DNA of 64,000 bases from Mycobacterium sp. Marseille-P9652. GTDB taxonomy: Bacteria > Actinomycetota > Actinomycetes > Mycobacteriales > Mycobacteriaceae. The notes beneath the pieces were generated by a model that saw only the letters and a program-made list of their open reading frames with translations, was not told the origin of the DNA and did no database searches. A program made the translations under genes and the position numbers. This document shows, one piece after another, positions 1 to 64,000 of the stretch (position 1 is the stretch's first letter; each line of letters opens with the position of its first letter). The DNA is taken from the NCBI RefSeq assembly GCF_902652685.1, contig NZ_CACRUY010000009.1, positions 62,001 to 126,000 of the forward strand. The letters run 5' to 3'.

Positions 1-1
1 C

Positions 2-2683
2 TGGGTGGACTTCGACAACGACTACAAGACGCTCGACCTGCCCTACATGGAGTCGGTGATCTGGGCGTTCAAGCAGCTCTGGGACAAGGGACTGGCCTAC
101 GAGGGCTACCGCGTGCTGCCCTACTGCTGGCGCGACGAGACCCCGTTGTCCAACCACGAGTTGCGGATGGACGACGACGTGTACCAGAGCCGGCAGGACC
201 CGGCGATCACCGTCGGGTTCAGGGTGGTCGGCGGCGAGCTCGACGGCGCCCACCTCCTGGTGTGGACGACGACGCCGTGGACCCTGCCGTCGAACCTGGC
301 CGTCGCGGTCAACCCGGACGTGACCTACGTCCAGATCCGGGCCGGCGACCGTCGTTTCGTGCTGGCGCAGCCGCGGCTGGCCGCCTACGCGCGCGAATTC
401 GGGGAAGAGCCCGAGGTTTTGGGCAGTTATCGGGGCGCGGACCTGCTGGGCATGCGGTACCTGCCGCCGTTCCCGTATTTCATGGATACCGCCAACGCCT
501 TTCAGGTGCTGCCCGGTGACTTCGTGACCACCGAGGACGGCACCGGCATCGTGCACATGGCGCCGGCCTACGGCGAGGACGACATGGCCACCACCGACAC
601 GGTGGGCATCGTGCCGGTGACGCCCGTCGACTCCAGGGGCAGGTTCGGCGCCACCGTCCCGGACTACCAGGGGGAGCATGTCTTTTCGGCCAATGCGCGG
701 ATCATCCGCGATTTGAAGGACGGGACCGGTGCCGCGGCGGCCAACGGCGCGGTGCTCGTCCGCCACGAAACCTACGAGCACCCGTACCCGCACTGCTGGC
801 GGTGCCGGAATCCGTTGATCTACCGCGCCGTCTCGTCCTGGTTCGTCGCCGTCACCCAGTTCCGCGACCGCATGGTCGAATTGAACCAGCAGATCACCTG
901 GCATCCCGACCACGTGAAGGACGGTCAGTTCGGCAAGTGGCTGCAGGGCGCTCGCGACTGGTCGATCTCGCGAAACCGCTACTGGGGCACACCGATTCCG
1001 GTGTGGAAGTCCGACGACCCGGCCTACCCGCGCATCGACGTGTACGGCAGTCTCGACGAACTCGAGCGGGATTTCGGTGTGCGGCCCACCAACCTGCACC
1101 GGCCCTACATCGACGAACTCACCCGGCCGAACCCCGACGACCCGACCGGCCGCAGCACGATGCGGCGCATCCCAGACGTCCTCGACGTGTGGTTCGACTC
1201 CGGCTCGATGCCCTACGCGCAGGTGCACTACCCGTTCGAGAACCGCGACTGGTTCGACGGCCACTACCCCGGGGACTTCATCGTCGAGTACATCGGGCAG
1301 ACCCGCGGCTGGTTCTACACTCTGCACGTGCTGGCCACCGCGCTGTTCGATCGCCCGTCGTTCAAAACCTGTGTCGCGCACGGGATCGTGCTGGGCTCCG
1401 ACGGGCAGAAGATGAGCAAGTCGCTGCGCAACTACCCGGACGTGTCCGAGGTGTTCGACCGCGACGGCTCGGACGCGATGCGCTGGTTCCTGATGGCGTC
1501 GCCGATCCTGCGGGGCGGCAATCTGATCGTCACCGAGCAGGGCATCCGCGAGGGCGTGCGCCAGGTCCAGCTGCCGCTGTGGAACGCCTACAGCTTCCTG
1601 GCCCTCTACGCGCCGAAGGCCGGCGCCTGGCGCACCGACTCGGCACACGTGCTCGACCGCTACATCCTGGCCAAGCTGGCCGTGCTGCGCGACGACCTCA
1701 CTGCGGAAATGGAGGCGTGCGACATCTCGCGGGCCTGCGAGCAGCTGCGACAATTCACCGAGGCATTGACGAATTGGTATGTGCGAAGGTCACGTTCGCG
1801 CTTCTGGACCGAGGACGTCGACGCCATCGACACGCTCCACACCGTGCTGGAGGTGACGGCTCGGCTGGCTGCCCCGCTGCTTCCGTCGGTCACCGAGATC
1901 ATCTGGCGCGGGCTGACCGGCGGGCGCTCGGTGCATCTCACCGACTGGCCCGAGGACGGCGTCGTACCGGCGGATCCCGACCTGGTCGCCGCGATGGACC
2001 AGGTCCGCGAGGTGTGCTCGGCCGCGTCGTCGCTGCGCAAGGCCAAGAAGCTGCGCGTGCGGCTGCCGCTGCCGAAACTCACCGTGGCCGTGGACAATCC
2101 CGGGCGCCTGGAGCCGTTTGCGGATCTGATCGCCGACGAGCTCAACGTCAAGTCGGTGGAGCTGACCGACGCGATCGACACCTACGGGCGGTTCGAGCTG
2201 ACCGTCAACGCGCGCGTGGCCGGGCCGCGGCTGGGCAAGGATGTGCAGGCGGCCATCAGGGCGGTCAAGGCGGGGGAGGGCCGCGTCAATCCCGACGGCA
2301 CCCTGACGGCCGGCCCGGCGGTCCTGCTGCCCGAGGAGTACAGCTCGCGGCTGGTCGCCGCCGACCCCGAGTACACCGCGGCGCTGGCCGACGGCGCCGG
2401 ACTGGTGGTGCTCGACGGCACCGTCACCCCGGAACTCGAGGCCGAGGGCTGGGCCAAGGACCGCATCCGCGAACTGCAGGAGCTGCGAAAGTCGACCGGC
2501 CTGGACGTCTCCGACCGCATCCGGTTGGTGATGGCCGTGCCCGCCGAGCGGGCCGACTGGGCGCGCACGCACCGGGACCTGATCGCCGGGGAGACCCTCG
2601 CGACGAGCTTCGAGTTCGGTGACCCCGGGACGGACGGTGCCGAGATCGGCGACGGTGTGCGGGTGAGCATCGGGAAGGCGTGA
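2..2683 (+). CDS. ileS: Isoleucyl-tRNA synthetase, 5' end missing
   Basis: This enzyme charges tRNA-Ile with isoleucine in the cytosol. The reading frame is already open at base 2, so the N-terminus (about 150 residues with the HIGH motif, judging from the usual mycobacterial length near 1040) lies outside the window. Visible parts are the editing domain, including [11 protein letters not shown] and [15 protein letters not shown], the KMSKS loop ([14 protein letters not shown]), the [11 protein letters not shown] segment and the C-terminal anticodon-binding helices. A CWRC pair sits near 787-800. The sequence matches the mycobacterial type closely. It is followed by a non-coding gap and a same-strand gene with its own leader, so cotranscription is uncertain. 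Confidence 0.97.
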
Positions 2684-2739
2684 TCCTCCGGGGTGGGAAG
2701 CGCCGCGAGCCGACGGTCGCCGTGCCGCCGGGACGCCGC

Positions 2740-2755
2740 CGAAAATTTTCGAAAA
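2740..2755. promoter_or_regulatory. Overlapping AT-rich palindromes downstream of ileS
   Basis: CGAAAATTTTCG at 2740-2751 is a perfect palindrome and overlaps a second one, TTTTCGAAAA, at 2746-2755. Such an AT block stands out in a GC-rich background. It lies about 85 bases before the next start codon. A protein-binding site or part of a promoter is possible, but function is inference only. Confidence 0.3.
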
Positions 2756-2838
2756 AAGTGTCCGAGTGATCGGGGGTGGCCGCTCATACCTGTGACGACG
2801 GCCCAACGGGGGCCGCGACCACAGTTAAGGACCCCACC

Positions 2839-3753
2839 ATGAGCACCATCGAAGACTTCCAGTCGGCCACCTTCGCCGCAGTCCCCTACGAGGACCTCAC
2901 CGTCGCCGAGGCGTGGGCGTCGAGCCCGCTGGGCGACCCCTCGATCGAAGACGGCTCCCTGGCCAAGGCGGCAGCCGCCGACGACGGGCCGGCCACTACC
3001 GTCATCGCGCGACCGCGCTCGAGGGCACGGAACGCCATCGTGGCCGGGGCCGTCGTCGCCTCCCTCGGCGCGGTGGCCGGGCTGGGCGCGATACTTCTCG
3101 GGGCCACCGACTCCAAGGAACAGAAGCCGGCCGTCGTTGTGCCGAACGCCAGCGTCGGCTCGGTGGCGCCACAGGCTCCCAGCGCAGCTCCGCCGTCGCC
3201 CGCCGCGCCGCCGGCCCCATCGGTCGCCGCTCCGGCGGACGCCGGGCAGGCCGCGCCGGGCGTGACCGGACCGGGCCAAGAACCCCTCGTGAGCATCCCG
3301 GCGCCGCAAGCTCCCGTGGCGGCGCCTCCGCCGGCCGCGCCGGCCCAGCCGCCGGCCGCCGACCCGGGCACCCCGCCCCCCGGAACATCGGTGACCGTCG
3401 ACGTTCCCGTCGTGGTCCCGGTGCCCATCCCGGTTCCCGTGCCCTCGGCCCCACAGCAGGGTGGCGGCAACCCGCCGCAGCAGGGTGGCGGCAACCCGCC
3501 GCAGCAGGGTGGTGGCAACCCGCCGCAGCAGGGTGGTGGTAACCCGCCGCAGCAGGGTGGTGGTAACCCGCCGCAGCAGGGTGGTGGCAACCCGCCGCAG
3601 CAAGGTGGCGGCCACCCGCCGATCCAGTGCCTTGCCTGCCAGCTGCCGGTGCAGCAGCAGCCGGTGCACCCGCTGCCGGTCCACCCGTTGCCCGTTCAGC
3701 AACAGCCGGTGCACCCCCTGCCGGTTCAGCAACAGCCGATTCAGCACCACTGA
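2839..3753 (+). CDS. Proline-rich single-pass membrane protein with tandem repeat tail
   Basis: No defined function is recognised. The chosen ATG opens MSTIEDFQSATFAAVPYED; an upstream in-frame start at 2776 has no support. About 60 acidic, probably cytosolic residues are followed by one hydrophobic helix (around residues 65-90, AIVAGAVVASLGAVAGLGAILL). After that the chain is almost entirely Pro/Ala-rich, then a block of seven PQQGGGNP units, then QQQPVHPLPV-like repeats to the end. The topology suggests a surface or periplasmic stalk anchored from the inside. A CLAC motif between the two repeat blocks gives two cysteines that could form a disulfide. Low-complexity tails of this kind are common in mycobacterial envelope proteins. 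A terminator hairpin follows directly. Confidence 0.8.
   Translation: MSTIEDFQSATFAAVPYEDLTVAEAWASSPLGDPSIEDGSLAKAAAADDGPATTVIARPRSRARNAIVAGAVVASLGAVAGLGAILLGATDSKEQKPAVVVPNASVGSVAPQAPSAAPPSPAAPPAPSVAAPADAGQAAPGVTGPGQEPLVSIPAPQAPVAAPPPAAPAQPPAADPGTPPPGTSVTVDVPVVVPVPIPVPVPSAPQQGGGNPPQQGGGNPPQQGGGNPPQQGGGNPPQQGGGNPPQQGGGNPPQQGGGHPPIQCLACQLPVQQQPVHPLPVHPLPVQQQPVHPLPVQQQPIQHH
3451..3618 (+). repeat. Seven tandem 24-bp units inside the coding region
   Basis: Seven consecutive 24-base units each encode PQQGGGNP (the last has His for Asn). Units differ only at a few synonymous positions such as GGC/GGT, which points to recent unit duplication. Copy number could vary between strains. Confidence 0.95.
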
Positions 3754-3766
3754 CGCGAGTCGCCAA

Positions 3767-3796
3767 GGTGAGGCCGGACGAATGTCCGGCCTCACC
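3767..3796. terminator. Bidirectional hairpin terminator
   Basis: A perfect 13-bp stem, GGTGAGGCCGGAC paired with GTCCGGCCTCACC, closes a 4-base GAAT loop. There is no U-tract, as is usual for mycobacterial hairpins. It sits exactly between the convergent ends at 3753 and 3806, so it could serve both transcripts. Confidence 0.85.
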
Positions 3797-3805
3797 GTCG
3801 TGCCG

Positions 3806-4300
3806 TCAGGAGGTTCGCGACCGCAGCGCGTGACGCGCGTGCGGCCAGAACGGCATCCCGGCCACCACGGTCGCCCCGGTGGCGATCAGGCCGACCGCGA
3901 CGTCGACGCTCTCGCGCCCGTCCTGCGCCCAGTAGACGTCCTTGAGGTCGAGCAGCAGCGCGAGTTCGTCGACGATCATCGCGTTCGCCGCGCCGTACGC
4001 GACCGCCGCGGCGGGGTGCCGGCGCTGCCGTTCCGTGCCCCTCAGGCCCACCCCGGCCACCGTCGCCAACATCCCGATGCCGAGGTTGTAGTGATGAAAG
4101 TGCCTGCCGCCCACGGAGACCCCACCGCCCGACGGTCCGTGGCCGGCCCGGATCCAATGCGTGAGCCCGCGCAGGCCGGCGAACGTGAGCGTGAAGGACG
4201 CCCACGCCAGCACGGTGGCCTGTTCACCGGGGGCCAGCCGCTCGTCCCACTGGCGGCGAAGCCGGGCCAGACGCGTGCCGGGGGCGTCGCTGTGCATCAT
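3806..4300 (-). CDS. Small multi-pass membrane protein
   Basis: A 164-residue protein with about four hydrophobic segments. It carries a [12 protein letters not shown] motif near the middle and a [19 protein letters not shown] segment, both rich in residues that could bind metal or a polar ligand; proteins with these motifs are known to me only as uncharacterised actinobacterial integral membrane proteins. The start overlaps the stop of the upstream methyltransferase as ATGA (4297-4300), so the two are translationally coupled. The pair lies between ileS and dinX, which are neighbours in M. tuberculosis, so it looks like an accessory insertion. Function is unknown. Confidence 0.75.
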
Positions 4301-4860
4301 GCCGCCTTCACCGCGCGCCAACGTTGTCGGCCGGCGCGTACTTCGACGTCGATGTCGCGAAACCCCGCGGCGCGCAGGCGATCCGGCATGGTCGCCGGGG
4401 GAATCGGATTGCACGTGTCCCGGAAATGCAGCACCTGGAACTTCAGCGACGGCACCCCGTCGCTCCCGGCGAAGATGCCCCCGGGGCGAAGCACCCGCAG
4501 CGCCTCGGCGAACAACCGGTCCTGCAGCTGGGCCGTCGGTACGTGGTGCAGCATCGTGAAGGACACCACCGAGCTGAACTCGCCGCCCGGCAGGCCCGTA
4601 TCGGTGCCGTCGCCGTTGATGATCCGCGCCCGGCTGCCGTACAGGTCCTGGAGCCGCCGCGCCATCTCGGGGTCGATCTCGACGGCGGTGAGCCGGGGCG
4701 TCTTGTCGACGAGGACCCTCAGGAAGGCGCCGTAGCCCGGCCCGATCTCCAGGGTGTTGTCGCCGAGATCCACATCGGCGAGCACCCACGGCAGCAGGTG
4801 GTCCTCGACCTCTCGGGCCCACCGGTCGGAATTGCAACACCACCTGTGACAGAGGTTCAT
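4297..4860 (-). CDS. Class I SAM-dependent methyltransferase
   Basis: The motif I region reads [12 protein letters not shown], followed by an acidic end of strand 2 ([10 protein letters not shown]) and motif [11 protein letters not shown], all typical of Rossmann-fold methyltransferases that bind S-adenosylmethionine. The C-terminal part ([21 protein letters not shown]) is like the UbiE/MenG and small-lipid methyltransferase group. The start was set at the ATG giving MNLCHRWCC; frame-open sequence further upstream would run into dinX. Substrate is unknown. The membrane protein encoded just downstream, coupled by ATGA, suggests a membrane or lipid substrate. Only about 30 bases separate it from the divergent dinX start. 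Confidence 0.85.
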
Positions 4861-4876
4861 CGCCATACACCACGAA

Positions 4877-4882
4877 TAGCAT
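4877..4882 (+). promoter_or_regulatory. Candidate -10 element for dinX
   Basis: TAGCAT fits the mycobacterial TANNNT -10 pattern and lies 8 bases before the GTG start of dinX, so transcription would begin at or next to the start codon. No LexA-type SOS box is seen here. Confidence 0.4.
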
Positions 4883-4890
4883 TTGCTGCT

Positions 4891-6282
4891 GTGGAGGCGC
4901 GCTGGGTTTTGCACCTGGACATGGACGCGTTCTTCGCCTCCGTCGAACAACTGACCCGGCCGACGCTGCGGGGGCGGCCGGTGCTGGTCGGTGGCCTGGG
5001 CGGGCGCGGGGTGGTGGCGGGGGCGAGCTACGAGGCCCGCGTCTTCGGCGCCCGGTCAGCCATGCCGATGCACCAGGCCCGCCGCCTGATCGGGGTGACG
5101 GCGGTGGTGCTGCCTCCGCGCGGCGTGGTGTACGGGGTGGCCAGCCGGCGCGTCTTCGACACCATCCGCGGCATCGTGCCCGTCGTCGAGCAACTGTCGT
5201 TCGACGAGGGCTTCGGCGAACCTCCGCAACTCGCCGGGGCGTCGGCCGCGGACGTCGAGGTGTTCTGCGAGGAACTGCGGCGACGGGTCAGGGAGGAAAC
5301 CGGGCTGACCGCGTCCGTCGGGGCGGGCTCGGGCAAACAGGTCGCCAAGATCGCCTCCGGGCTGGCCAAGCCCGACGGCATCCGGGTCGTGCGGCGCGCC
5401 GACGAACGAGCCCTCCTGGGCGGGTTGCCCGTGCGCCGGCTGTGGGGGATAGGCCCGGTCGCCGAGGAGAAGCTGAATCGGCTCGGTATCGAGACCATCG
5501 GCCAGCTGGCCGCGCTGACCGACGCCGAGGCGGCCAACATCCTGGGCGCGACGATCGGGCCGGCGCTGCACCGGCTGGCGCGCGGCATCGACGACCGCCC
5601 GGTGGCCGAGCGCGCCGAGGCCAAGCAGATCAGCTCCGAGTCGACGTTCGCCGTCGATCTGACCAGCCTGCAGCAGTTGCACGAGGCGATCGGCCCGATC
5701 GCCGAACACGCGCACCAGCGCCTGCTGCGCGACGGCCGTGGCGCGCGCACCGTCACGGTGAAGCTGAAGAAGTCCGACATGAGCACGCTGACCCGGTCGG
5801 CGACCCTGCCCTACGCGACGACCGAACCCGGCGCGCTCGTGGCGGTGGCCCGCCGGCTGCTGCTCGATCCGCGCGAGATCGGGCCGATTCGCCTTGTTGG
5901 CGTTGGCTTTTCGGGACTGAGCGACGTCCGGCAGGAGTCGCTGTTCCCCGACCTGGAGTTCTCGGCGCTGGAGTCGGAGGAGGACCATCACACCCTCGAG
6001 GCGCTGCCTGCGGCGGACAGCGACGCCGGCTGGCAGGTGGGGGACGACGTGGCGCACCGCGACCTCGGCCACGGCTGGGTACAGGGCGCGGGTCATGGCG
6101 TTGTCACCGTGCGGTTCGAGACGCGCGGCACCGGCGCCGGGCAGGCTCGCACCTTCCCGGCCGGCACCGCCGAACTCGTGAGGGCCAACCCGGTCGATTC
6201 GCTGGATTGGCCGGAATACGTTGGCGCGCTGCAGGTTGACGCGGAGTCAGCCCCACCGGGCGAAGACGTCGGCGGGGGGTAG
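4891..6282 (+). CDS. dinX: Y-family DNA polymerase IV (DinB1/DinX)
   Basis: Translesion polymerase that copies past damaged template bases. The 463-residue protein starts at a GTG that gives [19 protein letters not shown], matching the known mycobacterial N-terminus. Palm metal ligands are Asp10/Asp12 at the start and Asp105/Glu106 in SFDEGF. A helix-hairpin-helix region ([21 protein letters not shown]) and little-finger domain follow. QESLF near residue 350 is a good beta-clamp binding motif, so it can be loaded on replicating DNA. The C-terminal 100 residues contain the usual mycobacterial extension ([20 protein letters not shown]). Its last 36 bases overlap the convergent ansA gene. Confidence 0.96.
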
Positions 6283-7197
6283 CCCGGCGGCCAACGCCGC
6301 CATGAGCAGCACCCGCGCCTGCGGCGGCCGGAGGCTCGGCACCATGACCGCCCCCGCGGCGGCCATGGCGTGCCCCGGCCCGTAGGCGGCCCCGACCCGC
6401 CCGCCCGGGACGCGGGTGGACACCGCGACGACCACGCCGTCTCGGCAATGCCGGCGCACCGCGTCGACGACGGCGGCCCCGGCGTTGCCCGAACCCAGCG
6501 CTTCGAGCACCACGGCCCGCGCGCCGGCGGCCACGCAGGCGTCGAGCGCCACGCCGTCGCTGCCCAGGTACGCGGCGACGATGTCGACCCGCGGCGCCGC
6601 GGCGGCGCTCAGCTCACCGAGATGTGGGCGCGTCTTGGCCTTTGTCAGCGTCACCCCGCCGTTCACCGAGCCGAGCAGCTGTCCGGTGAAGCCGCTGAGG
6701 TCGGGCGTCGCCACCTTGTACATGCCCAGCGGCTGCAGCACTCGGCCCGCGAAGCACACCGCCACCCCGAGCCCGCGCGCCGCGGGGTCGGCGGCCAGCG
6801 CCAGCGCGTCGCGCAGGTTGGCCGGCCCGTCGGCGCCGGGGGCGTCGGCGCTGCGCATCGCGCCGGTCAGGATCACCGGCGCCGGGCCGCCGTACGTCAG
6901 CTCGAGCCAGAGGGCGGTCTCCTCGAGGGTGTCGGTGCCGTGGGTGACGACGACGCCGTCGGCGCCGCCGTCGACCGCGTCCCGCACCGCCGCGCCGATC
7001 CGGTCCCAGTCGGGCAGCGTCAGCTCGGAGCTGTCCACCGACAGCAGGTCGACGACGTCCACGTCGAGGCCCGCCGTGAGGTCCGACCCGCTGCGGCTCG
7101 GCCGGCGCACCCCGTCGGCGCCGGTGCTGGTCGAGATCGTGCCTCCGGTGGCGATCACGGTCAGGCGGGACCTGGCGGACGGCTGATGGGACGGCAT
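6247..7197 (-). CDS. ansA: L-asparaginase
   Basis: Hydrolyses asparagine to aspartate and ammonia. ATGGTIS near the N-terminus supplies the nucleophilic threonine (Thr20) and HGTDTLEE (Thr88-Asp89) the second catalytic pair, as in bacterial-type asparaginases. [15 protein letters not shown] is the expected third block. The ATG at 7197 was chosen because it leaves a short tail before the first strand; longer in-frame starts would add about 34 unsupported residues. At 316 residues it is slightly shorter than the M. tuberculosis enzyme, and no signal peptide is evident. In M. tuberculosis this gene is linked to nitrogen assimilation and acid resistance. Confidence 0.94.
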
Positions 7198-7283
7198 AGT
7201 GGAATGATCGCGCACGCCGACGGCGAACACCGGCCGCCCAGGGGATGATGCCGGCCCGCGGCCGCCTAAGGGATGATGAGAGA

Positions 7284-7889
7284 GTGCCCGAGGAATCAAC
7301 TGGATCGACAGAGCCGGTGACCTCAGCAGACCAGGCTGAGGACGATTCCGCTGCGCCCCGGCCGCCGAGGCGGCTGCGGCTGCTGGTGGCGGTGGCGGCC
7401 GTGGTCCTTACGCTCGACGTCGTCACGAAGGTGCTCGCCGTCAAGCTGCTCCCGCCCGGCCAGCCGGTGTCCATCATCGGTGACACGGTGACCTGGACGC
7501 TGGTGCGCAACTCCGGTGCGGCCTTCTCGATGGCGACCGGTTACACCTGGGTGCTGACGCTGATCGCGACGTGCGTGGTGGTCGGCATCTTCTGGATGGG
7601 CCGGCGGCTGGTATCGACGTGGTGGGCGGTGGGCCTGGGCATGATCCTGGGCGGCGCGATGGGCAACCTGGTCGACCGCTTCTTCCGGGCACCCGGTCCG
7701 CTGCGCGGCCACGTCGTCGACTTCCTTTCCGTCGGCTGGTGGCCGGTGTTCAACGTCGCCGACCCGTCGGTGGTCGGCGGCGCCATTTTGCTGGTCGTGC
7801 TGTCGATCTTCGGCTACGACTTCGACACCGTTGGTCGGCGCCGGGCGGGCGAGGACTCGCCCGGTCGCCCTAAGGCCGACCAGCGGTGA
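7284..7889 (+). CDS. lspA: Lipoprotein signal peptidase II
   Basis: Membrane aspartyl protease that removes the signal peptide of diacylated prolipoproteins. The protein has four membrane helices. The two catalytic aspartates are in GNLVDRFF (Asp131) and FNVADPS (Asp160), and the NSGAAFS motif is intact. The GTG start at 7284 aligns with the mycobacterial family N-terminus ([10 protein letters not shown]). It overlaps the next gene as GTGA, so the two form one translational unit. Confidence 0.96.
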
Positions 7890-8812
7890 CCGACCGCTCG
7901 ATGCCCGTCCCGGAAGGCCTGGCGGGCATGCGCGTCGACGCGGGACTGGCGCGCCTGCTCGGGCTGTCGCGCAGCGCCGCGGCGGCCATCGCCGAAGACG
8001 GCGGGGTCGAGCTCGACGGTGTGCAGGCCGGCAAGTCCGACCGCCTGACCGGCGGGGCCTGGCTGCAGGTGCGGCTGCCCGAGGCGCCGGCGGCGCCGCA
8101 GAACACGCCCGTCGACATCGAGGGCATGGCGATCCTCTATTCCGACGACGACATCGTCGTGGTCGACAAGCCTGCGGCCGTGGCCGCGCACGCGTCGGTC
8201 GGCTGGACGGGGCCGACGGTGCTCGGGGGTCTCGCGGCCGCCGGGTACCGGATCACCACCTCGGGCGTGCCGGAGCGGCAGGGCATCGTGCACCGCCTCG
8301 ACGTCGGCACCTCCGGCGTCATGGTCGTGGCGCTGTCCGAGCGCGCCTACACCGTCCTCAAGCGGGCGTTCAAGTCCCGGACGGTGGAGAAGCGGTATCA
8401 CGCGCTGGTGCAAGGGCATCCGGACCCGTCGAGCGGGACGATCGACGCGCCGATCGGCCGGCACCGCGGCGGCGAGTGGAAGTTCGCCGTCACAACGGGC
8501 GGCCGCCACAGCCTCACCCATTACGACACGATCGAGGCCTTCGTGGCCGCCAGCCTGCTCGACGTCCATCTGGAAACCGGCCGCACGCACCAGATCCGCG
8601 TGCACTTCTCCGCGTTGCACCACCCCTGCTGCGGCGACCTCGTCTACGGGGCCGACCCCAAGCTTGCGAAAAGGCTTGGGCTGGAACGCCAGTGGTTGCA
8701 CGCGCGTTCGCTGGCGTTCGCCCATCCGCACGACGGCAGGCGGGTCGAGTTCGTCAGTTCCTATCCGGCCGACCTGCAGCACGCGCTGGACGTCCTGCGC
8801 GACGAGGGGTGA
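7886..8812 (+). CDS. RluA/RluD-family ribosomal pseudouridine synthase
   Basis: Converts specific uridines in RNA, normally 23S rRNA, to pseudouridine. An N-terminal S4-like RNA-binding segment (residues 12-60, [20 protein letters not shown]) precedes the catalytic domain. The catalytic loop is HRLDVGTSG with Asp139 as nucleophile. GRTHQIRVH is the conserved C-terminal motif. The GTG start overlaps the lspA stop. The order lspA then rluD-like gene is common in bacteria. The exact target uridines cannot be read from sequence. Confidence 0.94.
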
Positions 8813-8813
8813 C

Positions 8814-9572
8814 TCAGCCGGGCTTGCGGGCCTCGACGAGCACCCGGCAGGACTGGGCGGTGAACCGCCCCTCGGCCTCGATGCGGTCATGAAGGGCCCG
8901 GAGTTGCCCGTGATAGCGCTGCACCGTGAAGTCGGGCACCGTCCACACCACCTTGCGCAGGAAGTAGATGACGGCGCCGATGTCGAAGAACTCCACGCGC
9001 ATCCGTTCCATGCGCATGTCGACCACGTCCAGGCCGGCGGCCCGCGCCTCGGCGCGCTGGGCGTCGGGATGGAGCTCCGCCCACTTCTGCGGTTGCGGCC
9101 CGACGAACTGCTCGACGAGCTCGGACATGGTCGCCGGGCCGATCTGCTGGGCGAGGTAAGCGCCGCCCGGCCGCAACACCCGGGCGATCTCGGCCCATCG
9201 CACGTCGATGGGATGGCGGCTGGTCACCAGGTCGAAAGCCCGATCAGCGAACGGCAATCGCGGCTCGTCGGTGGTGGTAACGACGACCACGCCGCGCGGG
9301 TGCAGGCGCTGGGTGGCCAACGCGGCGTTCGGTGGCCACGACTCCGTCGCCGCCATCGCGGGCGGGAACGTCGCGGCGCCCGCGAGCACCTCGCCGCCGC
9401 CGGTGTCGATGTCGAGCGCGGACGAGACATTGGCGAGCCGCTCGCTCATCAGGCGCTGATAACCCCAGGTCGGGCGCTCCTCGGTCGCGCGGCCGTCCAG
9501 CCAGGAGAAGTCCCAGCCGTCGACCGGCGCCGACTCGGCTTCCGCCACGAGGTCGTCGAAGGTGTGAGCCAC
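8814..9572 (-). CDS. SAM-dependent methyltransferase
   Basis: A 252-residue class I methyltransferase-like protein. The glycine-rich loop is DIDTGGGEVL and the post-II segment VLRPGGAYLAQQIGP is clear. An extended C-terminal part (RRxxMRVEFFDIGAVIYFLRKV type) matches a family of actinobacterial methyltransferases with unknown substrate. It lies convergent with the pseudouridine synthase, one base apart, so there is no room for a separate terminator. In M. tuberculosis this interval instead holds lprI next to glbN, so gene content differs here. Confidence 0.85.
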   Translation of the reverse strand: MAHTFDDLVAEAESAPVDGWDFSWLDGRATEERPTWGYQRLMSERLANVSSALDIDTGGGEVLAGAATFPPAMAATESWPPNAALATQRLHPRGVVVVTTTDEPRLPFADRAFDLVTSRHPIDVRWAEIARVLRPGGAYLAQQIGPATMSELVEQFVGPQPQKWAELHPDAQRAEARAAGLDVVDMRMERMRVEFFDIGAVIYFLRKVVWTVPDFTVQRYHGQLRALHDRIEAEGRFTAQSCRVLVEARKPG

Positions 9573-9609
9573 CCGAGCATTGTGCCCCGCCGCGCGATGG
9601 CGGTCCGGA

Positions 9610-10014
9610 TCAGACCTTCGCGCGGTCGCTCGTCGCGATCTCGGGGGCCAGCGGCGCGATGGCGCCGAGTATCTCGGTGACGGTCGCCGACGGCACCCCG
9701 GCCGCGGTCAGGGCGTCGGCCAGGTGCCCGGCGACCAGGTTGAAGTGGAGCATGGTGATGCCGCGCCCCTGGTGGACCTGCTTCATCGGCGCGCCCGTGT
9801 AGGGCTCGGGTCCGCCGAGGGCGGCCGCGAAGAACTCGACCTGCTTGCCCTTGAGGCGATTCATGTTGGTGCCGGTGAAGAAGCCAGAAAGTCGGTCGTC
9901 GGCGAGCACCCGGGCGTAGAAGTCCTCGACCACGACCTCGATGGCTTCGTGCCCTCCGATCCGGTCGTAGACGGACTGCGGCCGGGACTTGCGGAAGTGC
10001 GCCAGAATTTTCAT
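9610..10014 (-). CDS. glbN: Truncated haemoglobin N (group I)
   Basis: Binds oxygen and nitric oxide; in mycobacteria it oxidises NO to nitrate. The 134-residue protein keeps the key residues at the canonical positions: proximal His81 (VHQGRGI), Tyr33 at B10 and Gln58 at E11. The short N-terminal extension ([17 protein letters not shown]) is a pre-A segment of the type that affects ligand access in M. tuberculosis GlbN. The ATG at 10014 is preferred because upstream in-frame residues are low complexity. The C-terminal tail differs from M. tuberculosis and is shorter. Confidence 0.96.
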
Positions 10015-10184
10015 AACCCCGATTGGAACATTCCGGCGTTGCCCCTCAGTTAGTGCGCGATCACGCGCGGATGACCCTGAGTAACAACGGGATTGCCGTC
10101 GGGTGACGCTCGCCCGGGCGGCCCCGTGAGGCGGCGTCCCGTGCGACGTGGCGGCAATCTGCATCCGGTGGGCGGGCGATGTCC

Positions 10185-10190
10185 TAGGTT
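10185..10190 (+). promoter_or_regulatory. Leaderless-type -10 element
   Basis: TAGGTT is followed by 6 bases and an ATG at 10197, the geometry of a mycobacterial leaderless transcript. It would transcribe the small ORF and the SDR gene behind it. Confidence 0.5.
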
Positions 10191-10196
10191 TGGTTT

Positions 10197-10298
10197 ATGA
10201 CCGACGTCACAACACCAACACTGCCCCGCAAGGCGGTTCCGGCGCACGGCCGGGCCGCTCGCGGTCGGGGGGCCGACCTCAGGAGCGAAAACCGATGA
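10197..10298 (+). CDS. Small leader ORF coupled to the SDR gene
   Basis: A 33-codon ORF whose ATG sits where the putative leaderless transcript would begin. It ends in TGA at 10296-10298, overlapping the ATG of the downstream dehydrogenase (10295) as ATGA. The peptide is basic and has no recognised domain. It could be a real small protein or a leader that feeds ribosomes into the next gene. Translation is inferred from the promoter spacing and the overlap only. Confidence 0.45.
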   Translation: MTDVTTPTLPRKAVPAHGRAARGRGADLRSENR

Positions 10299-11347
10299 AT
10301 CTGGGCGACTTGACGAATCTCGTGGAGAAACCGCTCGCGGCGGTGTCGAACACGCTGGTGGAGCGGCCGCTGGCGGCGGTGTCCCACCTGATCAACACCC
10401 CCAACTCGTCCGGCCGCTACCGGCCCTTCTACCTGCGGAACCTGCTCGACGCGGTGCAGGGCCGCACCCTCGAGGACGCCGTGCGGGGCAAGACGGTCCT
10501 GATCACCGGGGGCTCGTCGGGGATCGGCGAGGCGGCGGCGAAGAAGATCGCGGAGGCCGGGGGAGCTGTGGTGCTGGTCGCCCGCACCCGGGAGAACCTG
10601 GAAAAGGTCGCCGACGAGATCCGGGGCAACGGCGGGACCGCGCACGTCTACCCGTGCGACCTGGCCGACATGGACGCCATCGCCGCCATGGCCGACCAGG
10701 TGCTCGACGACCTGGGCGGGGTCGACATCCTCGTCAACAACGCGGGCCGCTCGATCCGCCGCTCGCTGGCGCTGTCGTACGACCGGATCCACGACTATCA
10801 GCGCACCATGCAACTGAACTACCTCGGCGCCGTCCAACTCATCCTGAAATTCATCCCCGGAATGCGGGAGCGCCAAAGCGGCCAGATCATCAACGTCTCG
10901 TCGGTCGGCGTACAGACACGCGCTCCCCGCTTCGGCGCCTACATCGCCAGCAAGGCGGCGCTGGACAGCCTCTGCGACTCGCTGCAGGCCGAGACCGTCG
11001 AGGACAACGTTCGATTCACCACCGTGCACATGGCACTGGTCCGCACCCCGATGATCAGCCCTACCACCATGTACGACAAGTTCCCGGCGCTGACGCCGGA
11101 CCAGGCCGCGGGCGTCATCTCCGACGCCATCGTGCACCGGCCCCGCCGGGTCAGCTCGCCCTTCGGACAACTGGCCGCCGTCGCCGACGCCGTCAACCCG
11201 GCGGTGATCGACCGCGTCCGCAACCGCGCCTACACGATGTTCGACGATTCCGCCGCGGCCAAGGGCGGCGAAACGTCAACCGAGGAAACGCAATTCGACA
11301 AGCGGAGCGAAATCTTCGTGCGCGCCACCCGCGGGATTCACTGGTGA
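10295..11347 (+). CDS. Short-chain dehydrogenase, fatty acyl-CoA reductase-like (Rv1543 type)
   Basis: A 350-residue SDR. NAD(P)H binds at TGGSSGIGEA, NNAGRS follows, and the catalytic Tyr216-x3-Lys220 is in YIASK. The sequence is very close to M. tuberculosis Rv1543, annotated as a possible fatty-acyl-CoA reductase; direct activity is not shown by sequence. A good ribosome binding site (AGGAGCG) lies 8 bases upstream. The N-terminus repeats VE(K/R)PLAAVS in tandem, adding 9 residues compared with my recollection of the M. tuberculosis protein. A second SDR follows after only four bases, which suggests one operon. Confidence 0.92.
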   Translation: MNLGDLTNLVEKPLAAVSNTLVERPLAAVSHLINTPNSSGRYRPFYLRNLLDAVQGRTLEDAVRGKTVLITGGSSGIGEAAAKKIAEAGGAVVLVARTRENLEKVADEIRGNGGTAHVYPCDLADMDAIAAMADQVLDDLGGVDILVNNAGRSIRRSLALSYDRIHDYQRTMQLNYLGAVQLILKFIPGMRERQSGQIINVSSVGVQTRAPRFGAYIASKAALDSLCDSLQAETVEDNVRFTTVHMALVRTPMISPTTMYDKFPALTPDQAAGVISDAIVHRPRRVSSPFGQLAAVADAVNPAVIDRVRNRAYTMFDDSAAAKGGETSTEETQFDKRSEIFVRATRGIHW

Positions 11348-11351
11348 CGCG

Positions 11352-12155
11352 ATGAGCCTCCCCAAACCCGACACCGACACGACGGTGGTCATCACCGGGG
11401 CGTCGTCCGGGATCGGCGCCGAACTGGCGCGCGGCCTGGCGCGCCGCGGCTACCCGCTGCTCCTGGTGGCGCGGCGGCGCGACCGCCTCGACGAGCTGGC
11501 CAACGAAGTGGGACAGGAGAATTCGGTCGCGGTCGAGGTGATGCCGCTCGACCTCGGCGATGCGGACGCCCGTGGGAAGCTCGCGGCCCGGCTGCGCAGC
11601 GAGCCGATCGCCGGCCTGTGCAACAGCGCCGGCTTCGGCACCAGCGGGGTCTTCTACGAGCTGCCGATCGAACGCGAGAGTGAGCAGGTGACCCTCAACG
11701 CCTTGGCGCTGATGGAGCTCACGCACGCCGCCCTGCCCGGCATGGTCGAGCGCGGCGCCGGCGCGGTGATGAACATCGCCTCGATCGCGGGCTTCCAGCC
11801 GATCCCGTACATGGCGGTCTACTCGGGGAGCAAGGCCTTCGTGCAGACCTTTTCGGAGGCCGTGCACGAGGAGCTGCACGGCACGGGGGTGTCGGTGACC
11901 GCACTGTGCCCGGGTCCCGTGCCGACCGAGTGGGCCGAAATCGCCAACGCCGAGCGCTTCAGCATCCCGGCGGCCCAGGTGTCGCCGCGCGACGTCGCCC
12001 AGGCGGCGATCGGAGGGATGCTGGCCGGCCGGCGCAGTGTGGTGCCGGGCGTGGTGCCCAAGGCCGTCAGCGCGGGCGGCCGGTACGCGCCCAGGACACT
12101 GCTGCTCCCCGTGCTGCGGATCGGGCAGCGGCTGCGCGGCGGACCGGACCGCTGA
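11352..12155 (+). CDS. Short-chain dehydrogenase/ketoacyl reductase (Rv1544 type)
   Basis: A 267-residue classical SDR with TGASSGIGAEL for cofactor binding, a CNSAGFGTSG loop where the usual NNAG motif is altered, Ser near IASIAG and catalytic Tyr157-x3-Lys161 (YSGSK). CPGPVPTEW is the typical segment after the active site. The C-terminus carries an amphipathic RTLLLPVLRIGQRL stretch, possibly membrane associated. It is likely cotranscribed with the preceding SDR, so the pair may act on the same lipid-derived substrate. Substrate is inferred, not shown. Confidence 0.9.
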   Translation: MSLPKPDTDTTVVITGASSGIGAELARGLARRGYPLLLVARRRDRLDELANEVGQENSVAVEVMPLDLGDADARGKLAARLRSEPIAGLCNSAGFGTSGVFYELPIERESEQVTLNALALMELTHAALPGMVERGAGAVMNIASIAGFQPIPYMAVYSGSKAFVQTFSEAVHEELHGTGVSVTALCPGPVPTEWAEIANAERFSIPAAQVSPRDVAQAAIGGMLAGRRSVVPGVVPKAVSAGGRYAPRTLLLPVLRIGQRLRGGPDR

Positions 12156-12247
12156 CGAAGGGTCGCCGGACGACGAGCGAATTCCCCACTGGCAAGGGCT
12201 GATTCGCGCCGGTGTCGGGGCGCTTGTCGCGCCGCGTCGCCCTTCGT

Positions 12248-12253
12248 TAGGCT
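12248..12253 (+). promoter_or_regulatory. Leaderless-type -10 element
   Basis: TAGGCT lies 6 bases before the ATG at 12260, consistent with a leaderless transcript for the SRPBCC gene. Confidence 0.45.
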
Positions 12254-12259
12254 CGGGCA

Positions 12260-12691
12260 ATGGCTGCTGTGGACATGACCGCCGATGTGCCCATGACGCC
12301 CCAGGACATGTGGGCCCGGGTGTCGGACCTGTCGGACCTAGGGGACTGGCTCGTCATGCACGAGGGCTGGCGCAGCGAGCTGCCCGACGAGCTTTCCGAG
12401 GGTGCGCAGGTCGTCGGCGTCGCGCGGGCGAAGGGTTTCCGCAACCGGGTGACGTGGACCGTGACGACGTGGGACCCGCCGCACCGGGTCGCGCTGTCGG
12501 GATCCGGCAAGGGCGGCGCCAAGTACGCGGTCACGCTCACCGTGCGGCCCACCGATGCGGGGTCCACGCTCGGGCTGCGCCTGGAGTTGGGCGGGCGGCC
12601 GCTGTTCGGCCCGGTCGGCTCGGCGGCGGCGCGGGCCGTCAAGGGCGACGTGCAGAAGTCGCTGGAGCAGTTCGTCGAGTTGTACGGATAG
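12260..12691 (+). CDS. SRPBCC (START-like) ligand-binding protein, Rv1546 type
   Basis: A 143-residue protein of the polyketide cyclase/START fold: N-terminal helix with [19 protein letters not shown], a beta-rich middle ([19 protein letters not shown]) and a long C-terminal helix ([18 protein letters not shown]). Members bind hydrophobic ligands or stress-related substrates in the cytosol. It sits at the end of the SDR block and stops one base before the convergent mmpL stop. Ligand unknown. Confidence 0.88.
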
Positions 12692-15592
12692 CTAGCGAGA
12701 CTTGGCCGGCAGCACGGCCGGGTCGTCGTCCTCCCACAGCAACAGCTGACGGACGGACGCGCGGGATCCGTAGGGCTGCAGCATGGTGCTCGCCGGCCGG
12801 GGCCGCACCCGTTGCGGCCACCAGAACCAGCGCCCGAGAAGCGTTGCGACGGAAGGCGTCATGAACGACCGCACGATCAGCGTGTCGAACAGCAGCCCGA
12901 GCCCGATGGTGGTCCCGATCTGACCGAGGACCTGGAAACCGCTGAACACGAACGCGCACATGGTGACCGCGAAGACCAGGCCCGCGGAGGTCACGACCGA
13001 GCCCGAACCGGCCATCGCGCGGATGATGCCGGTCTTGAGCCCGGCATGGATCTCCTCCTTGAACCGGGAGATCAACAGCAGGTTGTAATCGGAGCCGACC
13101 GCCAACAGCAGGATGACGGCCAGCGCCAGCACGACCCAGTACAGCTGGATGCCGAACATGTACTGCCACACCAGGACCGACAGCCCGAAGGAGGCGCCGA
13201 GCGACAGCGCCACCGTGCCGACGATGACGAGAGCGGCGATCAGGCTTCTCGTGATGATCATCATGATCAGCAGGATGAGGGTGAGGGCGGCCAGTCCCAC
13301 GATGATCAGGTCGTAGAAGGCGCCGTCCTGAATGTCCTTGTACGTCGCCGCGGTGCCACCGATGTAGAGCTGTGCGTCGGCATCCGGCGTGCCCTTCAGC
13401 GCCTCGTGCGCGGCGTTGAGGATCGGGCCGATGTGTGAGATGCCTTGCGGCGTCGCCGGATCCCCCTCATGGGTGACGATCATGCGGGCCGCCTTGCCAT
13501 CGGGGGACAGGAACAGCTTCAGGCCGCGCTTGAAGTCCGGGTTGTTGAACACCTCGGGCGGCAGGTAGAAGCTGTCGTCGTTCTTCGCGGCGTCGAAGGC
13601 CCGACCCAGCGCCGTCGCGTTGTCGATCGCGGCCTGGGTCTGCGCGTAGATGCCGGACTGGGTGGCCTGGCTCGCCAGCGTCAGCGCGCGGTTGGTCTCC
13701 TGGCTGTCGATCTGGGGCGGAATCAGCGCGACCAGCTTCGGCTGCAGCGCATCGAGCTTGTCCAGTGTGGCCGTGAGGTTTTCGAACTTCTCGGTGAGCT
13801 GGTCGATGCCGTCGAGGGCGTCCAGGACCGACCGGATCGCCCAGCAGGCGGGGATGTCGAAGCAATGCCGTTCCCAGTAGAAGTACGAGCGAATCGGCCG
13901 GAAGAAGTCGTCGAAATTCGCGATCTTGTCGCGCAGGTCCCTGATCGTGTCGACGGTGTCGTGAAAGCTCTGCGTTTCGCTGTGGGTGGCGGCGGCGAGC
14001 TGCTGCTGCAGCGCGTACTGCTGCTTGAGGATGTCGATGGTCTTCGACAGTTCGCCGGCCTGCTTGAGCAGGTCGTCGGCCCGATCCCGCTGGTAGGTCA
14101 GGTTCTCCTGCTGGGCGGCGCTTTGGTTGCTGATGACGAACGCGAGCGAGCTGTGGTCGAGCGGGGTGCCCAGGGGCCGGGTGATGGTCTGCACCTGGGC
14201 GACGCCGGGCACGTGGAAGACCGCCTTGGCCACCCGGTCCAGGATCAGCATGTCGGCCGGGTTGCGCAGGTCGTGATCCGTCTCGACCATGAGCAATTCG
14301 GGTTCGAGGCGGGCCCGCGAGAAGTGCCGCTCGGCGGCCGTGTAGCCGACGTTGGCGGGCGCGTCGGCCGGCATGTAGGGGCGGGTGTCATAGCTTGTCT
14401 TGTAGCCCGGAAGCGCGACCAGGCCCACGAGCGCCAGCGCCGACGCCGCCGCGAGCACCGCGCCGGGCCAGCGGACGATGGCCGTGCCGATTCGCCGCCA
14501 CCCTCGCGTCCTCATCGCGCGCTTGGGGTCGAAGACGTGGAACCGGGAGCCGAGGGTGAGGATGGCGGGGCCCAGCGTCAGCGAGGCGACCAGCGCCACG
14601 ACGATCCCGATGGCGGCCGGAATGCCCAGACTCTGGAAGTAGGGGAGGCGGGTGAAGCTCAGGCAGGCCACCGCGCCGGCGACCGTGAGGCCGGAGCCGA
14701 GGACGATGTGCGCCGTCCCGTGATACATGGTGTAGTAGGCCCGATCCCGGTCCTCGCCGGTGCCGCGCGCCTCCTGGTAGCGCCCGACGAAGAAGATCGC
14801 GTAGTCGGTGCCGGCGGCGATCACCAGCAGTGTCAGCAGATTCGTCGCGTAGGTCGACAGCCCGATGATCCCGGCGTTGCCGAGGAACGCGACGATGCCC
14901 CGGGCAGCGGACATCTCGATGAGCACGGTCACGAGCACGAGCAGCGTGGTGAAGACCGAACGGTAGACGAAGAACAGCATCACCGCGATCACGCCGATGG
15001 TGATCGTGGTGACTTTGGCGGTGCCCTTGCTGCCGACGTCGAACTGGTCGGAGATGAGCGGCGCGGCGCCGGTGACGTAGGCCTTGACGCCCGGGGGCGG
15101 CTGCGTGTGCTCGACGATCTTGCGTACGGCGCCGACGGATTCGTTGGCCACCGCCGACCCCTGGTTGCCTTTCAGGAACACCTGGACGTAGGCGGCCTTG
15201 CCGTCGCTGCTCTGCGACCCGGCCGCGGTGAGGGTGTCGCCCCAGAAGTCCTGGACGTGCTCGACGTGCTTCGTGTCCTGTTCGAGCTTGCGGACCATCT
15301 CGTCGTAGAAGCGGTGGGCGTCGGCGCCCAGGGGCTTGTCGCCCTCCAGCACGATCATGGCCTGGCTGTCGGTGTCGAACTCCTGGAATTTCTGGCCGAT
15401 GCGCTTGATCGCCTTCAGCGACGGCGCGTCGGGCGAGTTCAGCGCGACGTTGTGGGTCTCGCCGACCTTCTCCAGCTGCGGCACGAGGCTGTTGGTGACG
15501 GCGGCCAGCGCGATCCAGAACAGCAGGATGGGCAGGGCCAGCAGGCGGATGGTGCGCGGCACGCGGGGCCGCGGCTGGTCGTCGTCGGTCAT
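12692..15592 (-). CDS. MmpL-family RND lipid transporter
   Basis: A 966-residue transporter of the mycobacterial membrane protein large family, which moves lipids or siderophores across the inner membrane using the proton gradient. It has one N-terminal helix, a periplasmic domain, helices 2-6 with [18 protein letters not shown], a second large periplasmic domain (about residues 400-735, with coiled-coil-like QQ/LT heptads) and helices 7-12 with [17 protein letters not shown]. The two Asp-Tyr pairs are the expected proton relay. The ATG overlaps the mmpS stop as ATGA. Resemblance to the mmpS6/mmpL6 unit is possible because that unit lies in this region in related species. Confidence 0.94.
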
Positions 15593-16035
15593 CCCGACTT
15601 GTCCAGGCAGTAGGTGTACGCGTCGACCTTGTTGACGGTGCGTTCGTCCTTGACCTGGCCGTTGACGGTGATGCGGCAACCCAGCGTGTCGCCATCGCCC
15701 TGCGCCACGACATTGCCGACGACGGCGGGCTCGGTGGTGGTGATCGTGTACGACCAGGGCAGGGGGGCGTTCTTCACCTGCTGCGGCTGGGCGTTGACGT
15801 CAAGGTAGTTGATGGTCGCGGTCGCGCCGGGGGCGCCGAAGACTTCGAGGACCACGCTCTTGGGGTTGAAGGGGACGATCTGGTTGGCCAGGCCGCTGTT
15901 GGCCGAGGTGTTGGCGTGCGAGCCGAAGATGCCGTGCAGTCGGTAGATGGCGAATCCTGTGATCGTCACGACGACGACCGCGACGAGCGCCATCCACCCT
16001 CGCTTTACGTAGCGTCCAATCGAAATCCGTTTCAC
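15589..16035 (-). CDS. MmpS-family accessory protein
   Basis: A 148-residue partner of the adjacent MmpL. A basic cytosolic start ([13 protein letters not shown]) leads into one membrane helix (about 14-31) and a periplasmic beta-sandwich with [18 protein letters not shown] and a closing cysteine pair (GCRITV and YTYCLDKSG). The GTG at 16035 was chosen because AAAGG lies 7 bases upstream; further upstream in-frame codons enter the regulatory region. MmpS proteins assist MmpL export. Confidence 0.93.
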
Positions 16036-16091
16036 CCGTTGGCCTTTCGATGCTCGGGTAACACGGCAACCGCGCCGATCGTTGGGTCTAG

Positions 16092-16112
16092 AGTACGGTA
16101 CTGATCCGTACT
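16092..16112. promoter_or_regulatory. Operator-like inverted repeat between tetR and mmpS
   Basis: AGTACGG and CCGTACT are perfect 7-bp arms around a 7-base spacer. The site lies about 57 bases upstream of the mmpS start and 90 bases after the tetR stop, where a TetR repressor would control the mmpS-mmpL promoter. A further GTAC occurs just beside it (16129-16132). Confidence 0.65.
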
Positions 16113-16201
16113 GCACAAGAGACGAGAACGTACACTCTTGCCGGGCGGCGAGTCGATGCGCCCCGTCGCCTCGCGCGGGGCGCGGAGCGGGCGCGCGCCG
16201 C

Positions 16202-16798
16202 TCACGCGCGCGACCGGGTGAGTCCCGGGATGATGACCTCGTCGACGAGGGCCTGCACCGTGCGGCGGGTGGGCGGCCGGTTCGGCATGATGCACCGGAA
16301 GATGAGGTAGCCGGGCAGCAGGTCCCACAGCTCGTCGTTGACGGCGGCCTCGGCGATCTCGCCCCGGTCGATCGCCTGGCGCAGCACGAGGTCCAGAAGG
16401 GCCTTGCGCTGATCGAGGAACTGACGCTGCATGGCCTCGTTGAGGGCGGGGTGGCGTGACACCTCGACCAGCACCGCGCGGATGGTGCTGGCGTGCTGGC
16501 GTCCCTGTTCGGAGCAGACCTCGCCGATCTGCAGCAGGTCGCCCCGCAGGCTGCCGGTGTCCGGTGCGACGGCGGCCTGGCGCACGCCCTCGATGAAGGC
16601 GGCCAGCACCAGCTCGGCCTTCGACGGCCAGCGCCGGTACACCGTGGCCTTGCTGGCGTGGGCGGCGCCGGCGACCGCGTCGACCGTCAGCCGCTCGTAC
16701 CCGTGTTCCTGGAGCAGCCGCAGCGTCACGGCCAGCAACTCTGACTCGCGGGGCGACCACGGCGACGCCTCCGCGGACCGGTCAGCGGTCTGAGTCAT
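16202..16798 (-). CDS. TetR/AcrR-family transcriptional regulator
   Basis: A 198-residue one-component regulator. The N-terminal helix-turn-helix covers about residues 20-65 (LTVDAVAGAAHASKATVYRRWPSK) and the C-terminal ligand-binding domain is of the TetR_C type with QRGEIAEAAVNDELWDLLPGYLIFRC. Its position upstream of, and in the same direction as, mmpS-mmpL, with an inverted repeat between, makes it the likely repressor of that transporter. The ATG at 16798 lies 7 bases after a -10 element, so it is probably leaderless. Confidence 0.93.
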   Translation of the reverse strand: MTQTADRSAEASPWSPRESELLAVTLRLLQEHGYERLTVDAVAGAAHASKATVYRRWPSKAELVLAAFIEGVRQAAVAPDTGSLRGDLLQIGEVCSEQGRQHASTIRAVLVEVSRHPALNEAMQRQFLDQRKALLDLVLRQAIDRGEIAEAAVNDELWDLLPGYLIFRCIMPNRPPTRRTVQALVDEVIIPGLTRSRA

Positions 16799-16805
16799 GA
16801 CGCCC

Positions 16806-16811
16806 ACTGTA
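16806..16811 (-). promoter_or_regulatory. Leaderless-type -10 element for tetR
   Basis: On the minus strand TACAGT is followed by exactly 7 bases and the ATG of tetR. Confidence 0.5.
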
Positions 16812-16874
16812 GATCCGGGAAACCAGTTCGAGACACACTTCGCGACACGCCCGAAACCCGTCGGTGCTCGGTCA

Positions 16875-16880
16875 TAGACT
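16875..16880 (+). promoter_or_regulatory. Candidate -10 element for dnaE1
   Basis: TAGACT lies 9 bases before the dnaE1 ATG, so the mRNA leader would be only a few bases long. It is divergent from the tetR promoter in the same 91-base gap. Confidence 0.4.
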
Positions 16881-16889
16881 GGCGTCCCT

Positions 16890-19800
16890 ATGAGCGCTTC
16901 GTCTTCGCGGTCCTTCGTGCACCTGCATAACCACACCGAGTACTCGATGCTGGACGGGGCCGCGAAGATCACGCCGATGCTGGCCGAGGCCGAGCGGCTG
17001 GCCATGCCGGCGGTCGGGATGACCGACCACGGAAACATGTTCGGCGCCAGCGAGTTCTACAACGCGGCCACGAAGGTCGGCATCAAGCCGATCATCGGCG
17101 TCGAGGCCTACATCGCGCCGGCCTCCCGATTCGACACCCGCCGGATCCTGTGGGGGGACCCGGGACAGAAGTCCGACGACGTCTCCGGCAGCGGGTCCTA
17201 CACGCACCTGACCATGGTGGCCGAGAACGCCACGGGGCTGCGCAACCTGTTCAAGCTGTCCTCGCTGGCGTCCTTCGAGGGCCAGCTCGGCAAATGGTCG
17301 CGAATGGACGCCGAGCTCATCGCCGAACACGCCGAGGGCATCATCGCCACCACGGGCTGCCCGTCGGGCGAGGTGCAGACGCGGTTGCGGCTGGGGCACG
17401 ACCGCGAGGCGCTGGAATCGGCCGCGAAGTGGCGCGAGATCTTCGGCGCCGACAACTACTTCCTCGAGCTGATGGACCACGGGCTGTCCATCGAGCAGCG
17501 GGTTCGCGAGGGCCTGCTCGACATCGGCCGCAAGCTCGGCATCCCGCCGCTGGCCACCAACGACTGCCACTACGTCACCCGTGACGCGGCGCACAACCAC
17601 GAGGCCCTGCTGTGCGTGCAGACGGGCAAGACGCTCTCCGACCCCAACCGGTTCAAGTTCGACGGCGACGGTTACTACCTGAAATCGGCCGACGAGATGC
17701 GCCGGATCTGGGACGACTCGGTGCCTGGCGCGTGCGACTCCACGCTGCTGATCGCCGAGCGGGTGCAGTCCTACGCCGGCGTGTGGGAGCCGCGCGACCG
17801 GATGCCGGTCTTCCCGGTGCCCGAGGGCCACGACCAGGCGTCCTGGCTGCGCCACGAGGTGATGGCCGGGCTGGGGCGCCGCTTCCCCGACGGTGTCGGC
17901 CAGGATTACCTCGACCGGGCCGACTACGAGATCAAGGTCATCTGCGACAAGGGCTTCCCGTCCTACTTCCTGATCGTCGCCGACCTCATCAACTACGCGC
18001 GGTCGGTCGACATCCGGGTGGGTCCGGGCCGCGGTTCGGCGGCGGGTTCCCTGGTGGCCTACGCGCTGGGCATCACCAACATCGACCCCATCCCGCACGG
18101 CCTGCTGTTCGAGCGGTTCCTCAACCCCGAGCGCCCGTCGGCCCCCGACATCGACATCGACTTCGACGACCGTCGGCGCGGCGAGATGGTGCGCTACGCC
18201 GCCGAGAAGTGGGGCCACGACCGCGTAGCACAGGTCATCACCTTCGGCACCATCAAAACCAAGGCGGCGCTGAAGGACTCGGCGCGCATCCACTACGGCC
18301 AGCCCGGTTTCGCCATCGCCGACCGGATCACCAAGGCGTTGCCGCCGCCGATCATGGCCAAGGACATCCCGCTGTCGGGCATCACCGACCCGGCCCACGA
18401 GCGGTTCAAGGAGGCCGCGGAGGTCCGCGGTCTCATCGAGACCGACCCCGACGTGCGGACCATCTACCAGACCGCGCGCGGCCTCGAGGGCCTGATCCGA
18501 AACGCCGGCGTGCACGCCTGCGCGGTGATCATGAGCAGCGAGCCGCTGACCGAGGCCATCCCGCTGTGGAAGCGGCCGCAGGACGGCGCCATCATCACCG
18601 GCTGGGACTACCCGTCGTGCGAGGCCATCGGCCTGCTGAAGATGGACTTCCTGGGCCTGCGCAACCTGACGATCATCGGCGACGCGATCGAGAACATCAA
18701 GGCCAACAGGGGCATCGACCTCGACCTCGAGTCCGTCCCCCTGGACGACAAGCCCACCTACGAGCTGCTGGGTCGCGGCGACACCCTCGGGGTGTTCCAG
18801 CTCGACGGCGGACCCATGCGCGACCTGCTGCGCCGCATGCAGCCCACCGAGTTCAACGACATCGTCGCCGTCCTGGCGCTGTACCGGCCGGGCCCGATGG
18901 GCATGAACGCCCACAACGACTACGCCGACCGAAAGAACGGCCGCCAACCGATCAAGCCCATCCACCCCGAGCTCGAGGAGCCGCTGCGCGAAATCCTCTC
19001 GGAGACCTACGGTTTGATCGTCTACCAAGAGCAGATCATGACGATCGCCCAGAAGGTCGCCTCCTACACGATGGGCAAGGCCGACGCGCTGCGCAAGGCA
19101 ATGGGCAAGAAGAAGCTCGAGGTGCTCGAGGCCGAGTACAAGGGCTTCCGCGAGGGCATGACCGCCAACGGGTTCTCGGAGCGGGCCGTGAAAGCGTTGT
19201 GGGACACCATTCTTCCGTTCGCCGGGTACGCCTTCAACAAGTCGCACGCCGCCGGCTACGGGCTGGTGTCCTACTGGACGGCCTATCTGAAGGCCAACTA
19301 CCCGGCCGAATACATGGCCGGGCTGCTGACCTCGGTCGGTGACGACAAGGACAAGGCGGCGGTCTACCTGGCCGACTGCCGCAAGCTCGGCATCACCGTG
19401 CTGCCGCCCGACGTCAACGAGTCCCTGGTCAACTTCGCCTCGGTCGGCAAGGACATCCGCTTCGGGCTGGGCGCGGTGCGCAACGTCGGCGCCAACGTCG
19501 TCGGGTCGCTGATCAAGACCCGCAACGAGAAGGGCAAGTTCACCGACTTCTCGGACTACCTGAACAAGATCGACATCTCGGCCTGCAACAAGAAGGTCAC
19601 CGAGTCGCTGATCAAGGCTGGCGCGTTCGACTCGCTGAACCATGCCCGCAAGGGCCTGTTCCTGGTGCACACCGACGCCGTCGACTCGGTGCTGGGCACC
19701 AAGAAGGCCGAGGCGATGGGTCAGTTCGACCTCTTCGGCGGCGACGACGGGTGCACCGAGGCGGTGTTCACCATCAAGGTGCCCGACGACGAGTGGGAGG

Positions 19801-20432
19801 ACAAACACAAGCTCGCCCTGGAGCGGGAAATGCTGGGGCTCTACGTGTCCGGGCATCCTTTGAACAAGGTCGCGCACCTGCTGGCCACCCAGGTCGACAC
19901 CCAGATCCCGGCCATCCTCGACGGCGACGTCCCCAACGAGACCCAGGTGCGCGTCGGCGGCATCCTCGCGTCGGTGAACCGGCGCGTCAACAAGAACGGA
20001 ATGCCCTGGGCCTCGGCGCAACTGGAGGACCTCACCGGTGGCATCGAGGTGATGTTCTTCCCGCATGCCTACTCCGCCTACGGCGCAGACATCGCCGACG
20101 ACGCGGTGGTGCTGATCAACGCCAAGGTGGCCATCCGCGACGACCGTGTCGCCCTGATCGCCAACGAGCTTGTGGTGCCGGACTTCTCGACCGCCCAGGC
20201 CGACCGGCCGCTCGCGGTGAGCCTGCCGACGCGGCAGTGCACCATCGACAAGGTGAGCGCGCTCAAGCAGGTGCTGGCCCGGCACCCCGGGACCTCGCAG
20301 GTGCACCTGCGGCTCATCAGCGGCGACCGCATCACCACTCTGGAGCTCGACGCGTCGCTGCGCGTCACGCCGTCGCCGGCGCTGATGGGCGACCTCAAGG
20401 AGCTGCTCGGCCCCGGCTGCCTGGGCGGCTGA
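16890..20432 (+). CDS. dnaE1: DNA polymerase III alpha subunit
   Basis: Replicative polymerase, 1180 residues, full length for mycobacterial DnaE1. The N-terminal PHP domain is intact ([22 protein letters not shown]), which in mycobacteria provides the proofreading 3'-5' exonuclease. Catalytic aspartates lie in PDIDIDFDD (residues 420-427), preceded by [15 protein letters not shown]. The helix-hairpin-helix region, a QFDLF clamp-binding motif (945-949) and a C-terminal OB fold ([17 protein letters not shown]) follow in order. It sits alone between a divergent tetR and plsB1. Confidence 0.98.
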
Positions 20433-20451
20433 CGGGTCTCGCCGCCGCGAG

Positions 20452-20467
20452 CGTGCGCAGACGCACG
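20452..20467. terminator. Short GC hairpin after dnaE1
   Basis: CGTGCG and CGCACG form a 6-bp stem with a CAGA loop, about 20 bases after the dnaE1 stop. It has no U-tract. It may end the dnaE1 transcript. Confidence 0.4.
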
Positions 20468-20597
20468 GCAGTCGCGGCGTGTCGTCGTGCAATACGCGCG
20501 CTCGCGGTCCGTTGATCGACGCCGTTGAAACCATTCCCTAGACCTGAGCGCGGACGTACGCTCACCGGGTGCGGTACCAGACGGGAAGAGGTCGGAC

Positions 20598-20624
20598 ATG
20601 AGCACAACGGCGCGGCCGGCATGA
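20598..20624 (+). CDS. Eight-codon upstream ORF coupled to plsB1
   Basis: ATG to TGA encodes MSTTARPA. AGAGG lies 6 bases before the ATG, and the TGA overlaps the plsB1 ATG as ATGA (20621-20624). A ribosome that translates it would end exactly on the plsB1 start. Supported by spacing and overlap only. Confidence 0.35.
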   Translation: MSTTARPA

Positions 20625-22534
20625 GCGGCGGAGCGGCGGCGACCGTCCGCGAGCTCGGCCGCTCGGGCGTGCGGAAGCTGTTGCAGCGCACGGGCATCGT
20701 CGGCGAATCGACCTCGCCGTTGCCCACCGACTCGGTCGAGGTCGTCCAGCTGCTGGCGACGCCCTGGTACGAGGAGCGGCTGGCCAAGCTCGCCGACGAC
20801 CTGGGGCGCGACCCGGCGAGCGTGCGGGCGGAGGCCGCGGGCTATCTGCGCGAGATGGCCGCCTCGCTCGACGAGGGGGCCGTGGAGGCGTGGCGTGGTT
20901 TCAGCCGCTGGCTGATGCGGGCCTACGACGTGCTGGTGGACGAGGACCAGATCGCGCAGCTGCGCAAGCTCGACCGCAAAGCCACTCTGGCGTTTGCCTT
21001 TTCGCACCGCTCCTACCTGGACGGCATGCTGCTGCCCGAGGTGATCGCGGCCAACCGGCTCTCGCCGGCGCTGACGTTCGGCGGCGCGAACCTGAACTTC
21101 TTCCCGATGGGGACGTGGGCCAAGCGCACCGGTGCGATTTTCATCCGGCGCCAGACCAAGGACATCCCCGTCTACCGCTTCGTGTTGCGGGCCTACGCCG
21201 CCCAGCTGGTGCAGAACCACGCCAACCTGACGTGGTCGATCGAGGGCGGGCGGACCAGGACGGGCAAGCTGCGGCCGCCGGTGTTCGGGATCCTGCGCTA
21301 CATCACCGACGCCGTGGACGAAATCGACGGTCCCGAGGTGTATTTGGTGCCGACGTCCATCGTGTACGACCAATTGCACGAGGTCGAGGCGATGACCACC
21401 GAGGCCTACGGCGCCACCAAGCGGCCGGAAGACCTGCGCTTCCTGATCCGACTGGCGCGCCAGCAGGGGCAGCGGCTGGGCCGCGCCTACCTGGACTTCG
21501 GTGAGCCGCTTCCGTTGCGTCAGCGCCTGGAGGAACTGCGCGCCTTGGAAACCTCGGCATCGGGGACCGGCACCGAGATCGAGCGCATCGCCCTGGACGT
21601 CGAGCACCGGATCAACCGCGCCACGCCCGTCACACCCACCGCGGTGGTGAGCCTGGCGTTGCTCGGTGCGGACCGTTCCCTCTCGATCAGCGAGGTGCTG
21701 GCCACCGTCCGGCCGCTGGCCAGCTACATCGCCGCCCGCAACTGGGCGGTGGCCGGGGCGGCCGACCTGACGAATCGCTCGACGATCCGGTGGACCCTGC
21801 ACCAGCTGGTCGCCTCCGGCGTGGTGACGGTTTACGACGCCGGCACCGAGGCGGTGTGGGGGATGTGTCCCGACCAGCACCTGGTGGCCGCGTTCTACCG
21901 CAACACCGCCATCCACATCCTGGTCGACCGCGCCATCGCCGAGACGGCGTTGCTCGCCGCGTCCGAAACGGCCGAGACCTCCGCGGACGGTTCGGTTCTG
22001 CCGGCCGCCGTGCGGGACGAGGCGCTCAGCCTTCGGGAGCTGCTGAAGTTCGAGTTCCTGTTCTCGGCGCGGGCGCAGTTCGAGAAGGACCTGGCCGACG
22101 AGGTCCGGCTCATCGGGCCCGCCGAGCCGCCGGTGGATACCACCCGGGCCGCCAGCGCGGCCGAGGTGCGGCGCCTGCTCGAAGAGGCGGACCTGCTGCT
22201 GGCGCACCTGGTGCTGCGTCCGTTCCTGGACGCCTACCACATCGTCGCCGACCGGCTGGCCGCTTACGAGGACGAGGCGTTCGACGAGGAAGCGTTTCTC
22301 GCCGAATGCCTTCAGGTCGGCAAGCAGTGGGAGCTGCAGCGCAGGATCGCCAGCGCCGAATCGAGGTCGATGGAACTGTTCAAGACCGCGCTGCGCCTGG
22401 CCCGGCACCGGGAACTCGTCGACGGTGGCGACGCGTCCGACATCGGGCGGCGGCGCCGCGAGTTCGCCGACGAGATCGCCACGGCGATCCGCCGGGTCAA
22501 CACGATCGCGGAGATGGCCAAAACGCAGTTTTGA
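20621..22534 (+). CDS. plsB1: Glycerol-3-phosphate acyltransferase, PlsB type
   Basis: Transfers an acyl group to sn-1 of glycerol-3-phosphate, the first step of phospholipid and triacylglycerol synthesis. The acyltransferase block I is HRSYLD (His129, Asp134), followed by GTWAKRTGAIFIRR and the substrate-binding ANLTWSIEGGRTRTGKL and VYLVPTSIVYD segments. At 637 residues it matches M. tuberculosis PlsB1 and is shorter than E. coli PlsB. The start was set at the ATG giving MSGGAAATVREL; its in-frame upstream extension is not supported. The membrane-associated C-terminal half is largely helical. Confidence 0.94.
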   Translation: MSGGAAATVRELGRSGVRKLLQRTGIVGESTSPLPTDSVEVVQLLATPWYEERLAKLADDLGRDPASVRAEAAGYLREMAASLDEGAVEAWRGFSRWLMRAYDVLVDEDQIAQLRKLDRKATLAFAFSHRSYLDGMLLPEVIAANRLSPALTFGGANLNFFPMGTWAKRTGAIFIRRQTKDIPVYRFVLRAYAAQLVQNHANLTWSIEGGRTRTGKLRPPVFGILRYITDAVDEIDGPEVYLVPTSIVYDQLHEVEAMTTEAYGATKRPEDLRFLIRLARQQGQRLGRAYLDFGEPLPLRQRLEELRALETSASGTGTEIERIALDVEHRINRATPVTPTAVVSLALLGADRSLSISEVLATVRPLASYIAARNWAVAGAADLTNRSTIRWTLHQLVASGVVTVYDAGTEAVWGMCPDQHLVAAFYRNTAIHILVDRAIAETALLAASETAETSADGSVLPAAVRDEALSLRELLKFEFLFSARAQFEKDLADEVRLIGPAEPPVDTTRAASAAEVRRLLEEADLLLAHLVLRPFLDAYHIVADRLAAYEDEAFDEEAFLAECLQVGKQWELQRRIASAESRSMELFKTALRLARHRELVDGGDASDIGRRRREFADEIATAIRRVNTIAEMAKTQF

Positions 22535-22690
22535 GCGCGCCGATCCGGGGCCGGCCCGCGAGCGGTCGCCCGAGGGATTCACCTTCTCGTCAACCACTGT
22601 CGGTAGGCTTCGGCCGGGCCAGCCGATATGCGGTCGCGATGCGGGGTGTGACGTGCGCATCGTGCCCCGGGGGGAAGGGATTCGACAGCT

Positions 22691-23515
22691 GTGACAACGG
22701 ATTCGGCGCCGCGCTCAGACGACCCGGCCGGTCAGAATGGTGATGACGTTGCCGGTCCGGTTCGGCCGCTGATCGGATTTGTCGCCGGCGGCAATGTGCC
22801 GCCGATCGTGCCGGCGCCCGTTGGGCGGCCGTGGATGTCAGAGAAGTCGTTGAGCTGGGCCAACCGGTGTTTGCCCATGCTCATCGCCAACCAGAGTGGC
22901 TGGGAGCTGCGCAACCCCTGCGCGTTCACCGCCGCGTGGATGGGCCGAGACGATCGTCTGGGGGTGACAATCACACCCGACAAGCGCGACGCGGGCCAGT
23001 TACTGCCCTGCAGCGAGTTCGGTCATGGGATCCTGACCTGGCACCTGCCCCTGCTGTTCCGCACCCCACCCGGCTACAACTTGTGGGTGCGGGGACCGGT
23101 GAACTATCCGAAGGACGGCGCGTGGCCGTTGGAGGGCGTCGTCGAAACCGACTGGGCCAGTGCGAGGTTCAGCATGAGTTGGAAGCTCACCCGCCAATTC
23201 ATGCCGGTGCGGTTCGAGGTCGACGAGCCGATCTGCCTGCTCGTCCCGCAGCGCCGGCGCGAGCTTGAAGAATTCAGGCCCGAACTCAGGCCGATCGAGT
23301 CCGACGAAGATCTTCGCCGCAAGGACGAGGTGTTCCTGCAATCCCGCTACGAGCTCGGGCAACGTCAGGCGGCCGCCCACGCCGACACAGTCGCGGGTAT
23401 CCCGTGGCAGGGCGACTACGCGCGGGGCAGACACGCCGACGGTGACGCGGGGGCCCCGGATCACCAGGCCCGCCGCCGCCTGCATCCCTTCGCGGGGGAA
23501 CGCGGCGCGACCTAG
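22691..23515 (+). CDS. DUF6065-family protein
   Basis: A 274-residue cytosolic protein beginning at GTG. The conserved core includes SLSWANRCLPMLIANQSGWEL, TWHLPLLFRTPPGYNLWVRGPVNYPKDG and an all-beta stretch, and resembles the DUF6065 family of unknown function. The C-terminal 50 residues are charged and poorly conserved looking. No catalytic motif is evident. It is flanked by plsB1 and a membrane protein on the same strand but with gaps that allow separate promoters. Confidence 0.75.
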   Translation: MTTDSAPRSDDPAGQNGDDVAGPVRPLIGFVAGGNVPPIVPAPVGRPWMSEKSLSWANRCLPMLIANQSGWELRNPCAFTAAWMGRDDRLGVTITPDKRDAGQLLPCSEFGHGILTWHLPLLFRTPPGYNLWVRGPVNYPKDGAWPLEGVVETDWASARFSMSWKLTRQFMPVRFEVDEPICLLVPQRRRELEEFRPELRPIESDEDLRRKDEVFLQSRYELGQRQAAAHADTVAGIPWQGDYARGRHADGDAGAPDHQARRRLHPFAGERGAT

Positions 23516-23537
23516 AGTTGCGCGTATGCCGCTCGAA
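23512..23537 (+). repeat. Copy 1 of a duplicated promoter/start segment
   Basis: This 26-base segment matches 24421-24446 at 24 positions. Each copy holds TAGAGT, 7 bases, then ATGCCGCTC. Copy 1 belongs to no full-length nitroreductase gene. Confidence 0.85.
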
Positions 23538-23576
23538 CTAATGCGGCCACACCCCCCCGAGCCGGAAGAGCACTGA
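23526..23576 (+). CDS. Short leaderless ORF, vestige of a nitroreductase start
   Basis: ATG to TGA gives a 16-residue peptide starting MPLELM. The ATG lies 7 bases after TAGAGT (23513-23518), as in a leaderless gene. Its first codons match those of the Ddn-like gene at 24435. It ends three bases before the next gene's ATG. It may be a remnant or a leader peptide for that gene. Confidence 0.35.
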   Translation: MPLELMRPHPPEPEEH

Positions 23577-23579
23577 CTG

Positions 23580-24389
23580 ATGAGTGAGGTCACGAGCGAG
23601 GCGCTCACCAAGGTGCCGGCGGTCACCCTGGGGTTCTGGATCATCAAGATCCTGGCGACGACGCTGGGCGAAACCGCCGGCGACACCGTGACGATGACGC
23701 TGAACTGGGGCTACGTGGCCGGCGTCGTCCTGTTCGGGTCCGCGCTGCTCATCCTCGTTGCCGCGCAGATCGTCGCCAAGCGCTTCCACGCGAGCCTGTA
23801 CTGGGCGACCATCGTCGCCTCGACGACGTTCGGCACCACGCTGGCCGATTTCGCGGATCGCTCGCTGGGGATCGGCTACACCGGCGGATCGCTGCTGCTG
23901 CTCGGCTGCCTTCTGGCAACCCTGGGGCTCTGGCGGTGGTCGGAGGGCACGGTATCTGTGAGCACCGTGTCGACGCCGAAGGTCGAGGCCTTCTACTGGG
24001 CGACCATCACTTTCTCGCAGACGCTGGGCACCGCGCTGGGCGACTGGCTCGCCGACACCCGCGACTTCGGTTACGAGCGGGGCGCGTTGGTGTTCGCCGG
24101 CGCCCTGCTGGTGGTCGTGGCCCTCTACTACTGGACCGGGTTGTCGCGCGTCGCGCTGTTCTGGGTCGCGTTCATCCTGACGCGGCCGCTGGGCGCGACA
24201 GTCGGGGACTTCCTCGACAAGCCGGTCGCCGACGGCGGCCTGGCGCTCAGCCGGCCGCTGGCCTCGGCGGTGATCGCCGCCGTCATGATCGGCTTGATCG
24301 TCGTCCTGCCGCAGCGTCCGGGCCGTCACCCCGGCGGGGCCGAGGGGCGCGCGCCGGCCGCGGACGCGGACGACGAGGTGGCGCAGTGA
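23580..24389 (+). CDS. COG4705-type membrane protein
   Basis: A 269-residue integral membrane protein with about eight helices. The chain is built from four related units, each with a (T/S)xT(L/F)GxTxxD-like turn: ATTLGETAGD, STTFGTTLAD, SQTLGTALGD and TRPLGATVGD. This internal repeat is the hallmark of the uncharacterised COG4705 family, annotated as membrane-anchored or ion/metal related. The repeated Thr/Asp turns may line a pore or binding site; this is inference. It lies between the two copies of the duplicated promoter segment. Confidence 0.85.
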   Translation: MSEVTSEALTKVPAVTLGFWIIKILATTLGETAGDTVTMTLNWGYVAGVVLFGSALLILVAAQIVAKRFHASLYWATIVASTTFGTTLADFADRSLGIGYTGGSLLLLGCLLATLGLWRWSEGTVSVSTVSTPKVEAFYWATITFSQTLGTALGDWLADTRDFGYERGALVFAGALLVVVALYYWTGLSRVALFWVAFILTRPLGATVGDFLDKPVADGGLALSRPLASAVIAAVMIGLIVVLPQRPGRHPGGAEGRAPAADADDEVAQ

Positions 24390-24420
24390 TTCCGCATGCG
24401 GCGCCCGCGCCGCGCCGCGC

Positions 24421-24446
24421 CTAGAGTTGGGCGTATGCCGCTCCAA
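24421..24446 (+). repeat. Copy 2 of the duplicated promoter/start segment
   Basis: This copy drives the intact nitroreductase gene: TAGAGT (24422-24427), 7 bases, ATG at 24435. See 23512-23537 for the partner. Confidence 0.85.
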
Positions 24447-24872
24447 GGTGAATACGCGCCCAGCCCGTGGGATTGGTCCCGGGAACAAGCCGACAAGTAC
24501 GCCGAATCCGGCGGTACCGAGGCCGCCGACATGAAGGGCAAGCCGATCATCCTGCTGACTACCGTCGGCGCCAAGACCGGCAAGCTGCGCAAGACGCCGC
24601 TCATGCGCGTCGAGCACGGCGGCGAGTACGCCGTCGTCGCCTCGCTGGGCGGCGCGCCGAAGAACCCGGTCTGGTACTACAACATCAAGAAGAACCCGCG
24701 GGTCGAGTTGCAGGACGGCTCCGTCACGCGCGACTACGAGGCGCGGGAGGTGTTCGGCGACGAGAAAGCCGCCTGGTGGGAGCGCGCCGTCGAGGCCTGG
24801 CCGGACTACGCCGACTACCAGACGAAGACCGACCGCCAGATCCCGGTGTTCGTCCTCACCCCGGTGAGCTAA
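24435..24872 (+). CDS. F420-dependent nitroreductase (Ddn/FGR family, Rv1558 type)
   Basis: A 145-residue flavin-deazaflavin reductase of the Ddn family. Characteristic blocks are [41 protein letters not shown] and DREARE-like [20 protein letters not shown], ending in [13 protein letters not shown]. Relatives bind coenzyme F420 and reduce quinones or nitroimidazoles at the membrane. It is very similar to M. tuberculosis Rv1558, which also precedes ilvA. The transcript is predicted to be leaderless. ilvA begins only 32 bases downstream. Confidence 0.93.
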
Positions 24873-24904
24873 TCCCTGGTGGCCCGGCATGGCACCATTG
24901 ATCG

Positions 24905-26185
24905 GTGTCCGCCGAACTGAGTCAGAGCCCGAGCGTGGCACCGCTGTGCGCGGCTGACATCGAGGGGGCGGCGAAACGGATCGCCCCGGTGGTCGCGCCG
25001 ACCCCGTTGCAGCTGAGCGACCGGTTGTCGTCGATCACCGGCGCGCAGGTGTACCTCAAGCGCGAGGACCTGCAGATCGTCCGCTCGTACAAGCTGCGCG
25101 GCGCCTACAACCTGCTGGTGCAGCTGTCCGACGAGGAGCTCGCGGCCGGGGTCGTGTGCTCGTCGGCCGGCAACCACGCGCAGGGCTTCGCCTACGCGTG
25201 CCGGGCGCTCGGTGTGCACGGCCGGGTCTACGTGCCGGCCAAGACGCCCAAGCAGAAGCGCGACCGGATCCGCTACCACGGCGGGGAGTTCATCGAGCTG
25301 ATCGTGGGCGGGGCGACCTACGACCTGGCCGCCGAGGCGGCGCTGGCCGACGTCGAACGCACCGGCGCCACATTGGTGCCGCCGTACGACGACCTGCGCA
25401 CGATTGCCGGCCAGGGCACGATCGCCGTCGAACTGCTCGACCAGCTCGAGGTCGAGCCCGACGTGGTGGTCGTGCCGGTGGGCGGCGGCGGTTGCATCGC
25501 GGGGATCACCACCTACCTGGCCGAGCGGACCGCCAACACGTCGGTGCTGGGCATCGAGCCCGCCGGCGCCGCCGCGATGATGGCCGCGCTGGCCGCCGGT
25601 GCACCGGTGACGCTGGATCACGTCGACCAGTTCGTCGACGGCGCCGCGGTCAAGCGAGCCGGCACGCTGCCGTATGCCGCGCTGGCCGCCGCCGGTGACA
25701 TGGTGTCGATCACCACGGTCGACGAGGGTGCGGTGTGCACCGCGATGCTGGACCTGTATCAGAACGAGGGCATCATCGCCGAGCCGGCGGGCGCGCTGTC
25801 GGTGGCCGGCCTGCTTGAGGCGGACATCGAGCCCGGCTCGACGGTGGTGTGCCTGATCTCGGGCGGCAACAACGACGTGTCGCGCTACGGCGAGGTGCTG
25901 GAGCGGTCGCTGGTGCACCTGGGGCTCAAGCACTACTTCCTGGTCGACTTCCCGCAGGAGCCGGGTGCGCTACGCCGGTTCCTCGACGAGGTGCTCGGGC
26001 CGAACGACGACATCACCCTTTTCGAGTACGTCAAGCGCAACAACCGGGAGACCGGTGAGGCGCTGGTCGGCATCCAGCTGGGGTCGTCGGCCGATCTGGA
26101 GGGCCTGATGGCCCGGATGCGGGCCACCGACCTGCACATCGAGGCCCTCGACCCCGGCTCGGCCGCCTACCGATACCTGCTCTGA
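24905..26185 (+). CDS. ilvA: Threonine dehydratase (biosynthetic)
   Basis: Deaminates threonine to 2-oxobutanoate, the entry to isoleucine synthesis. The pyridoxal phosphate lysine is Lys63 in SYKLRGAYN; SSAGNHAQGFA and the glycine loop GGGGCIAG (193-200) bind substrate and cofactor phosphate. A single C-terminal ACT-like regulatory domain (about 340-426, HYFLVDFPQEPGALRRFL) suggests isoleucine feedback control with one domain rather than the two of E. coli. GTG start. Its 3' end overlaps the convergent flavoprotein gene by 19 bases. Confidence 0.96.
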   Translation: MSAELSQSPSVAPLCAADIEGAAKRIAPVVAPTPLQLSDRLSSITGAQVYLKREDLQIVRSYKLRGAYNLLVQLSDEELAAGVVCSSAGNHAQGFAYACRALGVHGRVYVPAKTPKQKRDRIRYHGGEFIELIVGGATYDLAAEAALADVERTGATLVPPYDDLRTIAGQGTIAVELLDQLEVEPDVVVVPVGGGGCIAGITTYLAERTANTSVLGIEPAGAAAMMAALAAGAPVTLDHVDQFVDGAAVKRAGTLPYAALAAAGDMVSITTVDEGAVCTAMLDLYQNEGIIAEPAGALSVAGLLEADIEPGSTVVCLISGGNNDVSRYGEVLERSLVHLGLKHYFLVDFPQEPGALRRFLDEVLGPNDDITLFEYVKRNNRETGEALVGIQLGSSADLEGLMARMRATDLHIEALDPGSAAYRYLL

Positions 26186-26853
26186 CCGGCCGGAGATCCG
26201 AGGTAAGCCGGTAGCGGTGTGGCCGCGTCGAGGTCGGCCGACGGCACCGGTGCGCCCCTCTCGAGGCTCAGCGGAACGACGCCAGCCCAGTGCGGCAGCG
26301 GTAGATCCTCCGCGTCGTCGACCGGGGGACCGGTGCGCACCTTGGCCGAGACCTCGGCGAGGTCGAGGGCGAGCATCCCGGTCGCGGCCAGTTCGCGTGC
26401 GTTGGGGCTTCGGCAGTCGGTGGCGCGGCCCGGCGCGATGTGGTCGAGCAGGCTGCCCAGGGCGCGCGCCTTTTCCGCCGCGTCGTCGACGACGCGAGCC
26501 GCGCCGACCGCGACCACCGAGCGGAAGTTCACCGAATGGTGCATCGCCGAGCGGGCCAGCACCAGACCGTCGACCAGGGTGACCGTCACGCACACCGGCA
26601 GGCCGGACCCCGAGGCCTCGGCCGCCCTGGCCGCCAGCAGGGGACCGCAGCCGGTCGACCCGTGCAGGTAGAGCGTTTCGCCGAGGCGGGCGTGGGTGGT
26701 CGGCAGGACCACCGGCCGCCCGTCCCTGAGGTATCCGAGGTGGCAGATCAGGGCCTCATCAAGGATGGCGTGGACGGTGTCGCGGTCGTAGCGCGCGCGC
26801 TCGCGGTAGCGGGTCGGCGTGGTGCGTGGGGTGGGTTCGTAGGTGATGTCCAC
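26167..26853 (-). CDS. Pyridoxamine 5'-phosphate oxidase-fold flavin-binding protein
   Basis: A 228-residue split-barrel protein of the COG3467 (NimA-like) group. LICHLGYLRDGRPVVLPTTHARLGETLYLHGS is the family signature, and a second block reads ARSAMHHSVNFRSVVAVGAARVV. Such proteins bind FMN or related cofactors and act on small molecules; NimA relatives reduce nitroimidazoles. A GTG start with GAAGG 7 bases upstream is used. It is divergent from a MocR-type regulator, with shared AT-rich operator sequence between, so regulation of this gene by that regulator, perhaps in response to vitamin B6, is a reasonable inference. Confidence 0.87.
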   Translation of the reverse strand: MDITYEPTPRTTPTRYRERARYDRDTVHAILDEALICHLGYLRDGRPVVLPTTHARLGETLYLHGSTGCGPLLAARAAEASGSGLPVCVTVTLVDGLVLARSAMHHSVNFRSVVAVGAARVVDDAAEKARALGSLLDHIAPGRATDCRSPNARELAATGMLALDLAEVSAKVRTGPPVDDAEDLPLPHWAGVVPLSLERGAPVPSADLDAATPLPAYLGSPAGQSRYR

Positions 26854-26866
26854 GTGATTGCCTTCA

Positions 26867-26910
26867 GTATTGTTCTAGTACATAATATATCTCGTGCCAG
26901 TACAATATAC
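26867..26910. promoter_or_regulatory. MocR operator cluster: two direct and one inverted repeat
   Basis: AGTACATAATAT (26877-26888) and AGTACAATATAC (26899-26910) are direct repeats 22 bases apart, about two helical turns. GTATTGTTCT (26867-26876) is an inverted copy abutting the first. The block is very AT-rich against its surroundings. The second copy extends past the GTG start of the regulator, so binding would also block its own expression. TAATAT (26883-26888) could be its leaderless -10. Confidence 0.6.
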
Positions 26911-28201
26911 GGGAGCTGGGGCGGAATCCATAGCCGCCAGCGTCGAAGAGGCGATCTCGAGCGGTGGACTCGCGCCGGGCGACCCGCTGCCGCCCGTGCG
27001 TGAGCTGGCCGCGCAACTCCGGGTCAACGCCAACACCGCCGCCGCGGCCTACCGCCTGCTGCGCGACCGCGGCGTCGTCGAGACGGCCGGCCGGCGCGGC
27101 ACCCGGGTGCGGCACCGCCCCGCGACGACGCCGCGGTCACTGTTGGGGCTCGACGTTCCCGCTGGCGCGCGTGACCTGTCCACCGGCAACCCGGATCCGG
27201 CCCTGCTGCCCATCGCCCTGGTTGACATGCCGCGGGCCAGGCCGGTGCTTTACGGCGAACCGGCGATGTCGGCGGAGCTGGTGGAGCGCGCCCGAGCAGC
27301 GCTCACCGCCGACGGCGTGCCCGCCGACCATCTCGCGGTGACCAGCGGGGCGCTGGACGGCATCGAACGGGCGCTCGGCGCGCACCTGCGTCCCGGCGAC
27401 CGGGTGGCGGTTGAGGATCCCGGCTGGGCAAATCTGCTCGATCTGCTTGCGGCGCTTGGTCTTTCCCCGCATCCGGTGCGGGTCGACGACGACGGCCCGC
27501 TGCCGGAGGATGTGCGCCGCGCGCTCGCCGGCGGCGTGCGCGCGCTCCTGATCACGAACCGGGCGCAAAACCCCACTGGCGCGGCGTTGTCCGCGGACCG
27601 GGCCGGCGAACTGCGAGACCTGGTGGCCGGTCGCGACGTGATGGTCGTCGAGGACGATCACTGCGCGGGTATCTCCGGCGCCCCGCTGCACACGTTGGCC
27701 GGCTCGACCGAGCGCTGGGTGTTCGTGCGTTCGGCGTCCAAGGCCTACGGGCCCGACGTTCGGGTGGCGACGCTGACGGGGGACCCCCGCACCGTCGAAC
27801 GGGTGCAGGGGCGTCTGCGGTTGGGGCCGGGATGGGTGAGCCATCTGCTGCAGGACCTGGCGGTCCGCCTGTGGTCCGACGGGGCGGCGGCGCGCCGCGT
27901 CGCCGCAGCGGAGAAACAATACGCGGACAACCGAACACGGCTGTGTCGCGCGTTGGCCGGGCGCGGCGTCGTCGCGCACGGCCGGTCGGGGCTCAACGTG
28001 TGGGTTCCGGTGCCCGACGAGACCGTCGCGGTCACGCGGCTGCTCGCCGCCGGATGGGCCGCGGCGCCGGGCGCGAGGTTCCGCATCCGCACCCCGCCGG
28101 GCATCCGGCTGACCGTCGCCACTCTGGCCGCCGACGAGATAGATCGGCTCGCCGAATCGATCGCCGATGCCGTGCTGACCGGCGGCCGGTTCAGCGTGTA
28201 G
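26894..28201 (+). CDS. MocR/PdxR-type GntR regulator with aminotransferase domain
   Basis: A 435-residue fusion. Residues 5-70 are a GntR winged helix (PGDPLPPVRELAAQLRVNANTAAAAYRLLRDRGVV, ending GRRGTRV). The rest is a fold-type I aminotransferase-like domain with NRAQNPTGAALS, EDDHCAGI and the pyridoxal phosphate lysine in VRSASKAYGPDVRVA. MocR proteins sense pyridoxal phosphate or aminated ligands. The gene is divergent from the PNPOx-fold protein, the usual arrangement for PdxR-like control of vitamin B6 genes. The first codons overlap the predicted operator. It overlaps the convergent mug gene by 11 bases. Confidence 0.9.
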   Translation: MPVQYTGAGAESIAASVEEAISSGGLAPGDPLPPVRELAAQLRVNANTAAAAYRLLRDRGVVETAGRRGTRVRHRPATTPRSLLGLDVPAGARDLSTGNPDPALLPIALVDMPRARPVLYGEPAMSAELVERARAALTADGVPADHLAVTSGALDGIERALGAHLRPGDRVAVEDPGWANLLDLLAALGLSPHPVRVDDDGPLPEDVRRALAGGVRALLITNRAQNPTGAALSADRAGELRDLVAGRDVMVVEDDHCAGISGAPLHTLAGSTERWVFVRSASKAYGPDVRVATLTGDPRTVERVQGRLRLGPGWVSHLLQDLAVRLWSDGAAARRVAAAEKQYADNRTRLCRALAGRGVVAHGRSGLNVWVPVPDETVAVTRLLAAGWAAAPGARFRIRTPPGIRLTVATLAADEIDRLAESIADAVLTGGRFSV

Positions 28202-28781
28202 CGATGCCGGCGGCGCGGGCGACCTCGCCGTAGGCCGCCGCGAGACCCTCCAGCGACGCATGAGCGTTGCGGCCGCTCGGGTTGGGGACGACCCACAGTT
28301 CCGTTGCGGGATAGGGCGATACCTGCCTGCCGGCGCGCGCTCGGCTGTCGCCGAAAGCGTCCCGGAAGGCCGTGATTCCCAGGACGGCGACAACCTTCGG
28401 GGAGTACTGCCGAACCGTCCGGTCCAGCTTGCGCCGGCCCTCGACGAGCTCCGCGGGCGTGAGCTCGTCGGCGCCCGCCGTGGCCCTCTCGACGAGGTTC
28501 GTGATGCCGATCCCGCGGCGCAACACGTACTCTCGGTCGGCCGGCGCGAAGCCCGACGAGGCGTCGATCAGATGATCGGTGATGCCCGCGCGGTAGAGTG
28601 CCGGCCAGAACCGGTTGCCGCGGGGGGCGAAATGGGCTTGCACCGCAGCGGTTCTCAAGCCGGGATTGATTCCGACGAACAGAAGCTGGACCTCGCCCGA
28701 GATCAGGTCCGGCAGCGTCTTACCGCTGAACCGCCTCAATTCGTCGCGGCCGAACCGGACTCCGTCCCGCGCAGCGTTGGC
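28191..28781 (-). CDS. mug: G:T/U mismatch-specific DNA glycosylase, Mug type
   Basis: Removes uracil or thymine mispaired with guanine in base excision repair. The active-site motif is FVGINPGL, and VVPNPSGRNAH is the second conserved block, both typical of the Mug/TDG branch of uracil-DNA glycosylases. APRGNRFWPALYRAG is also characteristic. The start is uncertain: the frame is open up to 28856 but the GTG at 28781 avoids overlap with the upstream small gene and gives about 196 residues, close to family length. Confidence 0.88.
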   Translation of the reverse strand, partial: ANAARDGVRFGRDELRRFSGKTLPDLISGEVQLLFVGINPGLRTAAVQAHFAPRGNRFWPALYRAGITDHLIDASSGFAPADREYVLRRGIGITNLVERATAGADELTPAELVEGRRKLDRTVRQYSPKVVAVLGITAFRDAFGDSRARAGRQVSPYPATELWVVPNPSGRNAHASLEGLAAAYGEVARAAGIATR

Positions 28782-28824
28782 CACACCGCAGTATTGCAGG
28801 AGGGTCCGGTCGGACCGCGGCCGA

Positions 28825-28980
28825 TCAGTACCAGTGCCGGCGGCCAGCAACCGCACGCCCGGTGGAGCCGAGGATCCACAGGACCGCGCCGATCACGAGC
28901 ACGACGATCCCGATGGTCCACAGGATGGAGATCTTGAGCAGGAATCCCGCGATCAGCAGGATGATTCCGAGAATGATCAC
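28825..28980 (-). CDS. 51-residue two-helix membrane protein (DUF6131-like)
   Basis: A tiny hydrophobic protein: ILGIILLIAGFLLKI and ILWTIGIVVLVIGAVLWILG form two helices separated by a short turn, ending in a basic tail (RAVAGRRHWY). GGAGG lies 6 bases before the GTG at 28980, which decides the start. It resembles the DUF6131 family of small actinobacterial membrane proteins with unknown function. It is divergent from the LuxR-type regulator, which makes it a candidate target of that regulator. Confidence 0.8.
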   Translation of the reverse strand: MIILGIILLIAGFLLKISILWTIGIVVLVIGAVLWILGSTGRAVAGRRHWY

Positions 28981-29025
28981 GACGAGCCTCCCTGTAGTTG
29001 TGATGACGTTGACGGCCTCAGTCGA

Positions 29026-29044
29026 CCACCCCTTAGGGGGGTGG
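29026..29044. promoter_or_regulatory. Inverted repeat in the divergent promoter region
   Basis: CCACCCC and GGGGTGG form perfect 7-bp arms around TTAGG, and a half-site-like ACACCCCTAGG follows at 29049-29059. The site lies midway between the small membrane protein gene and the response regulator gene, and could be bound by that regulator. Confidence 0.45.
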
Positions 29045-29063
29045 CAATACACCCCTAGGTAGG

Positions 29064-29069
29064 TAATGT
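29064..29069 (+). promoter_or_regulatory. Leaderless-type -10 element
   Basis: TAATGT is followed by 7 bases and the ATG of the response regulator. Confidence 0.5.
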
Positions 29070-29076
29070 TCCGGGC

Positions 29077-29739
29077 ATGCCACCCCGTGAGCCGATCACC
29101 GTCGCGCTGGTCGACGACTACGACGTGGTCGTCAAGGGCGTGGCCAACATGCTCGATCCCTACCGCGACCGGATAGTCGTCGCCGAGCTCGACTCCACCA
29201 TGCCCGTCGAGGACACCGTCGACATCGTCCTGTATGACTCGTTCGCCCAGCCGGAATCCGACCACGAGGAGATCGGCGTCCTGGTCGCCAATCCGCGGGC
29301 GCACCGAGTTGTGGTGTACACGTGGAACTTTCATCCCGACCTCGTGGATAGCGCCCGGCGGCAGGGCGCGCACGGCTACCTGTCCAAGACACTGCCGGCG
29401 CGCGAGCTGGTGGCGGCACTGGAGGCCGTGCATTCCGGTCAGGAGATCGTCAGCGACGTGCCGCCGCGTACCCGCAGCGCACCCGGTCTGGACTGGCCGG
29501 GCCGCGGCGAGGGGTTGAGCGACCGTGAGGCGGAAATCCTGGCGTTGATCACGCAGGGCAAGAGCAACGCCGACGTCGCCCGGCTGACCTACCTCAGCCC
29601 GAACACCGTGAAGTCTTACATCCGAACGATTTACCGCAAGCTCGGCGTTGGCAGCCGCACCCAGGCCGTGCTGTGGGGTGTCGATCATGGCTTCACGCCC
29701 GACCACCACCGCATCGAGCACTGGCGCGGCGGGCCGTAA
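29077..29739 (+). CDS. NarL/FixJ-type response regulator
   Basis: A 220-residue two-domain regulator. The receiver domain (1-120) has the acidic pair Asp13/Asp14, phosphoacceptor Asp54 (IVLYDSF), Thr82 and Lys104 (LSKT), so it looks phosphorylatable. The LuxR-type helix-turn-helix spans about 148-210 (LSDREAEILALITQGKSNADVARLTYLSPNTVKSYIRTIYRKLGV). No histidine kinase gene is adjacent, so it is an orphan here. It probably controls its own promoter region and the divergent small membrane protein. Confidence 0.92.
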   Translation: MPPREPITVALVDDYDVVVKGVANMLDPYRDRIVVAELDSTMPVEDTVDIVLYDSFAQPESDHEEIGVLVANPRAHRVVVYTWNFHPDLVDSARRQGAHGYLSKTLPARELVAALEAVHSGQEIVSDVPPRTRSAPGLDWPGRGEGLSDREAEILALITQGKSNADVARLTYLSPNTVKSYIRTIYRKLGVGSRTQAVLWGVDHGFTPDHHRIEHWRGGP

Positions 29740-30521
29740 CGCGGCCCTCATCGCGGGTTCCGTCGGCCGCTCGGGACGCCGCGTCACGACAGTCGGCGGC
29801 AGTGATCCTCGTCTCATTCGGCGACCGGGCCGAAAGAGGGGTCAGATCGGGGCGACGGGGGCCATAACGCCTGCTGAGCGCCCCTGGGGCTCCCGTTGAT
29901 TCGGTCAGATCGCCGCTTCCTCGCCGCCGAAGCCCACGAGGGGGTGATGCGGCGAGTGTCACGGCGCCGAGGCCGTCGTAATTGCGGCCGTCTCCGACTG
30001 TGGTGATCGACTCCGGCGCGCAAGCCTTCAACTCGGGCACGGTCCCGAACGGCTATAGCGAAGCCATTTCTCGGCCGCCGCGAAAAGCGCAACCCTTGGA
30101 GGTTCACCGGAATATCGGTGGCGGACAAAGATCGAGAAAGTTGGGATCGGCGATTTCGTTGCGGCGCTCACGGGCCGAAATGCCCGAGCATCCCCGAAAG
30201 CGCTGGGGCAGAACGTAATCCAGGCCCAGCGTGGTCGAGGTGCCCATGGGAGACGATCGCTTTCGCTCGAGAAGCGTGCGCGGTCTTGTCGGGGCGTATC
30301 CGCAATTCTGCACACGCCCATACTCAGTTTCTAGTGACCGCCCGATCCGAATGCGAACGGCGTTTTCACCGCCGTTGCCCGAGTGGGCGTTCGACCACTC
30401 GAAAAGGTCGTTGACGAGCCCTTTCTCGGTTCCCTCAAAGACGGGCCGCATTTGCGAGCGGGCGCATCAGGGCACTCCCCGGGCCCATCAATCTGCGGAA
30501 ACCGCAAGTCGGTTCGAGCGG

Positions 30522-30549
30522 TTGCAAACCGACCGGAGGTATGTAAAGT
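30522..30549 (+). promoter_or_regulatory. Candidate sigma-A-like promoter upstream of the PPE gene
   Basis: TTGCAA (30522-30527) and TAAAGT (30544-30549) are separated by 16 bases. It points at the small ORF at 30640 and the PPE gene. Confidence 0.3.
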
Positions 30550-30639
30550 TCGAGCGGACGGGTTTCGGGTACCCATCAGCGGGCGGGATTGCAGTGCAGC
30601 GAGATCGGCTCGCACGGGCCGGTTCTCTCGGGGGGATAG

Positions 30640-30930
30640 ATGTTTTTTGTGATGACACGCGCAGCCGTGTCCTCATCCGGGTCGGGGCGACCGCGCGGCA
30701 TCGGCTGCGCGGGCCACCGGGATGTTTCTGCGAAATGCCAACCGGCCGAGCGGTTTAACGCCGCCGCCGAGGCGGCGCACACGGCCGTGCGGTTCGCCGC
30801 GGCGACCGTTCCATTCCAGCGGTTGAGGACACATGCCGCCGGGGTCGATCGACGACTCGTCAGCTCGCGGGGAACCGGTGCGGGTTCCCGTGCGTGCGTC
30901 GAGCGCGCCGACTCCGTCATCACCCCCTAG
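30640..30930 (+). CDS. 96-residue ORF in the position of a PE partner
   Basis: The ORF starts MFFVMT after a GGGGGGA sequence and stops 14 bases before the PPE start. Length and placement resemble a PE gene upstream of its PPE partner, and a GIG triplet falls at about residues 20-22, where PE proteins have the (I/L)G turn. The rest does not look like a PE domain, with many Arg residues and cysteines. It could be a decayed PE gene or non-coding sequence. Confidence 0.2.
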
Positions 30931-30944
30931 TCCGCGCATTCGCC

Positions 30945-32270
30945 ATGGATTACGGGGCTTTCCCGCCGGAGTTCAACTCCGGGCGGATGTACGCTGGGCC
31001 GGGTTCGGGCCCGATGTTGACCGCCGCGGCGGCCTGGGACGCGTTGGCGGCCGAATTGAGTTCTGCGGCTTCGGCTTACGGGTCGGCGATATCGTCGCTG
31101 ACCAGCGGGCCGTGGATCGGGCCGTCGGCGACGGCCATGGATGCCGCTGCCACGTCCTACGTGGAGTGGATGACCGCGACGGCAGCTCAGGCCGAACTGG
31201 CGGGCGCGCAGGCGCGGGCGGTGGCGGGCGCGTTCGACGCAGCGTTCGCAATGACGGTGCCGCCGCCGGTGATTGCCGCGAACCGCGCCCAGCTGATGGC
31301 GCTCATCGCCACCAACTTCCTCGGCATCAACACACCGGCGATAGCCGCGACGGAAGCAGAATACGCCGAGATGTGGGCGCAGGATGCGACGGCGATGTAC
31401 AGCTATGCCGGGAACTCGGCGGCGCTGACCTCGAGCGTCACACCGTTCACCGCGGCGCCGCAGACGACCAGCGCCGGCGGGCTCTCCGCGCAGACGGCGG
31501 CCGGCGCTCAGTCGGCCGGCACGTCGATCGGTGGTGCGCAGTCGACGTTGTCCGAACTGGTCTCGTCGATACCCGAGACGCTGCAGGGCCTCGCCTCACC
31601 CAATGCGTCCGCCGCGGGCGGGGGACTCCTGGGCAATCTGTCCAGCGACAGCCTGACGACGATGCTCCTGGGCCAAAACGGTGACAACGCATCGCTGTTC
31701 GCGATGTTCATGGCCACCAACGCCTTGGCCCCGCTGTTCAACCCGAGCACCTTCCTGGGCTTCGCTCCGCAGACGGCGGCCGCAGCGGTGGCCGACGGGG
31801 CCGAGGCCGCGGCGGCCGACGGTGCGGCGGCCGCCGACGGAATCGGCGCCCTCACCGGCCTGAGCGGAATGGAGGGCCTGGGTCAGGCAGCCGCCGTCGG
31901 CGGCCTGTCGGTCCCGGCGAGTTGGGGGTGGGCGGCGGCCGGGTCGCCCGCGATGCTGACCGGTTTCCCGGCCATGATGCCGATCGCGTCGGTCGACCCG
32001 AATATCGGTGGCGGCCTGGGTCTGCCCATGATGCTGGGCGGCCCGTCAACGGGGGCCGCAGCCGGAGCGGGCGGTAAGGCGGGCAAGTACGGGCTGCCGC
32101 TCGCCGCCGTCATGACCCGTCCGCCGGCGGCGGGATACGGGCCCGCGGCAACCGGTCCCGCCGCCGCGGCCTACCCGGTCCCGGCCGGCTTCCCGACGAA
32201 TGGCCACGCGCCGCCGGGATACCAGCCCGCGATCGTGTACCTGCCGTCGAACGGAAACGCGTCAGCCTAG
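30945..32270 (+). CDS. PPE family protein, PPE-SVP subgroup
   Basis: A 441-residue protein with the PPE domain in the first 180 residues ([29 protein letters not shown] WxG turn) and the GGLSVPASW motif around residues 319-327 that defines the SVP subgroup. The remainder is Ala/Gly-rich. PPE proteins are secreted by type VII systems, usually as heterodimers with a PE protein; no good PE gene adjoins it. It precedes the polysaccharide operon by 80 bases on the same strand, so read-through is possible. Confidence 0.93.
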
Positions 32271-32350
32271 GCGTGACAACGGGAGCCGGCCGTCCCGATC
32301 GGACGGCAGCTCAACAGGTTTTTCGAATTGCACCAGGGGGAGGGCTTTCC

Positions 32351-32446
32351 ATGACCGCAATCAGCGGCTCGTTACCACAAGCAACGACGGCGTGCCGTCC
32401 ATCGACTTCCGCCGCGGTCGGGTCTCACCGTGGAGGGCACCGGTGA
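32351..32446 (+). CDS. Leader ORF 1 of the polysaccharide operon
   Basis: A 31-codon ORF with a very strong ribosome binding site (GGGGGAGGG, 6 bases before the ATG). Its TGA overlaps the GTG of the next mini-ORF as GTGA (32443-32446). The peptide is Ser/Thr/Ala-rich with no known domain. The strong binding site supports real translation, but no homologue is recognised. Confidence 0.45.
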   Translation: MTAISGSLPQATTACRPSTSAAVGSHRGGHR

Positions 32447-32493
32447 TGACCGTGGCGGCTGCGGATCCAACTCGGGTCGGTCGGGCACCATGA
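32443..32493 (+). CDS. Leader ORF 2 of the polysaccharide operon
   Basis: A 16-codon ORF (GTG ATG ACC...) that begins inside the stop of leader ORF 1 and ends with TGA at 32491-32493, overlapping the ATG of the priming transferase as ATGA. It would hand ribosomes from leader ORF 1 to the first enzyme gene. Evidence is the double overlap. Confidence 0.4.
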   Translation: MMTVAAADPTRVGRAP

Positions 32494-33998
32494 CGCGGCC
32501 CGAAGCCCTCGATGTGCCGGAGGCCGGACTGAGTACGGTCCTGAATCCTCGCGGGGTCGCTGGCGGTTCCCGCGGTCGAACGTGGAATGGGCGCCTGCAA
32601 GTCGTCGACACGGCGGCAACGGACGCTCCCGCGGCGCACCGGGATCGCGACCTTCGGCGGGGCGTATGGCTACTCAGCCGTGTCCGGGCATGGATGTGCG
32701 TGCCGCCCATGGATTTCGCGATGATGGCTCTCCCAATCGTGTGGCGGCCGTACCAGATTCATGCGGTGTTGGTGATGGCCGTCTTGGGCCTGTTTCTGCT
32801 CTCGGGCGGCGGCAGGTATCGCGCGCGGCTGCACCTGAGCGTCCTCGACGAACTGCCCACCATCGTGGCGCGATTGCTGACCGCCGCGGCTGCCGTCGCC
32901 CTCATCATCGCCCTGCTTCACCAGAAGGAGGCCGTGCTGATGTTCCTCGACACGGCCTGCCTGGCAATCCTGCTTGTGGTGGGCGGACGGGTCATCACCA
33001 CGCAGTTGATCGCGCTGGGCCGACGTTCGGGAATCACCAGGCACCACACCGTCTGCATCGGTGGTGGCCCGCTGGCGGCCGAACTGGCCAAGATCCTCGG
33101 CGAGCATCGCGAATACGGCCTGGCGGTACACGGTTTCGTCGACGACGGCGACGACCACCATGCCCAGGCGGAGGTGCCGCGCCTCGGCACGCTGCGCGAA
33201 CTCGACGCGGCGGTCAAGGCGACGTCCGCCGACGTGCTGCTGATCGCCGACGGCAACTTCCAGGAACGCGTGCTCCTTGATGCCGTGCGCACGCCCGCGT
33301 GTCACCGGACCGACCTGCTGATCGTCCCGCGCATGCATCACTTCCACACGCAGACCGGAATGGCGGACCACATCGGCTCCATTCCGGTGATGCGGATCCG
33401 CACGCCCAACCTGCGCGGGCCGTCGCGGCTGATCAAGCGAATGTTCGACATCGTCATCGCGCTGACGGCCGCGGTGCTGGCGGGGCCGTTGATGGTGGTG
33501 GCGGCGGTCGCGGTGCGCATCGAAGGCGGCCCCGGGATCCTGTTCCGGCAGACCAGGATCGGACGAAACGCGAAGCGCTTCGAAGTGCTCAAATTCCGCA
33601 CGATGAAGCCGGCCGACAAGGCGGAGTCGGACACGACCTGGTCGGTGGCCACCGATCCCCGCGTGGGCCCGGTCGGCCGGTTCCTCCGCCGCACCTCGAT
33701 CGACGAGCTGCCTCAGCTGTGGAACATCATCCGGGGAGACATGACGCTGGTCGGTCCGCGTCCCGAGCGACCGCACTTCGTCGAGCAATTCTCCGCGCAG
33801 TTCGACCGGTACGCCCACCGGCACCGGGTCCAGGCCGGGCTCACCGGCCTCGCACAGGTCAGCGGGCTGCGGGGGAACACCTCGATCGCCGACCGGGCCC
33901 GATACGACAACTTCTACATCGAGAACTGGTCCCTGTGGCTGGACATGAAGATCGTCCTGCGGACCTTCACCGAGGTCGTCTTCCGCGGGGGCCGGTGA
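32490..33998 (+). CDS. Priming polyprenyl-phosphate sugar phosphotransferase (WcaJ/WbaP type)
   Basis: Starts a polysaccharide repeat unit by moving a sugar-1-phosphate from a nucleotide sugar to a polyprenyl phosphate at the inner membrane. The 502-residue protein has N-terminal membrane helices (about residues 70-175), a central Rossmann-like domain (CIGGGPLAAELAKIL) and the C-terminal catalytic domain. That domain shows KRMFDIVIAL (316-325), FRTMKPAD, DELPQLWNIIRGDMTLVGPRPE (Asp405-Glu406) and a final LTGLAQVSG. The choice of first sugar (glucose, galactose or other) cannot be read from sequence. It is the first enzyme gene of the operon. Confidence 0.92.
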   Translation: MTRPEALDVPEAGLSTVLNPRGVAGGSRGRTWNGRLQVVDTAATDAPAAHRDRDLRRGVWLLSRVRAWMCVPPMDFAMMALPIVWRPYQIHAVLVMAVLGLFLLSGGGRYRARLHLSVLDELPTIVARLLTAAAAVALIIALLHQKEAVLMFLDTACLAILLVVGGRVITTQLIALGRRSGITRHHTVCIGGGPLAAELAKILGEHREYGLAVHGFVDDGDDHHAQAEVPRLGTLRELDAAVKATSADVLLIADGNFQERVLLDAVRTPACHRTDLLIVPRMHHFHTQTGMADHIGSIPVMRIRTPNLRGPSRLIKRMFDIVIALTAAVLAGPLMVVAAVAVRIEGGPGILFRQTRIGRNAKRFEVLKFRTMKPADKAESDTTWSVATDPRVGPVGRFLRRTSIDELPQLWNIIRGDMTLVGPRPERPHFVEQFSAQFDRYAHRHRVQAGLTGLAQVSGLRGNTSIADRARYDNFYIENWSLWLDMKIVLRTFTEVVFRGGR

Positions 33999-34010
33999 TG
34001 GGAGGCGAGG

Positions 34011-35024
34011 ATGCGCGAAACCGATCGACGCCGAAAGGGGCGGATGGCCGTGGTTGATACGCAACCGATTCCGCGAGACGCGCGGGTGTATGTCGCCGGA
34101 CATAAGGGACTTGCCGGATCGGCAATCTGGCGCGCCATGCGTGATGCCGGCTTTCGCAACATGTTCGGTGTGTCGTCGCGTGAGGTGGATCTGCGGGAGC
34201 GAGACGCCGCCTTCTCCTACGTGCGGTCGGTGCGTCCGGACGTCGTCGTCGTGGCGGCGGCGCGCGTCGGCGGGATCGTCGCCAACAGCGCGCGCCCCGT
34301 CGACTTCCTGTCCGACAACCTGCGGATCCAGGTCAATGTCTTGGACGCCGCGCTGGCCGCGGGCGTCGGCCGGCTGCTGTTCCTCGGCTCGTCGTGCATC
34401 TACCCCAAACACGCCGAGCAACCGATCAAGGAATCCAGCCTGATGACCGGCGATTTGGAGCCGACCAACGACGCGTACGCGGTGGCGAAGATCGCCGGGC
34501 TGACGCAGGTCGCCGCGGTTCGCCGTCAGTACGGCATGGCGTGGATCTCGGCGATGCCGACGAATCTCTATGGGCCCGGGGACAACTTCGACCGCGAGGG
34601 CTCGCACGTCTTGCCGGGGTTGATCCGCCGCTTCCACGAGGCCGCGCAAGAAGGACGCGACGAAGTCGAGCTGTGGGGGAGCGGAACGCCGCGCCGCGAG
34701 TTCCTGCATTCCGACGACCTGGGCCGGGCCGTTGTGTGCCTGTTGGACTCCTATGACGCGCCCGAGATCATCAATGTCGGCTCGGGACAGGACATCAGCA
34801 TCCGCGAGCTGGCCGAACTGGTCGCCGAGGTCGTCGGGTTCGGGGGCCGGATCGTCCAGGACCGAACCCGCCCGGACGGAACCCCGCGGAAGTTGCTCGA
34901 CGTGTCACGGATCAGCGATCTGGGCTGGCGGCCGACCATCGGCCTGCGATCGGGCCTGGAGAGCACCTACCGCTGGTTCCTCGAGCATCACGAGGGCGCC
35001 CGGCTCGAGGCGGTGCGTCGATGA
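34011..35024 (+). CDS. fcl: GDP-L-fucose synthase
   Basis: An epimerase/reductase that converts GDP-4-keto-6-deoxymannose to GDP-L-fucose. NADP binds at [22 protein letters not shown] carries the catalytic Ser/Cys region and Tyr156-x3-Lys160 lies in YAVAK. It resembles M. tuberculosis EpiA. GGAGG lies 5 bases before the ATG at 34011; a second in-frame ATG at 34044 also has AAGGGG and is possible. It works with gmd, encoded next, although the order fcl-gmd is reversed compared with gmdA-epiA in M. tuberculosis. GDP-mannose must come from genes outside the window. Confidence 0.93.
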
Positions 35025-35113
35025 GCGTCGTGACGATCGCCGGACGACCCGAAAAACGCTGTGCAACAACGATCGGCCGAGCTGCGGCCCAGGAGCCGGG
35101 GAGGCGCGCATGA
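35021..35113 (+). CDS. Bridge ORF between fcl and gmd
   Basis: A 30-codon ORF. Its ATG overlaps the fcl stop (ATGA at 35021-35024) and its TGA overlaps the gmd start (ATGA at 35110-35113), so it exactly bridges an 85-base gap. The peptide is basic (ends EPGRRA) without a known domain. The GGGGAGG near 35097 could also recruit ribosomes directly to gmd. It may be a functional micro-protein or only a ribosome relay. Confidence 0.45.
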
Positions 35114-36216
35114 AGAAGGCTCTGATCACCGGAATCACTGGTCAAGACGGCTCTTATCTGGCGGAGCTACTGCTCGAGAAGGGCTACGAGGTCCACGGTG
35201 TGATCCGGCGAGCCTCCACGTTCACCACGTCGCGGATCGAGCATCTCTACACCGATCCGCACGAGGACGGGGCGCGCCTCTTCCTGCACTACGGAGACCT
35301 GACCGACGGCTCACGGCTCGTCACGCTCCTCGAGAAGGTCCGTCCCGACGAGGTGTATCACCTTGCGGCGCAGTCGCATGTGCGGGTGAGCTTCGACGAG
35401 CCGGAGTTCACTGGCGACACGACGGGTGTCGGCACCACTCGGCTGCTGGAGGCGATCCGCATGATCGGGCTGGACTGTCGCTTCTATCAGGCCTCGAGCT
35501 CGGAGATGTTCGGCGCGACGCCACCGCCGCAGAACGAGCTGAGCCCGTTCCATCCCCGCAGTCCGTACGGCGTCGCCAAGGTGTACGGCTACTGGATGGC
35601 CCGCAACTACCGCGAGGCGTACGGCATGTACGCGGTCAACGGGATTCTTTTCAATCACGAATCACCGCGCAGGGGAGAGACTTTCGTCACTCGCAAGATC
35701 ACGCGTGCCGTCGGGCGCATCAAGGCGGGCCTCGACAGGGAGCTGTACCTGGGCAACCTGGATGCGGCTCGGGACTGGGGCTATGCCAAGGACTACGTCG
35801 ACGGCATGTGGAGGATGTTGCAGGCACCGGAGCCCGATGACTATGTGCTCGCGACCGGGACGTCGTACACGGTGCGCGATTTCGTCAGGGTCGCGTTCGA
35901 GCATGCGGGGCTCGACTGGGAGAAGTACGTCAAGTTCGACCAGCGCTACGTGCGGCCCGCCGAAGTGGACTCCCTCGTCGGTGACGCCTCCAAGGCGGAG
36001 GCGCTGCTCGGCTGGAAGCCGCAGGTCTACATGCACGACCTGGCCCGGCTCATGGTGGACGCCGACTGCCGGGCCGCCCACGCCCAGGCCGCGCGCGATG
36101 AGACCGATCGGCAGCCGCAGAGAGCTGACGGCGGGGCGGTGACGGCCCTGCGTTCCCACCGGCGCTGGGAGCCGCAACCACGGCTGGAGGAAAAGAATGC
36201 CCTCGGCGCTTCGTAA
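35110..36216 (+). CDS. gmd: GDP-mannose 4,6-dehydratase
   Basis: Makes GDP-4-keto-6-deoxy-D-mannose from GDP-mannose, the precursor of GDP-L-fucose and GDP-rhamnose-type sugars. The NADP fingerprint is [20 protein letters not shown]; the catalytic Tyr153-x3-Lys157 is in [12 protein letters not shown], with ASSSEMFG as the third catalytic block and [16 protein letters not shown] conserved. The protein is 368 residues, with a charged C-terminal tail of about 40 residues beyond the usual end. It acts with the fcl product. Confidence 0.95.
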
Positions 36217-36250
36217 CCATCCACGTGACGGGGAACGGCGGAATCCATGA
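36197..36250 (+). CDS. Bridge ORF between gmd and the first Wzz gene
   Basis: A 17-codon ORF overlapping the 3' end of gmd out of frame. GGAGG (36186-36190) lies 6 bases before its ATG, an excellent ribosome binding site, and its TGA overlaps the ATG of the next gene as ATGA (36247-36250). Peptide [17 protein letters not shown] has no known domain. Confidence 0.45.
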
Positions 36251-37329
36251 ATCCCGAGGAAGCCGAAGAATTCACCAAGGGGCTCGATCAGATCGTCTCG
36301 GGCGTCTGGCGTCAGGTGGACGAGGGCGCGCGACTGGGTGTGCCCCAAGCGCTTGGCCTTTCCACCAGCGAATGGGCCCAGACGCGGCTCGGCAAGTCCC
36401 CCGCCGCCGACGCCCAGGCGCCTCCGCAAGCGGCCGAAGATGCGGCGCCCCTTCACGCAGAGGAGGGGGGCCGGCATCAACTCGTGACGGACGGCGCGTC
36501 CGCCTCCCGCGGCGAACTGCAACTTCGCCAGGGGACCGCCCGACGAAATGTCCGACGCGGACCCAAGATTTGGCTGGTCGTTCCCTTCTGCGGCGCCATC
36601 GGGCTGCTCGGGGGCCTGGCGGCGACGGCCGCGACGACGCCGACCTACGAGGCGGAGTCGGCTGCCTTCGTCAGCATGACGGCCCTCCCGGTCGACGATC
36701 CGAACAGCAATGACCCGTTCGGGAGCTCGCAGTTCGCGTTGCAGCGCGTGCAAAGTTATGCGCAGCTCGCGACGTCGCCGCAGGTAATCCAGGGAGCGAT
36801 GCGCGACCTTCACCTCGGTGACGGCGCCGCCCCGGACGTGAAGGTGACCACCACCGGCGGCGTGATGCTCTGGGTCACCGCTACGGATCGCGACCCGCAC
36901 ACCGCGGCGCGGATGGCCGACGCCGTCATGGCGAACCTGGTGCGCTCGGTAGCCACGCTGGAGGCGGGCGGCGGCCCGCATTCACCGATTCAGCTGGTGC
37001 CGGTGCAGCCGGCGATCGTTCCGGACGCACCGGAAGGCAACGGCGCCCTGGTCAAGACGTTGATCGGGCTGCTCGGCGGAGTGGGCCTGGGCGGGGCCGC
37101 CTACTACGTCATCCGGTCGCGCTACGGCGGCAGACACCAGAAGGGCGCGGCCAGAGGGTATCGGAGGCCACCCGTCCGGCCCTCCCGGCCACGTCCACGC
37201 CAGGAATTGGCACCCTCCTTCGAGCCGCCGGCCCGCCCGGAAGCGAAGCCGGAGCGCCGCGTCGACGGCGACGTCATGGTGCTCCGCATCGGCGATGGAC
37301 GTGAGTTCCCCCGGCGGCCGGGCCAATGA
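36247..37329 (+). CDS. Wzz/YveK-like chain-length regulator with cytosolic N-terminal extension
   Basis: A 360-residue two-helix membrane protein of the polysaccharide copolymerase type. Helices are at about 108-130 and 266-290; the periplasmic part between has the Wzz features SAAFVSM, QRVQSYAQLATSPQVI and VTATDRDPHTAARMADAV. Unlike typical YveK proteins it has about 105 cytosolic residues before the first helix, with an amphipathic KGLDQIVSGVWRQVDEGARL region and then low complexity, and about 70 Arg/Pro-rich residues after the second. No Walker motif for a tyrosine kinase is present. It couples to the flippase gene by ATGA. Confidence 0.82.
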   Translation: MNPEEAEEFTKGLDQIVSGVWRQVDEGARLGVPQALGLSTSEWAQTRLGKSPAADAQAPPQAAEDAAPLHAEEGGRHQLVTDGASASRGELQLRQGTARRNVRRGPKIWLVVPFCGAIGLLGGLAATAATTPTYEAESAAFVSMTALPVDDPNSNDPFGSSQFALQRVQSYAQLATSPQVIQGAMRDLHLGDGAAPDVKVTTTGGVMLWVTATDRDPHTAARMADAVMANLVRSVATLEAGGGPHSPIQLVPVQPAIVPDAPEGNGALVKTLIGLLGGVGLGGAAYYVIRSRYGGRHQKGAARGYRRPPVRPSRPRPRQELAPSFEPPARPEAKPERRVDGDVMVLRIGDGREFPRRPGQ

Positions 37330-38726
37330 CGACGAAGACCCTGCCGACCGTCCTGCCTGGTGAAGCCCATGGCGGCGTGGAGAGCGTTGAGCCGCAACCT
37401 ATCTGGCGGCTGATACTGACCTCGGGCGGCGCGCGCTTGGTGGTGCTCCCCGTAAGCGCGGTCTGCGGGCTGGTGGTCGCGCGGCTGACGACACTCGCCG
37501 TGGGTATCGATCAGTTCGGTGTCGTGATGCTCGTGGCGACGCTGAGTCAGCTCCTGATGTTTGCGGACCTCGGCGCGGGCGCGGCAGTCGCCACCGGACG
37601 AACGCAAGCGCACGACTCGCCGTCGGCGACCGAGCAGTTTCGGCGGACCATGCTCACGGCTATCCGCACCACCCTGGCGGCCGCCGTCGTGCTGGGCTTG
37701 CTCGCCGTCGTCCTCGGCCTGGCCGGAGTCTGGCCGGCGCTGCTGGGCATGCACGGCGGCGTCGGCGACGGGGCCAATCTCGCTGCCGTGCTGGCGCTGT
37801 CGGCGTTCAGCGTTTCGATACCCTTTGCCCTCGGGGCGGACGTGCTCCGGGGGAGTGGGCGACTGCACGAAGCCGTTGTCCTGGGCGGGGTTTCCGGCCC
37901 GGCGTCCCTCGCGATGACGGCCGCGCTGTACCTGATGCACGCCCCGCCGCTGGCGTACGCGCTGCCGATTCCGGTCGGTTTGCTGCTCGGCTATGTCCTG
38001 TCGGCCATGCGGGCCCGGCACACCGACAAGCGGATCATGGGCGGGCTGCTGCGCAAGGTGCTGCGCCCGAGGCGATTCCCGGGTGCTGCGATATCCGCAA
38101 CTGCCGCACCGATGTTCGTCGTGATGATCGGGCTGCCGCTGGCGCTGCAGTCGGACCGCATCGTGCTCGCGCACCGCGTCGCCCCGGTGGCGCTGTCCGG
38201 CTATTCCTACGTGGCCCAGCTCTACGCGCCGCTGTGGTCGGTCATCTCCGTTGCGGGACTGGCGCTGTGGCCTCACTTCGCGGCCGACAACCTGGCCGTC
38301 GACGCACTTCGGAGGAGCTGGCTGACGGGACTGAAGATCCTCGGTGGCGCCGGGGTGGTCGCCGCGGGCTGCTTTGTGGCGCTGAGCCCCGTTGTCGTCG
38401 TATGGATGAGCGCGGGGACCGCACGCCCGGGGTGGTCCATGCTTCTCGCGTTCGCCGCGCTGCTGGTGGTGCAGTCGCTGCACCTCACCTCCGGCATCAT
38501 GCTGATCTCGCCGGAACAGCTGCGCTTCCAGGCGGTCTGCGTCGTCGTTCTCGTTCTCGTGAACCTTCCGCTTTCGTGGGTCCTGGCCGGATCCTGGGGC
38601 CCGTCCGGTCCCGTGTGGGCCTCGGCGATCACCGTGGCCGCCTGTCAGCTGGTGCCCGGGGCGGTGGTCGCGAACCGGATCGCGTCACCCCGCGCCGAGG
38701 CGCCCGGGAAGGCACCCCGTGGCTGA
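37326..38726 (+). CDS. Wzx-type polysaccharide flippase
   Basis: A 466-residue membrane protein with about 12-14 helices, resembling the oligosaccharide flippase/MurJ-MATE fold (FADLGAGAAVATGR, LALQSDRIVLAHR, YSYVAQLYAPLWSVISVAGLALWP). It would move the lipid-linked repeat unit to the outer face of the inner membrane. The position between Wzz and Wzy genes supports this. Similarity to the family is in pattern rather than strict motifs, as usual for Wzx. Confidence 0.85.
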   Translation: MTTKTLPTVLPGEAHGGVESVEPQPIWRLILTSGGARLVVLPVSAVCGLVVARLTTLAVGIDQFGVVMLVATLSQLLMFADLGAGAAVATGRTQAHDSPSATEQFRRTMLTAIRTTLAAAVVLGLLAVVLGLAGVWPALLGMHGGVGDGANLAAVLALSAFSVSIPFALGADVLRGSGRLHEAVVLGGVSGPASLAMTAALYLMHAPPLAYALPIPVGLLLGYVLSAMRARHTDKRIMGGLLRKVLRPRRFPGAAISATAAPMFVVMIGLPLALQSDRIVLAHRVAPVALSGYSYVAQLYAPLWSVISVAGLALWPHFAADNLAVDALRRSWLTGLKILGGAGVVAAGCFVALSPVVVVWMSAGTARPGWSMLLAFAALLVVQSLHLTSGIMLISPEQLRFQAVCVVVLVLVNLPLSWVLAGSWGPSGPVWASAITVAACQLVPGAVVANRIASPRAEAPGKAPRG

Positions 38727-40101
38727 CTCGATCACCACCGCGGTCATGGTCACCCTCAGCGTGGTGGCCGTTCTGATCCTGTTCAGCGGGCTGCGGAAAA
38801 TCCGAGCGGCGGGGGAGTGGTCGCGCACCGCGACGTTCGGCGCCGTGATCATCGTGACGACCACCAGCCTGGTCGAGGTGGCCGTGACCTACCTCGGCAA
38901 ATGGACCAAGGTGCGCAACGCCTACAAGACCGTGACCTGGGTCAAGCCGGACCTGGCACACCAAGCCAACCGGTTGATCCTGGTGCTGCTGGCCGTCAGC
39001 GCCACCGCAGTCTTCGTGGTGATGCTCAAGCGGCGCGGTACGCTGATCAACCTTCCCGCAGTGCTTTTCATGCTGATCGAAGTCGTTTCGGCGGAGTCGG
39101 CGTTGCTGCACGGCGACAACCCCTTCCGGCCCTTCTCGCTGGTCTTCCTGACTGTCGTCCTCGCATGCACGGTGGCGCCGCGGGGATTGGGAATTCACAT
39201 CGGCGTCGGCACGGCGTGCACGATCGCCGCGATTGCGAGCGGCTTCACGTTCCTGATCCAGCGAGACTTCAGTGTCTTCTCCTGCAGCGTGGGCACTTTC
39301 ACGTCGGACAAATGCGGGCTGTTCGACTTCGACTTCCGGGGCACCATGGAGAACGAGAACGCCCTGGCAATGTATCTCGCGCTGGCGATGCCGTTCGTCT
39401 ACCTGGGTTTCGGCTCGTGGGAGGGTCCTGCCCTCAGCGGCTACATCCTGTGTCTCGCCCTCATGACCGGCGGCCGCTCGGGCATGACCGCCGCCGCCGT
39501 CACTTTCCTTGCCCTGCTTGTGTTTCGACCCAACGTCCGAAGGGGAAACGCCGCGGCACCGGTACGCAACGCATTGCTGTACGCCGGGCTTGGCGCGATG
39601 GCCGTGATCGGCTTCGTGACACCGTTCCTGACCACCGACCCGGACGCCTACCACGGACGGGCCGCGTTGTGGATCATGGCGCGGGAGGCCCTCACCGACC
39701 CGGCCACCCTGATCCACGGAACCGGGATGTACGGATGGCAGCACGTGCGCGACAGCGGGATGATCGACCCGTCCGCGTCGTACTCCGTTCACAATCAATG
39801 GCTGCAGGTGTTGTTCTCGACCGGGCTCCTGGGCCTCGTTCTGTACCTTGCCGCGCTGGGCGTGCTGATCTGGCAGTCCCGGCGCGGCTACAGCCTGGTC
39901 ATCGGGTGCGTGCTGCTGCCGGTCTTCATGCTGTCGCTGACCGAGCGGCCCTGGCCGCTCGACTTCACCGACTGGCTGACGTGGGCGTGCCCGGCGGCCT
40001 TACTCAGTTATCCGGCGGTGCGACGCCTCCCGAGATCGACCGGGCGGGAAGACGTGTCGCAGCCACAGTCCGGCCACACCGTCGCGGAGTTGGTCCCGTG
40101 A
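38719..40101 (+). CDS. Wzy/O-antigen ligase-family polymerase
   Basis: A 460-residue membrane protein with about 11 helices and a large outer loop. The Wzy_C/WaaL signature is seen as TMENENALAMYLALAMPF, a following GGRSGM turn, and GTGMYGWQHVRD...YSVHNQWLQVLFSTGLLG with the conserved HNxWLQ histidine in the loop. It would polymerise repeat units outside the cell. GTG start, overlapping the flippase end by 8 bases; its stop overlaps the next GTG as GTGA. Confidence 0.86.
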   Translation: MADSITTAVMVTLSVVAVLILFSGLRKIRAAGEWSRTATFGAVIIVTTTSLVEVAVTYLGKWTKVRNAYKTVTWVKPDLAHQANRLILVLLAVSATAVFVVMLKRRGTLINLPAVLFMLIEVVSAESALLHGDNPFRPFSLVFLTVVLACTVAPRGLGIHIGVGTACTIAAIASGFTFLIQRDFSVFSCSVGTFTSDKCGLFDFDFRGTMENENALAMYLALAMPFVYLGFGSWEGPALSGYILCLALMTGGRSGMTAAAVTFLALLVFRPNVRRGNAAAPVRNALLYAGLGAMAVIGFVTPFLTTDPDAYHGRAALWIMAREALTDPATLIHGTGMYGWQHVRDSGMIDPSASYSVHNQWLQVLFSTGLLGLVLYLAALGVLIWQSRRGYSLVIGCVLLPVFMLSLTERPWPLDFTDWLTWACPAALLSYPAVRRLPRSTGREDVSQPQSGHTVAELVP

Positions 40102-42359
40102 CGGTGAACGGCGGGCGCAGCGTTTCGGTGTGCGTCAACGGCAAGTGGCTAGCGCAGCCCGCGTCCGGTACGCAGCGGTACGCGACGGGGGTGATGCGCG
40201 CCGTCAGCGCCACGCCGATCGCGCCACACGTGACGCTGATCGTGCCGCGGGATGCGACGGAACCGCCCTGGGCGGGGCGCTTCCGGATCGTCCGGTCCCG
40301 CCTTCGGGGCCAGCTGTTCGAGCAACTGGCGTTGCCGTGGCTGTCCCGGGGAGCGCACCTGTATTCGCTTGCCGGGCCCGCCCCGCTTCTCAAGCGCAAG
40401 CAGACCGTGGTCATGCACGACGCCATGCCGTTTCGCTGCCCGGGCACGTTCCGGTTGGCCTTCATCGTCTGGTACCGCTTCATGTACACGGTGCTGTCGC
40501 GAACCGCGACGCGGCTTTTCACGGTGTCGTCGTTCAGCCGGACGGAACTCTCCTCCGTGTTGGGCGTTCCGGAACGCCGATTCGAGCTGGCCCCCTGCGG
40601 GGCCGACCATGTGGACGCCCGGCCCCTCGCGGATGCGGGCACCCCGCTCCCATTCGCTCCCGGGTCGTACGCCCTGATCGTCGGCAACCTGGCTCCGCAC
40701 AAGAATGTGATCGCCGCGGCCGGTGCGCTTTCCGGCGGCGGCGTGCCCGTCGTCGTGGTCGGGGGCGCCCAGCAGGTATTCCGCGACGTCGCGCCGGACC
40801 GCCCCAGCGCCGTGTGTTTCCTCGGCCGCATCGACGATCGGCAGCTGCGGCGGCTGTACGGCACCGCCGGAGTGCTCGTGGCCGCGTCCAGCTACGAGGG
40901 TTTCGGACTGCCGATCGTCGAGGCGGGCAGGCTGGGGTGCCCCGCGGTGTATGCGACGGGCTCCGCGTTGACCGAAGTGGCCGGCGAGAGCGGATGCGGC
41001 TTCCCGCCGGGAGATTGGGACCGCTGCGTCGAAGTGGTCAGGCGGATCCTCTCCAGCACCGACCTTCGCCATGAGCTTGCCGCACGCGCGCGAAGCAACG
41101 CCGCCCGATTCACGTGGGCCGGCGCCGCCGACAAAATCTTCGCGGGCGCCAAGCCCGCACACGACGACGGGAGGCGCGTGCCGTTGCGCGTGTTGCACGT
41201 CACGGAGACGTTCTCGGCGGGAACCGGCTCCGCGATCATCGGATACGCCCGGGCCGTCCGCGACCACGGCGTCGAATCGATGCTGCTGGCACAGGATCGC
41301 GGATCGGGCCTGCTGACGGAACTCGGCGGATCGTCCCCGTTCACCGCGGCGCGCATCGTCGGTCCGGGCTTGGCGAACCTGTGGCGGGCGATCGGGTCGG
41401 CGGTCAAGGAGGACAACCCGGACATCGTTCACCTGCATTCGTCGATGGCCGGCGGGGTGGGGCGGCTGCGGCTTGCCCTCGGGCACACGCCGATCGTCTA
41501 CAGCCCCCACTGCTTCGCATTCGAGCGGCGCGACGTTTCCCCGATGCGCAGGTGGGCTTTTCACGGTGTCGAGTTTCTCCTTGCGCGACGGACGGGCGCG
41601 TTCGTGTGCGTGAGTCCCCACGAGGCCGGGCTCGCCAGGCGGCTGGCGTCGAGGGCCGACGTGGTTCACCTGCTGAACTCCTTCTCCCCGGCGCCGGCGA
41701 CCTCGGCCTTCGGTTCCATGCCCGGCGCGGACGCGGCCGCGATGCGGATCGTGACGGTGGGAAGGGTTGCCCCACAGAAGGATCCGGGCCTGTTCGTCCG
41801 GATCGTGACGATGCTCGCCGACGCCGGTGACGTTCACGCCACCTGGGTTGGCGATGGGGCCGGCAATGCGCGCGACGCCCTGGAATCGGCCGGTGTGTCG
41901 GTGACCGGCTGGCTACCGGTAGAGCAGGTCCCGGCCGCGATGGCGAGCCAGACCGTGTACCTGCACACGGCGGGATGGGAGGCCGCCCTGCCGATCGCGG
42001 CGATCGACGCCATGCAGGCCGGGCTTCCGGTAGTGATGCGGCGCAACGCCGCCTACCATTCGATGCTGCCCGACGACTGGCAGTTCGATGACGCCCCATC
42101 GGCGGCCGAGATGATCCGGGCCCTCGCCCGCCGGCCGGCGCGCCAGCGTCGCATCCGTGAGCAGTTCGAGCTCCTCGTCGAATTGCGCAAGGACAACCCC
42201 GCGCTTGTCCTCCCACCCGAATACCGCCGCCTGTTTCAGAAGTCGAAGGCAGGACCGCGCGCTGGCACGTCCCACTCCGACGGCGGGACGCTCCCAACCG
42301 GACACGACAGCACGATCATGAAGGAGAGCTGGTGGCGAAACCGCTATACAGCATCGTGA
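40098..42359 (+). CDS. Tandem GT4-GT4 glycosyltransferase fusion
   Basis: A single 753-codon frame holds two GT-B glycosyltransferases of family 4. Domain 1 (about 1-350) includes VHDAMPFRCPG-like VMHDAMP, VGNLAPHKN and the sugar-nucleotide site SSYEGFGLPIVEA. Domain 2 (about 361-700) starts LRVLHVTETFSAGTG and has TVGRVAPQKDPGLF and TAGWEAALPIAAIDAMQAG. No stop separates them. A GTG at 41178 preceded by GGGAGG might also start domain 2 separately. Two sequential sugars could be added by one polypeptide. The last 28 bases overlap the next gene. Confidence 0.85.
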   Translation: MTVNGGRSVSVCVNGKWLAQPASGTQRYATGVMRAVSATPIAPHVTLIVPRDATEPPWAGRFRIVRSRLRGQLFEQLALPWLSRGAHLYSLAGPAPLLKRKQTVVMHDAMPFRCPGTFRLAFIVWYRFMYTVLSRTATRLFTVSSFSRTELSSVLGVPERRFELAPCGADHVDARPLADAGTPLPFAPGSYALIVGNLAPHKNVIAAAGALSGGGVPVVVVGGAQQVFRDVAPDRPSAVCFLGRIDDRQLRRLYGTAGVLVAASSYEGFGLPIVEAGRLGCPAVYATGSALTEVAGESGCGFPPGDWDRCVEVVRRILSSTDLRHELAARARSNAARFTWAGAADKIFAGAKPAHDDGRRVPLRVLHVTETFSAGTGSAIIGYARAVRDHGVESMLLAQDRGSGLLTELGGSSPFTAARIVGPGLANLWRAIGSAVKEDNPDIVHLHSSMAGGVGRLRLALGHTPIVYSPHCFAFERRDVSPMRRWAFHGVEFLLARRTGAFVCVSPHEAGLARRLASRADVVHLLNSFSPAPATSAFGSMPGADAAAMRIVTVGRVAPQKDPGLFVRIVTMLADAGDVHATWVGDGAGNARDALESAGVSVTGWLPVEQVPAAMASQTVYLHTAGWEAALPIAAIDAMQAGLPVVMRRNAAYHSMLPDDWQFDDAPSAAEMIRALARRPARQRRIREQFELLVELRKDNPALVLPPEYRRLFQKSKAGPRAGTSHSDGGTLPTGHDSTIMKESWWRNRYTAS

Positions 42360-43171
42360 CGATCACCTTCCAGAACCTGGAAGGTCTGCAGCGCACGGTC
42401 GAATCGCTACGGTCCCAATTCTATTGCGACTTCGAACACATCGTCATCGATGGCGGCTCGACCGACGGCTCCCGGGAGTGGCTGGCGGCCGGCTTCGACG
42501 GGACCTGGGTGAGCGAGCCGGACCGCGGCCGCTACGACGCGATGAACAAGGGTGCCCGCCTGGCCCGCGGCGAGTACCTGTGGTTCATGCATGCCGGCGA
42601 CGTCTTCGGCGACGCCGGGGTCCTGACGCGCGTCGCGGCCGCGATCGATGAATGCGGTGACCGTCGTCCGGGGTGGATGTACGGCCTCGCTCGCGTGGTG
42701 GGTCCGGACGGGGGTGTGCACTCCACCCTCGGGTTCGTCCCCTTCAAGATGTTCAACTCCGCGATCATGCAGCGCCCGATCCCGCACCAGGCCAGCGCGA
42801 TACGGCGCGACCTGTTCTGGGAGTTGGGTGGGTACGACGAGGAGTTCGGCCTGGCGGCCGATCAGTTGCTGATCATGCGTGCCGCCGCCGCGTCGCCGCC
42901 CCTGCCCCTCGCCGATTTCCTCTGTGACTTCGACTGCACGGGAATCAGCGCGGAGGTGTCCTGGTGGAGCTACTACCGCAACAACGTGCGGATCCGCCGT
43001 AGCCTGGACGCCCCGATCATGCGCTGGCGGACGCTGGACAACGTGCTGGCGTTGGGCTGGGCGGTTTCTCGTTTCCTCGCCCAAACCTTCCGCGCCGCGG
43101 CCCTGAGGCCGGAGAGCTCTCCGCCGCAGGCCATTTCGGCGACGCCGGCCCTCGCGGGAGGACCGCGATGA
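42332..43171 (+). CDS. Family 2 glycosyltransferase
   Basis: A 279-residue GT-A enzyme: YSIVTITFQNLEGLQRTVESL, then the metal-binding region IDGGSTDGSREWL and WFMHAGDVFGD, where the second acidic motif sits. SEPDRGRYDAMNKGARLARGEYLWF is typical of WcaA-like transferases. AAGGAGA lies 6 bases upstream of the GTG start, within the previous coding region. Acceptor and donor unknown; fucose from GDP-fucose is one option for the cluster's transferases. Its stop overlaps the next ATG. Confidence 0.9.
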   Translation: MAKPLYSIVTITFQNLEGLQRTVESLRSQFYCDFEHIVIDGGSTDGSREWLAAGFDGTWVSEPDRGRYDAMNKGARLARGEYLWFMHAGDVFGDAGVLTRVAAAIDECGDRRPGWMYGLARVVGPDGGVHSTLGFVPFKMFNSAIMQRPIPHQASAIRRDLFWELGGYDEEFGLAADQLLIMRAAAASPPLPLADFLCDFDCTGISAEVSWWSYYRNNVRIRRSLDAPIMRWRTLDNVLALGWAVSRFLAQTFRAAALRPESSPPQAISATPALAGGPR

Positions 43172-44391
43172 ACGGGCGGATCGAGGTCACCGCGGTTCGC
43201 CGATTCGACGAGCTGGCCGCGATCCGCAAGGAGTGGGCCGGCCTGCACGAGGATGCGGCGCCCGGCTCGCCGTTCGAACACCCGGCATGGGCCGAGACGT
43301 GGGCGAAGTACTACGTACCCGAGGCCGACCTGGAGTGCGTCGCGGTGCGGGACCACGCACAGAGCGACTCGCTCATCGGCTTCGCGCCGCTCTACCGGCG
43401 CCACAGGGGCGTGGCCGGGGTCGGCGCCACCTGCCTACAGCCCCTGGGCACGGGGCGCCACCAGGCCCTGACCGAGGTTGTCCAGGTGCTCGCCCGGCCC
43501 GAGCGCACGAGTGACGTCATGCGGGCGGTGCTCCACCACCTCGAATCGCTGGAAGGCTGGAACTGGGCGCACCTTTCCCTCGGGCCTACCCAGGGCTGGT
43601 TGGTGCCGCAATGGCTGGACGACCATGCCAACGCGATGCTTCGGCACATCAAGACACGTCCGTGTGTCGTCTTCGACGACCTGCCGACCGATGTGGCCGG
43701 CCTCAAGTCGCGGCTCAAGCGCAACGTGCGGGAATCGATCCGCCGTAGCCGCAACCGCTCGGCGAAGCTCGGCTCGATGACTTTTCGGAGCGCCTCGGAC
43801 GTCGCAGAACTCGACGCGACGGTGCCCAAACTCGTGGAGCTGCACCGCATGCGCGCCGCGATGCCGGGCAAGGTGGAGCACGCCGACATCCTCGGCGGGA
43901 TGGAAAGCGCATTCCTGGCCGACACGGTGCAACACTTCGCCGAATACGGGCTCGCCCGCATCTACGTGGCCGAGCACGCCTCAGAGCCTGTGGCGGCCCA
44001 ACTCGTGCTGTCCGACGGCCGCACCGACTACGTGTCCGTCAGTGGCCTGGACCCCCGCTACTGGGACTTCAGCCTCAACACGATGCTGATCTACAACGCG
44101 CTGGAGGATGCGGTCTCGCTGAGGCGGACCGCGCTCAACCTCTCAACCGGGCCCGGGGTCGCGAAAAACCGCTGGAGTTCGACGATCACCACCTATCACG
44201 ATTTCGCGATCGTGCGTCCCGACCGCCGATCCCGTTGGCTGTACGGCGGTTTCACCCACGCCAGCCTGGCGCTCGACCACTACCACGAGGCGAGGCTGCA
44301 CCGCACCAGGGACGACACCAAGCTCACCCGCAGGGTGCGCGAAGCCAGCCGTCGCGCGGCGGACGTCGTTCGGACGAGGGGAGTGGCATGA
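43168..44391 (+). CDS. FemAB/GNAT-like acyltransferase (CelD-type, BioF2 domain)
   Basis: A 407-residue protein with two GNAT-like halves. PFEHPAWAETWAKYY and LIGFAPLYRR mark the first; SRLKRNVRESIRRSRNR, then VAEHASEPVAAQLVLSDGRTDYVSVSGLDPRYWDFSLNTMLIYNALE mark the second, as in the COG5653 family seen in polysaccharide clusters. These proteins transfer acyl or aminoacyl groups. In this operon it may acylate an amino sugar of the repeat unit. Start and stop overlap both neighbours as ATGA. Confidence 0.82.
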   Translation: MNGRIEVTAVRRFDELAAIRKEWAGLHEDAAPGSPFEHPAWAETWAKYYVPEADLECVAVRDHAQSDSLIGFAPLYRRHRGVAGVGATCLQPLGTGRHQALTEVVQVLARPERTSDVMRAVLHHLESLEGWNWAHLSLGPTQGWLVPQWLDDHANAMLRHIKTRPCVVFDDLPTDVAGLKSRLKRNVRESIRRSRNRSAKLGSMTFRSASDVAELDATVPKLVELHRMRAAMPGKVEHADILGGMESAFLADTVQHFAEYGLARIYVAEHASEPVAAQLVLSDGRTDYVSVSGLDPRYWDFSLNTMLIYNALEDAVSLRRTALNLSTGPGVAKNRWSSTITTYHDFAIVRPDRRSRWLYGGFTHASLALDHYHEARLHRTRDDTKLTRRVREASRRAADVVRTRGVA

Positions 44392-45011
44392 GAGTCGATA
44401 CCGCGCTGCGGGCCATGATGCACAGGTGGCTCATCATCGCCGCCATCACCGGGGCGATGGCGGCGATGGGGGCGATCTTCGCCGTGTTCAATCCGCCGAT
44501 GTACAAGGCGACCGCCGAGGGGTTGTTCTCGGTCGCTTCGCCGGAAACCAGGACGCCGTACGCGATGGCCAACGGCTCCCAGTACATCCTGGACCGGATG
44601 ACCAGCTACGCGCAGCTGGGCAAGACCACCCCGGTGCTGACCCCGGTCGTAAACGGGCTGCACCTCGACGAAACGCCGTTGACGCTCACCGGACGCGTGA
44701 CCTCGAAGAGTTCGGCAGACAAGGCCATTCTGGACGTGAGCGTGGAGTACAACGATCCGGTGATGGCGGCCCGCATCGCGGACGCCACACTGGCGCAGAT
44801 CGGCCAGGCCGTGTCTCGCGTCGAGAACGGCAACGTCAAAGTCACGGCGGTGGGTCCGGCGGTGGTGCCGCGGCCATCGTCGCGGCTGCATCTCCTCATT
44901 CATGCCGGGGTGGGCGCGATCGCCGGATTGGTGCTCGGGTCGTTCGTGGCCGTCGGGTTGGAGTTCCTGCGCGAACGGGCGGCATGGCGGCGGGCCGTAC
45001 CGCTGTCCTGA
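44388..45011 (+). CDS. Second Wzz/YveK-like chain-length protein
   Basis: A compact 207-residue copolymerase: helix 1 near residues 13-34 (WLIIAAITGAMAAMGAIFAVF), a periplasmic part with GSQYILDRMTSYAQLGKTTPVL and VEYNDPVMAARIADATLAQIG, and helix 2 near 165-190. No kinase domain. With the larger Wzz-like protein encoded earlier it may form a mixed complex that sets chain length. ATGA overlap with the preceding gene. Confidence 0.85.
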   Translation: MRVDTALRAMMHRWLIIAAITGAMAAMGAIFAVFNPPMYKATAEGLFSVASPETRTPYAMANGSQYILDRMTSYAQLGKTTPVLTPVVNGLHLDETPLTLTGRVTSKSSADKAILDVSVEYNDPVMAARIADATLAQIGQAVSRVENGNVKVTAVGPAVVPRPSSRLHLLIHAGVGAIAGLVLGSFVAVGLEFLRERAAWRRAVPLS

Positions 45012-45034
45012 CAAGCGATCCCGTTCCCTACCCG

Positions 45035-46189
45035 ATGGAGGCGACATTGCGGCAAGCGCGAGTGATTCTGCAGTTGTCCTCGCTCGTGCCACCCGCCCGG
45101 TACGGTGGCGCCGAGCGCGTGGTGGGCTCGTTCGGCGAACAGCTCGAAGACGCCGGCTTTCTCGTGCACAACCGCGGGCTCCGGCCGCGTGGCCGTGGTT
45201 CGGGCGAGGTGTCGGCGCACGCGATCCCAAACATGTTCTGGCCCTTCGACGGCCGGCGGCGCGGATTCGCCCGGCGCGCGCTGTGGCACGCGGTCGACAC
45301 CCTTTCTTTGTCCGCCCGCTCACGCGTCGATCGCATCCTCGACGAAGTGCGCCCCGACGTCGTCATCAGCCACAACCTGCGGGGCTGGGGGTATGCGCCG
45401 TGGGTGGTCGCCGCGGAGCGCGGCATCCCGCTCGTGCATGTCGTCCACGACTACGGCCTGCTGTGCAACTCGACAACTCTGTGGAACGGCGCGGTCTGCG
45501 ACCGCGTCTGCCGGCCGTGCGCTCCGCGGGTTGGCGCGAGCCGCCGACGCTGGCCGGGGGGCCAGATCGTCGGCGTGTCAAGGGCAGTGCTGGCAGAGCA
45601 CGGGCGACGAGGCCTCGCCGACTTCACCGACGCGGTGGTCGTGCACCCGACCGCGGCGGCCGCAAGCGTGGATTCCACCGACGCGCCCCGCGCCACAGGT
45701 GTGCCGTCGACGGTCGGTTACCTGGGTCGGGTGACCGATGCCAAGGGCGTGGACGTTCTCCTGGCCGCGATCGAGCGCACCGACAGGCGCCTGATCGTGG
45801 CGGGCGAGGGCGACCCCTCTTTCGTCGACCGGCTCAGAGGCCGCGCGCCGAGCCAGGTGGAGTGGCGGGGCCACGTCGATCACACCCGGTTCTTCGACGA
45901 GATCGACGTGCTCGTTGTCCCCTCGGTGTGGTTGGAGCCGTTCGGGCTGGTGGTCGCCGAAGCGGCGCGCGCCGGTGTCCCGGTGCTGATCGCCGACAGG
46001 CCCGGCCTCGTCGAGGCCGCCCGCGTCTCGGGTGCATGCCACTCGACGTTCCGGTCCAACGACGTGGCGGCGTTGCGGGCCGCGCTCGAGCGGCCGCTGC
46101 GCGACTACCGGACGGATCCCGCCCCGGGCCAACCGGTTCGGATCGCCGACGTGGTGACCCGCGCTTTGGCGGAGGGATCCGCGAGTTGA
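45035..46189 (+). CDS. Family 4 glycosyltransferase
   Basis: A 384-residue GT-B enzyme. LQLSSLVPPARYGGAERVVGSF is the N-terminal acceptor-side motif; GYLGRVTDAKGVDVLLAAIE opens the donor domain and VVPSVWLEPFGLVVAEAARAGVPVL is the EX7E-type donor site. A cysteine cluster (LLCNSTTLWNGAVCDRVCRPCAPR) in the middle is typical of a subgroup that may bind metal. No good ribosome binding site precedes the ATG at 45035; an in-frame ATG at 44984 inside the Wzz gene is an alternative. Couples to the next gene by TTGA. Confidence 0.88.
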   Translation: MEATLRQARVILQLSSLVPPARYGGAERVVGSFGEQLEDAGFLVHNRGLRPRGRGSGEVSAHAIPNMFWPFDGRRRGFARRALWHAVDTLSLSARSRVDRILDEVRPDVVISHNLRGWGYAPWVVAAERGIPLVHVVHDYGLLCNSTTLWNGAVCDRVCRPCAPRVGASRRRWPGGQIVGVSRAVLAEHGRRGLADFTDAVVVHPTAAAASVDSTDAPRATGVPSTVGYLGRVTDAKGVDVLLAAIERTDRRLIVAGEGDPSFVDRLRGRAPSQVEWRGHVDHTRFFDEIDVLVVPSVWLEPFGLVVAEAARAGVPVLIADRPGLVEAARVSGACHSTFRSNDVAALRAALERPLRDYRTDPAPGQPVRIADVVTRALAEGSAS

Positions 46190-47241
46190 GGTTCGGGCGG
46201 CGTTTCCCGCGGCACGCACGACTAGCCCTCGCGTGGCTGGTCGTGCCCGTCGGACTGATCGCCGCCCTCGCCCTGTCGCACTGGACACCACTCGGCCCCG
46301 TTCAGCTCGGCATGTGCATCAACATCGTCGACGGCGACGCCGCGACCATCAGCCGCGAATTCGACCTGCTGGCGGCGATGAAGGTCACGTGGGTCAGGGC
46401 GGATTTCGACTGGTCGGGGATCGAAGGTGAGCGCGGACGGTTCGACTGGGCCTACGCGGATCGCGTGGTACACGAGGCGTCGCTGCGACGGATGAACGTC
46501 GTCGCCATCCTCGACTACACACCCGACTGGGCACGCGCCCCGGGCACGACGAGTCACAGTCCGCCGCAACGTTTTTCCGACTACGCCGAGTTCGCGCATG
46601 CCGCGGCCACGCGTTATGCGTCCCTCGGCGTGCGTACCTGGGAGATCTGGAACGAGCCCAATTCCGGCGACTTCTGGCAGCCCCGGCCGGATCCGGATGC
46701 CTACGGAGAGTTGTTCCGGGCCGCGGCCGGCGCGGTTCGCGCCGCGGACCCGGGTGCCACCCTGCTGACGGGGGGGCTCACCCGGGGGACCGACGCAACC
46801 GACGGTGAAAGGCTCTCTCAGCGAACCTTTCTCGAGCGGCTCTACGCGAACGGTGCCGCGCGACTCGCCGACGCGGTCGCCATTCACCCCTACAGCTTCC
46901 CGTGGTTACCGATGGCGGAACCGCGCGGCTTCACGGGGGGATTCAACGATCTGCCGAAGCTGCGCGACCTCATGGTCCGGCATGGCGACTCCGGGAAGAA
47001 GATCTGGATCACCGAGTTCGGCGCGGCCACCGGTCGCGACTCCGCCGCGCTGTCTCCCGGGGAACAGGCCGAGAGCATCGTGGCGGCCCGCCGCCAGGTC
47101 CGGCAGTGGGACTGGGCGGGGCCGCTGATCTACTACGAGCTTCGCGACGAGGGCACCGACCCGCACGACATCGAGCAGAACTTCGGCGTGGTGCGAAACG
47201 ATTTTACTCCGAAACCGGCCGCGAAGGCGTTGATGGAATGA
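46186..47241 (+). CDS. Membrane-anchored glycoside hydrolase (PslG-like GH39/GH5 clan)
   Basis: A 351-residue secreted-side hydrolase. An N-terminal signal anchor (RLALAWLVVPVGLIAALALS) precedes a (beta/alpha)8 barrel. The acid/base is Glu157 in EIWNEPN and the nucleophile Glu277 in WITEFGAATG, which marks a retaining clan GH-A enzyme. PslG of the Pseudomonas Psl exopolysaccharide cluster is a similar enzyme in a similar setting. It may cut or trim the polymer made here. The TTG start overlaps the upstream stop, with GGAGGG nine bases before. Confidence 0.86.
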   Translation: MRFGRRFPRHARLALAWLVVPVGLIAALALSHWTPLGPVQLGMCINIVDGDAATISREFDLLAAMKVTWVRADFDWSGIEGERGRFDWAYADRVVHEASLRRMNVVAILDYTPDWARAPGTTSHSPPQRFSDYAEFAHAAATRYASLGVRTWEIWNEPNSGDFWQPRPDPDAYGELFRAAAGAVRAADPGATLLTGGLTRGTDATDGERLSQRTFLERLYANGAARLADAVAIHPYSFPWLPMAEPRGFTGGFNDLPKLRDLMVRHGDSGKKIWITEFGAATGRDSAALSPGEQAESIVAARRQVRQWDWAGPLIYYELRDEGTDPHDIEQNFGVVRNDFTPKPAAKALME

Positions 47242-48332
47242 CTCTGAAGAGTACCGGCGTGACACGGGACAAAGTCCCCGGGAGGGCAACCAAGCCGGAG
47301 CGGGACGCGAGCGTCGACGTCGCCCGTGGTATCGCCATCGTCTCGGTCGTCCTCGTGCACGTGCTGCGGGGACTCGACGCCGCACACCTGCTGGGCCGCG
47401 GCGACTGGTTCCCTGCAATGGACCGGGTGCTCAGTCTTTGGGGTCTCTCTGTATTCGCCTTTCTCGGAGGGGTTTTCGTGAGGGACGCGGTGGCCAAACG
47501 GTCCCTGCCGGCGTACCTGTACGAGCGGTCCTTTCGGTTGATATTCGTGTACGTGCTGTGGTCCCAGCTGCAAGGGGTCATCCAGATCTGGGCCGCGGGA
47601 ATCGTCAACCATCCGGGCTCCGTTGGCTTCCTGCTCGAGCTGTGGGCTCCGAAGGGCCAGTTGTGGTACTTGCCGTTCCTCGTGCTGGCCACGCTGGTTC
47701 TGGTGCCGATGCGGCCGTGGCGGTCCACACGGGGTCCCTGGATCCTGGCTGCGTCGGCGATCCTCAGCGTCGCCTTCTGGGGCCTCGACGACGGGGTGAT
47801 CGGCACCCAGGGACTCGGCCTGGTGGTGTTCTTCGTCGGCGGGATGGTGTGCGGTGTGCGTCGGCTCCGGTCGGCGTTGGCGTCGCTGCCCTCGCTGGCC
47901 GCCGGGTTGGCCGGCGGCGGCCTGTTTTCGGCCGGCGTGGCGGTGGCCGTGCACCTGCGGCCGACACCTCCGACGACATGTTGGTCCGAGCGCACGGTGT
48001 CGACCGTCGCGCTCGGCGTTGCTCTCTCGGTGCTGATGTCATTCGCCGTGCTGCTGTGTGCCCGGGGGGAATGGGCGTCATTGTTCCTGGGACTCTGCGG
48101 TCGCCGGTCCCTCGACATCTTCCTGATCCACATCGTGATGGCTTCGGGATCACGAATCGTTCTCGTCAAGCTCGGGGTTCAGTCGACGGCGACGCTCGTC
48201 GCGGTCGGACTCATCGCCGGGGTCGCCGGTTCGCTCCTCGCGGCAAGCGCGCTTCGGCGTGCCGGGCTCGGCTGGGTCTTCGACGGCCCGACGCCTCCGG
48301 CTTTCGGGCGCTCGCGGAGCCGCCGCCCGTAG
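47238..48332 (+). CDS. Acyltransferase-3 family membrane protein
   Basis: A 364-residue protein with about ten helices of the AT3 fold: DVARGIAIVSVVLVHVLRGLD at the start, with the catalytic His, then FLGGVFVRDAVAKRS, APKGQLWYLPFLV and LDIFLIHIVMA. No SGNH domain. Relatives add acetyl, succinyl or other acyl groups to sugars from a carrier across the membrane. As the last gene of the operon, it probably decorates the polysaccharide. ATGA overlap upstream. Confidence 0.87.
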   Translation: MTLKSTGVTRDKVPGRATKPERDASVDVARGIAIVSVVLVHVLRGLDAAHLLGRGDWFPAMDRVLSLWGLSVFAFLGGVFVRDAVAKRSLPAYLYERSFRLIFVYVLWSQLQGVIQIWAAGIVNHPGSVGFLLELWAPKGQLWYLPFLVLATLVLVPMRPWRSTRGPWILAASAILSVAFWGLDDGVIGTQGLGLVVFFVGGMVCGVRRLRSALASLPSLAAGLAGGGLFSAGVAVAVHLRPTPPTTCWSERTVSTVALGVALSVLMSFAVLLCARGEWASLFLGLCGRRSLDIFLIHIVMASGSRIVLVKLGVQSTATLVAVGLIAGVAGSLLAASALRRAGLGWVFDGPTPPAFGRSRSRRP

Positions 48333-48367
48333 CCGGAAGGGCGATGACGAGGGTTTCGACCGCCCAA

Positions 48368-49267
48368 TTAGTCGAGGTACGCCGTCAGGTAACCGAAGGC
48401 GTCGCCGAACGAGGCAAACTCGTCTTGCGGCACCCCGAAACCGTTGGCGGCGTAGGCCTGTTCGGTGGTCCGGATGTCCTGCCGCCAGCCGTGGGCCGCG
48501 AGGTAGTCCGCGGCGGTGTTGCGGTCGCCGGTGTAGAACAGCTCTGCCAGGTTGATGTTGGAGCCGATGCGCCGCGACCGCTCGGTGAGCCGCTCGGCCC
48601 AGTCCTCCGGGATGCGGCGCATGTCCATGTGCTCGGTGGCGATCCGGCTGCCCGGCGCCGACAGGCCCATGATGTTGTCGAACAGCCGGTCCTGCGCCTC
48701 GGGAGGCAGGTAGACCAGCAGGCCCTCGGCGCTCCAGGCGGTCGGCTCGGCGGCGTCGAATCCGGCGTCGGTGAGCGCCGCCGGCCAGTCGTCGCGCAGG
48801 TCGACGGCCACGGTGCGCCGCTCCGCAGCGGGTTCGGCCCCGAGACCGGCGAGGGTCCGCGTCTTGAACTCGATGACCTCCGGTTGATCGATCTCGTACA
48901 CCACGGTGCCGGCGGGCCACGGCAGCCGGTAGGCGCGGGTGTCCAGCCCGGAGGCCAGGATGACGGCCTGGCGGATGCCGGAAGCCGTTGCCCGCACGAA
49001 GAAGTCGTCGAAGAACCGGGTGCGCACCGTGATCTGCTCGTTCATCGCCCGGCGGCTCAGCAGGGGATCGTTGCCGGGGCCGAGTTCGCCGTCGATCAGC
49101 TTGACGAAGGTGTCGATGCCCACCGCGCGCACGAGCGGATCGGCCCACGGGTCGTTCAGCAACGGATCGGGCCCCTGGGACGCCATCGCCCGGGAAGCGG
49201 CGACGGCGGTTGCCGTCGCGCCGACGCTGGACGCCAGATCCCAGGTGTCGTTCTCGGTGCGGGCCAT
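48368..49267 (-). CDS. Putative SAM methyltransferase, TIGR00027/leucine carboxyl methyltransferase type
   Basis: A 299-residue member of the large mycobacterial family. Motifs are [14 protein letters not shown] for SAM binding, [24 protein letters not shown] and [19 protein letters not shown]. Substrates of most members are unknown. Convergent with the polysaccharide operon, separated by only 35 bases, and upstream of treZ on the same strand but with its own start. M. tuberculosis does not carry a copy at this position, as far as I recall. Confidence 0.93.
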
Positions 49268-49351
49268 CGACGAACCCCTTCCCGCGCGGCCCCGCGTTAG
49301 TTAGCCCATTTAAGTGATGGCTCCACTGTACCCAAGCGGCGGCCGGCGCGC

Positions 49352-51070
49352 TCAGCGCAGGACCGCGACCGAATGGCCCTCCAGAACCGTGCTGTCGGCG
49401 TCGACGGCCGGCTCCCCCCACGCGAGCACCACGTCACCGCTCACCGGCACCTTCACCGGGTCCTCGCCCAGGTTGCACACGATGCGGACCGCGCCGCGGG
49501 ACACGACGATCCACCGCTCGTCTTCGTCGTAATCGACGGTCAGGTCGCCCAGCCACGGGTCGGCCATGTCGGGGTCGCTGCGCCGCAGGGCGATCAGGTC
49601 GCGGTAGAACTGGAGCAGGCGGGCGTGGTCACCGGTGCCGACCTCGTCCCACTTCAGCTTGGAGCGCTGGAAGGTCTCCGGGTCCTGCGGGTCCGGGATG
49701 TCGTCGGCGTCCCATCCGTGCTCGGCGAACTCGGCCTTGCGTCCCTCGGCGGTGGCCTTGGCCAGTTCGGGCTCGGGATGCGAGCTGAAGAACTGGAAGG
49801 GCGTCGACGCCGCGTACTCCTCACCCATGAACAGCATTGCGGTGAAGGGGGTTCCGAGCGCGAGCGCTGCCTTCACGGCGCACTGGCCGGCGGTCAGGTT
49901 CTGCGAGGGCCGGTCGCCGAGCGCGCGGTTGCCCACCTGGTCGTGCGTGCAGGTGTAGGCGACCAGCCTGGTGGCCGGGATGCTCGCGACGTCGAGCGGC
50001 CGCCCGTGGCGGCGGTGCCGGAACGACGAGTAGGTGCCGGCATGGAAATACCCGTGGCGCAGCGTCTGCGCCAGCGCCGCCAGGGAGCCGAAGTCGGCGT
50101 AGTAGCCCTGGCGCTCACCCGACACCGCGGTGTGAATCGCATGGTGGATGTCGTCGGCCCATTGCGCCGTCAGCCCGTAGCCGCCACGGTCCCGTCCGGT
50201 GATCAGTCGTGGGTCGTTGAGGTCGCTCTCGGCGACCAGCGACAGCGGGCGGCCCAGTTCTTCTGACAGCCAATCGGTTTCGGTGGCCAGCTCCTCCAGG
50301 ATGTGGATCGCCGTGGTGTCCACCAGCGCGTGCACGGCGTCGAGTCGCAGGCCGTCGGCGTGGAAGTCGCGCATCCAACGCAGCGCGCAGCCGATGATGT
50401 AGCGGCGCACCTCGTCGGAGTAGGCGTCGGCGATGTTGATGCCCTCGCCCCAGGGGTTGCTGCCGGAGGAGAGGTAGGGGCCGAACTTGGGTAGGTAATT
50501 GCCCGACGGCCCAAGGTGATTGAACACCGCGTCGATCAGCACGCCGAGCCCGCGGGCGTGGCAGGCGTCGACGAACCGGACCAGCCCGTCGGGACCGCCG
50601 TAGGGTTCGTGGACGCTATACCACAGCACGCCGTCGTATCCCCAGCCGTGGGTGCCCGCGAAGGAGTTCACCGGCATCAGCTCGACGAAGTCGACCCCGA
50701 GATCGACCAGATAGTCGAGCTTTTCGATGGCTGAGTCGAACGTGCCCTGCGGGGTGAAGGTGCCCAGGTGCAGTTCGTAGATCACCGCGCCGTCGACCGG
50801 GCGCCCGGCCCAGTCACCGTCGGTCCACGCCACCCGACCGGGGTCCCACAACTGGGAGCGCTCGTGCACTCCGTCGGGCTGGCGGGGCGACCGCGGGTCG
50901 GGCAGCACCGTCGGATCGTCGTCGAGCAGGTATCCGTAGCGCGCGTCCGGTGCGGTGTCCACGTCCGCATGCCACCAACCGTCATCCGACCGCGTCATCG
51001 GGTGCACCTGGCCGTCGACGTCGAGGCGCACGAGCTCGGGTTTGGGTGCCCAGACCCGGAATTCAGTCAT
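49352..51070 (-). CDS. treZ: Maltooligosyltrehalose trehalohydrolase
   Basis: Releases trehalose from maltooligosyltrehalose. An N-terminal beta-sandwich (residues 1-90) precedes the GH13 barrel. Catalytic segments are DAVFNHLGPSGNY, GLRLDAVHALVD (nucleophile Asp) and LVAESDLND (acid/base Glu). The length of 572 residues is normal. It is the last gene of treX-treY-treZ; its start overlaps the treY stop by 8 bases. Trehalose is needed for cell-wall glycolipids and stress tolerance. Confidence 0.96.
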   Translation of the reverse strand: MTEFRVWAPKPELVRLDVDGQVHPMTRSDDGWWHADVDTAPDARYGYLLDDDPTVLPDPRSPRQPDGVHERSQLWDPGRVAWTDGDWAGRPVDGAVIYELHLGTFTPQGTFDSAIEKLDYLVDLGVDFVELMPVNSFAGTHGWGYDGVLWYSVHEPYGGPDGLVRFVDACHARGLGVLIDAVFNHLGPSGNYLPKFGPYLSSGSNPWGEGINIADAYSDEVRRYIIGCALRWMRDFHADGLRLDAVHALVDTTAIHILEELATETDWLSEELGRPLSLVAESDLNDPRLITGRDRGGYGLTAQWADDIHHAIHTAVSGERQGYYADFGSLAALAQTLRHGYFHAGTYSSFRHRRHGRPLDVASIPATRLVAYTCTHDQVGNRALGDRPSQNLTAGQCAVKAALALGTPFTAMLFMGEEYAASTPFQFFSSHPEPELAKATAEGRKAEFAEHGWDADDIPDPQDPETFQRSKLKWDEVGTGDHARLLQFYRDLIALRRSDPDMADPWLGDLTVDYDEDERWIVVSRGAVRIVCNLGEDPVKVPVSGDVVLAWGEPAVDADSTVLEGHSVAVLR

Positions 51071-53363
51071 GGTGGCGCTCCAGTAGGACGACGGGAAGGT
51101 CGGCGAACAGTTGTGCGGCCGACGTCGGTCCGTCCGCGATGGCGCCGGTGAGCGCGTCCTTCCAGGTGCCGGGGGGTAGGGGGAGGACGGTGTTGCCCCA
51201 GCCCTTCTCCTTGAGGCGCACGGTCCAGCGCGTCACCGCGACGACGACGTCGTCACCGCGCCGGAAGGCGATGACATGCTCGCTGGCCTCGCCGTCGGCG
51301 AGCACCGGAAGGTAGCCGCCCTGCCTGAAGGTTTCTGGATGCGCGCGCCGCAGCCGCAGCGCCGTGGTGACCACCCGCATCTTGGGGTGTTCCAGGGTCG
51401 ACAGGGCCGCGCGCCGGGCGGCGTAGTCCACGGCCCGGCGGTTGTCCGGGTCCACCAGGCTGTCGTCCCACAGTTCGGTGCCCTGGTAGACGTCGGGAAC
51501 CCCGGGCACGGTGAGCGCGAGGAGCTTCTGGCCGAGCGCGTCGCTGGCCGCGTGCGGGTTGAGCTGCCCGACCAACTCGGTGAGCTGGCCGGCCACCGGG
51601 CCGTCGAGCACCGTGTCCAGCCACTTGTGCACCGCGTCCTCGAAGTCGGTGTCGGGATCGTTCCACGTTGTGTGCCAGGCTGCCTCCCGGATCGCCTTCT
51701 CGGCGTAAGCGTGCAGCCGGTCACGCAGTTCGTCGGTGACCTCTCCGCTGACGGGCCAGACGCCGAAGATGTTCTGCAGCAGGAACTGTGCGGTCGCCGG
51801 GTCCGGCGAGGGCGCGGCGATCTCCCAGCGTGCGACGAACTCGGTCCACAGCGAGGGCACCTGCGAGAGCACGCCGATCCGCGCCCGCACGTCCTCGCCG
51901 CGCTTGGTGTCGTGGGTGGTCAGTGTCGTCATCGTCTGCGGCCACATCCGGGCGCGGGTGGCCGCGCTCTGGTGGAATTCCGCCGCGCCGACGCCGAAGC
52001 GGTGCGGTTCGCCGCCGACCTCGTTCAGCGACACCAGGCGGGCGTCGCGGTAGAAGTAGCAGTCCTCGACCGACTTGGCAGTCACCGCGCCGCACAACTG
52101 CTGCAGGCGGGTCGCCGGCTCTCCACCGCGGGCGAGCGCCGCGGCGAGAACCTGCAGGGCGGACGCCAGTTCCGGTGAGGCCGCCTGTGTTTCGGCCATC
52201 GCGGCCGGCATGACGGCGGCCAGCCCCGGATAGTCGCTGCGGTAGACGTCGATGTGGGTGAGCAGCGCGGCCACCGCGTCGGGCAGCAGCGGGTCGTCGG
52301 CGCCGGCCGCCGCCACGACGGCGCGCCGCAGCCGGCGCAGCTCGCTGCCCAGCGTGTCGGTTGCCGAGCGAATCTTCAGCTCCGCCAGCATCTCTGGCGT
52401 CGCCTCGTAGTCCACACCCGCCGACTCGACCAGCGCCGTGAGCGCCGGCGCCCCCTGCGGGTCGACGAAGACGCCGCCCACTTCCCTCAACACGTCGTAG
52501 CCGGTGGTTCCGTCCACCGGCAGGGTGGGCTCCAGCGCCTCGTCGACGCCCAGGATCTTCTCGATGACGATCCAGGCGTCCGGCCCCACCAACCCGCGCA
52601 ACCACGCCAGATACCCGCAGGGATCGGACAATCCGTCGGGGTGGTCGATGCGGATCCCGTCGACGAGTCCCTCGGCGAACCATCGCGCCACCTCGGCGTG
52701 GGTGGCCTCGAAGACGGCACGGTCCTCCTGACGCAGACCGGCCAGCGAGGTGATCGAGAAGAAACGACGGTAACCGCAGACCCCGTTGCGCCAGCCCACC
52801 ATCCGGTAGTGCTGGCGGTCGTGCACCTCCGGGCCCGTGCCCTCGGACGTTCCGGGCGCGATCGGCAAGGCCAGATCGCCCAGTCGCAGGAGGTCCCCGT
52901 TTACCTTCAGGTCGGCGACATCCTCGTCCGAGCCGAGGATCGGCAGGATGATCCGGCCGTCGTCGTCGAGGTCCCAGTCGATGTCGAAGTAGGTGGCGTA
53001 TTCCGAGGAACGGCCGTGGCGCAACACATCCCACCACCACGCGTTCTGCTGTGGCTGGTCGACGCCCACGTGGTTGGGCACGATGTCGACGATCACCCCG
53101 AGGCCGCGCTCGCGCGCCGCCGCGGACAGCCGCTCCAGCCCCTCGCGGCCGCCCAGTTCGGGGGACACGGTGGTCGGGTCGGTGACGTCGTACCCGTGAT
53201 TCGAACCGGACGCCGCCGTCATGATCGGCGACAGGTACAGGTGCGACACTCCGAGGGTGCCGAGGTAGTCGAGCATTTTTTCGGCGTCAGCGAAGGTGAA
53301 CGCGAACCCGCTCGCCTCCCCGCGCAGCTGTAACCGGTAGGTGGAAAGTATCGGTAAGGCCAT
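51063..53363 (-). CDS. treY: Maltooligosyltrehalose synthase
   Basis: Rearranges the reducing-end bond of a maltooligosaccharide to a trehalose bond. This 766-residue GH13 enzyme begins STYRLQLRGEASGFAFTFADA, the family start, and carries VDIVPNHVGVDQPQQNAWWWDVL, GIRIDHPDGLSDP and IVIEKILGVDE. LTTHDTKRGEDVRARIGVL and PGVPDVYQGTEL follow. The treX stop is three bases upstream of the ATG, which supports one operon. Confidence 0.96.
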   Translation of the reverse strand: MALPILSTYRLQLRGEASGFAFTFADAEKMLDYLGTLGVSHLYLSPIMTAASGSNHGYDVTDPTTVSPELGGREGLERLSAAARERGLGVIVDIVPNHVGVDQPQQNAWWWDVLRHGRSSEYATYFDIDWDLDDDGRIILPILGSDEDVADLKVNGDLLRLGDLALPIAPGTSEGTGPEVHDRQHYRMVGWRNGVCGYRRFFSITSLAGLRQEDRAVFEATHAEVARWFAEGLVDGIRIDHPDGLSDPCGYLAWLRGLVGPDAWIVIEKILGVDEALEPTLPVDGTTGYDVLREVGGVFVDPQGAPALTALVESAGVDYEATPEMLAELKIRSATDTLGSELRRLRRAVVAAAGADDPLLPDAVAALLTHIDVYRSDYPGLAAVMPAAMAETQAASPELASALQVLAAALARGGEPATRLQQLCGAVTAKSVEDCYFYRDARLVSLNEVGGEPHRFGVGAAEFHQSAATRARMWPQTMTTLTTHDTKRGEDVRARIGVLSQVPSLWTEFVARWEIAAPSPDPATAQFLLQNIFGVWPVSGEVTDELRDRLHAYAEKAIREAAWHTTWNDPDTDFEDAVHKWLDTVLDGPVAGQLTELVGQLNPHAASDALGQKLLALTVPGVPDVYQGTELWDDSLVDPDNRRAVDYAARRAALSTLEHPKMRVVTTALRLRRAHPETFRQGGYLPVLADGEASEHVIAFRRGDDVVVAVTRWTVRLKEKGWGNTVLPLPPGTWKDALTGAIADGPTSAAQLFADLPVVLLERHHD

Positions 53364-53366
53364 GCG

Positions 53367-55559
<2,193 letters not shown>

Positions 55560-55598
55560 CACTTGACCTTATCCAGCGCGCGGAGCAGCCGACGCGGT

Positions 55599-57737
55599 TT
55601 ACCACCACGCCGTGGCGCCGCCGATCTGGCGGCCCAACTCGTCGGTCATGGTGCGCACGTAGGTGGGGGAGAGGTGGTGGGCGCCGTGGTAGATCAGGAC
55701 ATTTCCCTCCGCCGCGCGGCAGCTGTCCGGGCGGCAGATCGCGTCGGACATGTCAAGCGGCTTGAGTAAGGGGAACTGCGCGACGAAGTCGAGCGTCGGA
55801 TTGCGGTCGGCCAGCACCTCGGAGCGTTTGACGCCGCACGTCTGGGCGTTGCCGCCCTTGGCCAGGCAGTCCGCGGGGTCGAGCGGTTTGCCGTTCTTCA
55901 CCAGCCACGGGGTGTCGCGCATCGCAAGGATCGGGATGTTGTTGTCCGACAACGTCTGCCAGATGCCGATGTACGTGGCCGGCATCACGTCGCCGGGCCG
56001 GATGTTCCACGGCCGCGTCGAGGTGGTGAAGACGTAGTCGGGCCGGTCGACGACCAGCTTGGCCATCGTGCGTTGCACCCACTCGCGGCACTGCGGGTAG
56101 GGCGCGTTGTTGCCCATGATCAACGGGACCTCTTCGGTGGACAGCGGGCATCCCATCTTGAGGTAGGTGACGACCTTGAAATGGTGCGCGGTGCCGAGCA
56201 GATCCAGTGCGGGAAGCCAATGTTCGGCGTGCGACCCGCCGGCCAGGGCGATGGTGCGGGCGGCGGCCGGGTCTCCGTAGGTGCAGTTGACCACCGCCGG
56301 GTTGACGAAGTCGCTGATGCAGCCGTCGCGGGTGGAGCGCGGCAGGTCCTGCTTGACCTCGAGGACCGTGGGCCGCATCGGCAGCGCGGGTACCCGCGCG
56401 TGTTCGGTCAGTGCGCGCGCGCCCGGGTAGTCCTGCATGTTGAGCACGCTCAATTCCTTGCCGGCGGCCCGCAACACCGTGACGTGCTGGCGCCAGGTGA
56501 ACGAGGTGGCCGTCAGCGTGACACCGAGCAGCACCACGGCCGCCCCGAGCGCCATCGTGGGCCGCCGCAGCCGTTCGAGCCGGGGCGTCGCCGCGCCGGG
56601 GGCGGCGGCCCGAAGGCGCAGCGGGTCCTCGACGAGCCGGGTCGTCAGGTATGCCAGCACCCCGGACACCAGCAGCACGGCGGCGCCCTCGACGAAACCG
56701 GCGTGCCGGTGGCCGCTGTAGGAGAGCCAGAAGATCAGCAGCGGCCAGTGCCACAGGTAGAGCGAGTACGCCATCGCCCCCAGCGCCACCAACGGTCCGA
56801 GTGCCAGCAGCCGGTTGGGCAGCGGGAGCCGCTCACGGCCGCCGGGCAGGTTGGCGCCGGCGAGGATCATCAGCACCGTGGCGCCGACCGGCACCAGGGC
56901 CCAGGGTCCCGGGAACTCCTTCACGCCGTCGATCAGGGCGCCGCAGAACAGCACGGCCGCGAGCGCGACCGTCGCCGCCGCGGTCCGCAGCCACGTCGGC
57001 CAGCGCACGTAAGGCACCAGGGCGCCGACGAGCGCGCCGAGCAGCAACTCCCAGGCCCGGGCGAAGCTGTCGTAGTAAGCGGTCGTCTGATCGTTCTGGT
57101 GCGCGAAGATCGCGTACACGAACGACGCCAGCGTCAGGGCGCCCAGCAGCGCGACGAACAGCGTCCGCAACCGCGCCCCCGCGGGCCGCCGGAACAGGAT
57201 TGCGCACCCGGCGACCAGCAGCAGGAAGGCAACGTAGAACTGGCCCTGCACCGACATCGACCAGATGTGCTGCAGGGGGCTGACGGATTCACCGGCGCGA
57301 AGGTAGTCCGACGCCGTGTTGGCCAGCTCCCAGTTCTGGTAGTAACCGAGGCTGGCCAGGCTCTGGTCGGCGAAGGTCTCCCACCGGGTCTGCGGTTGCA
57401 CGAGGATCGTGAGCGCCGCACAGCCGGCCAGGACGACCACCAGCGCAGGAAGCAGCCGCCGGACCAGCCGGACCACCTCCGACGGCGGCGACAGCCGGAC
57501 GGCGGGATTCAGCGCGGCGCGGATGATCTTCCCGCCGAAGAAGAAGCCGGACAGCGCCAGGAACACGTCGACGCCGCCCGAGACGCGCCCGAACCAGACG
57601 TGGAAGACCGCGACCAGCGCGATGGCGACGCCGCGCAGACCGTCGAGGTCGTGGCGGTAGAACCCCGCCGAGCGCGTCCCCATACCGGCCGGATTCGCGG
57701 CCGGGGGCGGTGGCGGGGGCGGCGACAGGGTAAGCAT
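55599..57737 (-). CDS. OafA-like acyltransferase with SGNH domain (Rv1565c type)
   Basis: A 712-residue two-part protein. Residues 25-385 form the AT3 membrane domain (DLDGLRGVAIALVAVFHVWF, SGVD, SLYLWHWPLLIFW) and about 430-712 an extracytoplasmic SGNH-type esterase-like domain with IALAGGSHAEHWLP as block I and HLSPTYVR near the end. Such proteins acylate surface glycans. The N-terminus contains a PPPPPPP run. It lies upstream of treX on the same strand, as in M. tuberculosis. Confidence 0.92.
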   Translation of the reverse strand: MLTLSPPPPPPPAANPAGMGTRSAGFYRHDLDGLRGVAIALVAVFHVWFGRVSGGVDVFLALSGFFFGGKIIRAALNPAVRLSPPSEVVRLVRRLLPALVVVLAGCAALTILVQPQTRWETFADQSLASLGYYQNWELANTASDYLRAGESVSPLQHIWSMSVQGQFYVAFLLLVAGCAILFRRPAGARLRTLFVALLGALTLASFVYAIFAHQNDQTTAYYDSFARAWELLLGALVGALVPYVRWPTWLRTAAATVALAAVLFCGALIDGVKEFPGPWALVPVGATVLMILAGANLPGGRERLPLPNRLLALGPLVALGAMAYSLYLWHWPLLIFWLSYSGHRHAGFVEGAAVLLVSGVLAYLTTRLVEDPLRLRAAAPGAATPRLERLRRPTMALGAAVVLLGVTLTATSFTWRQHVTVLRAAGKELSVLNMQDYPGARALTEHARVPALPMRPTVLEVKQDLPRSTRDGCISDFVNPAVVNCTYGDPAAARTIALAGGSHAEHWLPALDLLGTAHHFKVVTYLKMGCPLSTEEVPLIMGNNAPYPQCREWVQRTMAKLVVDRPDYVFTTSTRPWNIRPGDVMPATYIGIWQTLSDNNIPILAMRDTPWLVKNGKPLDPADCLAKGGNAQTCGVKRSEVLADRNPTLDFVAQFPLLKPLDMSDAICRPDSCRAAEGNVLIYHGAHHLSPTYVRTMTDELGRQIGGATAWW

Positions 57738-57738
57738 G

Positions 57739-57751
57739 GTTGACCGTCAAC
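57739..57751. promoter_or_regulatory. Inverted repeat over the start of the AT3-SGNH gene
   Basis: GTTGAC-C-GTCAAC is a perfect inverted repeat one base upstream of the minus-strand ATG at 57737, where it would cover the ribosome binding region. It could be an operator or affect mRNA folding. Confidence 0.3.
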
Positions 57752-57818
57752 TTACCGAAAACCGCCACCCGCGCCCGTCTGAGCAGGAGCGAGTGGCGGT
57801 TTGTCGCGAGCGGTGGGG

Positions 57819-58607
57819 CTACCGCGGGGTGGCGGGCGCCTGCTGCAAGGGCGCCTGTTGTAAGGGCGCCTGCTGGGCCGGCAGCTGCAACGGCAGTTGC
57901 TGCAGGGGGGCCTGCTGCACCGGCGCCTGCGGGGCCGGGAGCTGCTGCTGCTGAATCGGGGCCTGCTGGACGGGCGCCTGCTGTGTCGGCACCTGCTGCA
58001 GCGGGGCCTGCTGCGTCGGCACCTGCTGCAGGGGGGCCTGCTGGGTAGGCACCTGCTGGGCCGGCAGCTGCTGGACCGGGGCCTGCTGCAAGGGCGCCTG
58101 AGGCGCCGTCTGCGTGCCGAGCACGCGGACCAGGTAGGGCGTCATGCCGGTGCCGCGCACCGGGGACACCTGCACGACGTCACCCACCTCGAGCATTTGG
58201 TTGTTCCCGAGGTACATCGCGACGCTTTGCGTCCCTTCCGGACCGTAGAAGATCAGGTCGCCCCTGCGTGCCTGCGCCGGCAGCACCTTCTGGCCCACCC
58301 GGTACATCTCTCCGGACGAGCGCGGCAACCGGATGCCGGCGCCGGCGTAGGCGTACTGCATCAGGCCCGACGCGTCGAACCCGACGGTCATGGCGCCGGA
58401 GCCCTTGCCGTACGTCGGGCCGGTGGGTCCGCCGCCCGCCCACGAGAAGGGCACCCCGCGCTGGGAAAGGCCCCGCATGATGACGACGTCGGTGGCTTGT
58501 TGGTAGTCCATTGGCCGGGTGCCCGGGTCGGCCGCGGCGATGCCGAGGCTGAGCAGTGGCGCCGCGAGCATCGCGAGACCCAGCGCCAGGGCGTAGATGC
58601 GCTTCAT
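57819..58607 (-). CDS. ripD: RipD, non-catalytic NlpC/P60 peptidoglycan-binding protein
   Basis: A 262-residue secreted protein. The signal peptide ends near residue 26 (GIAAA-DP). The NlpC/P60 fold is complete but the catalytic cysteine position is Ala79 (GFDASGL) and the usual histidine site reads SVAMYLG, so it cannot hydrolyse peptidoglycan. This agrees with RipD of M. tuberculosis, which binds but does not cut. The tail from about residue 167 consists of QQ(A/V/L)P repeats. AAGGA before the ATG at 58607 decides the start. Confidence 0.94.
   Translation of the reverse strand: MKRIYALALGLAMLAAPLLSLGIAAADPGTRPMDYQQATDVVIMRGLSQRGVPFSWAGGGPTGPTYGKGSGAMTVGFDASGLMQYAYAGAGIRLPRSSGEMYRVGQKVLPAQARRGDLIFYGPEGTQSVAMYLGNNQMLEVGDVVQVSPVRGTGMTPYLVRVLGTQTAPQAPLQQAPVQQLPAQQVPTQQAPLQQVPTQQAPLQQVPTQQAPVQQAPIQQQQLPAPQAPVQQAPLQQLPLQLPAQQAPLQQAPLQQAPATPR
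57828..58110 (-). repeat. Degenerate QQAP/QQVPT repeats at the RipD C-terminus
   Basis: About 90 residues are made of short units of the type QQAPLQQVPT, repeated with variation. At DNA level the units are imperfect direct repeats. In M. tuberculosis RipD the tail influences peptidoglycan binding. Confidence 0.85.
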
Positions 58608-58898
58608 GTCGATTCCTTCCTCGGGCTTCGGCGCGGTGACTGCGCGCGTCGGCCGCTTCTGCAGGCGGCGGGGCCCCGCCGTCGGGACCGGGTGCCGCTG
58701 CATGACGGTGGACGTGAATCCGCCGGCCGGTCGGGCCGCCGTTTTCACACCAGTCACTAGAGACACTTTTACAACAGAAGTGGCCGGCGGAAAACGCGCG
58801 ATGACCTGCGCGAACCATTTTTTGTCGTACCGTGACCGGACGGTGACTGCGGCGTCGAATTACGCGCCCGCAGTTGTGATTTGCGTCTCAGGCGACGG

Positions 58899-59363
58899 TC
58901 AGAGCCAGAAACGCGCGCTGAAAGTGGTGAGCAGTGAGCCGGCCACGGCGCTGATCATGATGACGGCGAGCGCGAGGACCGGCCAGAAGGACATGTACCA
59001 GCCCTTCAAGAGGGAAACGATCGGTCCCAGGACCGCGGCGGCGATCGCCGCCCCGATGCCGCCCCACACCAGGGGGTGGATGTAGTAGTCCACCCCGAAT
59101 GGCACGGGCCCGCAGGTTTCCCCGACGCACACGTCCTTCAGGAAGCCGTAGAGCCGGTGCGGCCACGAGGTCGCCGTGGCCAGCAACAGCAGCAGGACCA
59201 GGAGGATCGCCGTGCAGGTCACGTCCCATACCGCCAGCCGGAGGCGCAGCACCCGCGGCTTGTCTTCGGCGGGGTGGGCCGCATCCACGGCCGCACCCGG
59301 CGCCGGCGCGTCGTCGGTGTCGTCGGCGGGGTAGGGGACGTCGGGCTGTTGCGGCCAGGCCAT
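58899..59363 (-). CDS. Three-helix membrane protein (Rv1567c type)
   Basis: A 154-residue protein. About 45 Pro/Asp/Ala-rich cytosolic residues are followed by a helix ([25 protein letters not shown]), a loop with a cysteine pair ([20 protein letters not shown]), and two more helices. The two cysteines may form a disulfide outside. Position between ripD and bioA matches M. tuberculosis Rv1567c, a probable membrane protein of unknown function. Start at the ATG giving MAWPQQPDV. The 291 bases before ripD contain no other gene that I can support. Confidence 0.87.
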
Positions 59364-59407
59364 GACGTTCCATGCTTCCCGATGGCCGCGATTTGTGCGA
59401 CCCGGCC

Positions 59408-59413
59408 TAGGCT
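59408..59413 (+). promoter_or_regulatory. Candidate -10 element for bioA
   Basis: TAGGCT lies 8 bases before the bioA ATG, close to the leaderless geometry. Confidence 0.45.
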
Positions 59414-59421
59414 CGATCACT

Positions 59422-60735
59422 ATGCCCGCGGCCAAGGCGGGGCTGACGCCCGAGCAGATCAGCGCGATCGACGCCGCGCACGTGTGGCATCCCTACAGCA
59501 CCATCGGCCGGGAGTCGGTCGCGCCGGTGGTGGCGGTGGCGGCGCGCGGCGCCTGGCTGACGCTGGTCCGCGACGGCCGCTCGATCGAGGCGCTCGACGC
59601 GATGAGTTCGTGGTGGACGGCGATCCACGGCCACGGGCACCCGGTCCTGGACGCGGCGTTGACGCGTCAGCTCGGGGTGATGAACCACGTCATGTTCGGT
59701 GGGCTGACGCACGAGCCCGCGGCGCGGCTGGCAGAGCTGCTGGTCGAGGTCACCCCCGCGGGCCTCGAGACGGTGTTCTTCAGCGACTCCGGGTCCGTGT
59801 CGGTGGAGGTCGCGGTGAAGATGGCGCTGCAGTACTGGCGCAGCCGTGGCCGGCCCGAAAAGAGCCGGCTGATGACCTGGCGGGGCGGTTACCACGGCGA
59901 CACCTTCACGCCCATGAGCATCTGCGACCCCGAGGGCGGCATGCACGCGCTGTGGACGGACGTGCTGGCGCGCCAGGTGTTCGCACCCCAGGTGCCGCGG
60001 GAGTACGACCCGGGTTATGTGGCGGCGTTCTCGGAGTTGCTGGAGCGCCACGCCGGGGAACTGGCCGCGGTGGTGGTCGAGCCCGTCGTGCAGGGCGCGG
60101 GCGGGATGCGCTTCCACGACCCGAGGTATTTGGGTGATTTGCGGGAGACGTGCCGGCGGCATGACGTCCTGCTGGTGTTCGACGAGATCGCGACCGGGTT
60201 CGGCCGGACCGGGGAGCTCTTCGCCGCCGACCACGCCGGGGTGAGCCCGGACATCATGTGCGTCGGCAAGGCGCTGACCGGGGGCTACGTGACGTTGGCC
60301 GCCACGCTGTGCACTGTGGACGTTGCGGAGACCATCAGCGGCGGCGAGCCAGGCGCCCTCATGCATGGGCCCACCTTCATGGCCAACCCGCTGGCTTGCG
60401 CGGTATCGGTGGCCAGCGTCGAGCTGCTGCTTGGGCAGGACTGGCGGGCGCGGGTCTCCGAGATCGGCGCCGGTCTGGCCGCCGGGCTGGAACCCGCCCG
60501 GGCGCTGCCCGGGGTGACCGACGTGCGGGTATGCGGGGCGATCGGTGTGGTGGAGTGCGATCGGCCGGTGGATCTGGCGGTCGCGACGCCCGTCGCTTTG
60601 GGCCGCGGCGTGTGGCTGAGGCCGTTCCGGAACCTCATCTATGCGATGCCGCCCTATATCTGCTCTTGGGACGAGATCGCGCAGATCACGGCGGCGATGG
60701 TCGAGGTCGCGCGTGTGGGGTCCGGCGCTCCGTGA
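59422..60735 (+). CDS. bioA: Adenosylmethionine-8-amino-7-oxononanoate aminotransferase
   Basis: Makes 7,8-diaminopelargonic acid in biotin synthesis, using SAM as amino donor. The pyridoxal phosphate lysine is Lys283 ([10 protein letters not shown]), identical in number to M. tuberculosis Bio[34 protein letters not shown] and [12 protein letters not shown] are the conserved blocks. It is divergent from the membrane protein gene. bioF and bioD, which follow bioA in M. tuberculosis, are not seen to the right edge. Confidence 0.96.
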
Positions 60736-60827
60736 GCCGGCTTCTCAGCGAGTTCTCAACATATTCTTCGATGGTTGACGGGTCGGCTCAAAGGTTAAGC
60801 ACGGCCGAAAACGTCAATATCTTCCCC

Positions 60828-61301
60828 ATGACACGCGAACTGCTCTGCGCGAACCTGATCGAGGGTTATCTCGCCACTTCCGGGCTGCGGCACCTCCGGG
60901 GGGAGCACGAGGGCGAGTACTTCTGCGTCGTCAACACCGATCGCGGGCGTCTGCACGTGCACTTGGAGATGTCGCCGTCCTTCGACGACGTGCTGGTCGT
61001 CAGCGTCACCCGCGGGCGGCTTCTGCCCGCCGCCGACCGCCTGTGGCTGACCCACTTCGCCGACGCGTGGAACCGGCGGAACCGCGGCGTGACGGCGCTC
61101 CTGCACGTCTCCTCGAACCCGCAGCGCATAGGCATCGTCGCCCGCAGGTCGCAGTGGATCCGCGAGGGCATTTCCGCCGAGGCGTTCGCCGCGTTCGTGG
61201 ACAGCACGATCGAAGCCGCGATCGAGCTCTTCGCCGAGATGAAGACGGTTGTCGAGCTGCCGGCCGGCGTTCCGCAGCCGGCGCTTCGCGACGCCGGCTG
61301 A
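60828..61301 (+). CDS. YbjN-like protein
   Basis: A 157-residue soluble protein resembling the YbjN/type III secretion chaperone-like fold: CVVNTDRGRLHVHLEMSPSFDDVLVVSVTRG, LTHFADAWNRRNRGVTALLHV and EAFAAFVDSTIEAAIELFAEM. YbjN homologues are regulatory or chaperone-like; in mycobacteria and other actinobacteria the function is unknown. It lies 92 bases after bioA. The ATG at 60828 gives a typical length; an upstream in-frame ATG at 60771 would add 19 residues without support. Confidence 0.8.
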   Translation: MTRELLCANLIEGYLATSGLRHLRGEHEGEYFCVVNTDRGRLHVHLEMSPSFDDVLVVSVTRGRLLPAADRLWLTHFADAWNRRNRGVTALLHVSSNPQRIGIVARRSQWIREGISAEAFAAFVDSTIEAAIELFAEMKTVVELPAGVPQPALRDAG

Positions 61302-61564
61302 AGGACGCGCCGACCGATCGCGCCGGCCACTTCCGTCCCCAGTGCTTTTGTATTTGACGCATCCCGCAGCACTTAGCCGCGGCGGTAAGCGCTGGTCCAA
61401 GCCCTGACGGCGGCCGATGGTCTCGTTGTTCGACGAGTGTTGAATCGGAATTCTCAAAAGCACCCGACGCCGTCCTCGTCGACGGTAATGTCGCCGTTGG
61501 CCGTGACCTATGGTCTCTGCCGTGCTTCGCCGGGGGGGTTGTTCAGACCGGCTGGAGGAACGAG

Positions 61565-62119
61565 ATGTCGTACGTGATCGCGGATCCCGAGATCATGGCG
61601 GCGGCCGCATCGGATGTGGCCGCTATTGGGTCGACGGTTCAAGCGGCGCACCTGGTGGCGGCGGCCCCCACGGTGGGGGTGCTACCGGCGGCGGCTGATG
61701 AGGTGTCGGCAGGCATCGCACAGATTTTCTCGCAGGTGGGGCAGGAATTTCAGTCGCTGGCCGGGCAAGCCGTGGCGTACGGCCAGCAGTTCGCGCAGCA
61801 CCTCACAGGGAGTGGAGCGTCGTATGCCGCGGCTGAGGCAGTCAACGCCGCGTCGATCGTCGACACCGTGAATAACTTGTTCGCGCCCCTCATCGCCCTG
61901 CCCGGCCAGCTACTTGCTATGCCGGGCCAGATATTCGATACGCTAAGCACGTTGTTGAGCAAGGTAGAGGGCTCTTTATATGCCGCTGCGGGAGCTGCGC
62001 TGCTCAGCGGCTATGTAGCGTATGAATTACTTCTTTTTTCGTATTTGACGTTGGCTGTATTTATTGGCTTGGAGATGACGCTGTTGAAGTACCTCGGCAT
62101 ATCGATTCCGATTCCTTAA
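61565..62119 (+). CDS. PE family protein with hydrophobic C-terminal domain
   Basis: A 184-residue PE protein. Residues 1-95 form the PE domain (MSYVIADPEIMAAAASDVAAIGS, AAADEVSAGIAQIFS, YxxAE-like SYAAAEAVN), the targeting signal for type VII secretion. The C-terminal 65 residues are strongly hydrophobic with probably two membrane segments (YAAAGAALLSGYVAYELLLFSYLTL), unlike PE_PGRS tails. GGAGG precedes the ATG by 6 bases. The last third of the gene has clearly lower GC than the start. No PPE partner adjoins. Confidence 0.9.
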   Translation: MSYVIADPEIMAAAASDVAAIGSTVQAAHLVAAAPTVGVLPAAADEVSAGIAQIFSQVGQEFQSLAGQAVAYGQQFAQHLTGSGASYAAAEAVNAASIVDTVNNLFAPLIALPGQLLAMPGQIFDTLSTLLSKVEGSLYAAAGAALLSGYVAYELLLFSYLTLAVFIGLEMTLLKYLGISIPIP

Positions 62120-62241
62120 TCGGGTCGCCCCAAGCTGAACAGATATACGGATCTCTAGAAGTCTTTGTCGCTAGCCGTCGTGCAAGCTTATCTCGACCGG
62201 CACGCCAACGGTGGCGCGATAGGAGCTAGTGCTGGCCGGCC

Positions 62242-64000
62242 CTAGACGGACAGCCTAGGAAACTGGGCAGTCGGCGCGTCGTCGGGGCTGTCCTCCCTGA
62301 GCAGCAGCGAGCGCACAACGGGTCGCGGTCCCTCTGACCGAAGCATGAAACTGGCCGGCCGCGGCCGCACTCTCTGTGGCCACCAGAACCATCTGCCGAG
62401 CAGCGCAGCGATGGAGGGTGTCATGAACGAGCGCACGACCAAGGTGTCGAACATTAGGCCCAAGCCAATGGTCGTGCCCACTTGGCCGATGATGCGCAGG
62501 TCGCTGAACACCATAGATGCCATCGTAAAGGCAAACACCAAGCCCGCGTTCGTCACCACTTTTCCGGTGCCGCCCATAGCGCGGATGATCCCGGTACTCA
62601 ATCCTGCGGCGAGTTCTTCTTTCATCCGGGACACGAGGAGCAAATTATAGTCAGATCCCACGGCCAGAAGGACTATCACGGACATCGGCAGCACCATCCA
62701 GTGCAATTTGATTCCGAGGAGGTATTGCCAGACAAGCACCGACAGCCCAAATGATGCGCCTAAGGACAGCAATACGGTCCCGACGATAACCAGGGCTGCC
62801 ACAAAACTTCGCGTGAGCGCGAGCATAATGACAAAAATCAGGCAGAGCGCGCCAACGAGCGCGATCCATAGGTCGTATCGTGAGCCGTCGCGGAAGTCTC
62901 TGTAGGTCGAGGCGGTGCCGGCGATAGAGATCTTGGCACCCTCCAGGGGCGTCGTCTTGAGCGCCTCCTCGGCCGCCGACCTGATTCGATCGATTCGCGC
63001 GATGCCTTCGGGCGTCGCAGGATCGCCGCGATGCGAAATGATAAACCGTGCCGCCTTCCCGTCGGGGGAGACGAAGGAAGTCATCGCGCGTTGGAAGTCA
63101 GGGTTTTCGAAGATTTTCGGAGGCAGGTAGAAGGAGTCATCGTTGTGGGCGGCGTCGAACGCCTGCCCCATTGCGGTAGTATTCTGGTTCGCATTATCCA
63201 TCTGGCCTAAGAACCCGGACGTGGTGCTGTGGTTTGTCAGCAGGATGTTGCGCGTGGCTTCCAGGATCGCGATCATCGGCGGGATCTGCGCGAGTATCTG
63301 CGGCAGCAGCTCGTCGACTTTCTCGGCATCTTTCAGAATGTAATGGGTTTTTTCAGCAAGGGTGTCGAGACCGTCGAGTGAATCGAATATGCTTCTCACC
63401 GCAAAACAAATCGGAATGTCGTAGCAGTGCTTTTCCCAGTAGAAGTAACTTCGAAGCGGCCTGAAGAAATCCTCGAAATCCGAAAAATGATCGTTCGTTT
63501 CATCGATGATGGCAACCATTTCCTTGGTTAGGCCAATTGTGTGGTGAGTAATGTTGGTAATTTGCTCCTGCAAGCTGTAGAGGCGTTTCATCAGTACGAT
63601 TTGTCTAGTCATCAAGTCGGCCTCCTTGAGGAGGTCATCCATAGTTCTTCTAACAAACGTCATGTTCTGTTGCAAGACCGCGTTTTGCATATTGATCAAA
63701 AAGGGTATTGAAGTGTGCTCAATCGGAGTGCCCTCCGGTCGAGTTATGCCCTGGACCCGAGAAATACCAGGAACCCTAAAGATCGCCTTGGCTAGTCTGT
63801 GAAGCACGAGAAAATCCGCGGGATTGCGCATATCGTGATCCGCCCGAATCATCAATATGTCAGGCATCAGCCGCGATTGCGAGAAATGGCGATTGGCGGC
63901 CGTATACCCCAGGTTTGCTGGAAGGTCTTTGGGTAGATAAGACCGGTCGTCGTAGCTCGTCTTATACCCCGGCAATGTGACCAGGCCGATCAGCGCGACC
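62242..64000 (-). CDS. MmpL-family transporter, N-terminal part beyond the window
   Basis: About 585 C-terminal residues of an RND-type lipid transporter. The frame is open to the right edge, reading [18 protein letters not shown]. It includes the second periplasmic domain with [16 protein letters not shown], helices 7-12, the proton-relay motif [17 protein letters not shown] and the C-terminal [11 protein letters not shown]. It is a paralogue of the MmpL at 12692-15592, but base composition here is markedly lower in GC, so the gene probably has a separate history. No MmpS gene lies downstream; one may be upstream, outside. Confidence 0.93.

Follow-up and report, generated by a model that had tools for sequence, protein, structure and literature searches.

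The window, which is the whole 64,000-nucleotide stretch of Mycobacterium sp. Marseille-P9652 DNA analysed here, carries an operon of 13 ORFs at 32490–48332, all on the + strand and the majority overlapping. The ORFs begin at 32490, 34044, 35110, 36247, 37326, 38719, 40098, 42332, 43168, 44388, 45035, 46186 and 47238; these starts are the analysts' choice, and the junctions computed from them comprise eight overlaps (4–28 bases) and four gaps (23–85 bases) among 12. The encoded families are a polyprenyl-phosphate hexose-1-phosphate transferase (PGT), the GDP-fucose enzymes Fcl and Gmd, two Wzz-like proteins, a MOP-superfamily flippase, a Wzy_C protein, four glycosyltransferase (GT) domains of which two are fused, a GNAT-type acyltransferase, a PslG-like hydrolase and an AT3 acyltransferase. 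ORF calls and family profile scans bear out the extent, gene content and single-strand arrangement given in the first-pass annotation. Its count of twelve genes should read 13, and its gene list, right as far as it went, overlooked the PPE gene that heads the operon. The 12 operon ORFs compared with the copy in a relative (G261) have dN/dS values of 0.11–0.43, consistent with purifying selection. The promoter scan returned one site against 0.9 expected, and the terminator scan 10 against 7.1 expected; neither was informative.

Gene content and chromosomal setting

The first ORF (32490–33998) is a WcaJ-like PGT of the PF02397 initiating-transferase type (221 bits), with the motifs KFRTM, DELPQ and VGPRP. 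It exceeds the TIGR03025 cut-off (395 bits; cut-off 296) and falls under that of the WcaJ model TIGR03023 (370 bits; cut-off 411). The next two genes together provide the GDP-L-fucose pathway. GDP-L-fucose synthase Fcl (34044–35024) contains the motifs GSSCIYP and YAVAK, lies just below the NF047922 cut-off (442 of 500 bits) and matches PDB 8du0 at E 5e-104. GDP-mannose 4,6-dehydratase Gmd (35110–36216) is above the TIGR01472 cut-off (507 bits; cut-off 415) and matches PDB 1n7g at E 3e-136. It is the sole close Gmd in the genome, the next match being 29% identical.

The flippase Wzx (37326–38726) had no Pfam match in a single-sequence scan, and its identity was therefore settled by profile–profile comparison. 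In hhalign it aligned to a PF01943-positive mycobacterial family with 100% probability (E 8e-43, 394 columns), while three control profiles reached at most 0.23%; it is also 30.5% identical to one annotated oligosaccharide flippase. The Wzy-like protein (38719–40101) has a YSVHN motif and nine transmembrane (TM) segments by hydropathy, and is above the PF04932 cut-off (37.9 bits; cut-off 31.7). Two proteins with two TM segments each are candidate chain-length co-polymerases, with all Wzz matches below cut-off. The first (36247–37329; PF02706 14.2 bits, cut-off 25.5; TM segments by hydropathy) has no kinase domain. The second (44388–45011) is Wzz/CpsC-like (PF02706 20.7 bits, cut-off 25.5; TIGR01006 39 bits, cut-off 296).

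Two GT4 domains are fused in one ORF (40098–42359; PF00534/PF13692 in two stretches, boundary at about 41177), and this fusion is one continuous ORF in all three relatives with both domains (G261, G352 and G160). A GT2 enzyme (42332–43171; PF00535 63 bits) is weakly WcaE-like (TIGR04009 77 bits, below its cut-off of 369), and a further GT4 lies at 45035–46189 (PF13692 69 bits). The GNAT/FemAB-like acyltransferase (43168–44391; PF13480 67 bits) had no match in a PDB search and appears to be accessory, being present in one of four relatives having the central block. The retaining glycoside hydrolase (46186–47241; PF00150 33 bits) is nearest to PslG (phmmer, 4zn2/5bx9, E 2e-18), and its GH39-like sequence has both catalytic motifs of the type, WNEPN and TE(F/W)G, as WEIWNEPN and IWITEFG. 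Judged by eye, it may have a membrane anchor. The AT3 O-acyltransferase (47238–48332; PF01757 102 bits) ends the operon and weakly matches the NolL fucose acetyltransferase model (28 bits, cut-off 425).

The operon lies within a block of about 20.6 kb (28757–49327), bounded by breaks in blastn colinearity, that is missing from the ilvA–treZ interval in all nine relatives fetched. Colinearity with G010 ends at 28757 and picks up again at 49355; with G001 it ends at 28202 and resumes at 49327. The distance from ilvA (24905–26185, identified from the first-pass naming and its conserved neighbourhood) to treZ (49352–51070; TIGR02402) is 23.2 kb here and 0.01–3.4 kb in those nine relatives, relative to which the earlier description of an insertion between these genes is correct. 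A LuxR-type response regulator gene inside the block (29077–29739, + strand; PF00196 62 bits) is a possible regulator of the operon; no tblastn match to it was found next to the operon copy in G261. GC content is level throughout the block. Phage or plasmid carriage was considered and rejected: of 12 viral-contig stretches fitting the Wzy-alignment pattern none was confirmed, the plasmid search returned four distant flippase matches (28–30%; two in Rhodococcus, one each in Actinomyces and Streptomyces), and neither an integrase among the block ORFs scanned, nor a convincing flanking repeat, nor a tRNA in the window was found.

Distribution in the genus

The first-pass annotation had called for a search of mycobacterial genomes to see how far this segment has spread. 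Close Wzy matches were found in six of 396 same-genus genomes, the source genome counted, and among 60 genomes sampled, the 49 with the PGT family are also the 49 with the Wzy_C family. Central gene order is kept in four of the other five genomes with a close Wzy. The order Wzz1-Wzx-Wzy-GT4a-(GT4b)-GT2-(GNAT)-Wzz2-GT4c-GH-(AT3), with bracketed genes missing in some, is found in G261, G160 and G179, and G352 keeps the central order up to its contig end; G270 shares nothing of the operon set beyond the PGT and Wzy.

The source genome contains a second complete Wzx/Wzy locus (contig C5, about 103–122.5 kb), which is also found in several relatives. It encodes a canonical PF01943 flippase, Wzy_C, Wzz and a PGT. 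It resembles the window operon in its PPE-PGT-Wzx order, Wzy_C and Wzz, but differs in that its own Wzz is fused to an AAA_31 domain and in its set of GTs. Given this second locus and the 49 genomes with both families, the operon is no lone oddity. Around 96 PGT genes, 20-kb regions (about 10 kb each side, with some contigs ending early and one split PGT possibly counted repeatedly) contained a flippase-profile match in 39 cases and a Wzz-profile match in 40, and 58 of the PGT genes were near an ORF with at least eight TM segments. With 39 of 96, a flippase beside every PGT is unsupported.

Proposed pathway and related systems

The operon very probably directs the Wzx/Wzy-dependent synthesis of a fucose-containing heteropolysaccharide. 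At the level of sequence, the enzyme families and their common operon are established, and from them we infer the sugar order, about five sugars per unit, polymerisation, fucose content and surface fate. The PGT would place hexose-1-phosphate onto the polyprenyl-phosphate carrier, Gmd and Fcl would convert GDP-mannose to GDP-L-fucose, and the four GT domains would add about four sugars. The lipid-linked unit would then be turned outward by the MOP flippase and units joined by Wzy under the two Wzz-like proteins, with acylation by the AT3 and GNAT-type enzymes and trimming or release of chains by the PslG-like hydrolase. Family scans, the flippase profile and the Gmd–Fcl pair support the first-pass view that this Wzx/Wzy-type operon is complete and brings along its own supply of GDP-fucose. 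The sub-threshold Wzz matches and the missed WcaJ and Fcl equivalog cut-offs count against this reading, as do the lack of a BY-kinase among the operon ORFs, the lack of OPX in the 10 genomes tested and the small overlap with G270.

The polymerase assignment itself has to be weighed, since PF04932 also covers O-antigen ligases, from whose name the family takes its own, and sequence does not decide between the two activities. A ligase or O-oligosaccharyltransferase would transfer a single oligosaccharide onto lipid, wall polymer or protein with no polymerisation. The weak TfpM match of the protein (19.5 bits, cut-off 600) points that way; no other ligase or oligosaccharyltransferase family reached its cut-off, and two Wzz-like proteins with a PslG-like hydrolase suit a polymer, which makes a ligase quite unlikely. 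Glycosylation of a lipid, as in glycopeptidolipid (GPL) or LOS synthesis, is less likely still, to the point of being improbable: fucose is known in GPL and LOS, and the fucose genes and AT3 acyltransferase would fit, but no PKS, NRPS or acyl-lipid gene is among the 13 operon ORFs, and to our knowledge GPL synthesis needs no PGT, flippase, Wzy or Wzz.

Several known systems come close to this operon. Colanic acid and group 1 capsule operons likewise combine a PGT, GDP-fucose genes, GTs, a MOP flippase, Wzy, chain-length proteins and acyltransferases, but their hosts have an LPS outer membrane rather than a mycomembrane, and the operon here has no Wza/OPX, has no BY-kinase among its 13 ORFs and is headed by a PPE gene. 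The Psl locus of Pseudomonas aeruginosa likewise has a hydrolase, PslG, among its Wzx/Wzy genes; the window operon differs in its fucose genes, and a PslD-type exporter was not found here. Plasmid pYLL2 of Rhodococcus sp. YL-1 carries a one-direction run of sugar transferase-Gmd-Fcl-dehydrogenase-GTs-transporter-GTs-O-antigen ligase-family protein-acyltransferase, whose transporter is 29.7% identical to the window Wzx. It differs in having a UDP-glucose/GDP-mannose dehydrogenase and in showing no Wzz, hydrolase or PPE in its PLSDB table (such tables are incomplete). Actinoplanes missouriensis, another actinobacterium, is not known to have a mycomembrane. It has the Wzx/Wzy clusters wps-1 to wps-3 and imp, some with deletion phenotypes, which differ in their role in sporangium formation and in the sulfotransferases of wps-1; the word fucose did not turn up in the paper describing them (PMC13390465). 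The pathway is already known elsewhere, including in Rhodococcus and Actinoplanes. No mycobacterial Wzx/Wzy locus was described among the literature matches listed, which comprised titles and starts of abstracts, mostly from outside subscription journals; the capsule glycans named in one report are alpha-glucan and lipoarabinomannan (PMC4900558). If many mycobacteria carry such loci, these would add a little-explored layer, differing by cassette from species to species, to mycobacterial surface chemistry, to the biofilm matrix and to the targets of phages and antibodies.

Possible export of the polymer and the upstream PPE gene

A PPE gene (30945–32270, + strand) precedes the PGT start by 219 bp. 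Its PF00823 domain (221 bits) places it in the PPE family, which is known from mycobacteria, and its motif GGLSVPASW is of the SVP type. The operon copy in G261 also has a PPE, which groups with that of the window (support 1.0) and gives a dN/dS of 0.30, consistent with purifying selection. In the source genome each of the two loci has a PPE gene immediately before its PGT. Of 17 other PPE-rich genomes having a PGT, 16 have a PPE upstream of it; in the exception, G030, a WXG100 gene and an AT3 gene take its place.

The OPX exporter (PF02563, Wza-type) was found in none of 10 genomes tested, with controls detected in E. coli and three others. In view of this absence, the PPE may serve the outer-membrane export step, and as the gene encoded just upstream it is the best candidate here for mycomembrane crossing of the chain. 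A further, rather unlikely proposal is that mycobacteria have a Wzx/Wzy pathway of their own, with PE/PPE proteins that are secreted by type VII systems and encoded at the operon head taking the place of Wza and, at the mycomembrane, carrying the polymer or anchoring it. If true, PPEs in polysaccharide loci would be export or capsule-anchoring parts, giving a role to a share of a puzzling family. The PPE–PGT link provides a defined set of genes that can be deleted to study the passage of a large polymer through the mycomembrane. It also fits published reports of an effect of PPE10 on the integrity of the capsule (PMC4900558) and of PPE proteins located in the outer membrane (PMC10597459).

The lack of OPX would also suit a polymer that is not shed, but that LCP ligases attach to either peptidoglycan or arabinogalactan in the manner of Gram-positive capsules. 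Four LCP genes (PF03816) are present in the source genome, but none is among the 13 operon ORFs and mycobacterial LCP genes serve arabinogalactan, so that wall linkage of this kind seems somewhat unlikely. It departs from the synthesis proposed above in the last step only. The first-pass suggestion of a new exopolysaccharide is accordingly kept as a probable polymer, with exopolysaccharide one of several fates, alongside linkage to the wall or transfer by a ligase.

Whether the PPE has an export role at all, or is a neighbour of the PGT by chance or common descent, is evenly balanced. In PPE-poor genomes not one of the 79 PGT genes has a PPE beside it, which rules out a general requirement, and G030 lacks the pairing despite being PPE-rich. 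The 16 linked PPEs and that of the second locus form one clade (support 1.0) and therefore count as roughly one event. Two independent PPE–PGT linkages had been considered and were withdrawn: the branches separating the two linked groups have support of 0.74–0.90, and an AU test did not reject all 20 linked rows, those of the window and G261 among them, as a single clade (p 0.52), which leaves even two linkages unproven. Against mere proximity, linked PPE and PGT genes occur at three different positions in the chromosome: the second locus, the ilvA–treZ interval of this genome and, in G261, a site elsewhere. The source genome has just 36 PPE matches, giving a rough chance of about 4e-5, descent ignored, for a PPE directly upstream of both PGTs, and its 31 other PPEs fall outside both linked groups in the tree.

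Gene content and chromosomal setting of the operon

The segment at 32490–48332 contains 13 plus-strand ORFs, not the twelve counted in the first-pass annotation, which had correctly described a same-strand set of Wzx/Wzy-type genes. With the start codons picked in the analysis, eight of the 12 ORF junctions overlap and four are gapped by 23–85 bases, as expected of a single predicted transcript. Pfam and NCBIfam models identify, all on the plus strand, a polyprenyl-phosphate sugar transferase (PGT; PF02397/TIGR03025; 32490–33998), Fcl, Gmd, a Wzy_C protein, two GT4 domains within a single ORF (40098–42359), a GT2, a GNAT-type protein (PF13480), an additional GT4, a GH5/GH39-like hydrolase and an AT3 acyltransferase. 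The GT4-GT4 fusion is also present in genomes G261, G352 and G160. Characteristic motifs are retained in the PGT (KFRTM, DELPQ and VGPRP), Fcl (GSSCIYP and YxxxK), Gmd (SSSEMFG and YxxxK) and the hydrolase (WEIWNEPN and IWITEFG), and Wzy has YSVHN. The nearest solved relative of the hydrolase is PslG (E = 2e-18).

Pfam offers nothing meaningful for the flippase candidate (a single match, E = 1.4), and its relative in G179 matches PF01943 below threshold (E = 2e-4). A profile built from five window-type flippases was aligned profile-to-profile with the flippase family of locus 2, a second locus in the source genome whose own flippase is positive for PF01943 and PF13440. The alignment covers 394 columns at 100% probability (E = 8e-43), while three control profiles (Wzy, Wzz-kinase and PGT) reach at most 0.23%. 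This upholds the earlier Wzx assignment; the two Wzz-like proteins named alongside it score 20.7 and 14.2 bits against PF02706, both below the cut-off of 25.5, and that assignment stays provisional.

The proposed insertion between ilvA and treZ is borne out by their distance, which is 23.2 kb in the source genome versus 0.01–3.4 kb in the nine relatives fetched, out of 12 same-genus relatives. Colinearity with genome G010 breaks off at 28757 and picks up again at 49355, and the inserted block also includes a LuxR-type regulator gene (29077–29739), a PPE gene (30945–32270) and a SAM methyltransferase gene (48368–49267). The ORFs scanned include no integrase, neither a tRNA nor a convincing flanking repeat was found, and GC content is unchanged across the block. 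Elsewhere in the window, a gene at 55599–57683 encodes an AT3-SGNH domain fusion of 694 aa; it adjoins the gene next to treY, taken as treX from its position. At the window end (62001–64000), GC content is 0.55 versus ~0.69 elsewhere, possibly reflecting mobile or foreign DNA.

Wzx/Wzy genes across the genus

PF02397 is found in 305 of 396 same-genus genomes. Within a 60-genome sample picked from G000–G069, PF04932 (Wzy_C) and PF02397 occur in the identical 49 genomes and the remaining 11 have neither (hypergeometric P ~3e-12, descent ignored). PF04932 matches lie no more than 20 kb from a PGT in 46 of 75 cases, spread over 32 of the 49 genomes; the distant matches are partly due to contig breaks, and several complete genomes also show distant pairs. 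Locus 2 (contig C5, 103182–122496; regions L062 and L042) is a predicted second complete Wzx/Wzy locus of the source genome, with a Wzz fused to AAA_31, Wzy_C, a canonical PF01943 flippase, a PGT, a PPE gene, oxidoreductases and GTs, and it partly recurs in G001, G036, G017 and G045. Two of its genes appear lipoprotein-like by eye. Given this locus and the co-occurrence of the two families, such a gene set is widespread in the genus as sampled, and the operon in the window is just one of many cassettes. The first interpretation, of a complete pathway for a possibly new fucose-containing exopolysaccharide, was largely right but too narrow. A full gene set around every PGT cannot be claimed, because only 39 of 96 PGT genes have a flippase-profile match nearby.

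The suggested search for the operon's spread gave Wzy protein matches in 11 of the 396 same-genus genomes, including the source genome; five others (G261, G352, G160, G179 and G270) match at 49–65% identity and five more weakly. The copy in G261 retains 12 of the 13 ORFs, without the GNAT-type gene, at a different chromosomal place. Between this copy and the source genome, dN/dS is 0.11–0.43 across the 12 ORFs compared, with the PPE gene at 0.30 and dS at 0.7–1.2, values consistent with purifying selection. G160 and G179 (L029 and L031) retain the Wzz1-to-AT3 part, G179 without GT4b and the GNAT gene; their divergent PGTs (31–37%) and Fcl/Gmd (64–73%), set against a conserved Wzx-Wzy-GT core, suggest cassette exchange. 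The GNAT and AT3 genes were not found in G352, whose contig begins inside Wzz1, and G270 has in common only the PGT (71%) and Wzy (48%), with weak GT and Fcl matches. In a sample of 401 genomes from the family, nine matched Wzy: the source genome, G004 (E = 6e-4) and seven from other genera at 22–30% identity.

PPE genes and the outer-membrane step

Both PGT genes of the source genome, which has 36 PPE matches, are directly preceded by a co-directional PPE gene (rough chance 4e-5, descent ignored). Among 89 regions fetched around 96 PGT genes from the other 48 PGT-bearing genomes, a PPE gene is present for 16 of 17 PGT genes in PPE-rich genomes (at least 30 PPE; 17 genomes) versus none of 79 in PPE-poor genomes (11 or fewer; 31 genomes), a PPE count of 48 meaning at least 48. 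All 16 are upstream of and co-directional with the PGT, at 0.55–4.1 kb; four control regions of PPE-rich genomes contain no PPE among 59 genes. In G006 (L077:4790–8803), a PE gene precedes the PPE in a one-strand run continuing with an NTP transferase-like gene (family match sub-threshold), a PIG-L deacetylase gene and a WecG-type gene that precedes the PGT and the flippase. The exception is G030, with WXG100 (Esx-type) and AT3 genes at the usual PPE place (L104:15393–17056).

Gram-negative Wzx/Wzy systems cross the outer membrane via an OPX protein. None of the 10 genomes tested, including the source genome, contains OPX (PF02563). Published reports describe an effect of PPE10 on capsule integrity (PMC4900558) and an outer-membrane location of PPE substrates (PMC10597459), and transport across the mycomembrane is reported to involve PPE51 and PPE64 (PMC8826857, PMC12802285). 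Because of these reports and the absence of OPX, we propose that the PPE protein would, from its gene position, act as an outer-membrane or anchoring part.

The Wzx/Wzy pathway itself is of a known kind. A Rhodococcus plasmid carries a cluster with fucose genes similar to the window operon, and Actinoplanes has its own Wzx/Wzy clusters, with deletion data (PMC13390465). No description of a mycobacterial Wzx/Wzy locus is among the literature matches listed, in which subscription journals are thinly covered. What is new is that it occurs in much of the genus, that the genomes tested lack OPX and that a PPE gene stands at the head in PPE-rich species.

Descent of the linked PPE genes

A tree was built from 51 PPEs, including 31 further ones from the source genome. 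The 16 linked PPEs and the locus-2 PPE form one clade in it (support 1.0), and the 16 count as one inherited case, not 16. The window PPE clusters with two PPEs of G261 (support 1.0), one of which heads the G261 copy of the operon. The linked PPEs may represent one dedicated clade or two, since the tree separates locus-2-type and window-type groups and the AU test does not reject a single clade of all 20 rows (p = 0.52). The PPE-PGT link is found at three chromosomal places.
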